A stretch of 64,000 nt of DNA, taken from NCBI GenBank assembly GCA_963931865.1, contig OZ007517.1, positions 10,116,038 to 10,180,037 on the forward strand, read 5' to 3'. Below the pieces are notes generated by a model, which was not told the DNA's origin, did no database searches, and saw only the letters and a program-made list of their open reading frames with translations. The number at the start of each line of letters is the position of its first letter. The first letter of the stretch is position 1. The translations under genes were made by a program, and so were the position numbers. This document shows, piece after piece, positions 1 through 64,000 of the stretch. The DNA is from Axinella damicornis. Taxonomy: Eukaryota; Porifera; Demospongiae; Axinellida; Axinellidae.

Positions 1-3000
1 GTAGGAATACCATATCTTTACTGAACTGATTAAGTTGTAAGTCACCCACCCCCCCCCCCCCCCTCCCCCACAGCAGCCATAAGGTTGTTGATGACTATAA
101 CTATGCAACAATTCAGTAGGTGATCTCCATCAACGCATGCAGTGGTAGTACTCATGTATGACACTCACCTTGCACCACCAGTGTGAAGTTCTGTTCCACC
201 AGTCCAACAAAATTGTTAGAGACACAGACGTACACACCTGAGTCATTCGGGATCAGGTTTCCGAGTGTGTACTGCACGACCAACGTGGTGCGTGAGGTTC
301 CCAACGCACTGTTCAGCACTGCATCCCCTCCCTCACTCCTCCTCCTGATCTCAACAAATGTGGCAGGTGGTACTGCGTCTGATCTGCACACGAGAAGCAG
401 ACTAGCGGCTACATCCCGTCTCACCAATCCGAAGGGGAAAAGCTGAAGAACTGGAGCAACTAGGGTTGGAGAGGAATTAAAAAGTTATTCAGATATCTCT
501 GCACCAAGAACAGTAGAGACACATTTAGTAGTCCTTCATAAATACTATGTATTAGTGGCCTTGAGAATTCAGAGTCAGTATCAGTAAGCGTATCACTGAC
601 TGCTTACACAGGATACTTAGCCTCGTTCCCAGGTCTACCCCGTTCTTTCTGTTCTTTGGTTTGCGTTGACAATAATACACGGATGCGGAAGAGCGCCGCG
701 CTGCTCTTCCGCATCCACCAATGCAAACCGAAGAACAGAAAAAACGGGGTAAGCCTGGGAACGAGGCTACAGAATACTTACACTGGACAATAACGCTTGA
801 AGTGGTAGTGATACCCTCAACAACCTCTCTGTTGGTTGCTGTGCAACGGTACTCTCCACTATCACTGTCAGTCACCTCCATCACCACCAGTTCACTGCTG
901 GCTATCCGTGTCGCATTTTCACTGGTAGAGCTGATTGTAATGCGCCCTGAGGGGGTGATCCCACGACCATCTATGTACCAGTAAAACTCAAGGTCATTGG
1001 GAGCATCGTTGTTGTTCTGTGCAACACATTCTAGGTTGAGATCAGTGCCCAAGGCGAGGGAGACAGGAGAACGAGGTGTCTCAACAAAGACGGGGCCTGG
1101 GGAGATACAGAAACATACTGGCTTATATGTGACCCATCAATCCACCACACTGAGTTTTACTGTACGACGGCTGCATGGTCACATGCATAGAATTGCAAAC
1201 ACAACTCCATCATCAATATTGCATTCCTCCCACACATGATCACCTCGTGTGTCCAGAACGGCAGTAATGTCCCCCACACTACTGCCATTAGCGCTGACAA
1301 AGCAGGTGTAGCTCCCTTCGTCCCTCACGCCCACATTGCTGATCATCAAGGTGGGCGTGTCCTCTCCACTCACACGGGATACGTTATAAAAGCCAATCTC
1401 CACCAGTACACCATTTGCACCACTCTCTGTCCTGTTCCAGCGGTACAAGATGTCACCTGGCCCCACAGCACTGCAGTTGAAGGTTGTGCTGGTTGCCAAA
1501 GTCATTGTGCGGTCAGGGATTGTACCAATCTCTGGAAACGAAAGCACAGCCACCAGAGTGAACCTTATATGGTTACCAAGAGATCTATGCCATTATGCTG
1601 TCAATAGTGGTAGTTTACATACATCCTTCTGAACTGACCAATCAGAGACAGGGTGGCTCGACGATTACCAGCACTTCTTCTCTCATTACTAGCACTGCAC
1701 GTATAAACTCCACGGTGATTGCTATCCACATTGGTGAGGCTCAGGGTGCTGGTCTCACTTCCATCTGGAGCTGTAGACTGGGTATGCACAGACAATGATA
1801 CATTCGCTAGAGCCGTTGTTGTCCATGTGATCACCAGAGGACCCTCTCCAATTGCAGTGCATGTGAGTTCAGCGTTGCTTCCGTTTGCTACTGTTAAACT
1901 TTGTGGAGGCGTAGTAATAACTGGAGGGTCAACTGAACAGGAGATGCAAATCATACAGGTGAATACTGCAACACTAGTTCTAACTTTGCCAGTATTGTTT
2001 ACTGCTATCAAAAAGCTGGACGGGGAGAGATCTGCAATGGTTTAAGGTTTCACGCTATGTGAGCTTTACTGTATGATTAGCATGTACAAGACTGTTTATC
2101 ACTGTGCCACATAACAATTACTACTGCATTTAATATATGCAGAATTAAGTGACTTTGCGCGTTATCGAAACCTGCAGAATTTTACATCATGTTGTGCATC
2201 CTGTGTGACATACCAATGCTCACAGTTGCTGCACTTTGACCCAGGACAATAGCACTATCATCCGACTTCAGGCTCACAGAGAACATCTCAGCTACCACCT
2301 CATTTGTGCTGTCACGCACTATTGTAACGTCCTCACACACACGTCGCACTCCACTGTTGAAGGTCTGCTCTTGTGTCAGGGAGGTGTAGTCACCTGGAGC
2401 TGGAAATGTGGCACACACATTTCATAGACTCAGCCCATATATTAGCTGTGGAGGAAATAATTACCTATAGCAGTGCCATCAGCAGTAGAGAGTGTCACTA
2501 CAATATCTCGTGCCAGCTGCCCAGTTACGGTAACACACACAGACACAGAGCCAGCATCTTCAGCCACAAGGTAAGAAGTGTTCTCAAATCCAACCTGCAC
2601 AACTAAAATACACAGCTCCGCATGCACACACATCATGCGATCACAATGAAATACACATGCATCCAAGCAGAATGTTCCCGTCAATTTACACATCAGCAGT
2701 CGTATTTATAGTATAAAATCTGCAGCACAATCATGTTGTCAACTCACTGTCAGTGTCTTCAATAGTGATCCTAGCAGTAGCTGGGTTTAACGTTACTGCA
2801 TGATCAGCTGAGACCAGAGTCACATTGATGAACTCAGAATCTTCAACCACATTGTCATCCAGAATGGGCACCACTACCACTTGAGTTGAAACAGTGGCAT
2901 CAAATGTCAGGGTGCTGGTCACACCAGTGTAATCCATCCCAGCTGGAGAGGTGGGAGAGGAACATCGCATGAACTATTCCCTGGACCCATGATGTAACAC

Positions 3001-6000
3001 AAGAGTTTTGTTTCTAAACAGACTTACCCATGGCTGTGCCACCTGAGACCGTCAGGAAAGTGACCACCACACTTCTGGCCAATTCTCCATTCAGCACTTC
3101 AACAGTGACACTCATATTGCCAGCATTTTCATGCATGGAATAGGTTGCTGGGTTGAATCCGATCGTGACAACTGGAACAGGAAAAGAACACTGTATTGGA
3201 ATAGCTACACTGTCTTGCTCATTGCAGAAGTGCAGATAACTGATACGGTTATAACTTACCATCAATATCTACAACAGTGATATTGGCAGTTGTGGGGTGC
3301 AATGTGACGGCAGAATCATTTGACATCAAGGACAGGCTGAAATACTCAAAATCTTCCACTGTCAGGTCATTGAGAACGGCCACCATCCCCGTTTGCGTTG
3401 GCAAGGAGGCATTGAATGTCAGGTCAATGGCAATATCTGGAAAGTCCATGCCAGCTAATAGTTGAAGGATAAAGATCATAAACGATTGCTGCATGTAGCC
3501 CTGTTCCCAGTCCACCACCCAGCCTTTCGTCGCTTACAGTACAGAAAAGCAGGGCTAGTTAGCCCTTTCTCTCAATTCTGTTCACGCGTGGGAGAGCCTG
3601 GAAACAAGGCTATGCTACATATAGTGTTGAGCCTATACAGCAAAAAAATGAAGGTTGTTTCAAAGTGCTATATAGCTATCACATGCTGCTGAAACACTCC
3701 ATGTCCATGTTGTGATACAATTCATTATACAATGTGTCTGGTATGAAATACAACGGTGAGAACACACCATCATTGTTTTGCGTGTAATGACACTTCCATA
3801 ATTTATGCTTATGAACCATGCATTCAAGTGGCCTCTCAAGTGTTTTACACCAAACTGTGTGATTTTGGTATGACACCATCTTGTATTAGCTAACTATCAG
3901 TCGATAAGTCATGCACTTAAGAACTGTGCATGACATGCCAGGTAGTATGACCTTACAGGTGAGATAAACATCTACACGCTATACACGTGGCGGAAAATCA
4001 CCTCATTCAACAGTTGTTAGTAATGTTCATCTACTAACCTGGAACATTGTAGTGATGGGACATACATACTTGTCTTGAGGGGCATGGGATAGCAGTTTGC
4101 TTTGCAAACAAGGTCTTGTCCTTTACAGAATACGAAGTGAACTTCTCGGAGGTACTCACCCATCGCTGTGCCATCCAAGGTCTGCAGAGTCACTACGACA
4201 TCTCTGGCCAATATTCCGTTCTGCAAAGACACAGCCACACTGACACTGCCTACACCTTCGCTCACAGTATAGGTTGTTGGGCTGAATCCAATCGTAACTC
4301 CTAATTGAAATGGGAAAGTAGCTGAGAATGGCCTACCTACGTACACACTTACACATGTAGCTAATGCAACGTATCCAGTGCATCAGATAATATAACTTAT
4401 AGTTACTTACCATCATTATCTTCAATAGTGATCACAGCGCTTGATGGGTTTAATATGGCGGCAGGATCAACTGATGTTAGGGTTACAATGATTGTCTCGG
4501 AACCCTCCAGTACATGGTCCTCGAGTATGGGTACTGCGACAATTTGAGATGCTGTAGTAGCATTGAACATCAGGTCACTGCTTGTGACGTTATAGTCCTC
4601 CATAGCTGCAGAGGGATGAGAAATGGCTCATGAACACATGACCACTAGGAATACATACATTAAGAATCCCACCTGTTGCTGTACCATCATTGAGAGACGT
4701 CACCATGACAACAGACACACCTCTGGCTAGAGTTCCACTTAGTACACCCACTGTAACACTAACACTGCCTGCATCTTCATCCACTGAGTAGGTTGCTGGG
4801 CTGAATCCAATTGTAACCACTGAATTCAGGAAGACATGCATGAGTAGTGAAAGCACAAACTGCAAACACACTTCCGTATGGAGATTACTCACTATCATCA
4901 TCTTCAATGGTGACATCAGCAGTTGCTGGGTTGAGCACAACAGCAGAGTCAGCAGACGTCAGAACAACACTGAACAACATGGAATCTTCGACCATCATGT
5001 TGTCAAGAATGGGAATGGTCACCATTTGAGTTGATATGCCAGCATTGAAAGTGACATCAGTTGATACATGAGTATACTGTGCACCAGCTGCAGAGATGAA
5101 AAGTACAAAGATACTATTAAGCTTAACAGAATACCACTCTTCTATGCTTTCAGAGACTCACACATAGCAGTGCTATTCATGGTTGTCAGGGTTACCAGGA
5201 CATCTCGGTCCAGGGTTCCATCCTGCACAGACAGATTGACACTGAAACCGCCTGCATCTTCACGAACAGAATAGGCTGCTGGGCTAAATCCAATCGTGAC
5301 CACTGGAATGCAAGAGTGAACGAGGTGAACACAAGGTATGCATCTCAGAAAGAGTTATTTCAATGGAAGCCATGAGTGAAGATAATGCTAAAACACAGGC
5401 TAGAAGTGCATTCTAAACTAGTCTGTAACTCCCAGTGGTTCAAGATACCTATTTACAATTTACGCTTGCAACCAGCTGCAACTATGGTCTGGGTTCTGGG
5501 ATTAGTGGTCCACTAGTTAACTGTGCTCTGACGGTGAGGCCAAAGTGGCTATATAGCATCTTAGTGTCAGCTGTTCGTAGCTGAAAGACATGTGCATGTA
5601 CATATCAACTAATTAGCCTTCGATCAACACATACCGTACTTGCAGTAACTCACCATCTACGTCTTCAATGGTGACGCTACTAGATGATGGGTCCAGAATG
5701 ACAGCATGGTCAGTTGATGTCAGAGCCAGAGTGAACATCTCGGAGTGCTCAACAATGAGGTCATCAAGAATGGGTATTGTCACCATTTGAGTTGAAATGA
5801 CAGCATTAAATGTGAGGGTCCTAGATACAGCAGTGTAGTCCATTCCAGCTGTGTGCATGTAGAGGTAAGAAAGCATAGCTTAACATGCAAGCTACACAAG
5901 TATGATTACAGTCAGCTTAACTTTTGACCAATCAGAGCATGCTCTTCATGACTAGAAGTTATACACTAGCCAAATGTAATTCTGTTCTATGCATGTTTCA

Positions 6001-8700
6001 TTGATCAAAGGTCCCACCCATAGCTGTGCCGTCCGATGTTGACAGAGTCACTGGGACATCTCTGGTCAAGGAGTTCATCAGCACAAGTACAGTGACCATA
6101 ATGCTAGCAGCATCTTCACTCACAGAATAGGTTCCATTGAATCCAATTGTTACCACTGAAGTGTGAAAGATGAAATTATGTTGTTCTATAACCAAGGCTA
6201 GCTGATAACACCGTAGCCTCGTTCCCAAATGCTCGGTACGCCTGGGAACAAGACTAATAACACCGTGGAGCTAACTTACTGTCATCATCCTCAATGGTGA
6301 CATTAGCAGTCACTGGAATCAATATGACAGCTGGATCAAAAGCACACAGACTCATCAGGAAGTGCTCAAACTGCCGCTCAACTACGTTATCATCTTGAAT
6401 GGTCACTGTCACTGTTTGAGCCCTGGTAGCACCATTAAAGACCAACGAACTTGTTAAAGCTGTGTAGTCAGAAGGAGCTGGGGAAATAAGAGAAAATTAC
6501 ATTACTAATAAATATTTACAGTTAGCAACCAACTATACATACACCTCATTCCCAGTCCCATGCCCAGGTTTCGTCATTCAATTGCAGTACAGTAAAAAAG
6601 TGGGGAGGGCCCGGACAAAAAGCTGGGCATACTGGGAACGAGGCTACATACAATCTAAGTGTTGTACCTGTTCATTCATAGTATGATTTTGTGAATTGCA
6701 CTTGACATGCAGCCTCATGCATATGTTTGTCTTTGAGTGAAATCACTGTGACTTCTGTCTGGAAAGGGATGAAACTTTACGTTACCCACCTCGATCGTGA
6801 GCTGTGGCATCCACGGTGTACACTGCTACAGTGATGTTTCTGGTCAGTGTTCCAGACTGTACGCTTACAGTAGTGTTGACACTGGTGCTACCTTCACTTA
6901 TAGAATACACTGGGCTGTCAAATCCGATTGTAACCCCTGGAAAATGAGAATATTAGTGTCGCGTGCAATTGCAAATGAGACATGATTGTACCTCCAATAG
7001 TAACAGAAGCAGTTTGCATATTTAGTGTGACTGCTTGATCTGTTGTTGTCAGGGTCACCAAGAAAGATTTGGAACTTTCAACAATCTCATCATCCAGAAT
7101 GGGTATTGTTACCACTTGGGTTGGCATGGAAACGCTGAATGTCAGGATGGTGATCACAGCTGTGTAGTCAATCCCAGCTGGACAAATGAGAAGCACATGC
7201 ATACACAGACATGTTATGCAGTGAAACTCCAAGCTGACTACCCAGTATAAAATTTAATAATTAAGACCTTAAACAAGGTCTCTTATGAGCACAGAATAGT
7301 AAATTATCATAGTTGCGTAACATTCCACATGCATATGTAACGTATGCAATGCTGAAATACTAGATGGGTACAGAAGAATCCTTACCAATGGCTGAACCAT
7401 CAGATTCTACAGTCTGAAGAGTTACAATGACATCTCTGGCTGGGGTTCCTTTCAGTATTTCTACGGTGACACTAACACTGCCAGCATCTTCATTTACAAA
7501 ATAGGTTGCCGGGCAATAGAACCCAATTGTGATCCCTGGATATCAAGGAAAAATTATAGTCATGCTTCCTCCAACAACGTATATAGACACTACATGTCTA
7601 TGTGCATGCGGAGTAATGTACCATCTTCATCTTCAATGGTGACAGTTGCAGCATCTGGTGCCAGTGTGACCCTCGGGTCAGTTGTTGTCAGAGTCACATT
7701 GAAAAACTCAGAGCTCTCAACAAGAAGATCGTCAAGGATTAATATTGTTGCCATTTTTGTTGGCATGGTCACACCAAATGTGAGATCAGTGGTCAGCGGT
7801 GTGTACTCTCCTCCCGCTGTGGAGATGACAGGCAACTGGTTCATGAGATTCCAAGCAACAGCTGACCCTCTGGACTAATTTAAGTTCTCCATTATCGACC
7901 TGTCTTAAACCTACTTGAGGTAGACATCATGAAGTACACATCACTATAGTTAGGATTCAGCCCCGGCTATGTCATGTTGCTATAGCTACAGAACAAGTTG
8001 TCTTGTACATGTACAGGTTAACATCAGATCCTGTTGTAAGAGCCCTACCTGTAGCCGTGCCACCAGTTACTGTCGACAGAGTCACTATGACACCCCCCAC
8101 TGGTGCTCCACTCATCACAGATACACTGATGGTAACATTCCCGGCATCCTCACGCACAGAATAGGTTGTTTGGTCAAACCCAATTGTAACTAATACAACA
8201 AAGTAGGAAAAGATAAACATAATTATTGCAGTTATCAAAAACAGCTCTACAATCCATTACCGAAGCGTATTTCAGCTTAGCAGCTAGGCAGTGGGCCTCA
8301 TTCACCATTTGGTTACATTCCAGCAGGATCAGAGCACGACGCACTCTCCTTCAAATATAAAATGGTCAATCTAGTACACTGAGCTCTTTTGAAGAATCAT
8401 AAGTAATCACTAGTGGCAGTGGTATGATTATGTTCTCACCGCATATTAATGCCACCAGTGCATATATAGCTCTATACCTGTAGTGACTAGCTAGAGTTGC
8501 ACACTAATACTCATGGTGGAAGAGGCTCATGTAGTGTAGCTAAGTATAGTATTCAGGGCGGTATATAGCTACCCTAAAATGAATTTAGCTTCTGCTTCCT
8601 GACGTGCGATACAACTAACATGCCTACCTTGTGTTCGGACACTGACGAAGGCAGCACAGAAGAGAGCCACTTTCAGCAGTAGCGCCACTTGCCTCCGCAT
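1..8700 (-). CDS. Left paralogue: Calx-beta x9 plus Ig receptor, 3' end outside window
   Basis: The signal exon (8628-8700) is followed by nine Calx-beta repeats, each as an A/B exon pair, and four Ig domains (types d-g). I read 23 exons, 4,288 coding nt (about 1,429 residues), all in frame with GT-AG borders. The remaining part (FN3, TM, tail, by homology with the two copies to the right) lies beyond position 1. Ig types a-c are absent. This is the simplest gene of the cluster, and its repeat order defines types 1-9. A Ca2+-dependent cell-surface adhesion role is inferred from the Calx-beta family. An in-frame ATG at 8739 would add 13 residues ahead of the leader; the ATG at 8700 gives a better signal peptide and matches the 73-nt sister exon. 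Confidence 0.8.
49..63. repeat. Poly-C tract
   Basis: A C run near the left edge, in the intron after Ig g of the left paralogue; nothing else is recognisable in 1-168. Confidence 0.9.
169..1932 (-). CDS. Left gene Ig domains d, e, f, g
   Basis: Exons are d 1639-1932 (DPPVITTPPQ, ELTCTAIG, YTCSASN), e 1244-1531 (GTIPDRTMTLA, FNCSAVG, YTCFVSA), f 782-1096 (TDLNLECVAQN, YRCTATN) and g 169-459 (VRRDVAASLLLVC, VYVCVSNN). Lengths are 294, 288, 315 and 291 nt, all phase 1-1. The gene continues left of position 1. Confidence 0.85.
618..769. mobile_element. TAGCC-family palindromic MITE, 152 bp, fullest copy
   Basis: TAGCCTCGTTCCCAGG ... GCCTGGGAACGAGGCTA with ~47-bp inverted arms and a nested GGATGCGGAAGAGC/GCTCTTCCGCATCC hairpin. 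Flanked by CAGGATACT and CAGAATACT (8 of 9 identical). It sits 12 bp inside the intron after Ig f. Confidence 0.8.
2214..2602 (-). CDS. Left gene Calx-beta repeat 9 (type 9)
   Basis: Exon A is 2465-2602 (VGFENTSYLVAEDAGS). Exon B is 2214-2399 (PGDYTSLTQEQTF, RRVCEDVTIV, GQSAATVSIG). It is followed directly by Ig type d. Confidence 0.85.
2748..3171 (-). CDS. Left gene Calx-beta repeat 8 (type 8)
   Basis: Exon A is 3028-3171 (NPATYSMHENAGNMSV, TVSGGTAMG). Exon B is 2748-2942 (MDYTGVTSTLTF, ILDDNVVEDSEF, IEDTDS). The reference copy for the altered donor at 49594. Confidence 0.85.
3260..4300 (-). CDS. Left gene Calx-beta repeat 7 (type 7)
   Basis: Exon A is 4160-4300 (SPTTYTVSEGVGSVSV). Exon B is 3260-3454 (MDFPDIAIDLTF, VLNDLTVEDFEYF, VVDIDG). 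The 705-bp intron carries a TAGCC-family element. Confidence 0.85.
3496..3612. mobile_element. TAGCC-family element, 117 bp
   Basis: TAGCCCTGTTCCCAG ... AGCCTGGAAACAAGGCTA. The flanks TGCTGCATG and TGCTACATA could be a decayed 9-bp target duplication. Confidence 0.55.
4411..4819 (-). CDS. Left gene Calx-beta repeat 6 (type 6)
   Basis: Exon A is 4673-4819 (SPATYSVDEDAGSVSV, LARGVSVVM). Exon B is 4411-4605 (MEDYNVTSSDLMF, ILEDHVLEGSETI, IEDNDG). Confidence 0.85.
4893..5302 (-). CDS. Left gene Calx-beta repeat 5 (type 5)
   Basis: Exon A is 5162-5302 (SPAAYSVREDAGGFSVNL). Exon B is 4893-5087 (AQYTHVSTDVTF, ILDNMMVEDSMLF, IEDDD). Confidence 0.85.
5654..6155 (-). CDS. Left gene Calx-beta repeat 4 (type 4)
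   Basis: Exon A is 6018-6155 (VTIGFNGTYSVSEDAAS). Exon B is 5654-5848 (MDYTAVSRTLTF, ILDDLIVEHSEMF, IEDVDG). Confidence 0.85.
6214..6256. mobile_element. TAGCC-family element, 43 bp, with 9-bp duplication
   Basis: TAGCCTCGTTCCCA ... CCTGGGAACAAGACTA. ATAACACCG occurs directly on both sides, within the intron between repeats 3 and 4. Confidence 0.65.
6280..6936 (-). CDS. Left gene Calx-beta repeat 3 (type 3)
   Basis: Exon A is 6790-6936 (TIGFDSPVYSISEGSTSVN, donor GTGGGT). Exon B is 6280-6477 (SDYTALTSSLVF, IQDDNVVERQFEHF, IEDDDS). The intron contains a TAGCC-family element. Confidence 0.85.
6544..6645. mobile_element. TAGCC-family element, ~102 bp
   Basis: CCTCATTCCCAGTCCCATGC ... GGGCATACTGGGAACGAGG inverted termini. 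TACATACA lies on both sides, a likely 8-bp target duplication. Confidence 0.6.
6992..7535 (-). CDS. Left gene Calx-beta repeat 2 (type 2), shortened end
   Basis: Exon A is 7386-7535 (ITIGFYCPATYFVNEDAG, with TVESDGSAIG two residues longer than its sister). Exon B is 6992-7177 (IDYTAVITILTF, ILDDEIVESSKSF). Exon B ends at GGAG|GTACAA, so the acidic IRDNDS end of the sister copies is replaced by IGG. Confidence 0.8.
7622..8189 (-). CDS. Left gene Calx-beta repeat 1 (type 1)
   Basis: Exon A is 8049-8189 (TIGFDQTTYSVREDAGNVT). Exon B is 7622-7816 (GGEYTPLTTDLTF, ILDDLLVESSEFF, IEDEDG). Confidence 0.85.
8628..8700 (-). CDS. Signal-peptide exon of the left paralogue
   Basis: Encodes MRRQVALLLKVALFCAAFVS then VRTQ, ending CACAAG|GTAGGC (phase 1). 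Same length and ending as 57544-57616. Confidence 0.85.
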
Positions 8701-9140
8701 CGTGGAGCGGACGCGGCTTGATCGATAAGACTGCGCCATGCACGCATGCGCAGCTCCAAGCAGATTGGTCGTTGAGGTAAATCGGGGTAATTTCGGTCAC
8801 CGCACAATTCCGGTCAGTACAGCCCAAAAGCTAAGTTTACATAGAGCAATGAGGATATAATTGCAGTTCTAGTACGAGGAGCAGTTATAGTGTTACTGCA
8901 ACATAAGCGGGACTCCCAAAGAATCTATCGTGTATAATTGGCGGTGGCTTTTGTATAGACTGACCGGAATTATACCGTGACCGGAATTACTCCGTTTTAC
9001 CTCATCCTTCCGCATAGCCAAGGAATTTCATTATCAAAATTGACTGCTGAAGTTCCACCCTGAAGTCAGTGATAGTGAAGGACGGCAGTGTATCGACAAT
9101 TACTGATCACGTGGAACATCATGTTGCATAGCAGACTTGA

Positions 9141-9170
9141 AAGATAGATAATAGACAGATAGACAGATAC

Positions 9171-9214
<44 letters not shown>
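9141..9214. repeat. (AGAT)n microsatellite
   Basis: AGAT/AGAC repeats over about 74 bp. Confidence 0.95.
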
Positions 9215-9215
<1 letters not shown>

Positions 9216-9332
9216 GATAAAATTTAATTTGAAACAGGAAATGCCCCATCAGCTTGTGCCGGTCTACATGGGGGTTCTGCATACCCCGATCGAGCAACAG
9301 AAAACGAAAAGGAAAAGATACAACACTAGCAT

Positions 9333-9398
9333 GGGCACTATAACATGGCTCGTTCCGAGGGGGGTCTGGGAATGAGACTAGGGCACTATAACATGGCT
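9333..9398. mobile_element. Mini TAGCC-type element between 18-bp direct repeats
   Basis: GGGCACTATAACATGGCT occurs at 9333-9350 and again at 9381-9398. The ~30 bp between includes CGTTCCGAG and GGGAATGAGACTA, a degenerate TAGCC-family core. Confidence 0.5.
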
Positions 9399-9731
9399 AT
9401 CTGGCTACACACTATAGTACACAGGAGAGAGATAGAGATAGCTAACAGCCATACAACAGCAACTTCATATGAAAAATAAAAATTTACAGCTAAAGGTATA
9501 AAAACAGGAATGAAAGACAAAATGGAAAGTAAGAAACTAGCTACAGTATGTGCCGCACAATAGACCTCTCATTTCATTTAATACTGCTATCACAGTAATT
9601 ATAAATAGCTAAAGCGTTGAATAAGACAATTACTACCGCTAACTCTAGTGACATTACAAAATCGTAAACAGTGAACTACTAGTATATACTGCCAAGTCTG
9701 AGCATGGTTTCAAGTTAATAGCCTATGCCTT

Positions 9732-9861
9732 CTACGCATTATCTTCCTTCTCCTTCTCTTCACCCGTACTGCCATCATCTGCTTCTGTTGCCTGTGCCTC
9801 ATACTCCATTGCTATTGGGTTTTGAATGTGAGCTCCTACCGGCTTGGTAGCTGCAACATGG
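9732..9861 (-). CDS. Cytoplasmic tail exon (second cassette)
   Basis: Phase 2 in, 43 codons to TAG. It contains ATKPVGAHIQNPIAMEYEAQ and an acidic Lys/Glu-rich end. Conserved with 18866-18992. Confidence 0.75.
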
Positions 9862-12302
9862 CTGAAAAACAACAACACAATTTGCACAGACAGGCATCCA
9901 ATTTGACACGTTCTTCAGTGGTGATATCTCTCACTCATTCACCTCTCCCCCCTCACCTCTCCCCCTCACCTCCCCCCCTCACCTCTCACTCCCTCACCTC
10001 TCCCCCCTCACCTCTCCCCCATCACCTCTCCCCCTGCCTCACTTCTCCCCATTCCCTCACTCCATTGCCTCTCACCGTCCCTCATCTCTCACCCCGTCAT
10101 CTCTCTCACCCCCACTCTCACTCCCTCACCTCTTTTCCTTGCTCAAGTCATATTTTCTGCTGCGGCGTCTCTTCGTGAAAACTACAACGGCCAGGAAGAG
10201 GAGGAGGATGAGGACTATGATGACAACGAGCAACACTGCAACTACTGGACCGACAATGACTCCGACAGGACTGCCCGTTACAGAACTGGGCATTGCAGTA
10301 GGTGCTGGGGGTAAAGAATAATATTATGACATTCACTGGTTAATTCACTATTGATACACACAATAGTCCTGTGCCTAGATGGAAAGATCGGGGGGGGGGG
10401 GGGGGGGGGGGGGGGGAATAAATTTGTTTCAAGTACATTTTCAGGGTGCTCCTGCATCTGACTACAGTTGATAATTTGATTATGTGACTACTGAGCCAGT
10501 AACTATTACTGGTGCATCCATACTGACTTGTGTTTCATGTATAGTGCTGCAGGAGATGAGGTGGATGAAGAAACTGATGCAGACCAGTGGCGTACTTGCT
10601 GTAACTTCGTTGCCACACTAATAACTATAGCAGGTCCCACTCAAATTGCTCATGAAGGACAAGGTATAGGAGCTGCCCAAGAATAGTGCCCAATTTGTAG
10701 CAGCGTATACCAGACGTAGAATATTTCTGGCTGGTCACAGGACTATGCACACATGCAAGTAAGCAGCTAAAATACCCGGACCTGTCTGCACACTACAAAG
10801 CCCATGCTATATAATGCTTACTGAATGCCTGTGACACCACACTGTCTTCATATGTAGTGGACTGCAAATAGGGAGAGAAAAAAACATACCCTGAATTTCA
10901 CATACATATGCACTCACATGAAGACTACAGCCTTAACTCACGTCCAGACTAGAGTAGAGCCTGATGAAGGCCATATACTCCTGGTCTACATTCAGAGGAA
11001 CGTTCACAAATGTCTCAGTACCAAACATGTAGCTCTGACCATCTCCAATGGGGAACGTGGGCTGGAAGTCCTCCACCGTGATGGCGGCTGTAGCATAGTA
11101 CGGGGTCTGGGTTTGACCGGCTGGGAGGAGCAGGTTATCCGGGACCTCTGTCCTGGTGTCCGTAACAACACTGCGACGCACCACAACTATCTTGTAGTGA
11201 CTGCACATAATGTATGTGTGCATGTTTGGGTGGTGGTAATATCCCACTTCCGTAAGGCTCATATGCATTTATTAATATAGAGTATACGCTTTTCTCTATA
11301 CCTAAGTGGTCCATAGGTGGTCTGGAAGGGGTTGATGGCCATCCTGTAGCTACCTTGCTCGTCAGTTGGGGTCACACTGAGAACCTCAGGTGGGTACACT
11401 GAAACACACGTACATGTACAGGTATATGATGACAACATACATGAGTCGAAGTGGGCAAGCAATCAGTCCCAACCTCCAAACGTCGTCGTTCCTGTTACTG
11501 TAGCATCTTCCCCTTCTCCTCCGTTGGTACTGGCGGTCACACGGATGTCGTACGCAGTGCTTGGGGACAATCCTTCCAGTGTGTAAATGTTTCCAGGTGT
11601 GTAGTCTTGCACGACAACAAAGCTCTCTACATTTGAGCCATCAGGTCCGTAGTACACCTATGTATGTGTGCGTATACGTAGCAAAGAAAATAGTCCGAAT
11701 CTAACACAGGAAGGTGAATGCCATACACGTTTCCTCTACATACATGACATTTAGCCCTATCCTCAGTCTGATTGGTGTAGGGACATGAAATGAAATGAAA
11801 TCAACTACAGTGGCGGATTTGGACAGTTAGAAAGGGGGTTTAGCCACTGGCGCGCGAAGTGCGGCCGAAAACTTTTGTGTTGCCACACCCACTACCAGTC
11901 ACGTGAATGCATTCATGATGCACATCTGACCTGAGTTTTGAAGTTCAAGGTGACTTGTCTAGCGCTGGAGACTAAAATGATGATTGGAACAAATCCAAAA
12001 CTGCTGTACAATACGTAGATGTAAGCTACTTTTACTAGCCACCAAAGAGGGGTGCATTTGCACCCCCTAAATCCGCCACTGAACAATCCTGATGTCAAAC
12101 ATGTAGGAAATATAACCCTGTGTAAATACTCTCCATGCATTATTGTTACTGACCGTGTAGTGAGTGATGTTGCCATTTGGCTGCAAGGGAGCTGACCAGC
12201 TGAGGTTGAGGGAGGTGTGGAAACTGCTCTGCACTTGAAGATTAACAGGAGAAGATGGACCTGTGCAATAGGAGAATTAAGTGACAGGATGTGTGTGTGT
12301 GT

Positions 12303-12333
<31 letters not shown>

Positions 12334-15300
12334 GGGGGGGGGGGAGAAGAGTGGTGGCAAGCCACCCACACCAATAATTATAATTCTGTCTAACTAACCA
12401 GCCTCTTGGGACAGTACTGTGAAAGGAGCCACAATCTGGGTCACCACCCCATTCCCAAAGTTTGCAAACACTTGGAAAGTGTATTCAGAATGAGGTTGCA
12501 GGTTGGGGGGCGTCAAGCTGAAGGATGTCTGGTTGTTTGAAATGGTAAGATTGAGAGTGGTCATCTGCTGGTCCACTCTGCTGACTGAAACATACTCCAG
12601 AACGTAGTTCATCACAAACTCTGAGCCATTAGGTGGAGGCCATGCAATTTCAATGACAGTTGGCTGGACAACAGGAGGCATTGGTGGTGGGGGTGGTGAG
12701 GGATCTGTGGAAATAGGTGCAAATCTGCATGATGTCACTTGAACAACATTTAGGAGCTATATAGTTTGTAGTAGCCATTCAACTCACTTGCTTCAAGAGT
12801 ACGCTCTGCTAAAACTGCTTCTGCACTCTGCAGCACTGGGTTAGAGTAGTTGACCGATACTCTGAACTCATAGAGGGAATCTGGGTCCAACCCGCTGACA
12901 ACTGTCCCTGGGATTCTCCCTTGTTGATAGGGTACGGTGCGGGTCGTTACCTCCCCACTTTGCCGCCGGGTGCGAGTCAAGTTCCCCTCACTCTCTTGAA
13001 GGCTGTAGCTGAGTAGAAAAGAGTTGACACCTGCCGACTGGGCAATGGTTGGGAGCTGCCAGGTAAGCACCATTCCAGTGTCTGAGATGAAAACAGCGGT
13101 CAGACCAACAGGCTGTGCATCCACTGCAGTAAGAGAGAACCAGAACCAAGTCATGGAGTGTAACGGGATAAATAACCTCCAGTTGGTGTTGAACTGTACG
13201 CATTGAGACCATGCAGTGTTGAAACTTGCATGCGCAGACAACACGTGCACATACCCTGATTGGCACTCCCAAAGGCGTATGGCTCGGCTGGTTCAGGTCC
13301 CTGGCCGACATCATTCTCTGCACGGATGTAGACTTGGTAGGTTGTTACTGGGATGAGCTGTGAGAGAGTGACCATTTCTGTGGATGCAGACATCTGCAAT
13401 GGTGACTGCTCACAGGTACCATTGACTGCAGGGCAGAACGTAATGTTGTAGGAGTTGATGCGGGCATTGTTGTCTTCCGGCTGCACCCAGGTCAACGATA
13501 CTGACTGCAAAGTGAGAAGTTCTGTCGTCACGATGGTGTGATTCACTTCATCAGGAGGGGCTGGAAGAGAATTACCCAAGTTCCAATTTGTAATAGCTAC
13601 AGTTAGATTCAACATCCAATAGAGTGGGCATAGTCATAAACTTGTGGAGGATATTCCACTCACCCTGCACCACCAGTGTGAAGCTCTGCTCCATCAGTCC
13701 AATGGAATTGCTAGCGACACAGACATACACACCTGAGTCATTTAGCATCAGATTTCCAAGTGTGTACTGTACAGTGACCGTGCGTGAGGTTCCCAACGCA
13801 CTGTTCAGCACTGTGTCCCCTCCCTCACTCCTCCTCCTGATCTCAACAAATGTGGCAGGTGGTACTGCATCTACTCTGCACATGAGAAGCAGACTAGTGG
13901 CTACATCCCGTCTCACCACTCCTGATAGAAACTGCTGAAGAACTGGGGCAACTGGATTCGGAGAGGAATAGGCAAATAGAGCCGAGTGACTCTAAATACA
14001 TCGGGGCAGATATTGCTGCACAAGGATTCAGCTAATGGTTCCACAGACTACTTACACTGGACAGTAACACTTGAAGTGGTAGTGATGCCATCAACAATCT
14101 CTCTGTTGGTCACTGTGCAGCGGTACTCTACACTATCACTGTCAGTCACCTCCATCACGATCAGCTCACTGCTGGCTACCCGTGTCACACTTTCACTGGT
14201 GGAGTTGATTGTAATGCACCCTGAGGGGGTGATCCCACGACCATCTTTGTACCAGTAAAACTCCAGGTCATTGGGAGTATCGTCGTTGTTCTGTGCAACA
14301 CATTCTAGGTTGAGATCAGTTCCCAAGGCGAGGGAGACGGGGGAGTGAGGCCTCTCAAGGAAGGTGGGGCCTGGAGGGAAATAATCCCAGCAGAACCATA
14401 GTGTGCACATTCTGTGAATGTGCTCTTATTCTGCCAATGTGGTATGGAATAGCACAGTAGTTATCACTGTACTACTCAACCACTTTTCTCGCTCATCCTC
14501 TAGTGCTTCTAGTACTCTCACCTCGTGTGTCCAGAATGGCAGTAATGTCCCCCACACTACTGCCATTGATGCTGAAAAAGCAGGTGTAGCTCCCCTCGTC
14601 CCTCACGCCCACATTGCTGATCATCAAGGTGGACGTGTCCTCTCCACTCACACGGGATACGTTATAAAAGCCAATTTCCACCAGTGCACCATTTGCACCA
14701 ATCTCTGTCCTGTTCCAGTGGTACAAGATGTCACCTGGTCCCACAGCACTGCAGCTGAAGGCTGTGTTAGTTCCTAGGGTCACTGTGCGGTCTGGAATGT
14801 TACCGACCTCTGGAGATAAAGCAGCCGTCAGCAGATCAGACTATGAGTAGCAACTTACAAGCATACGTACAACTATGGTATTCAGAACTGACCAATCAGA
14901 GTCAGGGTGGCTTGACGACTACCAGCACTTCCTCTTTCATTGCTGACACTGCACGTGTAAACTCCACGGTGATTGCTATCAACATTGGTCAGGCTCAGGG
15001 TGCTTGTCTCACTTCCATCTTGGGTATTGAACCGTGTCTGCACAGAAGATGGCACACCCACTGGAGCCGTTGTTGTCCATGTGAATGCCAGAGTACCATC
15101 TCCAGTGGCAGTGCATGTGAATTCAACATTGCGTCCATTTGCTACTGTTACACTTTGTGGTGGTATAGTGATAGTTGGAGGGTCAACTGAATAGGAGAGA
15201 CAAAGCACGCTGTTGAAATAATAGCTAGATTCTGAGATAGTTCACCACATTGAATACATGTGCAAGACAACTAGTCACAGTGTCACATATTTATTCACAC

Positions 15301-16898
15301 TGAGATACTGTAATTGATACAGTACTGTGCAGTCACTCACTCAATGTGAAATTAGCAGAACTGGAAGTGACATTGCCTGCAGCATTAGACACCACACAGC
15401 GATAACTATTGGGATCTGATATTATAACATTCTGAATAGTGAGCATCTCATTGTTAGCAACAAATTTGCTATCACTGGGCAGTGCACTCCCATCCCCCTG
15501 CTCCCAGGAGTAGGCCAACCTCAGTCCAGTGGCAATCACACTGAATACCGCACTATGACGACCGGGAATGATATTGAAGATGTCCTGTGGATCTGTGACG
15601 ATGGTAGGAGGATCCACTGCAGGGGAAGGGAAGGACACTAGTTAGTCTCGCGGGCCAGACTTTACTGGGAACGAGACTAGACCCCACAAGTGCACAATCT
15701 GTGATTCACATTTTACTTACAGATGGTGAGCTGAGCAGGATCTGAATTCACACTGCCGCCATCATTGGTTATGATGCAGCTATAGTTTCCCTCACTGCTC
15801 TCTTGGACATTGCTGAGGGTCAGAGTGCGAGTGGTGGTACCATTAACTTCTGTTTGTGATGGCAACAAATTGCCGTCAAGCTGCCACTGGTATGATAGTC
15901 CTCCGATGGCAGTAGTGGCAGTAACAGTGAATGTCACTGATGATCCAGGGTCCACGTTCAGCCGGTCAACTGGCTGCTGACTAATCTGAGGGGGATTCAC
16001 TGGAGGAGGGAGAAAGCAGGATTACAAGCTGAAAGATTGACAGTCAACTTTCCACACAGTTACACATACACACAAACACATGCACAGACACACACACACA
16101 CACACCATGCACATATGCACAGCATCTACTTAAGTATGTACGGAGAGTCAACTCAGCAGCATTTGATGTGATGCTGTCCACAGCATTAGTAACAACACAG
16201 GTGAAGTTGCCCTCATCGTCTCTCATGACAGCCACCACACTCAGAGAGGCTGTGGTAGAACCACTGTACTTGGCACCATCAGTCAAGTTCAGTCCATTTC
16301 TCTGCCATTGATACGTGAGGTCACTGCCATTGGCCTGAACTGTGAACATGATGCTTGTCCCTGGGATCACGTTCTGTTGAGTAGTAGGGTCGGTAGTGAT
16401 GACAGGGCGGTCAACTGTGGGAAGAGGGAAATTAATGAAATTAAGGAACATGCATGCACAGTACTAAACTATTTGCAGAATTTCATACTCATACAACATC
16501 CATGTGCATACCAATGCTCACAGCTGCTACTTTGACCCAGTATAACAGCACTATCATTGCAGTTCAGGCCCACAGAGAACATCTCAGCTACCACCTCATT
16601 TGTGCTGTCAGGCACTATTGTAACGTCCTCACAAACACGTCTCACTCCACTGTTGAAGGTCTGCTCTTGTATCAGGGAGGTGTAGTCACCTGGAGCTGGA
16701 AATGTGGCACACACATTTCATAGACTCAGCCCATATATTAGCTGTGGAGGAAATAATTACCTATAGCAGTGCCATCAGCAGTAGACAGTGTCACTACAAT
16801 ATCTCGTGCCAGCTGCACAGTTATGGTAACACACACAGACACAGAGCCAGCATCTTCGGCCACAAGGTAGGAAGTGTTCTCAAATCCAGCCTGCACAG
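9732..16898 (-). CDS. Second 3' cassette: Ig x7, FN3-like units, TM, tail
   Basis: From Ig a (16414) to TAG (9732-9734), nineteen exons join in frame from a phase-1 entry, 3,953 nt or about 1,317 residues. They include seven Ig, several FN3 units, a 40-nt microexon, a TM helix and a 45-residue acidic tail. It parallels 24971-18866 but is richer in FN3. There is no start exon; the preceding type-9 Calx-beta repeat has a 2-nt deletion. Either it is an alternative C-terminus reached by splicing from the giant gene (all junctions are phase 1) or it is a 5'-truncated duplicate. The intact downstream frame favours use or a recent origin. Confidence 0.55.
9930..10129. repeat. Imperfect CTCACCTCTCCCC pyrimidine-rich repeats
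   Basis: Degenerate units of CTCACCTCTCCCCC fill the intron between the TM and tail exons. A plus-strand ORF across it is low-complexity and not credible as a gene. Confidence 0.85.
10130..10304 (-). CDS. Transmembrane exon (second cassette)
   Basis: PTAMPSSVTGSPVGVIVGP leads into a long hydrophobic helix (VVAVLLVVIIVLILLLFLAV) ending TKRRRSRKYDLSKEK; phase 1 to 2. Homologous to 19073-19241. Confidence 0.85.
10390..10416. repeat. Poly-G tract
   Basis: 27 consecutive G in the intron between the microexon and the TM exon. Confidence 0.95.
10822..11200 (-). CDS. Membrane-proximal FN3-like unit and 40-nt microexon
   Basis: Exon 10942-11200 (phase 2 to 0) reads HYKIVVVRR, then FVNVPLNVDQEYMAFIRLYS, a pattern like the membrane-proximal extracellular region of receptor tyrosine phosphatases. 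The 40-nt exon 10822-10861 (TTYEDSVVSQAF) has good AG and GTAAGC borders. It restores phase 0 to 1 and so joins the TM exon in frame. Confidence 0.7.
11302..12260 (-). CDS. FN3 domain 4 and following exons (split domains)
   Basis: Exons are 12154-12260 (SPVNLQVQS, LNLSWSAPLQPNGNITHYT; phase 1 to 0), 11474-11657 (VYYGPDGSNVE, LEGLSPSTAYDIRVTAS; phase 0 to 1) and 11302-11398 (YPPEVLSVTPTDEQGSYR, phase 1 to 2). The first two together make one FN3 domain interrupted by a phase-0 intron; the third begins another FN3-like unit. The symmetric-phase rule of the upstream exons breaks down here. Confidence 0.8.
11808..12081. mobile_element. MITE with CAGTGGCGGATTT termini
   Basis: It begins CAGTGGCGGATTTGG and ends CTAAATCCGCCACTG as inverted repeats; 274 bp, in the intron that splits FN3 domain 4. 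I see no convincing target duplication. Confidence 0.65.
12291..12344. repeat. (GT)n followed by poly-G
   Basis: About 26 bp of GT repeats run into ~28 G, in the intron after FN3 domain 3. Confidence 0.95.
12399..13560 (-). CDS. FN3 domains 1-3 (second cassette)
   Basis: Three one-exon phase 1-1 domains: 13255-13560 (VSLTWVQPEDNNARINSYNI, YIRAENDVG; sister of 19944-20249), 12788-13123 (DTGMVLTWQLPTIAQSAGV, LYEFRVSVNYSN) and 12399-12704 (PTVIEIAWPPPNGSEFV, EYTFQVFANFGNG; proline-rich start). The second and third have no counterpart near 19-20 kb. Confidence 0.85.
13664..15186 (-). CDS. Ig domains d, e, f, g (second cassette)
   Basis: Exons are d 14893-15186, e 14522-14809, f 14056-14370 and g 13664-13951. 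Lengths match the giant gene's copies exactly (294, 288, 315, 288 nt). Canonical Cys pairs are present (EFTCTATG/YTCSVSN; FSCSAVG/YTCFFSI; LECVAQN/YRCTVTN; LLMCRVD/VYVCVAS). Confidence 0.85.
15341..16414 (-). CDS. Ig domains a, b, c (second cassette)
   Basis: Exons are a 16142-16414 (DRPVITTDP), b 15721-15999 (NPPQISQQP) and c 15341-15616 (DPPTIVTDP, one codon longer, IIPGRHSAVF). The missing B-strand Cys is shared with the other copies. Confidence 0.85.
15643..15679. mobile_element. Short TAGCC-family element (degenerate)
   Basis: TAGTCTCG...GGGAACGAGACTA, 37 bp, in the intron between Ig c and b of the second cassette. Confidence 0.45.
16512..16898 (-). pseudogene. Calx-beta type 9 repeat with frameshift
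   Basis: Exon A is 16761-16898 (AGFENTSYLVAEDAGS) and is intact. Exon B is 16512-16695, 184 nt where its sisters have 183 or 186. Near its end (about 16522-16532) two bases are missing, so GQSAATVSIG becomes GQSSSCEHW and the exit phase changes from 1 to 2. Skipping both exons would restore the frame. Confidence 0.7.
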
Positions 16899-16971
16899 CT
16901 AAAAGCATGGAAGACGCGATATTAGCATCCACATGTAGCTACACACAACCCATGCTATCACAATGCAGTGT

Positions 16972-17976
16972 GGCCAGCTAGTTCCGGCCGGCTAGTTCCG
17001 GCCGGCTAGTTCCGGCCGGCTAGTTCCGGCCGGCTAGTTCCGGCCGGCTAGTTCCGGACGGTTAGTTCCGGACGGCTAGTTCCGGCTGGCTAGTTCCGGA
17101 CGGCTAGTTCCGGCCGGCTAGTTCCGGCCAGCTAGCGGCCAGTTCCGGGCGGCCAGTTCCGGGCGGCCAGTTCCGGGCGGCCAGTTCCGGGCGGCCAGTT
17201 CCGGGCGGCCAGTTCCGGGCGGCCAGTTCCGGGCGGCCAGTTCCGGGCGGCCAGTTCCGGGCGGCCAGTTCCGGGCGGCCAGTTCCGGGCGGCCAGTTCC
17301 GGGCGGCCAGTTCCGGGCGGCCAGTTCCGGGCGGCCAGTTCCGGGCGGCCAGTTCCGGGCGGCCAGTTCCGGGCGGCCAGTTCCGGGCGGCCAGTTCCGG
17401 GCGGCCAGTTCCGGGCGGCCAGTTCCGGGCGGCCAGTTCCGGGCGGCCAGTTCCGGGCGGCCAGTTCCGGGCGGCCAGTTCCGGGCGGCCAGTTCCGGGC
17501 GGCCAGTTCCGGGCGGCCAGTTCCGGGCGGCCAGTTCCGGGCGGCCAGTTCCGGGCGGCCAGTTCCGGGCGGCCAGTTCCGGGCGGCCAGTTCCGGGCGG
17601 CCAGTTCCGGGCGGCCAGTTCCGGGCGGCCAGTTCCGGGCGGCCAGTTCCGGGCGGCCAGTTCCGGGCGGCCAGTTCCGGGCGGCCAGTTCCGGGCGGCC
17701 AGTTCCGGGCGGCCAGTTCCGGGCGGCCAGTTCCGGGCGGCCAGTTCCGGGCGGCCAGTTCCGGGCGGCCAGTTCCGGGCGGCCAGTTCCGGGCGGCCAG
17801 TTCCGGGCGGCCAGTTCCGGGCGGCCAGTTCCGGGCGGCCAGTTCCGGGCGGCCAGTTCCGGGCGGCCAGTTCCGGGCGGCCAGTTCCGGGCGGCCAGTT
17901 CCGGGCGGCCAGTTCCGGGCGGCCAGTTCCGGGCGGCCAGTTCCGGGCGGCTAGTTCCTGGCGGCTAGTTCTGGGT
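16972..17976. repeat. 14-bp GC-rich minisatellite, about 72 copies
   Basis: The main unit is GGCCAGTTCCGGGC, almost perfectly homogeneous from ~17145 to 17945. The left end (16972-17130) uses variants GGCTAGTTCCGGCC and GGCTAGTTCCGGAC; the last two copies are degenerate. Three units make 42 nt, so a long open frame arises automatically. Confidence 0.95.
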
Positions 17977-18007
17977 AGCCCTTGGCAGATTTTGTTAGCA
18001 TAATTTT

Positions 18008-18445
18008 GGGAAAAATAGGCACTCCTGAGCATAGTGAATTATGCTGGGAAAAATAGGTACACTTTCTGACTCTGATGAGAAAAATAGGTACAAATGGGTT
18101 TTGTAATTCCTAATCTTGAAAAACAACACTGTCAGGTACAGTAGCAATGTAGACTACGTATACTACTAGGCTAGCTACATATTAGCTAGGTAGCTACGTA
18201 GGCCATAGCTACGTATTAGATAGAACTACTTTGACAAGTGCAACACGTGGCCTGTAGTTTGTTGCAGTCGATGCATTGTCACGGTGACAGTGTCACTCAG
18301 AATCAGTTTTCAAGTGTTTACAAGCATGTAGCTATTGAACTTGTGTAAATTTTCAAAATCAATGCCAGCATAATTGAGAAAAATAGGTGAATTAAAAAGA
18401 AAAATAGGTTACTAACAGGAGAAAAAAAGAAAAGAAAAATAGGTA
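18008..18445. repeat. Six spaced copies of GAAAAATAGG
   Basis: The 10-mer GAAAAATAGG appears near 18009, 18047, 18078, 18379, 18399 and 18433, mostly followed by T. Spacing is irregular, so it is not a simple tandem array. Confidence 0.7.
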
Positions 18446-18865
18446 AAAGTTCGAGCAAAAGGCCTACATGAGATTGCTTCTGTTACCCGTTGTTTACCAC
18501 TTCCTCTACTTCCATTCTGCTGCCATTTAAAAAATACATTATATATTGGAAGGCTCATAGCATTGACACTGACTTTTATTTCCATGTTTTTCTGTACAGA
18601 AAAAATACTGGATGCACACATCTAGCTAGTTAACGTTAGTTAAAAGCTAAGTGAATATGCAACCAAATACATAGCTAATTATTGATTCTAGCTGGCTACA
18701 GTACACCGTCCGTAATTAACAAACTATAATCAACTACCTGTAATATGAGTCTGCAGTCTCTGACTATATGCACATGCAGTGATAATGAAATCTATTGGAA
18801 ATGGTACCACAATAGCCAGCAGGGTTGATTTATTATTTTGTGCATAGGTCTTCTAAATATTGTCT

Positions 18866-18992
18866 TCATCTTCCTCCTGGAATTCGCCTGTTACCGTCAT
18901 CATCTTCTTCTGTCCTCTGTGCATCATGCTGCATTGCCATTGTCATTTGATTTAGAAAGATAGCTCCTCCATACTTGGTTGGTGTGCCTTGG
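18866..18992 (-). CDS. Cytoplasmic tail exon of the giant receptor
   Basis: Phase 2 in, 42 codons to TGA. It contains GTPTKYGGAIFLNQ and the acidic RTEEDDDGN. It aligns with the tail at 9732-9861 (TK..GA...N...M...AQ..E.DD), which supports both as real coding ends. No ITIM is present. Confidence 0.75.
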
Positions 18993-21900
18993 CTGAAGCA
19001 TAGTAATAATTATTATTTTTGCACAGAAAGGCATTCCTACTACCTCACTCACCTCCAGTCTGACCCCCTCACCTTTTTTCCTTGCGCAAGTGGCGTTTCT
19101 TCACACAAATGACAATGACAAGGATGAGGAGTAGGATGACGACTATGATGACGAAAAGGAGTACTGCAAGTACTAGAAAAGCATTATATATATCTCCACC
19201 AGAACTGCAAGGCATACAACCTGTCGGTGTTGCAGTAGGTGCTGGAGGTGAAGAAATTTCACTGGATAATAATTCATTATTGATACAAGAATAGTCCTGT
19301 GCCTAGACCTAGGTTACAATGCATGGGACTACTACCTACTAGGAAATGCCATGCACCGTAAACTTGGATTGTGCAAATGCTACACTCAGGTTAGAAACTC
19401 GGTGTTTTATTTTACATCTTTGAGGAGTGCTTTACCTGTTGTGAACATAGAACACCCAAAAGGTGCCAAAACACCCCCATGCACTTTTAACATGCAGTGA
19501 GGAGAAAATATGGGCCTAGCACACTACATACACTTGATAACTTGATTATGTGACTTTTCAAAAATTAACAACTATTACTGGTCCTCATGAAAGTATTGGA
19601 GCCCAAGAATGGCAAGTGTAGCCACATTACCATAACAATTTTTCTGTCAGGGCACAGGACTAAAAGTTAATGTCAATATCCAAATTTGTCTGCACTGAAC
19701 CTGCTTCAGTATATCTTTGTACCATACTTGATTTTTAATTGGTCCATTAGATGTTGTTTATTTCACTGATTACACACCTCCGATTCACTTCTGTTTGGCT
19801 GTTTTGCAACATTCTGGCTTGTACTTTCTTTCACAATGTATTTTTTTGCCACTAGGAACATATATGGAGGTACTGATACTGGAGGATGGATATTGATACC
19901 AGAGGGACGCGGAATGGAGAATGGTAGTATGGAAAACACATACCCTGATTGGCACTGTCAAAGAAGTATGGCTCAGCTGGCTCAGGTCCCTGGCCGACAT
20001 CATTCTCTGCACGAATGTAGACTTGGTAGGTTGTTACTGGGGTGAGCCGTGAGAGAATGACCATTCCTGTGAATACAGACATCTGTGTTGGTGTCTCCTG
20101 ACAGATGGCATTGACTGAGGGGCAGAAAGTAATGTTGTAGGAGTTAATGCGGGCATTGTTGTCTTCTGGCGGAACCCAAGTCAACTGCACTGTCTGCAAG
20201 TTGAGAAGCTCTCTGGTCACGATGGTGTGATTCACTTCATCTGGAGGGGCTGGAAGAGAAGAGCTGCATCCTTATAGCCACCCAAGGTCTATTTTGTAGA
20301 ACAGGTATCAAATAGAGTGAGCATATAATATAGTTTGACATATCATTTACACAAAGATATTCCACTCACCTTGCACCACCAGCGTGAAGTTCTGTTCCAT
20401 CAGTCCAATGGAGTTGTTAGCGACACAGACATACACACCTGAGTCATTTAGCATCAGATTTCCAAGTGTGTACTGTACAGTGACCGTGCGTGAGGTTCCC
20501 AACGCACTGTTCAGCACTGTGTCCCCTCCCTCACTCCTCCTCCTGATCTCAACAAACGTGGCAGGTGGTACTGCGTCTGATCTGCACATGAGAAGCAGAC
20601 TAGTGGCTACATCCCGTCTCACCACTCCTGATAGAAACTGCTGAAAAACTGGAGCAACTGGATTGGAAGATGAAGAGTGATGATATAATTATACACATCA
20701 AATCAGATATCTCTGCACTAGATTCTACATTCTAACTAACCTTAGACTACTCCATAAACAAGCAGCCTTGTCGCTTCAGATTTATCAAAAAAGCATAAAT
20801 TAAGCTTGCTAGTGGAATGCAGGATAATGTGGGGTGAATGAGCAAGACATATACAGTTGTTGCAAGCACACAACTACACTACACAATATCATGGGATCTC
20901 AGACTGTATGTGTACAGTAACTGTTGTAATGAGGTGTATACATTTGGACAACAGAGTTGACAGGCTGAAGCAACAAAAGGTGTATTACATGCTGTGCATC
21001 AGTGGAATAGGGTTACACAGGAGGTCGTGTACCTATCTAGTGTACCGTATACATGGACCAGCTGAAAGCACTCTCACAACAGCAGATATTAGCCTTGGGA
21101 GACCCAAGCATAGCTACTAAAATACAAGTGCTGCTCCATTTCTGTTGCTGCCCATATCACTTGTAGTCATTGATGAACAGATGGCATGGACAGATGAAAG
21201 CACGTTGGCATCTTTGCTGCCATGCAGCAGCCCCCATCACTGAGCTGGTGGTCTCTGTCTGCATTGCACTTTCATATATGAATTCACCCATGAATCAAGA
21301 AAGTATATTGGTTATTGGGGTGAGACTGAGCGAGCCCTGCACTAGTATGTAGTAGCTACATGGAATTTCTCTGGACCATAGACAATATAGACCACAAGTT
21401 TTATTATTTCTCTAGCTTAGCGCTATGCGGAAACTTTCCGCTTGCATCAAAAATGACACTGATTTCTCGATGACTCAATGACAACAATTATGAAACTTTA
21501 ACGTCGATGGGCATTCTTCAATGGCTACAGTGATGTAGCTATATATTATGTTCTGCTCTCAGCACAATGTGTTGGAACAGTGTGCAGCATGTATACACAC
21601 CATGTGTGATGTCTCTCCACAATGTATATGCACTGTACAAGGGCGGGAAGACCAACTGAGTATACCTGTAATTACTGCATGCTATTGCAACAAACCTGAG
21701 TTTGCTGCAGTAATGGTCACAGCATATAACCTACTGGCATAATAGTCAATGCTTTTCCCCTTCAAACAACATGAGTGTACATACAGTAAACACACTGGCT
21801 TGGAAAGTTAACACACTGGTTGCAATGGCTGCTGCTACTGCAGTGGCTGCAGTATAGTGGCTAACAGGTAGTTGAATAACAGTCTACATGCTGATGCACA

Positions 21901-24900
21901 GAGCGAAAGTATCAGGCAGAACCCCATGCACTCTTCTTTAAGTTGGGTTTGGGCATGTGAGCCTACATCTAGGCTCGTTCAGGCTGACCCCATGCAATTA
22001 GCTACCCAGTCCTTGCACAGAATACTTACACTGGACAGTAACACTTGCAGTGGCAATGATGCCCTCAACAATGTCTCTGTTGGTCACTGTGCAACAGTAC
22101 TCCCCACTGTCACTGTCCGCCACCTCCATCACAACCAGCTCACTGCTGGCTACCCGTGTGGCACTTTCACTGGTGGAGTTGATTGTAATGCGCCCAGAGG
22201 GGGTGATGCCACGACCATCTTTGTACCAGTAAAACTCCAGGTCATTGGAAGCATCGTTGTTGTTCTGTGCAACACATTCTAGGTTGAGATCAGTGCCCAA
22301 GGCGAGGGAGACAGGAGAACGAGGTGTCTCAAGGAAGGTGGGGCCTGGAGGGAGATAATTCTACTGTAAACAGAGTGATGACTTGCATGTGTTGATATGA
22401 AACAGTACAGTACTTATCACAACACTTTCTATACTGCCACCCTCTAGTACTCTCACCTCGTGTGTCAAGAGCTGCAGTGCCATCCCCTACACTACTGCCA
22501 TTGATGCTGGCAAAGCAAGTGTAGCTCCCTTCGTCCCTCATGCCCACATTGCTGATGATCAAGGTGGGCGTGTCCTCTCCACTCACACGGGATACGTTAT
22601 AAAAGCCTATTTCCACCAGTGCACCATTTGCACCAATCTCTGTCCTGTTCCAGCGGTACAAGATGTAACTTGGCCCCACAGCACTGCAGTTGAAGGCTGT
22701 GTTAGTTCCCAGAGTCACTGTGCGGTCTGGAATGTTACCAACCTCTGGAGACAAAAGGTAGCACATTATAGAGCTAGAGATCAGACTAAAGGTTTACAAG
22801 TTGGAGTCACATAGAAATCCTATTGCAGTGGCATTTTATTTGTAATTTATTATCCTTCAGAACTGACCAATCAGAGCAAGGGTGGCTTGATGAGTACCAG
22901 CACTTCCTCGCTCATTGCTGACACTGCACGTATAAACTCCACGGTGATTGCTACCCACATTGGTCAGGCTCAGGGTGCTGGTCTCACTTCCATCTTGGGC
23001 ATTGAATCGTGTCTGCACAGAACATGGCACACCCACTGGGGCAGTTGTCGTCCATGTGAATGCCAGAATACCCTCTCCAGTGGCAGTGCATGTGAATTCA
23101 ATAGCACTCCCACTTGCTACTGTTACACTTTGTGGTGGTATAGTAATAGTCGGAGGGTCAACTGAATGGGAGGTACAAAACATGGAAGTAGATCTGCTTG
23201 TTATTACCATGATGCGCAGTGTACTATATTTTCCACTGGAAAATACAGCATCAGAAATAGTGCTCCATAGATTTTGCAACAAACCAGTTAAAGTACCGCT
23301 TACGCTCGTGCAATACGGAAAATATTCACATGGGAGTGGTCTCAAGGTAATTGTAACACTTGGCTTCGCCTCGTGCTATATTAGCCTCTCAACCACACAC
23401 TTTTGCAATATTTCTCGTAGTGCACTTGCTGCAGTACTTTAACTAGTATATATGGTATTGTTCAGTCACTCACACAATGTGAAATTAGCAGAGCTGGAAG
23501 TGACACTGCCTGCAGCATTAGACACCACACAGCGATAACTATTGGGATCTGATATCATAACATTCTGAATGGTAAGACTCTCATCATTAATAACAAATCT
23601 GCTATCACTGGGGAGTGTAGACCCATCCCCCTGCTCCCAGGTGTAGACCAGCTTCAGTCCAGTGGCAGTCACACTGAATGTCACGTTATGACCGGGAATG
23701 ACACTGAGGATGTCCAGTGGATCTGTGATGATTGTTGGAGGGTCCACTGCAGGAGGAGGGGAAGGACATTAGTGTGGACCCCACATGTGCATAGTCTGTG
23801 ATTCATATTCTACATGTACTTACAGATGGTGAGCTGAGCAGGATCTGAATTCACACCGCCACCGTCATTGGTTACGATGCAGCTGTAGTTTCCCTCGCTG
23901 CTCTCTTGGACATTGCTAAGGGTCAGAGTGCGAGTGGTGGTGCCATTAACTTCTGTTTGTGATGGCAACAAATTGCCGTCTAGCTGCCACTGGTATATTA
24001 GTGGTCCGATGGCTGTAGTGGCAGTAACAGTGAATGTCACTGATGATCCAGGGTCCACATTCAACTGGTCAACTGGCTGCTGACTGATCTGAGGAGGATC
24101 GACTGGAGGAGGGAGAGGATGATGGATGATTACTATTTAAAAGATGTGCGCACACGTACACACAAACACATGCACAGGCACACACACACACACCATGCAC
24201 ATATGCACAACATCTACTTAGGTATGTAGTGTTGCGTACGGAGAGTCAACTCAGCAGCACTTGATGTGATGCTGTCCACAGCATTAGTAACAACACAGGT
24301 GAAGTTGCCCTCATCCTCTCTCATGACAGCCATCACACTCAGAGAGGGAGTGGTGGAGCCACTGTACTTGGTACCATCAGTCAAGTTCATTCCAATTCTC
24401 TGCCATTGATAGGTGAGGTCACTGCCATTGGCCTGAACTGTGAACGTGACATTTGTCCCTGGGATTACATTCTGTTGAGTAGTAGGGTCAGTGACGATGG
24501 CTGGACGGTCAACTGTACATTCATGGAGAGGGACATATGCACATCTAAACTGTACTTTTGCAGAATTTTATTATTGGACATACCTATGCTCAGAGTTGCT
24601 GTACTTTGACCCAGCATAACAGCACTGTCATTGGAGTTCAGACTCAAAGAGAGCAACTCAGCTACCACCTCATTCGTGCTGTCAGACACTATTGTAATGT
24701 CCTCACACACATGTCGCACTCCACTGTTGAAGGTCTGCTCTTGTGTCATGGGGGTGTAGTCACCTGGAGCTGGATGTATTGCACAAACAATAAATAGACT
24801 GACCCATACAATAGCTGTGGAAGAGAGATTTACCTACAGCAGTGCCATCACCAGCACAGAATGTCACTACAATATCTCGTGCCAGCTGTCCAGTTATGGT

Positions 24901-27900
24901 AACACACACAGACACAGAGCCAGCATCTTCAGCCACAAGGTAGGAAGTGTTCTCAAATCCAACCTGCACAGCTGAAATCATGGAAGAAGTGATAGTATAA
25001 ATTCCCACGCGCTATCTCAGACACTTTATTTGTTCCATTAGTATTCTGTGATATAGAGGATATGTAGTTAGAGTGGAGGTTAAAAACCATAGTGCATGTT
25101 GTTGACTCACTGTCAGTGTCTTCAATTGTGATCCTTGTGGTAGTTGGGTTGAACATAGCTGCGTGGTCAGCTGAGACCAGAGTCACATTGACGAACTCAG
25201 AATCTTCAACCACATTGTCATCCAGAATGGGCACCACTGCCACTTGAGTTGAAACAGTGGCATCGAATGTCAGGGTGCTGGTCACACCAGTGTAATCCAT
25301 CCCAGCTAGATAGGTGGCAATGGAATATCATGTAAAGTGTTAATCTGATGTGATGGAAAATGTTGTCACAAAAGAGACTTACCCACAGCTGTGCCACCTG
25401 CTACAGTCAAGAATGTTACCATGACACCTCTGGCCAAGGTTCCATTCAGCACTTCAACAGTGACACTAATACTGCCAGCATCTTCTCGCACTGAATAGGT
25501 TCTTCGGCTGAATCCAATTGTGACCGCTGAAACAGGAAAGCACTGTATTACAGCACATGTTACAAACAGAATCGCAGACGTCTGGTAGTTTCAACGTACT
25601 GTCTATGTCATCTAGAATATTGATATTGGCAGTTGCTGGGTTGAGCATCACAGCAGCATCATTTGTCATCAGGGCCAGACTGAAATATTCTAAATCTTCT
25701 GGTACCATGTCATTAAGAATGGGTACCATCACAGTTTGAGTTGGTGAGGAGGTATTGAACGTCAGGTGAATGGATATATTTGGAAAATCCATCCCACCTA
25801 GGAATTGGGGGATAAAGATTATAGATGACTTCACAGGAGCCGAAGGAATGGACCATATAGCTAACTATAGTGGATCTTTAAAAGAATTACAGAAGAACTC
25901 ACTCATAGCTGCACCATCCAAGGTCTGCAGAGTTACTACGACATCTCTGGCCAATATTCCATTCCGCAAAAATACAGCCACACTGACACTACCCTCATCT
26001 TCGCTCACAGTATAGGATGTTGTGCTGAAGCCAATTGTAACCCCTAATTCAGGTGGGAAAGGTTTTGAGACTAACCATGATGTACCAACACTATGGGATG
26101 ATCCATACATTACTGTAATATACAGCTTAAGCATAACTGACTGTGCATGATACTTACCATCATTGTCTTGAATAGTGATGACAGCACTTTCTGGGTTTAA
26201 TATGGCGGCAGGATCAACTGATGTTAAGGTGATATTGATTGTCTCAGAACTCTCAAGCACGGTGTCCTCAAGTATGGGTATTGCGACAATTTGAGATGAT
26301 GTGGTAGCACTGAATATCAGGTCACTGCTTGTGAAGCTGTAGTCCAACGTAGCTAGGGAGATGAGAAATGGTTTAATCCATTATATCTTAACAGTATGTG
26401 TTCATGAATATATAAATAAAATCCTACCTATGGCTGTGCCATCATGGAAATATGTCTCAAGGACAACAGATACACTTCTGGCCAGAGTTCCACTTAGCAA
26501 ACCTAAAGTAACATTAACACTGCCTACATCTTCAGCCACTGAGTAGGTTGCTGGATTGAATCCAATTGTAGCCACTGAATTGAGAAAGAATTTGGGAGTA
26601 AAATGTTGAACAGCAAGCACAGATCTGTGTGAAGATTACTCACTGTCATCATCTTCAATGGTGACATCAGCAGTTGCTGGGTGGAGCACAACAGCAGAGT
26701 CAGCTGACGTCAGGACAACACTGAACGACATGGGATCCGCCACAATAATGTTGTCAAGAATGGGAATGGTCACCATTTGAGTTGATATGTCAGCGTTAAA
26801 AATGATATTTGCTGGTACATGAGTATACTGCATCCCAGCTGGAGAGATGAGAAATGCCAATAAGGACAATGGAATAATTATCAGTTCTTTCTGAGACTCA
26901 CGCATAGCAGTGCCATTCATGGTTGTCATGGTTACTATGACATCTCGGTCCAGGGTTTCATCCTGCACAGACAGAGTGACACTGACACTACCTGCATCTT
27001 CACGAACAGAATAGGTTGCTGGGTTGAATCCAATTGTGACCACTGGAATGGAAAAGAAAACAATCTGAGCAGTACATTACTATACATGCTACAAATGATG
27101 CAGAATTGCAGACATCTGGTAGTTTCAACATACTGTCTATGTCATCTAGAACATTGACATCGGCAGTCGCTGGGTTCACTGTGACAGCAGGATCGTTTGA
27201 CGTCAGGGTCAGACTGAAATACTCTGAATCTTCTGGTACCATGTCATTAAGAATGGGCACCATCACAGTTTGAGTTGGTGAGGAGGTATTGAATGTCAGG
27301 TCAATGGATATATTTGAAAAATCCATCCCACCTGTAGATTTGGGGGAAGGAATATAGAAGACTTTACGTGCAGGCTCCATGGTACAGACCCTATAGCTAA
27401 GCTGTGACTTCAAACAACTTCCAGAGAAACTCACCTATAGCTGATCCATCCAAGGTCTGCAGAGTTACTACAACATTTCTGGCCAATATTCCATTCAGCA
27501 ATGATACAGCCACACTGACACTACCTACACCTTCACTCACAGTATAGGTTGTTGGGCTGAATCCAATTGTAACCCCTGATTGAAGTGGGAATGGAATAGA
27601 GAACGGCCATAATGTACCAGCTATACGCTCTTACAACATGTAGCTAGTACAACAGAGCTACTTACCATCATTATCTTCAATAGTGATGAAAGCACTTGCT
27701 GGGTTTAATATGGCGGCAGGATCAACTGATGTTAGTGTCACATTAATAGTCTCAGAACTCTCAAGAACCATGTCCTCAAGTATGGGTATTGCAATAATTT
27801 GAGTTGATGTGGTAGCAGTGAATATCAGGTTGCTGCTCGTGAAGTTGTAGTCCAACGTAGCTATGGATGGATGAAAAATGGTTTAATACCTTTGGTTCGT

Positions 27901-30900
27901 GAACACACGAATGACACAAACAGAATGAATCCCACCTGTAGCTGTGCCATCAGCAAAAGATGTCACCATGACAACAGATACACCTCTGACCAGAGATCCA
28001 TTTAGAACACTTACAGTAACGTTAACACTGCCTGTATCTTCAGCCACTGTATAGGTGGTGTCTGGGCTGAATCCAATTGTAACAACTGAATTCAGAAAGA
28101 ATTTGGTAGTGAAATATTGAACAGTAAGCACAGATCTGTGTGAAGATAACTCACAGTCATCGTCTTCAATGGTGACATCCGCAGCTGCTGGGTGGAGCAC
28201 AACAGCAGGCTCAGCTGATGTCAGGACAACACTGAAGAATGTGGAATCTGCTACAGTCATGTTGTCAAGAATGGGAATGGTCACCATTTGAGTTGATACG
28301 GTCGCATTAAAAGCAACATCAGTTGATACATGAGTATACTGTGTACCAGCATTACTAATAACATCAGTTGATATGTTCATGTGCTGTATCCCTGCTGCAG
28401 AGATGAGAAATATTAATAAGCTTAACGGAATATCAGTTCTTAAATCCTTCCAGATACTCACGCATAGCAGTACTATTCATGGTTGTCACGGTTACTAGGA
28501 CATCTCGGTCCAGGGTTCCAGCCTGCACAGTTAGAGTGACGCTAACACTGCCTGCACCTTCACAAACAGAATAGGTTGCTGGGCTGAATCCGATCGTGAC
28601 CACTGGAACAGGAAGAGAAAACAATCCAAACAGTAGGGCTATGCGATAATCGTAATTTCATAATAGCATCATGATAAAGATATTGGATATCCATTATCGT
28701 GATAATGACACTTGTGATATTTTAGTTCTTAAATGGCATAACAACCTTTTTTTTTTCTTTTTTTTTCTATAAAAGTTTTTGCATGTAAGCAATGGACACA
28801 AAATAGCAGGTTACTAATACAAATGTGCCCGAAGGCCTAACTTAAAGGATGCAAGACTATTGGTACTAGTTACAGAAGGGGGCAATAAATTCCAGGAACG
28901 AATAGTGCGAGGCACAAATGAATTAAAATAGGAACATGTATGAGCAAAAGGACAGATATAGGTCTGAAAGTTTGATGAGGTTGCTGTTTCTTGTGAAGAA
29001 CATGCTAACCACTGCCACTAAGATGTGTTCTATATGGACTAGCCATGTCAATTCTGGAATAGGACATGCTAATGTTGTCACATTTGTAGTAGTTCCCTTA
29101 ACTGTGTAATTATCATGATGATAATTCGTTGTTAAGATCAGTATTATCCAGATAATATCTTTTCCCATTATCACCCTGCCCTACAAACAGTGTGTAGTGC
29201 TACAAATGGCTTATTGCAGAATTGCAGACCCCTGGTAGTTTCAACGTACTGTTTATGTCATCTAGAACAGTGATATTGGCGGTCGCTGGGTTCACTGTGA
29301 CAGCAGGATCATTTGACATCAGGACCAGGCTGAAATACTCTAAATATTCTGGTACCATATCATTAAGAATAGGCACCGTCACAGTTTGAGTTGATGAGGA
29401 GGTATTGAATGTCAGGTCAATGGATATATTTCGAAAATCCGTCCCACCTACAGATTGAGGGATAAAGATTATATATAACTTCACATGCTCCATGATGTAC
29501 CCTATAGCTAAGCTGTGACTTCAAACAACTTCCAGAGAAACTCACCCATAGCTGATCCATCCAAGGTCTGCAGAGTTACTACAACATTTCTGGCCAATAT
29601 TCCATTCAGCAATGATACAGCCACACTGACACTGCCTACATCTTCACTCACAGTATAGGTTGTTGTACTGAATCCAATTGTAACCCCTGATTGAAGTGGG
29701 AATGGAATTGAGAATGGGAATAATGTATACAAGCTATACACTTCCATAAACATACAGTGCTCCCAGCAAAGAGTATACATTATTGATTATATAGTTATTC
29801 AGTCCAAAGGAGTTCTCAGTACAAAAAAAATGGTTGTGATCTCTAAAACAACAAGAAGTGCCCAGTAGAGCACTTACCCATTCGCCGTTTGCATGCAGCA
29901 ACGCTCGATGCGCCGTCTGTGCTGTACCAGTACTGACACCATTAGCCTACAGCCCCCCCCCCCCCCCCCCCCCACCAACGGGGCCTAGCACCTGGGCAGA
30001 GTGGCGCTGGCATGGGTATGAGGCTATGACATCACTAAATTTTGGCCTACCATAAACAATATTGAAATCAAGGTACGTTTTATTTTGTGTTTTTTTTTTA
30101 CATAGTGTGTGGAAATATTTGTATAGGGTATGTACGGTTTCAGACAGAGAGGTAAAACCTTTGACAGCTCTTCATATGACTGTCATTTCTAAGGTGCATA
30201 TATACAAGCTCATTTGTAACTTGCAATAAAAGCCTGAAAGTGTTCCTATTTCACCCAAACTGCTCATTTTTGTGTCCACTGACTGACAGACATACTGAGT
30301 ATTACTGACTGACATACTGACAGACACAGCAATCACTCTACCTGACCAGACTATGTTCATTACTGTAGTGGCAGCTTGCCACAAGACCTTTGCCGTCTAT
30401 AGTATGATTGTTTTGTTTGACTTTTTGGGGGAGTTTCCCCTCATACAGTAAGCAGGGGGTAAGTACTGTATACCTGTAGTTACATTACCTGTAATATAAA
30501 ATGTAGAATGATCCCTACATTGCTGTAACATTATACGTATAAATTGAGATACTTACCATCATTATCTTCAATGGTGATGACAGCACTTGCTGGGTTTAAT
30601 ATGGCGGCAGGATCAACTGATGTTAGTGTCACATTGATAGTCTCAGAACTCTCAAGAACGGGGTCATCAAGTATGGGTATTGCAACAATTTGAGATGATG
30701 TGGTAGCACTGAATATCAGGTTGCTACTTGTGATGTCATAGTCCACTGCACCTAGAGTGATGAGAAATGGGATTAAGTTAATAGCATGTTATGTGTTCAT
30801 GAACACTTGCATGAACGCCACAAACAGAATCCCACCTGTAGCTGTGCCGTCACGGAGAGATGTCTCAAGGACAACAGATACACCTCTGGCCAGAGTTCCA

Positions 30901-33900
30901 CATAGCACACTGACAGTAGCATTAACACTGCCTACATCTTCATCCACTGAGTAGGTTGCCGGGTTAAATCCAATTGTAACCACTGAATCCAGAAAGGTTT
31001 AGATAGTGAAAACCTCAAGCACACTTTGGCATGAAGATAACTCACGGTCATCATCTTCAATGGTGACATCAGCAGTTGCTGGGCTGAGCACAACAGCAGA
31101 GTCAGTTGACGTCAGGACAACACTGAACAACGTGGAATCTGCTACTACCATGTTGTCAAGAATGGGAACGGTCACCATTTGAGTTGATATGCCAGCATTA
31201 AAGGTGACATCAGTTGATGCATGAGTATACTGTGTACCAGCTGGGTAGGTGAGAAATACAAGTTAATACTAGAAGATCGGTTCCTCATGTTCAGAGACTC
31301 ACGCATAGCAGTGCTATTCATGGTTGTCAGGGTTACTATGACATCTCTGTCCAGGGTTCCAGCCTGCACAGATAGAGTGACACTGACACTGCCTGCATCT
31401 TCACGAACAGAATAGGTTGCTGGGTTGAATCCGACTGTAACCACTGGAATCAAAAAGTGAACAAGCATGGGTGCACACAAGGTATACGTCGAAAAGATTG
31501 CATGTTTGTATCTTTACGTGTGTAATTTCCTAGAATAGCACTAGCTGTGCTCTACGGATTTTGGAGGGGTCTGCACGCTCCAAGTCATTCAAGTACTCCT
31601 GCTGTGTCTTGTTTACTGTTCCTGCAGCTATATACTCACATGAAGAGATTGTTCCCGCTCACTAAGAAATTCATGGAGTAGTACTAGTAAAGCCTTAATT
31701 GCTAGAATGACAAATGGGCAGAGCCAAGAAACCGATAATAGGAAGTAGCGGAAATATCAGCTAAAAGAACCGTATCAGGTACAGAAACTGTTATGTTTAC
31801 TGTTTTGTGTTGAGCATAATGTCTTAGCTAACCAGCTGGAACCATTTTTTCAATATTTTTTGCTGACAGTCCAGACACACACCCAAAAGGCATTGTTTAA
31901 CCCCTGCTGCGCATGCGCGCGCAAGGTACACACTGTAGTACAATTCCAACAACAATTCCTGCATTACTGAGTAGCTACATGATGGTGAAGGATACATACT
32001 TATAGTAACTCACTGTCTATATCTTCAATGTTGATAGTACTAGATGACGGATGCAAGATTACAGCAGGGTCAGTTGACGTCAGGGTCAGAGTGAACATCT
32101 CGGAGTGCTCAACAATGAGATCATCAAGAATGGGTATTGTCACCGTTTGAGTTGACACGGCGGCATTAAATGTGAGGCTTCTAGATACAGCAGTGTAGTC
32201 CACTCCAGCTGTGTGCATGTAGAGGTAAATTATATTAACCATATATTCATTTGCTGTAATTAGCAAGTAGCCAAATATACCACAATCCTCTCATTGTTCA
32301 AAGACCTCACCTATAGCTATGCCATCTGATGTTGACAGAGTCACTAAGACACCTCTGGCCAAGGAATTCCTCAGCACAAATACGGTGATAGTAATGCTTG
32401 CAGCATCTTCACGCACAGAATAGGTTCCAATAAATCCAATTGTTACCACTGGAATAGAATGCAAATAGATGCGAAAGTCAACATACATATTCAACCAAGG
32501 TCTATAGCTGATGCTGCAGAGTTAACTTACTGTCATCATCCTCAATGTTGACATTAGCAGTCACTGGATTCAATATGACAGCTGGATCATAATAACTAGT
32601 CCTCAGATAGATACGGAAGTACTCAAACTGCTGCTCAACTACATTATCATCTCGAATGGTCACCGTCACTGTTTGAGATCTGGTAACACTATTAAATGCC
32701 AGTGATCTGGTAAAAGCTGTGTAGTCAGATGGAACTGTGGAATTAAACAGATAATTGGCTATGTAATCTGACATCATGTTTAGTAATATTTACAGTCAAT
32801 AAACAACTAGAAGGTAGTAACTACCTATATATAATATAACCTGAGGTTATTTTGACTTCCTCAAGTTTTAAGACAGTGGTTTTCAGAAGGTTACTACCTG
32901 AGTTTACAAATCACTTTGAGGTTAGTGTCACTCCAAGTTTACACATCTCTTTGGGCGGTAGTGTTAGAGTCTGCCAATTCTATATCACAATATCATACAT
33001 CGCAACAATGTTTATACTTACTAATCATCACTGGACATAATTATGCACTGAATTGAATGATATTCACACTTCATGGGCTTATTGGATCACTCTTACCTAT
33101 TTTGCTTTTTGCCATCAATAATATTGAGTTTGAGTTAGAATGGAATAGGATTTAACAGTACAGAAAACCTCTGATGCAAATACCATATATTATATGGACA
33201 CCTCTATTTAATTGCACCTACCCTGCAACCTCATGAGTGAAATCACCTTTCAATGACTCTGCTGCACTGCGCTAAGAATATGCACTAAGCTTTATGTTAC
33301 TCACCATGATCATGAGCAGTGCCATCCCTAGTGTACACTGTTACAGCAGCATTTCTGGCCAGGGTTCCGGATTGTATGCTTACAGTAGTACTAACACTGG
33401 TGGTACCTTCATTTACAGAATACACCGAACTGTTGAATCCGATTGTAACCCCTGGAAAAGCAGTTAGAAAATGCATGTGAAACAATAATCAGTGTCACAT
33501 GCAACTAAAAGCAGCACAAGTACTCTAACTTACTGTCATTATCTCTAATGTAGACAGTGGCAGTTTGTAAGTCTAGCATGACAGCTGGATCAATTGTTGT
33601 CAGAGACACACGGAAATACTGATGAGAGTTGTAGTAGCTTTCAACAATCTGATCATCAAGAATGGATATTGGAACCACTTGCGTTGGCATGGAAATGCTG
33701 AATGTCAAGGTGGTGGTCACAGCTGTGTAGTCCATCCCAGCTGGATAAATAATGAGAAGTAAATACATACACAGCTGCAGCTGGTTAGACATGTAGTGAA
33801 GCTCTAAGCTTACTATTGTGGAGAAGTACATGCAGTTATATACGTGCTGGTCGAAATACCTATCATTTAGGCTGCACAACAGTTTGAAAGAAGACCACTA

Positions 33901-36900
33901 CAAGTGATAAAACATAATGAGATAGCTGAAGTTTGCCATCTATCACTGAGTAGCTAAAGTCTGTCCTCACAGATATAATGGACAATTGACTCAAGTATTA
34001 CCAGTGGCGTATCTATGGCAGGGCCTAGAAGGGCATAAGCCCTACCTGACATTCAAAATGCCCATCCTGCCAGTACTAGGTAGTAGTAAAATGATGTCAG
34101 TCTTGATACCCAAGAACCTGTCGGCATAGTAAGCAGCCATGTCACACACTTCCCTGAACAGTAGTAAGTTGGTTTGGTAGTAAGTTGCTGAACTCTTGGT
34201 ACTCATCCCAAGATTGCACCAGAAATGATCTCAGAACGTGATAAATACAGACCCCCCAGCTGGCGCACTTCACAACTTCAACAGTGCATATGCCTAAGTT
34301 CTTGCTACTGGACCGATAATTATTTCTGCCTGTCAGGTATTGTCCGGTTCCAAATATGGATGATTTGATATGGCATGTACGCACTATCCCTGATAGCTAT
34401 TTACGAACACAGAAAAAGCACTGTTGGTGAATGATCACAGTTGCGTAACGTAACTTGAACATTGTCTGAAACACTTTGGTAGGCCTTACCAACGGCTGAA
34501 CCATCTACAGTCTGCAGAGTTACTACGATGTCTCTGGTTGGGGTTCCTCTCAGTACTTCCATAGTAACACTAACACTGCCAGCATCTTCATTGACATAAT
34601 AGGTTGCCGGGCAATAGAATCCAATTGTAATGCCTGAACATTGATAAAAAATATTATACATGACATTGTATATTTATATACATTCTTCTTCCTCGACTGT
34701 ATAGACACGGTATGTGGAGTAACGTACCATCTTCATCTTCAATGGTGACAGTTGCAGCATCTGGTGCCAGTGTGACACTCGGGTCAGCTGTTGTCAGAGT
34801 CACATTGAAAAACTCAGAGCCCTCAACAAGAACATCATCAAGGATGAATACCGTCACCATTTGTATTGCAGTTGCACTGCTAAATGTGAGATCAGTGGTC
34901 AGCGGTGTGTACTCCCCTCCAGCTGTGGAGATGAAATACATTTGACACTTAATTAGTAGCACAGTCAGTCAGTCAAATTTTAATGTCCCTTGCCAATGCA
35001 GCTGGTCCAATGTTGGACCTATGAGACTAGCTATGTACAAGATAAAACAATGTGTACAAAAACCTCAAGACACAGTCTCCATGAACTTATTTCAAAAGAT
35101 AGTTCAGCTCTGGGTCTCTTTGGCCAGTAGCTGGAATTATGAAAATGCACCTCAGGCTCTGACTGCTCACCACCAGGAAGCCGTACACATGGCAGTAGGG
35201 AGGCACAGGAATTGAGTACGCCAGCACTGCCATGGCACCGGCCGTGGGTGTAGGTGACCAGATCTGTCACTTCAGGCATTTCGTTGTACTTTTCCTCCAG
35301 GACAACATACAAAATTGATCACAGCTGAGAGCTGGGTTGATCCAGTAAACATCAACAAGACACATACAATGTCAAAATGGAGATCATACAATGCCATAAA
35401 GAAATACTGCATGACTATGCAATAATTGTGTCAGATAGCATGCAGGGGAGATAGTACTTTGTCTGAAATTGGGGCATCATAAATATAGGGCAATTCAGCA
35501 CACAAAGTAGGCGCATGTGCATGTAGTGTGTGACATTGGTACAAGTGGTGGTGGGGTGCGGGACTGCCAACGAGTGTATAGTTACAACCTTGTGTGCGTG
35601 CGGGGCTAATGTATGAATGGCACGGGCATGAGGGAGGGAGGGGGAGTGTAGGGGGTGAAAATTTAAAATATAATAGCAGTACAAAACAGATGACTACATG
35701 TAGACATGAGAAAAGCATGCACGAAAAAATTCGATAATGTGAGATTGGAGCGAAGAAATCTTCAGTAAATGGCAAAATTGGGCAAACCTGTGCATGTATA
35801 ACTCATGGATTCCTTTTGCAATTATGAAGATGCTAGCTTGGCATCGCTGTCATAGGAGATGAAATCTGGGATGCGTTTAGATCGACACAAAGAGTAGCTC
35901 GAGGGGTTCTGAGACTATAGTGCAGTGTAACAGAAAGGGTTCCTAATTCTCAACCTCCAGGTTGCACATTTTACAATGTCTTTCATTGAAGGGAGTTTTA
36001 GGGGAGGCATACCTGCCAAGATCAACTTGCAGAGGAAGACACCCCACCCTGAGTCCAGCCAAGACCCTCTGTACGCACACTGGGAGATTAGCTCTAGCAT
36101 AAGGCTCAGCCGCTGGCATATCTTTCAAAACTCTGAACACAGTCAGTATACAGCGATATTGCTATATTGCATAGTGACACTGATCAGCTGTGTTCACACT
36201 AGTCTGAATTATCTTTGTAAAATCAGTGTACATGCATTAATCACATTGTATGCTTATATTCTCTTGCTTTCTGCACTTGTGGTATCAGGACCTGCATATA
36301 TGCAGAATTGACCTGCATTTCCTGTTGCAAAATCTAATAATCTACTAGCCTATAGAACAAGGTATCAGTGTATCAGTTATAATCCTACCTGTAGCTGTGC
36401 CCCCGGCTACTGTCGACAGAGTCACTATGACATCCCCCGCTGGTGTTCCACTCTTCACAGATACGCTGATGATAACACTGCCGGCATCCTCAAGCACAGA
36501 ATAGGTTGTTTGGTCAAACCCAATTGCAACTAATACAACAAAGTAGGAAAAGAGAAACAATCACTGCAGTTAATATAGCACCCAAAGTATGCATGGATGG
36601 GCCAAGTTCCAATTCACCATGCAGCAGAACAGCACAGTTATATTACTACTTGCATTATTGGGGTGAGCCTGAGCGAGGCCTACATAGACGAGTTAGCTGT
36701 GAATTTTCTATAATACTATTATCTTTATAATCATGTGCTGTATGTCATGCCATAAATCACTTCCTGCAGTGGCCCTAGCGGTCACGTCTAATGCATAGGA
36801 CCAATGACGTAATACCCACATCGCAATACCTATTATTATATTCTGTAGAATCATACTGCAATCCTATTGGTCACTGTAGTGCTTATTCCCATCGAATAAT

Positions 36901-39900
36901 TCACAATATTCCACGGCTGAACATGACTTTTACAAGGCGACAACAATGACTTACAAGACGACAACAATAATATAATTGTTGCATGGCAACCTTCCGAACA
37001 GAAGTTGAAGGCGTAAACGATGGCTAAACGTTTGGGTGGGGCTGAAAGGTTTGCAAACGTAACCGACGAAGACATAGCAACGCTTGTTGCGGACAAGGAC
37101 AGTAAGAACACGAAGAAGGCGACGAAAGCTGCTGTTCGTGTTTGAAAACTATCTGAAGTATAATATTATAATGTATTCTGTCATGTATATTGTATGCAGA
37201 CTAAGCTGAAGTTCCGAATATAATAAAACAATTATTGCACGCTTCTGTGTTGGATATCCGATTTATTACTACCCTCGGAATGCAATATTCCACTTGGCCT
37301 TCGGCCTCGTGGAATATTGCATTCCTCGGGTAGTAATAAATCTTGATATCCAACACAGAAGCGTGCAATAATTGTTTAATACACGATAGACTTACTAGCT
37401 GATACCCGATGCATAATACACCTAACGTCACAATACCTAATGCACGATAGGTATATTACCCAATAGACAATAGGCTTAGTACCTAATGCGTGATACACAA
37501 CACCAGAAATACCGGATACAGCACTGTACAACAGTCACAATTCCCAGCGCATACTGCCGCAGTCCTATGACAGCATAATAAATCTATGAACACTGTCACA
37601 ATACTCAATATGTATTGTCTGCCGTAACTAATATCTTGAGGTGCATGCCCTTGCAAATGTCATTGTAAATTATGCCGTGCGCGGGATTTTGCTCAGAGGT
37701 CGCAAAAGGTCGGACGGAGCGATGTCATCATGCAACTGCGAGATCTACAATGAATCTCAGAGCTGAAATTAAGCATGCATGGTGACCCTGGTGAGGTTGA
37801 CAGTAAGTAAATGACAAAATTGTACGAGGATGGTAGCTACCTGGAGCCCGATGGCCGGCTTGAATGGCTTGCCGTCTGGCCATGGGACACACCGGGAATA
37901 GCTAGGGCAAGCTCGATCTCTAGCAGCAGTTTTACTAACAACAGTACAGCGTGGGAAAGTTAGAAGGTAGTGTATGCTTAAACTGACACTGGTTCCATTT
38001 TGTCCCTTCCAGGACTTACCATAAATTTACTGGAGGTATCATAAAACTCATACTGTCATTTTGGCCTACCTGAATCTTGTACACAAAGTATAAGAACGAA
38101 AGTACACCCACTCAGCTCGCTAGATACATGCATAATTGCTGAAAGAAAGGGTACTGACCCAACAGTGACATCAAGAAGCTGAAAGTGTCATGATGGTTCT
38201 TTTTTAGTGATAAAGGGTTAACTAGCAGCCATGTCCTCTACGTGATTCTGACCTGATACCGGCCAAGTCGTGCCGAGACACATCAAGTCTTTATAAAGAT
38301 TTAACTTGTTATAGCTATGCCATGTACAGCTGCCTGGTTCAGGCTGTCAGAGCATGAGGGTCGACCATATCACAGTATGCCTGCAGCTGCAGAGCATTCA
38401 GCTACATAACCACATATAAAATAATATAACTGACCATCATCATCTTCAATGGTGATGACAGCACCTGCTGGGTTCAATATGGCAGCTGGATCAACTGATG
38501 TTAGTGTCATATGGATAGTCTCAGAACTTTCAAGAACGGTGTCATCAAGTATGGGTATTGCGACAATTTGAGATGATGTGGTAGCACTGAATATCAGGTC
38601 GCTACTTGTGATGCTGTAGTCCATTGTAGCTAGAGTGATGAGAAATGGTTTAATAACAACTCCACTGAGTCCATATGTTCATGAACACATAAATCCCACA
38701 AACAGAATCCCACCTGTAGCTGTGCCATCACCGAGAGATGTCTCAAGGACAACTGATACACCTCTGGCCAGAGTTCCACTTTGTACACTTACAGTAACAC
38801 TGACGCTGCCTATACCTTCAGACACTGAGTAGGTTGTTGGGTTGAATCCAATTATGACCACTGAATTCAGAAAAAAAATTAGGTAGTAGTTCATGAACTG
38901 CAGCACAGATCTGCTTAAACATAACTCACAGTCATCGTCTTCAATGGTGACGTCAGCAGTTGCTTGGTGGAACACAACAGCATGATCAGTTGACACCGCA
39001 ATCACACTGAACAATGTGGAATCTGCCACTATCATGTTGTCAATAAGTGGAATGGGCACCATTCGAGTTGTTATGGTAGCATTAAAGGTGATATTAGTTG
39101 ATACTGGAGTATACTCCATACCAGCTGGAGAGATGAGAAATGTACAGATAGATAAGCTTAACAGAATACTCGTCGACTAGTGTTTTCAGAGACTCACACA
39201 TGGCTGTACTGTTCATGGTTGTCAGGGTTACCAGGACATCTCGGTCCTGGATTCCATCCTGCACAGACAGAGTGACACTAACACTGCCTGCATCTTCACG
39301 AACAGAATAGGTTGCTGGGTCGAATCCAATCGTGACCACTGAAATAACAAAGGAACAATCTGACTGAATGTCTATTTCGGTACATGCTACAAGACTGCTT
39401 GTCACAATGTCGTAAGTAGAAGCACTCTACTGTAGAAATGTACTGACATTGCATCCATGTTGTGATCTGGGAAACTCTGCAAATATTTTTATTTAATTTT
39501 TATGAGAAACCACCATGTAGAGTGGCTAACGAGGTAACTGGAATAGCATGAATGCTAATATTAACCAGTACATACTGTAATTGATACAGAACTGTTCAGT
39601 CACTCACACAATGTAAAAGTAGCAGAGCGAGAACTGACACTGCCTGCAGCATTAGACACCACACAGCGATAACTATTGGGATCTGACGTTGTAACATTCT
39701 GAACAGTGAGCATTCCATCGTCAGTAACAAATCTACTGTTACTGGGCAGTGCACTCCCATCCCCCTGCTCCCAGGTGTAGACCAGCCTCAGTCCAGTGGC
39801 AGTCACACTGAAAGTCACATTATGACCGGGAATGACACTGAGGATGTCCAGTGGATCTGAGAAGATTGTAGGAGGGTCCACTGCAGGGGGAGGGGAAGGA

Positions 39901-42900
39901 CACTAGTGTGGATTCCACATGTGCACACGAACACATGCACATGAACACTTACATACATACACCATGCACATTTACAGCATCTAAGTATGTACTGTTGCTT
40001 ACAGAGAGTCAACTCAGCAGAATTTGATGTGATGCTGTCCACAGCATTAGTAATAACACAGGTGAAGTTGCCCTCATCCTCTCTCATTACAGCCATCACA
40101 CTCAGAGAGGCTGTGGTGGAACCACTGTACTTGGTACCATCAGTCAAGTTCATTCCATTTCTCTGCCATTGATACGTGAGGTCACTGCCATTGGCCTGTA
40201 CTGTGAACATGACGCTTGTCCCTGGAATTACATTCTGTTGAGTAGTAGGGTCAGTGACGATGGCTGGACGGTCAACTGTAAATTTGACGAGAGGGATATG
40301 AAATGAATATGCAACATCTAAACTATTTTGTCGTACAATTTATTTGGACATACCAATGCTCAGAGTTGTACTTTGACCCAGTATGACAGCACTGTCATTG
40401 GAGTTCAGACTCACAGTGAACATCTCAGCTACCACCTCATTTGTGTTGTCAGGCACTATTGTAATGTCCTCACACACACGTCTCACTCCACTGTTGAAGG
40501 TCTGCTCTTGTGTCATGGGGGTGTAGTCACCTGGAGCTGGAAGTGTTGCATTTCATAGACAGTCCATACATTAGCTGTGGAGGAGAGACTTACCCACAGC
40601 AGTGTCATCAACAGTAGAGAGTGTCACTACAGTATCTCGCTCCAGCTGTCCAGTTATGGTAACACACACAGACACAGAGCCAGCATCTTCAGCCACAAGG
40701 TAAGAAGTGTTCTCTAACCCAGCCCACACAGCTGAAATCATGGAAGATAAAGTGAAAATCCTATGAGACATGAATTCACACTACATTGCACATGCAGGAG
40801 GAATCTTACGGTCTAGGGAGGAATCTTACGGTCTAGGGAGCTAATCTATTGTGCAGTCGCCTTTTGGTTTGCTCTGTTTAGTAGTTGGTGGTATTGAGCA
40901 GATGTACATGTAGTTAGGGAGGAAGATGATAAACAACAGCTCATGTTGCCAACTCACTGTCAGTGTCTTCAATTCTGATCCTAGCAGTAGATGGGTTTAA
41001 CACAGCTGCATGATCAGCTGAGACCAGAGACACATTGATGAATTCAGGATCTTCAACTACATTGTCATCCAGAATGGGTACCACTGCGACTTGAGTTGAA
41101 ACATTAGCATCGAATGTCAGGGTGGTAGTTACATCAGCGTATTCCATCCCAGCTAGATAGGTGGCAATGGAATATCATGTAAAAGTGTTACTGTGATGTG
41201 ATAGAAAGATTTTGTCACAAAAGAGACTTACCCACAGCTGTGCCACCTGCTACAGTCAAAAATGTTACCATGACACTTCTGGCCAAGGTTCCATTCAGCA
41301 CTTCAACAGTGACACTAATACTGCCAGCATCTTCTCGTATTGAATAGGTTCTTCGGCTGAATCCAATTGTGACCGCTGAAACAGGAAAGCACTGTATTGC
41401 AGTATATGCTACAAATAGAATTGCAGACGTCTGGTAGTTTCAACGTACTGTCTATGTCATCTAGAATATTGATATTGGCAGTTGCTGGGTTGAGCATCAC
41501 AGCAGCATCATTTGTCATCAGGGTCAACTTGAAATATTCTAAATCTTCTGGTACCATGTCATTAAGAATGGGTACCATCACAGTTTGAGTTGGTGAGGAG
41601 GTATTGAACGTCTGGTCAATGGATATATTTGGATAATCCATCCCACCTAGGAATTGGGGGATAAAGATTATAGATGACTTCACAGGAGCCGATGGAATGG
41701 ACCATATAGCTAGCTATAGTGGATCCTGAAATACAGAGGGACTCACCCATAGCTGTACCATCCAAGGTCTGCAGAGTTACTACGACATCTCTGGCCAATA
41801 TTCCGTGCCTCAAAAATACAGCCACACTGACACTGCCTACACCTTCACTCACAGTATAGGTTGCCGTGCTGAAGCCAATTGTAACCCCTGATTGAGGTGG
41901 AAACGTTTTACTAACCACGATGTACCGGCTATACGCTATTCCAAAATCATAGCTAAATGTACTGAACACTACATAGCTAGCATGATCTGTACATCATCGT
42001 AACACTATATCACAAGCATGCACAAGTAGAACGAGCTACTTACTATCATTGTCTTCAATAGTGATGACAGCACTTGCTGGGTTTAACATGGCGGCAGGAT
42101 CAACTGACGTTAAGGTGACATTGATAGTCTCAGAACTCTCAAGCACGGTGTCCTCAAGTATGGGTACTTCAACAGTATGAGATGATGTGGTAGCACTGAA
42201 TATCAGGTCCCTGCTTGTGATGCTGTAGTCCATTGTAGCTAGAATGATGAGAAATGGTGCATTAGCAACTCCATATGCATGTTCTTGAACACATGAATCC
42301 CACAAACAGACTCCCACCTGTAGCTGTGCCATCACGGAAAGATGTCTCAAGGACAACTGATACACCTCTGGCCAGAGTTCTGTTTTGCACATTAACAGTA
42401 ACACTGACACTGCCTGCATCTTCAGCTACTGAGTAGGCTGCTGGGTTGAATCCAATAGTGACCACTGAATTGAGAAAGAATTAGGTAGTAGTTCACGAAC
42501 TGCAGCACAGATCTGCTTAAACATAACTCACAGTCATCGTCTTCAATGGTGACGTCAGCAGTTGCTGGGTGGAACACAACAGCAGGATCATTTGACACCG
42601 CAATCACACTGAACAATGTGGAATCTGCCACTATCATGTTGTCAATAAGTGGAATGGGCACCATTTGAGTTGTTATGGTAGCATTAAAGGTGATATTAGT
42701 TGATACTGGAGTATACTCCATACCAGCTGGAGAGATGAGAAATGTACAGATAGATAAGCTTAACAGAATACTCGTCAACTAGTGTTTTCAGAGACTCACA
42801 CATGGCTGTACTGTTCATGGTTGTCAGGGTTACCAGGACATCTCGGTCCTGGATTCCATCCTGCACAGACAGAGTGACGCTAACACTGCCTGCATCTTCA

Positions 42901-45900
42901 CGAACAGAATAGGTTGCTGGGTTGAATCCAATCATGACCACTGAAATAACAAAGGAAAAATCTGACTGAATGTCTATTTCGGTACATGCTACAAGACTGC
43001 TTGTCACAATGTCGTAAGTAGAAGCACTCTACTGTAGAAATGTACTGACATTGCATCCATGTTGTGATCTGGGAAACTCTGCAATACTGTAATTGATACA
43101 GAACTGTTCAGTCACTCACACAATGTGAAAGTAGCAGAGCGAGAACTGACACTGCCTGCAGCATTAGACACCACACAGTGATAACTATTGGGATCTGATG
43201 TCATAACATTCTGAACGGTGAGAATCTCATCATTAATAACAAATCTGCTGTTACTGGGCAGTGCACTCCCATCCCCCTGCTCCCAGGTGTAGACCAGCCT
43301 CAGTCCAGTGGCAGTCACACTGAATGTCACATTATGACCGGGAATGACACTGAGGATGTCATGTGGACCTGCGATGATTGTAGGAGGCTCCACTGCAGGG
43401 GGAGGGGAAGGACACTAGTGTGGACCCCACGTGTGCATAGTCTGTGATTCATATTTTACACTTACAGATGGTGAGCTGAGCAGGATCTGAATTCACACTG
43501 CCACCGTCGTTGGTTACGATGCAACTATAGTTTCCCTCACTGCTCTCTTGGACATTGCTGAGGGTCAGAGTGCGAGTGGTGGTGCCATTAACTTCTTCCC
43601 GCGATGGCAAGAAAATGCCATCTAGCTGCCACTGGTAAGTTAGTGCTCCGATGGCAGTAGTGACAGTAACACTGAACATCACTGATGATCCAGGGTCTAC
43701 ATTCAGCTGGTCAACTGGCTGCTGAGTGATCTGAGGAGGATCAACTGGAGGAGGGCGAAAGCAAACAGGATGAGGATGATTAGTTCTTAAAGACTGACCA
43801 TCAGTTTTCCACACAGACACACACAAATACGCAAATACACGCACATGCACACACACACATTCACCCACACACAGATTTACGGCAGCTACTTAAGTATGTA
43901 GTGTTGCGTACGGAGAGTCAACTCAGCCGCGTTTGATGTGATGCTGTCCACAGCATTAGTAACAACACAGGCGAAGTTGCCCTCATCCTCTCTCATTACA
44001 GCCATCACACTCAGAGAGGCTGTGGTAGAACCACTGTACTTGGTACCATCAGTCAAGTTCAGTCCATTTCTCTGCCATTGATAGGTGAGGTCACTGCCAT
44101 TGGCCTGTGCTGTGAACGTGACATTTGTCCCTGGGATTACATTCTGTAGAGTAGTAGGGTCAGTGACGATGGCTGGACGGTCAGCTGTACATTCATGGAG
44201 AGGGGAATGAAATCTCACCTATTTGTTGCAGAGTTTTATACCGTGTGCATACTATAGCCATGGGACATACCAATGCTCACAGTTGCCGCACTTTGACCCA
44301 GTATAACAGCACTATCATTGGAGTTCAGGGTCACGGAGAACATCTCAGCTACCACCTCATTCGTGCTGTAATGCACTATTGTAACATCCTCACACACACG
44401 TCTCACTCCACTGTTGAAGGTCTGCTCTTGTGTCAGGGAGGTGTAGTCACCTGGAGCTGGAAATGTTCCACGTGCAAGTAATAGACTGCCCATACATTAG
44501 CTGTGGAGGAAAGAATTACCTATAGCAGTGCCATCCGCAGTAGAGAGTGTCACTACAATATCTCGTGCCAGCTGCCCAGTTATGGTAACACACAGAGACA
44601 CAGAGCCAGCATCTTCAGCCACAAGATAGGAAGTGTTTTCAAATCCAGCCTGCACAACTAAAATCATGGAAGACAAGATATTAGCATCCACATGTACACA
44701 CAACCCATGCTATCACAATGCAGTGCACATGCAGGTAGAATCTTTCAGTCAACGGAATTAATTTATAGTTTGCAATAGCTTGATACGTATTTGAAGTTAA
44801 TGAACAGGTGTAGCTATAGCTATGCCTACATACATAGTGGAGGGATAAAATGTTGTCAACTCACTGTCTATGTCCTCAATTCTCATCCTGGCAGTGTTTG
44901 GGTTTAGCATTACTGCAGGATCAGCTGAGACCAGAGTCACATTGATGAACTCAGAATCTTCAAGCACATTGTCATCCAGAATGGGCACCACTACCACTCG
45001 AGTTGAAACAGTGGCATCAAATGTCAGGGTGGTAGTCACACCAGTGTAGTCCATCCCAGCTATATAGGTGGCAATGGAATATCATTGTCATAGAAGTGTT
45101 TTGTCACCAAAGAGACTTACCCATGGCCGTGCCACCTGCTGCTGTCAAGAATGTTACCATGACACTTCTGGCCAAGGTTCCATTCAGCACTTCAACAGAG
45201 AGACCAATACTGCCAGCATCTTCATGCACTGAATAGGTTGCTGGGCTGAATCCAATTGTGATCACTGTAACAGGGAAAGAATGCATTACATGTGCTGCAG
45301 TATTACAGAGATCTAGTGGTTTCAACGTACTGTCCAGGTCATCTACAACAGTGATATTGGCAGCTACTGGGTTCAACGTTACAGCAGGATCATTTGACAT
45401 CAGGACCAGGCTGAAATATTCGAAATCTTCCAGTGTCATGTCATCAAGAATGGGCACCGTCACAGTTTGAGCAGGTGAGGAGGCGTTGAATGTCGGGTCA
45501 AATGATACATGTTGAAAGTCCATGCCAGCTATAGATTGAGGGATAAAGAACATAGATGATTGCTCTCCACTGCATGGTACAGGCTCTATGAAGTGAAACC
45601 CACCTACAGCTGTGCCACCCAAGGTCTGCAGAGTTACTACAACATTTCTGGCCAATATTCCATTCCGCACAAATACAGCCACACGGACACTACCCTCATT
45701 TTCACTCACAGTATAGGATGTTGTACTGAATCCAATTGTGACTCCTAATTTAAGTGGGAAAGGAATTCAGAATGGCAAGTAAGTACAGCAGTACACTCGT
45801 TCAATGACATACAAATCTAACTAATGACTAATTTATAACAGGATGATCCGTACATCGTGGTAACACTATATCTTAAGCATACACAAGTAGAACTGAGCTA

Positions 45901-48900
45901 TACTTACTATCATTGTCTTCAATAGTGATGACAGCACTTGCTGGGTCTAACATGGCGGCAGGATCAACCGATGCTAAGGTGACATTGATTGTCTCAGAAT
46001 TCTCAAGAACAGGGTCGTCAAGTATGGGAATTTCGACATTTTGAGATGATGTGGTAGCACTGAATATCAGGTCCCTACTGGTGATGCTGTAGTCCATTGT
46101 AGCTAGAGTGATGAGAAATGATGAAATAAAACTCCATGTGTTAATGAACCATGAAATATAAACGCCACAAATAGAATCCCACCTGTAGCTGTGCCATCAT
46201 GGAGAGATGTCTCAAGGACAACAGACACGCCTCTGGCCAGAGTTCCATTTTGCACACTTACAGTAACAATGACGCTGCCTACACCTTCAGACACTGAGTA
46301 GGTTGCTGAGTTGAATCCAATTGTGACCACTGAATTGAGAAAGGATTAGTTAGTAGTTGTTGAACTGCAGCACAGATTTGCTTAAAACGTAACTCACAGT
46401 CATCATCTTCGATGGTGACATCAGCAGTTGCTGGGTGGAGCACAACGGCTGAGTCAGTTGACGTCAGGACCACTCTGAACAACGTGGAAACTTTAACCAT
46501 CATGTTGTCAACAATGGGAATGATCACAACTTGAATTGATATGCCAGCATTAAAAGTGACATCAGTTGATATGGGAGAATACTGTTTCCCAGCTGGAGAA
46601 ATAAGAAATACTAATAAGTTTACTACCGGATACCGATCCCTCAATACCTTCAGAGACTCACACATGGCAGTGCCATTCATGGTTGTCAGGGTTACTAGGA
46701 CATCTCGGTCCAGTGTTCCAGTGTGCACAGACAGAGTGACACTGACACTACCTGCAACTTCAGGAACAGAATAGGTTGCTGGGCTGAACCCAATCGTGAC
46801 CACTGGAATGGAAAAGAAAACAGTCTGAAGAGTACATGCTACAAATAGTTATTAATCAGACATAGTATGCATGTGAGACCTCTATTCCACTAGTTATGTA
46901 CAAGATTGCTCGCCACAGTGCTATGTGTGGAAACACTACTGCAGATCCATACTGACTTTGCATTCATACCGCGATCTCGGAAATTTTGCAATACTCTAAT
47001 TGACACAGCACTTTCTCCATGCAGTCACTCACGCAATGTGAAAGTAGCAGAGCTGGAAATGACACTACCTGCAGCATTAGACACCACACAGCGATAACTA
47101 TTGGGATCTGACGTTGTAACATTCTGAATGGTGAGACTCTCGTCATTAATAACAAATCTGCTGTTACTGGGCAGTGCACTCCCATCCCCCTGCTCCCAGG
47201 TGTAGACCAGCCTCAGTCCAGTGGCAGTCACACTGAATGCCACGTTTTGACCGGGAATGACACTGAGGATGTCCTGTGGATCTGTGATGATTGTAGGAGG
47301 GTCCACTGCAGGAAGAGGGGAAGGACACTAGTGTGGACCCCACATGTGCATAGTCTATGATTCATATTCTACACTTACAGATGGTGAGCTGAGCAGGATT
47401 TGAATTCACACTGCCACCGTCATTGGTTACAATGCAGCTATAGTTTCCCTCACTGCTCTCTTGGACATTGCTAAGGGTCAGAGTGCGAGTGGTGGTGCCA
47501 TTAACTTCTGCCTGCGATGGCAAGAAAATGCCATCTAGCTGCCACTGGTATATTAATGGTCCGATGGCAGTAGTGGCAGTAACAGTGAACATCACTGATG
47601 ATCCAGGGTCCACATTCAGCTGGTCAACTGGCTGCTGAGTGATCTGAGGAGGATCGACTGGGGGAGGGAGAAAGCAAACAGGATAAGGATGATTACTTCT
47701 TAAGAGTATGTACAAGTTGGAGGCAGCTGCCAGGTTGTTTACATAAAACAATTTCATAGTGGAAATTAACAGTACATGTAAATGTGTTACAAATTCAATT
47801 AACCACAGACTAATGAGGCCTAATTTTAGGAAGGGAAATTGTTTCTCACGTGTTTGACTTGTTGCACGGGTAGCCTGGTGTATTTTGCAGGGCGGCATGA
47901 AAAGAAATCACGAAATTTGGGCACAAAACGAAGATTATGCATGCCTAGAGCACGCTCTTCTTGGATGATCCGGTAAGTTTTTGTGCATATAGCTAAAATA
48001 TACACAGATCACCGAATATCTCTTCATCACGACCTAGCAAATCCTGCGTAGTAGTGCCAGAGAATTTTTGAGGGTTGGGCTCCAGTCTGCCTCTCAGTAA
48101 TCTGACGTAAAAGTGCTTGACCAGTGAGTCTAATTGCCTAGGTCCAAATACGCTGGGGCATTTTACTTTCCTGTTCAAGGAGTTTCATTTGGTGTTGTAA
48201 TGTTGGAATGCAACTTATTTCAGACTAATATCTGTTATAGTTCCTGAGATATAAAGCAGCAAAGTTACCAGCAAAAAATTTAATCAAAGAGTACTTCGTA
48301 ACCTTAAAGACTGACCATCAGTTTTCCACACAGACACACACAAATACGCAAATACACGCACATGCAGACACACACATTCACCCACACACAGATTTACGGC
48401 AGCTACTTAAGTATGTAGTGTTGCATACAGAGAGTCAACTCAGCAGCGTTTGATGTGATGCTGTCCACAGCATTAGTAACAACACAGGCGAAGTTGCCCT
48501 CATCCTCTCTCATTACAGCCATCACACTCAGAGAGGCTGTGGTAGAACCACTGTACTTGGTACCATCAGTCAAGTTCATTCCATTTCTCTGCCATTGATA
48601 GGTGAGGTCACTGCCATTGGCCTGTACTGTGAAGATGACGCTTGTCCTTGGGATTACATTCTGTAGAGTAGTAGGGTCAGTGACGATGGCTGGACGGTCA
48701 GCTGTACATTCATGGAGAGGGGAATGAAATCTCACATTAATTTTCATACCGTGTGCATACTATAGCCATGGGACATACCAATGCTCAAATTTGCTGTACT
48801 TTGGCCCAGCATAACAGCACTATCATTAGAGTTCAGGGTCATGGAGAACAACTCAGCTACCACCTCATTTGTGCTGTCAGGCACTATTGTAATGTCCTCA

Positions 48901-51900
48901 CACACACGTCTCACTCCACTGTTGAAGGTCTGCTCTTGTGTTAGGGAGGTGTAGTCACCTGGAGCTGGATGTATCACGCAAGCAATTAATAAACAGCCCA
49001 TACATTAGCTGTGGAGGAAAGAGTTACCCATAGCAGTACCATCAGCAATAGAGAGTGTCACTACAATATCTCGTGCCAGCTGTCCAGTTATGGTAACACA
49101 CACAGACACAGAGCCAGCATCTTCAGCCACAAGGTAAGAAGTGTTCTCGAACCCAACCCACACAGCTGAAACAATGGAAGACAGAATATTAATATATATG
49201 AAGCATCTTTCAGTCAAGGGGGAATTAATCTAGTTTGCAACAGCCTTTTATAATAGTACCATCAAATAGTGGAAAAATAAAATCTGCAGCACATGTTGCC
49301 AACTCACTGTCTGTGTCTTCAATTCTGATCCTAGCAGTAGCTGGGTTTAACATAGCTGCAGGATCAGCTGAGACCAGAGTTACATTGATGAATTCAGGAT
49401 CTTCAACTACATTGTCATCCAGAATGGGCACCACTACCACTTGAGTTGATACAGTGGCATCGAATGTCAGGGTGCTGGTCACACCAGTGTAATCCATCCC
49501 AGCTGGAGAGGTGGGAGAGGAACATTGTGTGAACTGTTCCCTGGACCCACGATGCGTTCTGTTTCTAAAAGACTTACTCATGGCTGTACTAACCTGATAC
49601 CGTCAGGAAAGTGACCACCATACTTCTGGCCAATTCTCCATTCAGCACTTCAACAGTGACACTCGTATTGCCAGCATCTTCCTGAACAGAATAGGTTGCT
49701 GGGTTGAATCCAATCGTGACCACTGAAATAGGAAAAGAAATCAATCTGAACACTGTATTGCAGTACACTTACTTAAAACAGCTCCTTGCAGAATTGCAGA
49801 AAACTGATGGTTATAACTTACTATCAATATCTACAACAGTGATATTGGCAGTCGCCGGGTTCAATGTGACGGCAGAATCATTTGATATCAAGGATAGGAT
49901 GAAATATTCAAAATCTTCCACTGTCAGGTCATTGAGAACGGCTACCATCACCGTTTGCGTTGGCGAGGAGGCATTGAATGTCAGGTTGATGGCAATATCT
50001 GGAAAATCCATGCCTGCTATAGATTGATGGATGAAGATTACAGATGACTCCAAGTTACTAACCCTATGCAGTGAAACTCACACATAGCCGTGCCATCCAA
50101 GGTCTGCAGAGTTACTACAACATTTCTGGCCAGTATTCCATTCAGCAAAGATACAGCCACACTGACACTACCTACACCTTCACTCACAGTATAGGTTGTT
50201 GGGCTGAATCCAATTGTAACTCCTAATTGAAGTGGGAAAGGAGTCATGATGTACCAGCTACACTCATCCATACACATATTATAGGTATTAGTATAGCAGT
50301 TAATGTGATGTTCCATGCCTCACTATAACAGTAGCTTAAGCATATACAACTATAATAGAGCTACTTGCCATCATTATCTTCAATAGCGATCACAGCATTT
50401 GCTGGGTTTAATATGGCGGCAGAATCAACCGATGTTAGTGTCACATTGATAGTCTCAGAATTCTCAAGAAAAACGTCCTCAAGTATGGGTATTATGACAA
50501 TTTGAGATGATGTGGCAGTATTGAATATCAGGTCGCTGCTTGTGACATCGAAGTCCACCGTAGCTAGGGTGATGAGAAATTGCCTCATGAACACATGAGC
50601 ACTACAAACATATACAGAAGAAATCCCACCTGTTGCTGTACCATCACTGAGAGATGTTACCATGACAACAGAAACACCTCTGGCCAGAGTTCCACTTAGC
50701 ACACCTACAGTAACACTAACACTGCCTGCATCTTCAGTCACTGAGTAGGTTGCTGGGCTGAATCCAATTGTAGCCACTGAATTCAGAAAGAATTAGGTAG
50801 TTAATCTGGATCCGCCACCACAGATTTGTGTGAAGATTACTCACTATCATCATCTTCAATGGTGACATCAGCAGTTGCTGGGTTGAGCACAACAGCAGAG
50901 TCAGTTGACATCAGGACAGCACTGAACGACGTGAAATATGCCACCATCATGTTATCAAGAATGGGAATGGTCACCATTTGAGTTGATATGCCAGCACTGA
51001 AAGTGACATCAGTTGATACATGAGTATACTGCATTCCAGCTGCAGAGATGAATAATACAAAGATACTATTAAGCTTAATTAACAGAATACCAGCTCTTCT
51101 ATGCTTTCAGTAACTCACGCATAGCAGTGTTACTCATGGTTGTCATGGTTACTATGACATCTCGGCCCAGGGTTCCAACCTGCACAGACAGATTGACACT
51201 GACACCGCCTGCATCTTCACGAACAGAATAGGTTGCTGGGTTGAATCCGATTGTAACCACTGGATTGGTGAACGTGGTGTGCACAAGGTATGAGTCATAG
51301 TTAAAATGAATGGTTTTGCCGAATAGTATTTGTTATTTCAGCATAATATTATGTGCGATGCCAAGAAAATGCTTCTGTTCAAGATATGTTCATACTGTAG
51401 CCACATGCAATTCTCTACTAAACAATACCTAATATGTAACTTCCGGGCTGTTGCAGTTGCAGTGTAGCACACTTTACACTTAAACTCCCTGAGTTCTGGG
51501 GATTTGTAGTTAGTGATGTGCTAAGTGATGTGTTATGTATATAGAATCTTGGTGTCAGCTGTTCATAGCTGAGTGACTTGTGCACGTAAATTTCAACTGA
51601 CCTTACCAACAATCATTAAACCTATGTTGAGGTATTGAGGTGTACTCACTGTCTATATCTTCAATGGTGACGGTACTATATGATGGGTCCAGAATGACGC
51701 CAGGGTCAGTTGACATCAGGGTCAGAGTGAACATCTCGGAGCGCTCAACAATGAGATCATCAAGAATGGTTATTGTCATTGACACAGCGGCCGCATGATT
51801 AAAGGTGAGGTTTCTCGATACAGCAGTGTAGTCCACTCCAGCTATGTTTATGTAGAGGTAACAAATATTATAGCATCCATGTAAGCCCCAGAATTAATTG

Positions 51901-54900
51901 TATCATAGATAGTATTCAGTGACCAATCAGAGCGCTATATTAGGCATCCGTTATAAGTGCTTAGTTTGTTGCATTTAATCTATTCTATGCCTGTCTTATC
52001 ATTTTGTGTTCAAAGGCCCCACCCATAGCTGTGCCATCTGACGTTGATAGAGTCACTGAGACATCTCTGGTCAAGGAATTCATCACCAGTACAGTGACCG
52101 TAATGCTGGCAGCATCTTCATGCACAGAATAGGTTCCAGTGAATCCAATTGTTACCACTGAAATAGAAAAAATATTTAACAATATTCTGATATACCTATA
52201 CACAACCAATGGCTGGCTAAAACTGTGGAGTTAACTCACTGTCATTATCATCTTCAATTGTAACAGTAGCAGTCACTGGATTCAAAATGACAGCTCGATC
52301 AGAAGTCCTCAGATTCATGAAGAAGTACTCAAACTGCTGCTCAACTACATCATCATTTCGAATGGTCACAGTCACTGTTTGAGATCTGGTTGCATTACTA
52401 AAGACCAGTGATCTGGTTGAAGCTGCATAGTCAGCTGGAGCTGGGGAATTAGAATTAAGTTATAATAGCTACTTACTGTGAATAACCAACTATAGGTATT
52501 AACTAAGGTAGCTTTGCTGAATATCACAGAGTCGGTAGACTCTGTATGTAGGGATACGACGTACACGCAATATATGGTAATACAAAAGAATCTCTCCAAA
52601 TCAGGCTCAGAAACGGTACACTTATAAGCCTTTATAACCACATACCGTTCATCTTCGGGTGTTTTCATGACCAACAAGACTCCTCGCATCGCGAAAAACC
52701 GTCGCGAAAGTACCACACCAGGTACTCGCAAAACGAGCAAATTGTTTTTCTTTCTTCTTCTTTCTTCTTCTTTCTTCTTTCAGACGGGCTAGCTCAACGT
52801 CGCCTCAATCCCTCATGATGGTTTTCGCACGAAACAGCAGCATTTTACACCGAGCAGTGCACCAGCCCATCGCTTTTTGGCAACCTCCAAGTCTTCACCA
52901 GGCGGCTACAGCTGCCCACTCAATAACTATGGCTTCATTTGTCACGCCATTTTCATGTTTGTACGCATGCGCACTTAAACAATCACTTAGCAACGATACG
53001 TAATTATTATTCAAGATCGCTGAATTAGAAGTGCCTTGCGCTGTTGTGCTACTGTAGCTAGACTGAGGTAAATTCTCTGTGCTATATAATTATGTTACTT
53101 TATAGACTGTGTTCTGTGAGAGGGGTGAATGCCTATCTAAAGACTCAACAATGTGTCGCTACTACTATCTGGTATAGCTATTTTAGCTACACTATACTTA
53201 GTCTTAGCTATGGTCTTCAGCTCGGGGAGCACTGGCTTAGTATCCATCCAGAAAAGGGTTGGCTTTTGAGATGCTTGGGTCTGATTCTTGCTGGCAGTGT
53301 AAATGCCAGAGTCCAGTATGCATGCGCCTGCTGCCAAAAAAAATGACATAAACAAGTAATAAAAAACATTTAACATGTAACAGGATGTAGGGATACCAGA
53401 ACCGCAAAAAGTAAGGAAACAAGGTAGGGATGATCACAGAAAACTGTGAAGTATACAATCCCCCTACATATCTTTTTTCATTATACACGTACTATGGAAA
53501 AAGATCTCTGTAGGGGGTTGTATACTTCACTGTTTTGTGTGATCATCCCTACCTTGTTTCCTTACTTTTTGCGGTTCTGGTATCCCTACATCCTGTTACA
53601 TGTTAAATGTTTTTTATTACTTGTAGTATGTATACATTCACTACAAACCTCACTACGTGTATGTATAAGTCAAAGTTTTATTCACCCCGGCAAAAGCATG
53701 AAGGTTGCACATCACTAGTCAGTCTAGTCTTGCCCACCGAACCCCTATATTATTATAGACTACTTCCATACCGGCAGACAGTCACAAATCTTAATGTATT
53801 GATGCATGTGCATGCATGGAGGCACTAAGCAGACTGTGTTGTGTGAAGTCCCATGCATGCATGCGCAGCAGGGGTTACGTAAGCAATGCCTGTGTGTCTG
53901 TCGGCTAAAATATACTTCAAGCAGGTTAGCTAAGGCATTTACAGACGCTATACTCGACACAAAACAATGAACATAATAATATTTTGGACATTTCTGTACA
54001 GTGGAACCTGTCTAATGCGGTCACTTGAGGGCCAAATATATTTGGCCTCATTAGAGAGGTGGCTGGAATATACTATATAGCGGTCGTGTGAAGTTTTAGT
54101 GTGATTGACCTCATTACAAAGTGAAACTGAACAACTTCGATTCAAGTAAGTTCCATGAAGAAATAACTTAGGACTTTAAGTATTGTAAAAAAAGAATGAT
54201 TGTTTCATTTTTTGTGTGTTCAGTTTGGCACTTTCTGTAATGTTAAACGCACACGCGCACTCGCTGGCCATTATTGGCAGTGTACTATAGCGTGTTATAG
54301 CATGCTTGGGGTGGAGCAACATGACCACATTACGCATTACACAGGTGACCGCTATAGAATGACAGTAAAGTATGGAGACTATGGGCTCAAATTTCGGGAC
54401 TTTCCCAAGCTGACCGCAAAGCAGAGGTGACCGCCTTATTCAGGAGACCGTTAAGGCAGGTTTCACTGTACCTAATACAAGTCAGGGCAGTTCTTTTCGC
54501 TGTTATTTCAGCTACGGTTGCTTGGCTCCGCCCATTTTGTAATCGCACGTGGCATCATCGATCCCACAATATACTGGTACTGCACGCACTGAGGCGCAGC
54601 ACAAGGCATGCAGGGTATTCCATGAGAATACATTCTAGTTCTTTGTATCTAGGTAAGTACACAATGTCTTGGCATTCAGTGTTAATTATTATTCATGATC
54701 GTGCCGTGCGGTTCTATGAAAAATGTCTGTAGTATACGTTCTATGGGCACTCGGTCTGGTTGTGTATTGAAATCGCACCTAGCCTGCTGCCTCACGCAAT
54801 GCTTAATTGGCTTTGACCATGAGTAGTGATATTGCATTTCTGCTCCACAAAAAGGAATATGCACTAAGCTTTTTGTTACTCACCATGGTCTTGAGCTGTG

Positions 54901-57616
54901 GCATCCATGGTGTACACTGTTACAGCAACATTTCTGGCCAGGGTTCCATTATGTATGCTTACAGTGGCACTGACACTGCTGTTATCTTCACCTACAGAGT
55001 ACACTGGGCTGTCGAATCCGATTGTAACCCCTGGAACAGCAGTTAGAATAATGCATGTGAAGCAATTAGTGTTGTATGCAACCATAAGCAGCATATTTGC
55101 AGTAAATTGCCCATAATTAACTTACTGTCATTATCTCTAATCCTGACAGAGGCAGTTTGTATGCTTAGTGTGACAGCTGGATCAATTGCTGTCAGGGTCA
55201 CATCGAAACGCTCAGAGTCGCTTTCAACAATCTCATCATCCAGAATGGGTATTGTTACCACTTGAGTTGGCATGGAAACACTGAATGTCAGGGTGGTGTT
55301 TATGGCTGTGTAGTCCATCCCAGCTTGATAAATGAGAAATACATACATCCATAGTTGGTGAAACTCTAAGCTGACATTTCGGAATAATTATTTAAAGTTG
55401 AGTTGCACAACATTCAGAAAGGCTAACTATTTGTGTAACAGCCTTACCAATGGCTGAGCCGTCTTCAGTCTGCAGATTTACCATCACATCTCTGGCTGGA
55501 GTTCCTCTCAGTGTTTCTACAATGACACTAACATTGCCAGCATCTTCATTTACATAATAGGTGGCTGGACAAAAGAATCCAATTGTTATCCCTGAATATA
55601 GAAGATAAATATCATGGTTATACAGTCTGCTTACCACAAATTGCAAGTCTGTATACATATTAGCGATGTATATGGAGTAACTTACCATCTTCATCTTCAA
55701 TGGTGACAGTTGCAGCATCTGGTGCCAATGTAACATTCGGGTCAGCTGTTGTCAGAGCCACATTGAAGAACTCAGAGCCCTCGACAAGAAGATCATCAAG
55801 GATGAATACTGTCACCATTGTTGTTGGCATGGTTGCACCCAATGTGAGATCAGTGGTCAGTGGTGTGTACTCTCCTCCAGCTGTGGAGATGAATGCACTT
55901 AGCATAATGCCCCACGCATGAGGGAAGCGAGCTAGTGCATGCCACAGTGCCTTCATAGTCCTGATTATTTTATTCATGGCCTGGTAGCTACATTTGTAAC
56001 TATATTCACTTCTGAAGGATGGCCCCAGACTAAATTCTATGATTATCTTTGTCTTGCTAATGGTCTTCGTGTGGAAACCGCACTACTGGTAGCCAGCGAT
56101 GCAACTCACAGGAAGCACAAGCTAAGCAGCTATTGCAGCTTGTTCCAATTAAGTGGCACACATGTCATGTGACTACCATGTTCAGTCGATTGAATCAGCA
56201 ATGGCCATGGCGTAATCTCACACCCAGCTGGAAGCAACGGCAGCTCTCTTGATACTCGTTAAAGAAAATTCCACACCGGAATTTGAGACTGCCAATAGAA
56301 ATACTGCATTGCTATGAAGGTGGTGCTTCCATTGGGCATGAGACTATAGTGCTCCTCACATACCAATTTCATGTTGGTTGTCCAAAGAACAAACCACTGA
56401 AACATGAATTGACCAATCTTGTTCTGCATAATTTGATTTTGGTGCTGAAACTAGTTCATTAGACCATGTGCAAGGAAGAGAGTAGGGTGCACCTTGGGAC
56501 ATAACACTACTCTATCTATTTCTTTCTTCTCTCTCTCTCTCTCTCTCTCTCTCGATCTCTCTCTCTCTCTCTCGTACCAAGCAGTTTCAAGAGCCCTACC
56601 TGCAGCTGTGCCACCAGCATCTGTCAATAGAGTCACTATGACATCCCCCACTGGTGTTCCACTCATCACAGACACACTGATGGTAACATTGCCGGCATCC
56701 TCACGCACAGAATAGGTTGTTTGGTCGAACCCAATTGTAACTAATACAATAGTGGGATAAGAGCAACCATTGCAGTTGTCCAGCATAACAGAGTTCACCA
56801 GCTCAAGTCTACAGCACATACACACTGCATGCATGTATTACTAATACTTAATTGTTAAGCATTGGACTTTAATTGCTAAGTGCTGCAGTTCATTCATCAA
56901 TATAGACCTGGCAGATACGTATGAAACATTGAATGTCAGTCTGCAGTGGGAAAATGTATGTCGTTTGCTCATGTTTGCTCCGACAATTTCCTACATTCAC
57001 ATCTATAGTATAGTTAGCTACACCTCAGACTGTCATAGACGTGACAAGAACTGAACATTCGGGCTTTTGAATCAATGGGAGTATCATCTCCTATGAATTC
57101 CAGATTCAAGGAGCTGAATTCCTGTGGAGTTGATCATGAATTCATACTTCAACTCAGCATGGGGTCACTTCCACTGTAATGCAGAGGCACTAAGCCATCA
57201 CAAACACACAATGAACAGTCCACATCTATGCACTCCATAACTGTGCAACCAATAGTAGTGTACTAATTACCAGTGGTAACAATAGCAGTGGAACCCCCGA
57301 CAACACATTACAGACTAGAGACACCGTCTCACTGAAAGGTGCTGTATTGCCAAGTTCAAATTTCAGATCTTTGAGGAAGCGCTATGAAGGCTATGAACTA
57401 CTATGTCTCCCTTCGTTTACATGTATACGTTAGAGATAGTCTAATGCGTATTAAACTGCAGGGCATTTTTTAACTCAGACCTCGAGCACACGCACATTAA
57501 TTCTCAGATACGCCCATGAATTAAACTGGTAATTTACAGCTACCTTGTGTCCGGACACTGCCGAAGGCAATATAGAAGAGAACCAGCTGCAGTAGTAGCA
57601 CCCCTTCCCTCAGCAT
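18866..57616 (-). CDS. Giant Calx-beta/Ig/FN3 transmembrane adhesion receptor (91-exon model)
   Basis: Starting at the ATG at 57616, I can join 91 exons with GT-AG (one GC-AG) borders into 17,064 coding nt, ending at TGA 18866-18868 (about 5,687 residues). Order: signal peptide, Calx-beta 1-9, three Ig, five Calx-beta, three Ig, five Calx-beta, two Ig, two Calx-beta, then fifteen Calx-beta, seven Ig, one FN3, TM helix and a 45-residue tail. Each Calx-beta repeat is split into exon A (strands up to TxDGTAxG) and exon B (acidic PILDD..VE.SE.F core and IEDxD end). Exons are symmetric phase 1-1. Calx-beta domains bind Ca2+, so a calcium-dependent adhesion or recognition role at the cell surface is likely. 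No Wreath or VWA region of sponge aggregation factors is seen. A single transcript is not proven: the repeat order resets at 36.5 kb, where two gene copies may be joined, and alternative splicing is easy with such exons. Confidence 0.6.
19073..19241 (-). CDS. Transmembrane exon of the giant receptor
   Basis: After a Thr/Pro and CMPCSSGG juxtamembrane stretch comes a helix containing AFLVLAVLLFVIVVILLLIL, followed by CVKKRHLRKEK. The phase changes from 1 to 2. It is homologous to the exon at 10130-10304. Confidence 0.85.
19944..20249 (-). CDS. FN3 domain of the giant receptor
   Basis: One 306-nt exon (phase 1-1). It begins APPDEVNHTIV, with VQLTWVPPEDNNARINSYNI, TTYQVYIRAENDVG and a C-terminal GPEPAEPY: the FN3 Trp, Tyr and N-x-x-G landmarks. 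The 700-bp intron that follows contains none of the further FN3 exons seen in the second cassette. Confidence 0.85.
20370..23161 (-). CDS. Ig domains d, e, f, g
   Basis: Exons are d 22868-23161 (DPPTITIPPQ, EFTCTATG, YTCSVSN), e 22457-22744 (GNIPDRTVTLG, FNCSAVG, YTCFASI), f 22030-22344 (TDLNLECVAQN, EYCCTVTN) and g 20370-20657 (VRRDVATSLLLMC, VYVCVANN). These four have both canonical cysteines. The 1.37-kb intron between f and g (20658-22029) shows no recognisable gene. Confidence 0.85.
23474..24512 (-). CDS. Ig domains a, b, c (fourth block)
   Basis: Exons are a 24240-24512 (DRPAIVTDP), b 23824-24102 (DPPQISQQP) and c 23474-23746 (DPPTIITDP). All have the C-strand Trp and F-strand Cys and no B-strand Cys. 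Confidence 0.85.
24584..24971 (-). CDS. Calx-beta repeat 36 (type 9)
   Basis: Exon A is 24834-24971 (VGFENTSYLVAEDAGS, FCAGDGTAVG). Exon B is 24584-24769 (PGDYTPMTQEQTF, RHVCEDITIV). The last Calx-beta repeat before the membrane-proximal Ig/FN3 part. Confidence 0.85.
25111..25526 (-). CDS. Calx-beta repeat 35 (type 8)
   Basis: Exon A is 25383-25526 (SRRTYSVREDAGSISV). Exon B is 25111-25305 (MDYTGVTSTLTF, ILDDNVVEDSEF, IEDTDS). The phase-1 donor here could join either type-9 exon A, at 24971 or at 16898. Confidence 0.85.
25600..26043 (-). CDS. Calx-beta repeat 34 (type 7)
   Basis: Exon A is 25903-26043 (STTSYTVSEDEGSVSV, ending GAAMS). Exon B is 25600-25797 (MDFPNISIHLTF, ILNDMVPEDLEYF, ILDDIDS). 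Confidence 0.85.
26158..26574 (-). CDS. Calx-beta repeat 33 (type 6)
   Basis: Exon A is 26428-26574 (NPATYSVAEDVGSVNV). Exon B is 26158-26352 (LDYSFTSSDLIF, ILEDTVLESSETI, IQDNDG). Confidence 0.85.
26644..27042 (-). CDS. Calx-beta repeat 32 (type 5)
   Basis: Exon A is 26902-27042 (NPATYSVREDAGSVSV, QDETLDRDV). Exon B is 26644-26838 (MQYTHVPANIIF, ILDNIIVADPMSF, IEDDDS). Confidence 0.85.
27134..27575 (-). CDS. Calx-beta repeat 31 (type 7)
   Basis: Exon A is 27435-27575 (SPTTYTVSEGVGSVSV). Exon B is 27134-27331 (MDFSNISIDLTF, ILNDMVPEDSEYF, VLDDIDS). Confidence 0.85.
27666..28085 (-). CDS. Calx-beta repeat 30 (type 6)
   Basis: Exon A is 27936-28085 (SPDTTYTVAEDTGSVNV, one residue longer than its sisters). 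Exon B is 27666-27860 (LDYNFTSSNLIF, ILEDMVLESSETI, IEDNDG). Confidence 0.85.
28155..28602 (-). CDS. Calx-beta repeat 29 (type 5) with internal duplication
   Basis: Exon A is 28462-28602 (SPATYSVCEGAGSVSV). Exon B is 28155-28394, 240 nt instead of 195, because its first 15 residues are duplicated: AGIQHMNISTDVISN is followed by AGTQYTHVSTDVAFN. The core is ILDNMTVADSTFF. Confidence 0.85.
28633..29184. mobile_element. 552-bp MITE with AAACA duplication
   Basis: It begins GTAGGGCTATGCGATAAT and ends ATTATCACCCTGCCCTAC (imperfect inverted repeats). AAACA lies directly on both sides (28628-28632 and 29185-29189). No ORF of transposase type. It sits in the intron between repeats 28 and 29. Confidence 0.7.
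29250..29686 (-). CDS. Calx-beta repeat 28 (type 7)
   Basis: Exon A is 29546-29686 (STTTYTVSEDVGSVSV). Exon B is 29250-29447 (TDFRNISIDLTF, ILNDMVPEYLEYF, VLDDINS). Confidence 0.85.
29953..29973. repeat. Poly-C tract
   Basis: About 21 consecutive C in the intron between repeats 27 and 28. Confidence 0.95.
30557..30982 (-). CDS. Calx-beta repeat 27 (type 6)
   Basis: Exon A is 30836-30982 (NPATYSVDEDVGSVNA, VLCGTLARG). Exon B is 30557-30751 (VDYDITSSNLIF, ILDDPVLESSETI, IEDNDG). The following 0.87-kb intron holds a C homopolymer. Confidence 0.85.
31046..31443 (-). CDS. Calx-beta repeat 26 (type 5)
   Basis: Exon A is 31303-31443 (VGFNPATYSVREDAGSVS). Exon B is 31046-31240 (TQYTHASTDVTF, ILDNMVVADSTLF, IEDDD). 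Confidence 0.85.
32014..32448 (-). CDS. Calx-beta repeat 25 (type 4)
   Basis: Exon A is 32311-32448 (VTIGFIGTYSVREDAAS). Exon B is 32014-32208 (VDYTAVSRSLTF, ILDDLIVEHSEMF, IEDIDS). Confidence 0.85.
32531..33451 (-). CDS. Calx-beta repeat 24 (type 3)
   Basis: Exon A is 33305-33451 (TIGFNSSVYSVNEGTTSVS). Exon B is 32531-32734 (SDYTAFTRSLAF, IRDDNVVEQQFEYF, IEDDDS). Confidence 0.85.
33534..34633 (-). CDS. Calx-beta repeat 23 (type 2)
   Basis: Exon A is 34490-34633 (ITIGFYCPATYYVNEDAG). Exon B is 33534-33740 (MDYTAVTTTLTF, ILDDQIVESYYNSHQYF, IRDNDS), three residues longer than its sister because of the YYNSHQ loop. Confidence 0.85.
34002..34060. other. Possible transposon terminus in an intron
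   Basis: CAGTGGCGTATCTATGGCAG resembles terminal inverted repeats common in animal hAT-type elements. I could not find a matching opposite end nearby, so it may be a fragment. The rest of this 750-bp intron shows nothing else. Confidence 0.3.
34728..36529 (-). CDS. Calx-beta repeat 22 (type 1)
   Basis: Exon A is 36389-36529 (AIGFDQTTYSVLEDAGSV). Exon B is 34728-34922 (GGEYTPLTTDLTF, ILDDVLVEGSEFF, IEDEDG). The intron is 1.47 kb and contains only unrecognised short ORFs. This is the type that directly follows the signal peptide in the other two genes. Confidence 0.85.
37021..37170 (+). pseudogene. Possible Crypton/tyrosine-recombinase N-terminal fragment
   Basis: A plus-strand ATG (37021) reads MAKRLGGAERFANVTDEDIA, then KDSKNTKKATKAAV, then a stop. 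One base later, another frame reads VFENYLKY. The KDSKNTKKATK..V..F..YL pattern is familiar from the N-terminal region of Crypton-derived recombinase-like proteins (KIAA1958/QRICH1/ZMYM type). Assignment is from memory and the fragment is short. Confidence 0.4.
37226..37377. mobile_element. 152-bp near-perfect palindrome
   Basis: The arms start AAACAATTATTGCACGCTTC and end with its complement; the centre is GGCCTTCGGCC. A few bases differ between arms (a GATATCC/GATATCAAGA segment). Fold-back MITE or cruciform sequence. Confidence 0.75.
38435..38860 (-). CDS. Calx-beta repeat 21 (type 6)
   Basis: Exon A is 38714-38860 (NPTTYSVSEGIGSVSV). Exon B is 38435-38629 (MDYSITSSDLIF, ILDDTVLESSETI, IEDDDG). 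This is the last repeat before the order resets; the donor is GATG|GTCAGT. Confidence 0.85.
38930..39338 (-). CDS. Calx-beta repeat 20 (type 5)
   Basis: Exon A is 39198-39338 (DPATYSVREDAGSVSV). Exon B is 38930-39124 (MEYTPVSTNITF, LIDNMIVADSTLF). Near-identical to repeat 15. Confidence 0.85.
39608..40275 (-). CDS. Ig domains a and c (third block, b missing)
   Basis: Exons are a 40003-40275 and c 39608-39880. The DPPQ-type domain b found between them in the other blocks is absent; only a 122-bp CA-rich intron remains. The symmetric phase keeps the frame. Confidence 0.85.
40354..40731 (-). CDS. Calx-beta repeat 19 (type 9)
   Basis: Exon A is 40594-40731 (AGLENTSYLVAEDAGS, STVDDTAVG). Exon B is 40354-40536 (PGDYTPMTQEQTF). 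Exon B lacks three bases near its end compared with its sisters (GQSTTLSIG), an in-frame deletion. Confidence 0.85.
40799..40841. repeat. Tandem duplication, ~21-bp unit
   Basis: GGAATCTTACGGTCTAGGGA occurs twice in a row in the intron between repeats 18 and 19. Confidence 0.85.
40958..41375 (-). CDS. Calx-beta repeat 18 (type 8)
   Basis: Exon A is 41232-41375 (SRRTYSIREDAGSISV). Exon B is 40958-41152 (MEYADVTTTLTF, ILDDNVVEDPEF, IEDTDS). Confidence 0.85.
41449..41887 (-). CDS. Calx-beta repeat 17 (type 7)
   Basis: Exon A is 41747-41887 (STATYTVSEGVGSVSV). Exon B is 41449-41646 (GMDYPNISIDQTF, ILNDMVPEDLEYF, ILDDIDS). Confidence 0.85.
42044..42464 (-). CDS. Calx-beta repeat 16 (type 6)
   Basis: Exon A is 42318-42464 (NPAAYSVAEDAGSVSV). 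Exon B is 42044-42238 (MDYSITSRDLIF, ILEDTVLESSETI, IEDNDS). Confidence 0.85.
42532..42940 (-). CDS. Calx-beta repeat 15 (type 5)
   Basis: Exon A is 42800-42940 (NPATYSVREDAGSVSV, VQDGIQDRDVLV). Exon B is 42532-42726 (MEYTPVSTNITF, LIDNMIVADSTLF). Almost identical to repeat 20, introns included. Confidence 0.85.
43120..44184 (-). CDS. Ig domains a, b, c (second block)
   Basis: Exons are a 43912-44184, b 43466-43744 and c 43120-43392, with lengths identical to the first block (273, 279, 273 nt). Domain b has a changed loop (IFLPSREEVNG). The B-strand Cys is again absent in all three. Confidence 0.85.
44271..44657 (-). CDS. Calx-beta repeat 14 (type 9)
   Basis: Exon A is 44520-44657 (AGFENTSYLVAEDAGS). 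Exon B is 44271-44456 (PGDYTSLTQEQTF, VTIVHYSTNEVVAEMF). The intron upstream of exon A matches the one upstream of 16898 until the minisatellite begins, so this repeat is the closest seen relative of the second cassette's start. Confidence 0.85.
44865..45264 (-). CDS. Calx-beta repeat 13 (type 8)
   Basis: Exon A is 45121-45264 (SPATYSVHEDAGSIGL, TAAGGTAMG). Exon B is 44865-45059 (MDYTGVTTTLTF, ILDDNVLEDSEF, IEDIDS). Confidence 0.85.
45331..45744 (-). CDS. Calx-beta repeat 12 (type 7)
   Basis: Exon A is 45604-45744 (STTSYTVSENEGSV). Exon B is 45331-45528 (MDFQHVSFDPTF, ILDDMTLEDFEYF, VVDDLDS). Confidence 0.85.
45908..46329 (-). CDS. Calx-beta repeat 11 (type 6)
   Basis: Exon A is 46183-46329 (NSATYSVSEGVGSVIV). 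Exon B is 45908-46102 (MDYSITSRDLIF, ILDDPVLENSETI, IEDNDS). Confidence 0.85.
46398..46802 (-). CDS. Calx-beta repeat 10 (type 5)
   Basis: Exon A is 46662-46802 (SPATYSVPEVAGSVSV). Exon B is 46398-46592 (KQYSPISTDVTF, IVDNMMVKVSTLF, IEDDD). The EDAG motif has become EVAG, one of the more diverged copies. Confidence 0.85.
47033..48701 (-). CDS. Ig domains a, b, c (first block)
   Basis: There are three one-exon Ig domains: a 48429-48701 (DRPAIVTDP, YQWQRNG, EGNFACVVTN), b 47379-47657 (DPPQITQQP, YQWQLDG, EGNYSCIVTN) and c 47033-47305 (DPPTIITDP, YTWEQGD, NSYRCVVSN). All keep the C-strand Trp and F-strand Cys but have no B-strand Cys. All are phase 1-1. The a-b intron carries a 600-bp insertion. 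Confidence 0.85.
47704..48303. mobile_element. 600-bp insertion flanked by TTAA
   Basis: The matching intron of the next block (43780s) reads straight through CTTAAAGACTG. Here CTTAA occurs at both ends of an extra 600 bp. TTAA duplication suggests a piggyBac-type event, but I see no clear terminal inverted repeats. A 61-codon minus ORF inside is unrecognised. Confidence 0.55.
48779..49165 (-). CDS. Calx-beta repeat 9 (type 9)
   Basis: Exon A is 49028-49165 (VGFENTSYLVAEDAGS). Exon B is 48779-48964 (PGDYTSLTQEQTFNSG, RRVCEDITIV, ending LSIG). Type 9 always precedes the Ig block. It has a Cys in place of the ILDD stretch and lacks the acidic IEDxD end. Confidence 0.85.
49308..49722 (-). CDS. 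Calx-beta repeat 8 (type 8), shifted donor
   Basis: Exon A is 49594-49722 (NPATYSVQEDAGNTSV, ending FLTVS). The position homologous to the usual donor is preceded by a stop and a 1-nt insertion, but TCAG|GTTAGT upstream gives a 129-nt exon in the correct phase, five residues shorter than its sisters. Exon B is 49308-49502 (MDYTGVTSTLTF, ILDDNVVEDPEF, IEDTDS). Confidence 0.75.
49822..50222 (-). CDS. Calx-beta repeat 7 (type 7)
   Basis: Exon A is 50082-50222 (GVTIGFSPTTYTVSEG, ILARNVVVTL). Exon B is 49822-50016 (MDFPDIAINLTF, VLNDLTVEDFEYF, VVDIDS). Confidence 0.85.
50369..50776 (-). CDS. Calx-beta repeat 6 (type 6), GC donor
   Basis: Exon A is 50630-50776 (SPATYSVTEDAG, LARGVSVVM). Exon B is 50369-50563 (VDFDVTSSDLIF, ILEDVFLENSETI, IEDNDG). 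Exon B ends GATG|GCAAGT, a GC-AG intron, where all sister copies have GT. Confidence 0.85.
50845..51259 (-). CDS. Calx-beta repeat 5 (type 5)
   Basis: Exon A is 51119-51259 (NPATYSVREDAGGVSVNL, TTMSNTAM). Exon B is 50845-51039 (MQYTHVSTDVTF, ILDNMMVAYFTSF, IEDDDS). In this copy the usual acidic ..V(E/A)DS.. of the type is replaced by AYFTS. Confidence 0.85.
51650..52157 (-). CDS. Calx-beta repeat 4 (type 4)
   Basis: Exon A is 52023-52157 (VTIGFTGTYSVHEDAAS, STSDGTAMG). Exon B is 51650-51841 (VDYTAVSRNLTF, ILDDLIVERSEMF, IEDIDS). The type is marked by the short F-x-GTYSV loop. Confidence 0.85.
52240..55030 (-). CDS. Calx-beta repeat 3 (type 3), split by a 2.4-kb intron
   Basis: Exon A is 54884-55030 (TIGFDSPVYSVGEDNSSVS, ending AQDHG). 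Exon B is 52240-52440 (PADYAASTRSLVF, IRNDDVVEQQFEYF, IEDDNDS) and is open throughout, though it lacks an early Met. The unusually long intron contains two mobile elements. The equivalent intron in repeat 24 is only about 0.57 kb. Confidence 0.8.
52741..52782. repeat. TTC-rich low-complexity tract
   Basis: Repeats of TTCTTCTTTC lie in the intron before exon B of repeat 3. The adjoining ~200 bp is richer in CpG than its surroundings and I cannot assign it. Confidence 0.7.
53352..53624. mobile_element. Near-perfect 273-bp palindrome
   Basis: Two arms of ~117 bp (53352-53468 and 53508-53624) are reverse complements with a few mismatches, around a ~39-bp AT-rich loop. The same peptide can be read on both strands, showing that the ORFs here are palindrome artefacts. 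Probably a fold-back MITE. Confidence 0.75.
53999..54468. mobile_element. MITE with TA target duplication (pogo/Tc1-like termini)
   Basis: It begins CAGTGGAACCTGTCTAA and ends GGCAGGTTTCACTG, as terminal inverted repeats, and TA lies on both sides. About 470 bp long with no transposase. The termini resemble those of mariner/pogo-superfamily MITEs; that assignment is from memory of the consensus. Confidence 0.65.
55126..55591 (-). CDS. Calx-beta repeat 2 (type 2)
   Basis: Exon A is 55448-55591 (ITIGFFCPATYYVNEDAG). Exon B is 55126-55323 (MDYTAINTTLTF, ILDDEIVESDSERF, IRDNDS). The type is marked by a Cys-Pro insertion before the YxVxED motif. Confidence 0.85.
55686..56740 (-). CDS. Calx-beta repeat 1 (type 1)
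   Basis: Exon A is 56600-56740 (TIGFDQTTYSVREDAGNVT, ending GGTAAG). Exon B is 55686-55880 (GGEYTPLTTDL, ILDDLLVEGSEFF, IEDEDG). Lengths of 141 and 195 nt equal those of the type-1 repeat in the left paralogue. The intron between them holds a (CT)n microsatellite. Confidence 0.85.
56528..56573. repeat. (CT)n microsatellite
   Basis: About 46 bp of CT repeats, with one CGAT interruption, lie in the intron after exon A of repeat 1. Confidence 0.9.
56741..57543 (-). other. First intron, no feature seen
   Basis: This ~0.8 kb intron separates the signal exon from the first Calx-beta exon. I see no ORF of interest and no clear repeat in it. Confidence 0.6.
57544..57616 (-). CDS. Signal-peptide exon of the giant receptor
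   Basis: This 73-nt exon encodes MLREGVLLLQLVLFYIAFGS followed by VRTQ, a typical hydrophobic leader. It ends CACAAG|GTAGCT in phase 1. The signal exon of the left paralogue (8628-8700) has exactly the same length and the same VRTQ ending, which supports this start. The next exon joins as G|TTACAATTGG. Confidence 0.85.
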
Positions 57617-58327
57617 CGCGGCAAAACTCGCATTGTTAAGCACGTACACCACCAGCAGATCAGAGGAGGTAGGACACGCTTACGGAGGTACGCGAAACTC
57701 CGTATCACGTTGAGTTTCAAGAGATCGTGAACGGAGTAATGTGACGGACGCTACCCACGTGGAAACCATTAAACATCACCTTCAAGTCGGCAAGTTGGCT
57801 TCGTCTGTTCTCTCGTTGTGAATTCGCTGTCGGCTGGAGATAGCCACAGTTCAAAGCGGCGATGGATGCCTTCAAGAAAATCTACCTCTCCCCTCCCATG
57901 GCCCCAGACCTTTTGTGCTATAAACCTCTGAAATAAGGGCGGGCAAAGCGGGTTAGTTATTGGTGATGTTTGAGCGAAGATATCCGGAGAACGGGAGCAG
58001 CTAAAAATACCGGACCTGCATCACAGGATTGCCCATTCTCTGTGGATTCTTGTGATACCTACATGTGGGGGTGACATCCCCATCAGGTTTGGAGCTACAG
58101 GCCTCTGAATCCAACCATGTTTTGAGGATTTTGATGCATGTGGTGTTTGTGCAGTCGTTGCTCACAAACCGTACATGCTAATGGACATGGAAATTATGCC
58201 CTGTATTGGTCCCTGTATTGGGTGACAACCCTGTTGTGCTTGGAGCTATGGATGCCTCAAATGAACAATTTTTCAAGATTTGATGTCTATACTGTGACTT
58301 CGTCCAACTCACGAACCCTATTAACAG

Positions 58328-58376
58328 TAGCCTTGTTCCCGTGCAAAAGCTGGGTGATAGCCTGGGAACGAGGCTA
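58328..58376. mobile_element. Short TAGCC-family palindromic element
   Basis: It begins TAGCCTTGTTCCCG and ends CCTGGGAACGAGGCTA. Only 49 bp long, it lies inside the loop of the fold-back element. Confidence 0.6.
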
Positions 58377-58448
58377 ATTCACCAGTAAACCTGGGATTTG
58401 CAAATCCTGCTAGAAAAAAATACTTGATCTTTCATGTATGTTGGGCAA

Positions 58449-58486
58449 GAGCGCATGATGACATCATTGTTTTTCATCATGCGCTC
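58449..58486. repeat. Perfect 13-bp-arm hairpin
   Basis: GAGCGCATGATGA and TCATCATGCGCTC are separated by 12 bases, inside the fold-back loop. Confidence 0.7.
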
Positions 58487-59146
58487 GTGTTGGGTGATAA
58501 TCCTAAAGCTGCAGCCATCTGAAGTTTCAGTTTTGAAGTGTACGAACCATTAACGTTCCACCTGGAGTATGGACACCAGATTTAGCATGGTATACCAATT
58601 ATGGATAATCATGCCATGACATGTTTGCACATTCTGCTAAAAATAATAGGTAAACATTGACCACACATTGATCCATACTTCCTGACCACAGGGTTCACGA
58701 CAACAGCCAGACAAAGGACTTGTTGTAGCTACATGTATGTCCAAGCACTTTAGTTGCCCCTCTGGCATGCATGCAAGACAGTGAGAAAGTGACAGAACTG
58801 GATCTGCATGTGTTCCAGCATGTGACTCATGAGATAATTAACTGTGAGGGTGGGACATCAAATTGTCACAAGGGTGAATTCCTAGGAACTTGAAATTCTT
58901 GCTTCAGAAATAGCTAGGCGATGAAAAGCTGCATGGCGATGGCCTGGGAACAATGCATTACATTGTAAATGTGGATAACTGCATGATTGTGGATAAATTT
59001 GACACTCCAGTGGAAGGGCATCTGGTATGCATCAACTGGCAGGCAGTCCCAGCTCTAATCCCCAAGTCGAGCAGTCCACTACATTTTAGTTCACCATCTC
59101 CGAACTACAGGTAATCCCCACAAATATGCAGAAAGTCTCTGCTGTT

Positions 59147-59206
59147 AAGCTCGTCATCTGATGATCAATCATAAGCTCATCGTCTGATGATCAATTATGA
59201 ACGTGT
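59147..59206. repeat. Tandem duplication, ~31-bp unit
   Basis: Two imperfect copies, both containing CTGATGATCAAT, follow each other directly. Confidence 0.6.
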
Positions 59207-59925
59207 GTGCATTGGAAGCAGAGCAAGAGAACGTCATGAAACAAATCCATGAATATGGTCGGCTTCAGACACCTGGTGCTTCAAATTAGTGGGGTTATCA
59301 ACCAACATAAAAGGACCACTTGAAAGGTCAATCCTTGCCCAAGCAGCTACTGCAAATCTCCTGTCCATAAGTGTTAGTTCGTGATGGGCGAAGTCACAGT
59401 ATAGACATCAAATCTTGAAAAATTGTTCATTGGAGGCATCCATAGCTCCAAGTACAACAGGGTTGTCACCCAATACAGGGACCACATTGGCAACATTGAT
59501 CTTTGCTCTATCCAGTGGCATAATTTCCATGTCCATAGCATTTACGGTTTGTGAGCAACGACTGCACAAACACACCACATGCATCAAAATCCTCAAAACA
59601 TGGTTGGATTCAGAGGCCTGTAGCTCCAAACCTGATGGGGATGTCACCCCCACATGTAGGTATCACAAGAATCCACAGAGAATGGGCAATCCTGTGATGC
59701 AGGTCCGGTATTTTTAGCTGCTCCCGTTCTCCGGATATCTTCGCTCAAACATCACCAATAATTACCCCGCTTGTGTAATAACAAAATGGGGTATAGTAGG
59801 AAAATTGTAAGGAACTGTGACTAATCTATACACCAATCTATACATAGCTACATGTGTAGATTCTGCAAATAAAGAGAGAATAAAAAACAATGATTATACA
59901 AAAACGAATGACAGAAACTTCAGTA

Positions 59926-60150
59926 TTAGTGAGGCACTTGTCCTTCACTGATAGCAGAAAGGATGGTTTCAAGGTGAGCGGGTTTTTTATCCACGGACAT
60001 AGACTTCTTGTTAATGAGACGACGTAAACATAAAAGGTGGTAAATTGTAAAGGTAGTACAATGTATTATCTGTACCGTAGTACCATCCAATCCTGTTGAT
60101 AGCTTGTTGGTTAATTGAAATGGGTTTTGAGTCTCGTCCAGTTCATCCAT
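59926..60150 (-). CDS. Small unrecognised ORF (74 aa)
   Basis: An ATG-to-stop frame downstream of the receptor begins MDELDETQNPFQLTNK and contains a basic LRRLINKK patch. I recognise no domain, and no splice partner is obvious. It may be chance or 3' untranslated sequence of the receptor gene. Confidence 0.15.
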   Translation of the reverse strand: MDELDETQNPFQLTNKLSTGLDGTTVQIIHCTTFTIYHLLCLRRLINKKSMSVDKKPAHLETILSAISEGQVPH

Positions 60151-60275
60151 GACTGCAGACCTGGGTATTGATTATTATTTTCTTGTCTGCTACACAGCAG
60201 AACTTAACTGTCAATTCACTGCGCAATCGAGTGGACAGTGCTAGGGCATAAAACTCAGTCCGTTTTCTGGTCCAT

Positions 60276-60317
60276 TTTCCAATCCATTCTGTGTTTTCCA
60301 ATCCATTCTGTGTTTTA
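60276..60317. repeat. Tandem duplication of a ~19-bp unit
   Basis: The unit TCCAATCCATTCTGTGTTT occurs twice in succession. Confidence 0.7.
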
Positions 60318-60477
60318 GTCAATGCATATGCAGCCCAATAGTAGCTAAAACCTAAAACCACTTTTAATTATCAGCATGCCGGTATTCATCCCTGGAATAG
60401 ACGAACTACATAACGTACGTATAATAACCATAATCATGAAAGGTAGCTAAAGAGTTCATGATAACAGGCGTGTATTG

Positions 60478-60709
60478 TTATTTAGGCATGGGTTCGTAAT
60501 CATAACCCACTTGTACAGTTTCATAACCATCATCTTCAACCTCCCTCATCTGCTGTCTTTCAAGCACTCCATAAGCTAAACATCGGCTCACTGAGACGTC
60601 TCCTCTTCCTTCTGCTGGATATGTGGCAAGTATTCCATAAGCCGTACATTCTGCCATTGGGATAATCTTGTTCTCAGAGGCTCCTCCAGATATGACACCT
60701 GCACCTGGG
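60478..60709 (-). CDS. Terminal exon with ITIM-like and YxxM motifs
   Basis: A phase 2 start at TTCAG|C is followed by 77 codons including TAA. Two near-repeated units (ECTAYGIL and RCLAYGVL) lie about 25 residues apart, then the acidic REVEDDGYETV and a C-terminal YDYEPM. These spacings resemble tandem SH2-docking sites. Function is inferred from motifs only. Confidence 0.6.
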
Positions 60710-63700
60710 CTGAAGGTTATGAAGACACCATGTGTACAACATTCATAGATGTTAAGGTATAATATCATATCATATATATATATCATATATATATATGCCT
60801 CTAGTGCAACTCCATGCAGAGGGCCTCTCTTGACTTTCATACTGCACATTCATGCTTCATAAATAGAACACTTGTCAGTGGTTAGATCTGGCACCGTCTA
60901 GCTAGTATAGACGTATACTGTGTAAACATTTTGTCCATGCATGGGATGAGAGACCAGCTACTCACACTGCCAGCGTACCCAGGAGGTTATAATTAAGTGA
61001 TTTTTTTGCAAACAACATGCACAGGTGAATGATTATAGCAGTATGGTCTACCTCCTGACTGCACCAATCCTATACAAACATTACATGTTAGTACTTTCTT
61101 TATACCTTCTTCCACTGATGTTCCCTATGGTTGACACAGCAGTGCTGGCTGCAATGAAATAATATCACACTGCATGTCAATATCATTTCTTCATACAAGG
61201 TTAATCGTGTTTTGATTTCAATGAGCTCTCACTGCCAGCTATATATGTCACAGATTATGTGAACCAGGTAATGCTAGCAGATGGAGCATATACTTAACTG
61301 GTATAGCACTACGTATGAAGAGAATGGACAAACATAGCTCACTGCAAAAAAAGAGGTGAGTATAGCTACCTATACCGAAGCGGTATATATATATACTACA
61401 TGCAAGCAGTACAAAATGGTGTTATGTGCAGGGTGTTGTGTTTTCACTCCTTTCTTGTGTGAAGTATATTGCAATTGACCCTTAAAAACATATTTCCAGG
61501 GATTGTAGTTGGGCAGTCACAGTCATACATAACAGCCATGCAGAAAACTTCTCACTTCCCTACCAGGCTGTGTTATCATCAAGAGGTGCTTGCCCTTGGA
61601 TCAAGAAAATGAACCAAACTGATACTTGACACAGCAACAGGCTAACAATGCCTTGAATCGTGGATGAGTTCTCTCTAAACGTAATGGAAGCCCATGCATG
61701 CACGTGCACTCTAAATTAGCACATGTTTATTGGTAACACTAAACTGTTTAGACTTTGAGAAAATTCTTCTATCGCCATGCAATACCCATCTTATGCCCAG
61801 TGCAGGAACCAAACACCTGGTGAAAACCTATAATATTTGTCTACCATAACTAGGGGTCCTCACTGTACAGGTTAAACTGAGCTATAGTAGCTATATGTTA
61901 TGTGGCGTAAAAAAGTCATTTGGTCAGTTTCTTTAAAACACCAGTCCAGGGCAGTCTATAGATCTGGTCACACTCAGAGCTTCAGGAGACTGCAGTGTAG
62001 CTAATAGCTAATTGGAAGCAGATGGACAACAGAGCCATCTCACAGCTGCGTGTTTGACATGTATAACCAGCACGCAGTGTATATATTGATGTTCTATATT
62101 GTACTTCTCTGCTAGGACAAACAAGAGTTTCTTTACACATGCATAATGAAACAGGACATCAAAATGGTGCTGATTGGGTTTATCAAATGTGGTAAAATTG
62201 TTATCCATTTCCCATCACCTGCTGCTGTTAATGTACCATGGTACCAAGTCTGAGTGCACCACAGGATGTATTGCAGGTTGAGAGACATAACAGCACAAGG
62301 AAAAGCCGAGTGCTGTATTTGCCTTGAGACCCCACCCCAGTGCAATCCCACGGTGCACGAGACTTAACTGGTTTTGTTGCAACGTATAAAGAGTACTATT
62401 TCCAGTGTTATGTTTATGGAACACTATACCACATATACATGTACAGCTTCCTGCAATAAGAAGTAATTTTGGCAAGATGGGCGTCATATTAGAAGAATTT
62501 TCACCAGTCTAAGCAACTTAGTATTACCAAATTAATCTTATCAACAAACAGCGAAGCTCATTTATTTACTCTCATCACATAACATGTCAGATGCACAATA
62601 CAGACCTTTTCCTTGAGTGCACTGAGCACATATAAACAAGCCTGCAGCTGTTTGCCATAGCAGGTACATCTGGTCATTCTGTCTGTCATGTAAGCGTTCT
62701 ACTGACTGTCATGTTTGTTTGATTGCCCTGCATCATGATTCGGTTACTTCTAACTAGATCCCTATAGGCTTGTCACACATGCAGAATGGAGTGAAAAACA
62801 TAATCATAAGAGATTCTAGTTGTGGTTTGCACATGCATAGAACATCATTTGGGAGGGTATATTACTCACCTCCATAATGCATTAGGTTCGTCCTTTTCCT
62901 TCATGGCAACAGTTACGTTGGATATGGACCCATCTGCTATAGCATTAGCTACCTGGTTCATTTGATATGACATACCAGTTTGCAAAGAGAGTCCACCGAA
63001 ACAACCTCAGTGTGGGTTTGCAAAGTATTAATTTCCTCTGGTGATAGCTACTAACCTTTAATTCTCCTTCTCTTGTACTGGGTACACACAATGAGAATGA
63101 GTATGAACACTATTGAAGTCACGACAATAGCAGTCGCTATGCCCACGGACATCCAGATCAGTTGCTGTGTAACAACGTCATCCACACTACCAGACACTAC
63201 ACCAGTTGGCAACGGTTGTGTATAGATTAGAGTGGAGTGAGGAGAGGGTAGGCCAGTAGTGCTTGATCCATCATCTGAATGTGGAGTGTTAATGATATCG
63301 TTGATGATGGTTTGTGATGGGAGGAGTAGGTCTGTGGTAAGGTCGGGTCCATATCGTGTGCTGGTGGCTTCAACTTCAACGTTGGCTGGAGTTGATGTAG
63401 GCTGAACACACTTACTCTGTAGTATCGAAGGATCCTGAAGGATTATTGACCTATTGTCATTCGCACAGTGGACATCAGATTTATCCAATTGATTGTTGAG
63501 TTGCAATGAGTTGCACACTGTGCTTGAGGCACAGAAGTTTGTGAGGTGAAGGATCCTACTGGGGTTGGGAAGTGGATTCAATCGCATCATTACCACACAC
63601 CAGTAGTAGCCAAGATCCTCAGCTGTTATATTGTTTATTGTCAGCTGGGAGACCCTTCCCAGGGCCTGATTCTGATGTCGCAACACTTGATCTGTCACAG

Positions 63701-63929
63701 AATACCGTCCTCCTCCACTCACAGTTTGACCAGTACGGCCTGCATTACTTCTTATAGAACCCTGCTGCCATTGTATTGCAAAGTTATAAGAGATTGCAGT
63801 CACTAAACATGCAATTTTCAGATGGTCTGCACCGACTGGATTGCAGGTGGCCAAGTCTGGGTTTGTCCATGGTTCCTGATGGTACTGATGTGTACACTGA
63901 GCTGTAGTGTATATGGACAGCAATAACAT
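60478..63929 (-). CDS. V-type Ig transmembrane receptor with tyrosine-motif cytoplasmic tail
   Basis: This is a cell-surface receptor coded on the minus strand. Exon 1 (63056-63929, phase 1 out) encodes a short hydrophobic leader and one V-like Ig domain with Cys41, Trp54 and the DLGYYWC motif ending at Cys111. A Ser/Thr/Pro-rich stalk follows, then a transmembrane helix at about residues 259-282 with KRRR stop-transfer residues. An in-frame stop just upstream supports the ATG at 63929. The last exon (60478-60709, phase 2 in) ends in TAA. It carries TAYGIL and LAYGVL (the latter fits the ITIM consensus), DGYETV and YEPM (a YxxM, PI3K-SH2-type motif). Two candidate middle exons, 62870-63005 and 61106-61148, both change phase 1 to 2, so either can join the ends in frame. 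Domain calls are firm. The linking of tail exons is inferred, and an upstream exon outside the window cannot be excluded. Confidence 0.7.
61106..61148 (-). CDS. Candidate 43-nt alternative cytoplasmic exon
   Basis: The exon has a good acceptor (TTGCAG) and a donor (AAG|GTATAA). Read from phase 1 it gives STAVSTIGNISGR and leaves phase 2, which matches the last exon. If it is used together with 62870-63005 the frame is lost, unless a 7-nt microexon (61052-61058) and a 5-nt shifted acceptor are also used. Exclusive use of the two exons is therefore the simpler reading. Confidence 0.35.
62870..63005 (-). CDS. Candidate cytoplasmic exon of the Ig receptor
   Basis: The exon is flanked by AG and GTGAGT. 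In the frame set by exon 1 it is open and gives a hydrophilic stretch containing MKEKDEPNALW. A nearer AG at ~62973 would give a shorter exon in the same frame. It changes phase from 1 to 2, which fits the last exon directly. Confidence 0.5.
63056..63929 (-). CDS. Receptor exon 1: leader, Ig-V domain, stalk, TM helix
   Basis: The open frame of 291 codons ends at AAAG|GTTAGT. The Ig fold is supported by the B-strand Cys in LKIACLV, the C-strand Trp in AIQWQQG and the F-strand motif LTINNITAEDLGYYWC. Several Cys residues follow in the stalk (residues ~130-175). The leader is short (about 12 residues), so signal-peptide function is only probable. Confidence 0.8.
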
Positions 63930-64000
63930 TGATCAAGGTTACCTACCATACAGGAAAAATCATCAATCAAAAATTATAGTTGAAATGGGATCGAATGAAG

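Follow-up and report, generated by a model that had tools for sequence, protein, structure and literature searches.

The locus analysed here raises two questions: does its minus strand encode one giant protein built of Calx-beta and immunoglobulin (Ig) modules, and what kind of protein would this be in a sponge? The window, i.e. the whole 64,000-nt stretch of Axinella damicornis DNA under study (contig C13, positions 10116038-10180037), is free of N and belongs to a 226-Mb assembly of 120 contigs. An initial annotation, made from the sequence alone, had proposed a single open chain of symmetric modules running from a signal peptide at 57616 to a stop codon at 18866. Unless a contig is named, positions are those of the window, and positions beyond its limits lie in the flanking DNA.

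Exon structure of gene 1

Our own model of this chain, called gene 1 (minus strand, 57616 to 18866, a span of 38,751 nt), contains 91 exons with a coding sequence of 17,034 nt, which encodes 5,677 aa without any internal stop. The continuous chain and the exon count of the initial annotation were thereby reproduced, and only its exact length (17,064 nt, about 5,690 residues) was not. Phase 1-1 was found for 88 exons, in agreement with the symmetric modules proposed earlier; the first exon is of phase 0-1, the transmembrane (TM) exon of phase 1-2, and the tail exon of phase 2-0. All 90 acceptors are AG, and 89 donors are GT, the sole exception being a GC donor after exon 13 (50367..50368, minus strand), which gives one GC-AG intron among 90. 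Introns range from 61 to 2,449 nt, with a median of 91 nt.

The exon-chain finder combined splice PWMs with codon log-odds, was seeded on Calx-beta-like and Ig-like stretches, and was retrained four times, the training DNA being the same strand on which it then made its predictions. When run without phase preference, it chained 97 exons, of which 90 were of phase 1-1 and 85 were exactly as in the final model. A second run, with a penalty on phases other than 1-1 and on exons shorter than 70 nt and with GC donors permitted, chained 91 exons, all 1-1, a rule that is partly built into this run. Two weak exons, at 30362 and 21846, were then removed by judgement, and the first exon (57616-57544) and the tail exon (18992-18866) were added by hand, which again gave a total of 91. 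The end of the TM exon was shifted by hand to a later donor, whose likeness to the donors of the paralogues was judged by eye. The final model departs from the unbiased run in six exons, namely the first, the TM and the tail exon and exons 2, 13, and 14, for which a phase-1 donor, the GC donor, and an acceptor, respectively, were chosen.

Scored against the trained matrices, the donors all reach at least 0.5 (median 6.7) and the acceptors at least 2.6 (median 7.5). Strong exons (phase 1-1, score at least 18) numbered 88 on the strand of gene 1, none on the opposite strand, and none in each of five dinucleotide shuffles; because the finder had learned from these exons, this control is a sanity check and yields no unbiased P value. 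The model is further supported by homologous exons in two more genes of the window and by dN/dS values below 1 between copies. Homologues of the signal peptide, the module classes, the fibronectin type III (fn3) exon, and the TM exon are all encoded in the window and its flanks. For tail exon 91, tblastn found no copy in the window below E 0.7; it is supported by its likeness, by eye, to the acidic tails of genes 2 and 3 and by an AATAAA 31 nt past the stop codon.

Domain composition

Modules were sorted by their best exon matches among genes 1, 2, and 3 into nine Calx classes (C1-C9) and Ig classes A to G. The features of gene 1, all on the minus strand, are the following.

18866..57616 (-): gene 1, 91 exons
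57544..57616 (-): exon 1, start codon and signal peptide, phase 0-1 (homologue at 8700-8629, 58% of 24 aa)
48779..56740 (-): exons 2-19, Calx-beta C1-C9, two exons each (Pfam, exon comparison)
47033..48701 (-): exons 20-22, Ig A, B, C (Pfam)
44271..46802 (-): exons 23-32, Calx-beta C5-C9, second block (Pfam, exon comparison)
43120..44184 (-): exons 33-35, Ig A, B, C, second block (Pfam, exon comparison)
40354..42940 (-): exons 36-45, Calx-beta C5-C9, third block (Pfam, exon comparison)
39608..40275 (-): exons 46-47, Ig A and C, B missing (Pfam, exon comparison)
38435..39338 (-): exons 48-51, Calx-beta C5-C6 (exon comparison)
36530..38434 (-): 1.9-kb intron at the C6-to-C1 join, between exons 51 and 52
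29250..36529 (-): exons 52-65, Calx-beta C1-C7, second run (Pfam, exon comparison)
27134..28602 (-): exons 66-71, Calx-beta C5-C7 (exon comparison)
24584..27042 (-): exons 72-81, Calx-beta C5-C9, last block (Pfam, exon comparison)
23474..24512 (-): exons 82-84, Ig A, B, C, last block (93-95% DNA identity to Pfam-scanned Ig exons)
20370..23161 (-): exons 85-88, Ig D, E, F, G (Pfam, exon comparison)
19944..20249 (-): exon 89, fn3 (fn3 43.6 bits)
19073..19241 (-): exon 90, TM helix, phase 1-2 (gene 2 TM exon, 50% over 60 aligned positions, E 1.6e-9)
18866..18992 (-): exon 91, short acidic tail of about 42 residues, TGA (likeness by eye, AATAAA)

Exon pairing and Pfam together yield 36 Calx-beta domains, 15 Ig domains, one fn3 domain, and one TM helix, and the earlier count of 36, 15, and one TM was confirmed. 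The Calx-beta domains are formed by 72 half-exons, so that each is interrupted by a phase-1 intron. The Pfam scans covered aa 1-1300, 1301-2872, 2873-3781, 3782 to about 4808, and 5083 to the end, leaving out about aa 4809-5082. In these pieces, 9, 10, 8, and 10 Calx-beta stretches (37 in all) were found against 36 exon pairs, and the one too many falls in the piece that contains exon 67, whose length exceeds that of its relatives by 45 nt and which carries a short internal duplication. There were 3 + 5 + 4 = 12 Ig_3 stretches for the 12 scanned Ig exons and a single fn3 stretch, and the three kinds of domain called without profiles in the initial annotation were thus recognized by Pfam. Exons 82-84, outside the scanned pieces, are 95, 94, and 93% identical in DNA to their best scanned matches.

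In a structure search with one Calx-beta module, all eight matched structures were Na/Ca exchanger domains (E 1.3e-5 to 2.1e-3), which are the Ca2+-binding domains of these exchangers. At least two acidic residues lie within the last six residues of 32 of the 36 modules, the exceptions being the four C9 modules. Among 25 of the 26 Pfam families listed for the C-terminal 595 aa there was neither an enzyme domain nor a 7TM or GAIN family. Across the genome, most of the Calx-beta matches listed begin near position 51 of the profile and span only its second half, and for this reason the two-exon Calx-beta domain looks general in this genome.

Phase symmetry had also led to the proposal that any number of modules could be added, lost, or skipped. 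This is correct for the reading frame and for gain and loss by DNA duplication, but not for whole Calx-beta domains: because each of them consists of two exons, only even runs of Calx exons leave domains whole. That gene 1 yields many isoforms through exon skipping, as the initial annotation had suggested with adhesion or self-recognition in mind, seems to us rather unlikely. The 88 exons of phase 1-1 would permit it, and the loss of an even number of Calx half-exons would keep whole or hybrid domains; however, phase symmetry is usual in extracellular modules and explains genomic shuffling without any alternative splicing, and the splice sites fit the trained matrices, as described above.

A tandem cluster of related genes

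Gene 1 is one of five related genes that form a same-strand tandem cluster of about 107 kb. Two of the others lie in the window (16.9-9.7 kb, and 8.7 kb to beyond base 1) and, like the block structure and the tyrosine-tailed neighbours upstream, had not been described in the initial annotation. The genes and neighbouring features are listed from high to low coordinates.

104.8 to about 80 kb (-): gene A, Calx, Ig, fn3, and TM, with a tyrosine-rich tail at 80180-79962; partial model
about 71.5 to 67 kb (-): gene B, Ig, fn3, TM at 68435, and a tail-like exon at 67435-67124; partial model
63932-63051 (-): short upstream receptor, Ig domain and hydrophobic helix (reading frame)
60705-60484 (-): short upstream receptor, tail exon rich in tyrosine (70% identity to the gene A tail)
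9735..16898 (-): gene 2, C9, Ig A-G, at least three fn3, a juxtamembrane segment, TM at 10323-10132, and an acidic tail at 9860-9735; partial model
1..8700 (-): gene 3, signal exon at 8700-8629, C1-C9, and Ig D-G

We infer that the Ig-helix frame and the tail exon upstream of gene 1 join into one receptor (60484..63932). Tyrosine-rich tails are found in two neighbours of gene 1. No Calx-beta was found in the partial model of gene B. The TM and tail of gene 3 fall beyond base 1, with the tail ending near -2.1 kb; both thus lie in the 100 kb below base 1, where a search with the exons of gene 1 nevertheless yielded nothing at E 0.01. The juxtamembrane segment of gene A had no meaningful PDB match (best E 7.1) and no family above the cut-off.

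Further relatives of Ig G/fn3 were seen as fn3 matches at C13:8.252 and 8.295 Mb. Ig_3 matches at C13:10344091 and 10364605 lie on the strand of the cluster, 160-190 kb past the high end of the window. At about 77.4-77.8 kb, beyond the window, there are frames that resemble, by eye, a Delta-type Notch ligand (MNNL/DSL-like).

Block structure and selection

Read from its 5' end, gene 1 has the order SP, C1-9, ABC / C5-9, ABC / C5-9, A, C / C5-6 / C1-7 / C5-7 / C5-9, ABC, DEFG, FN, TM, tail. The block joins and the loss of Ig B fall between domains, and the 45-nt duplication of exon 67 falls inside an exon. Exons 48-49 are 98% identical to exons 36-37, and exons 50-51 are nearer to other copies. 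Between blocks 1 and 2, dS is 0.08 for the Ig triplets and 0.31 for Calx C7-C9. The copies within gene 1 are of mixed age, and the mosaic suggests repeated exchange through introns. The gene 1 family appears to grow by the copying of module blocks that are joined between domains.

Repeated or allelic copies could in principle have been assembled into false blocks, and some copies are indeed 93-98% identical, as alleles or mis-joins could be. We regard such an artefact as very improbable: the window is free of N, the block copies diverge unevenly (dS 0.08 to 0.31), and frame and splice sites are intact across the joins.

Between block copies of gene 1, dN/dS was 0.35-0.53 in eight comparisons, and the copies have therefore been kept as coding sequence under purifying selection. 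Compared with gene 2, dN/dS was 0.14-0.70 over 10 exons, and compared with gene 3, it was 0.23-0.49 over nine exons. Diversifying selection was considered and rejected, as dN/dS, taken as an average and not by site, was below 1 in all 27 comparisons (10 and 9 exons and 8 blocks); these values speak against pervasive diversifying selection, such as might act on a self-recognition ligand.

The ends of gene 1 and gene 2

Gene ends were searched for over 264 kb with peptides of genes A, 1, 2, and 3 (none of gene B) that represent the signal, TM, tail, and juxtamembrane segments and the second fn3. Signal exons were found at 57616 and 8700 only (E 0.5), and homologues of the TM exon at 80693, 68435, 19254, 10323, and -317. 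Weaker matches in the TM search, with E values of 0.001 and above, were located at 115775, -9549, 117597, and 7621, none of them inside gene 1. No second signal, TM, or tail exon was found between 57.5 and 19.3 kb, chance-level matches being restricted to DNA outside this interval or to the other strand. On the basis of these searches, a single gene between 57616 and 18866 is favoured over two, because no homologue of a signal, TM, or tail exon was found in its interior.

If two tandem genes had been read as one, the first would end near 38.4 kb and the second would start near 36.5 kb. Exon 52 restarts at C1 past the 1.9-kb intron, as a gene start would, and a start of the form SP-C1 is common to genes 1 and 3. 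The signal exon of gene A was also missed by the same search, so the silence of the signal search in this gap is limited evidence. We nevertheless consider two genes unlikely: at E 0.5 no copy of a signal exon was found in the gap, though the search did detect that of gene 3, whose C1 exon shares 90% identity with the one beside the gap; no TM or tail homologue was found between 57.5 and 19.3 kb; and both exons that flank the gap are of phase 1. A remnant 5' end in the gap was sought and rejected, as the alignment of the gap with genes 1 and 3 at their 5' ends (185 and 182 nt) is confined to exon C1 and about 43 nt beside it. The same intron contains, at 37223-37380, two nested inverted repeats with arms of 36 and 40 nt that are 97 and 90% complementary, possibly a small transposon.

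Gene 2 is recognizable only from C9 onwards, and the peptide search over 264 kb revealed neither 5' exons nor a signal exon for it. Its C9 exon directly follows a minisatellite at 16980-17975 (about 72 copies of a G+C-rich 14-bp unit), which looks like the site of a duplication boundary. The homology of gene 2 to the C9-Ig segment of gene 1 extends to 16970, within the intron that precedes C9. In a test over six exons, the branch of gene 2 showed 17 synonymous and 12 non-synonymous changes (omega about 0.23, P 1.1e-4), compared with 23 and 14 (0.20) on the branch of gene 1 and 23 and 36 (0.52) on that of gene 3.

Gene 2 might be an alternative 3' end of gene 1, reached by read-through and splicing to a second C-terminus with more fn3 domains and another TM and tail. 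The missing signal exon, the homology that starts in the intron before C9, and the constraint on the branch of gene 2 would all fit this. We find it improbable, however, since an AATAAA lies 31 nt after the stop codon of gene 1 and gene conversion could mimic the constraint; in addition, the C9 exon of gene 2 ends, by eye, 2 nt shorter than that of gene 1, and the usual donor would therefore break the frame. A simple 5'-truncated duplicate fits the observations too.

Comparison with known proteins

No animal protein with the architecture of gene 1 was present among the protein matches listed (120 of 414 and 120 of 269), in line with the earlier statement that the design matches no nameable architecture; candidates in these searches were limited by length and shared words, so that this absence weighs little. 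The matches listed had identities of 24-40%, and the named proteins among them were mostly bacterial Ig-repeat proteins. The few animal proteins included hemicentin, a Dscam-like protein, and two Amphimedon Calx-beta proteins, the latter two with Calx-beta models only. Calx-beta and Ig were combined in no protein of the first set (120 of 414), and in the second (120 of 269) they were combined at least in P0310, from Verrucomicrobia, and in P0315.

By domain content, the known proteins nearest to gene 1 are those of the sponge aggregation factor (AF) and ADGRV1 with regard to Calx-beta, and Ig/fn3 receptors with regard to its C-terminal half. AF acts in Ca2+-dependent adhesion, and its proteins carry Calx-beta arrays, with a Wreath domain and, in some members, a VWD domain. 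Gene 1 resembles AF in being a sponge protein with a Calx-beta array (36 pairs, Pfam), but it ends in a TM helix and a tail and contains many Ig domains, whereas AF is a secreted core without membrane anchor. VWD was found neither in the Pfam-scanned parts of gene 1 (aa 1 to about 4808 and from 5083 onwards) nor in the cluster, and its sole match on contig C13 is at 10.51 Mb. Its predicted TM anchor would place gene 1 outside the AF proteins. On contig C7, at about 2.2-5.2 Mb, Calx-beta matches are dense and include two weak VWD matches among them (2.498 and 3.241 Mb), and this region holds candidate aggregation-factor genes.

The adhesion GPCR ADGRV1/VLGR1 has about 35 extracellular Calx-beta repeats, EPTP, and GAIN/7TM. 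Its repeat number is similar to the 36 of gene 1, but gene 1 has one hydrophobic helix, as well as Ig and fn3 domains, and with no GAIN or 7TM family among those listed for its C-terminus it would fall outside the ADGRV1 type. In its order of Ig, then fn3, TM, and tail, gene 1 resembles Dscam, Sidekick, and receptor tyrosine phosphatases, none of which, to our knowledge, contains Calx-beta. Unlike receptor tyrosine phosphatases and kinases, it has no kinase or phosphatase domain among the families listed for its C-terminus, and its tail comprises about 42 residues. The Ig ectodomain, fn3, and single TM by which Ig superfamily adhesion receptors are recognized are all present in gene 1.

Two other genes of contig C13 can be compared with the cluster. 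A Calx-beta-only TM gene at C13:9.109-9.122 Mb (partial, its TM exon weakly supported) shares with gene 1 the 1-1 Calx-beta half-exons followed by a TM exon, but the chain found has no Ig or fn3 between Calx-beta and TM. Beside it, at C13:9124644-9137410, are Ig exons followed by about 20 exons that by eye are fn3-like, many of them near-identical, and then by a TM-like exon. By eye, genes A and 2 have a juxtamembrane segment like that of this Ig/fn3 gene (C13:9.12-9.14 Mb). Another contig, C120 (41 kb), is mitochondrial and carries COX1 in three pieces, with TGA read as W; these pieces are separated by frames that by eye are LAGLIDADG- and reverse-transcriptase-like, and there are many G+C-rich repeats. 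When joined, two of the COX1 exons show 91% identity to a UniRef cluster assigned to Demospongiae and 93-94% to four other entries, which points to a demosponge source.

In the excerpts returned by a literature search, the architecture of gene 1 was not found. AF is described as an extracellular proteoglycan complex in an excerpt of PMC6820919 and is also treated in an excerpt of PMC8380372. Calx-beta is among the domains in figures of Halichondria receptors, where the excerpt leaves partner domains unstated (PMC8242945), and an excerpted table includes two Calx-beta genes that are down-regulated following microbial exposure (PMC6208332). Excerpts of PMC11229196, PMC5450542, PMC13197933, and PMC12018476 were also compared. 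What is new here is the architecture of gene 1, together with a tandem family that reorganises by modules.

Proposed function

The product of gene 1 is probably a type I cell-surface protein, very long and crossing the membrane once, and is predicted from its domains to be a receptor in Ca2+-dependent adhesion or recognition. The protein would consist of a signal peptide, a Calx-beta rod broken by groups of Ig domains, a membrane-proximal stalk of seven Ig domains and one fn3, one TM helix, and a short acidic tail. By motif similarity, the 32 Calx-beta domains with an acidic end would bind Ca2+ and stiffen the rod. Because of this stiffening, the protein would reach far from the cell, by roughly 200 nm if typical domain sizes are assumed, where it may act in Ca2+-dependent adhesion or recognition. 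The short tail gives gene 1 no signalling route of its own, which counts against this reading; partners for signalling in the same system may be found in the neighbours whose tails are rich in tyrosine. Within the tandem array, exchange through between-domain introns would make length and module content vary between genes.

The locus may bear on the question of which receptors at the surface of sponge cells bind AF or convey information on self and non-self. A bolder and decidedly improbable proposal is that the C13 cluster is a candidate sponge recognition locus, whose giant Calx-beta/Ig receptors, altered in module number and order by between-domain exchange, would form haplotype-specific Ca2+-dependent rods with tyrosine-tailed signalling partners; a single transcription unit with two alternative C-termini could comprise gene 1 and the headless gene 2.

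Our findings place Calx-beta/Ig proteins that are long, membrane-bound, and subject to reorganisation in one compact locus, together with related receptors that have tyrosine-rich tails; the locus therefore provides named exons for tests of expression, haplotype variation, and binding. Gene 1 also illustrates a route by which an extracellular protein can come to exceed 50 domains, namely the reuse of one run of modules joined between domains.
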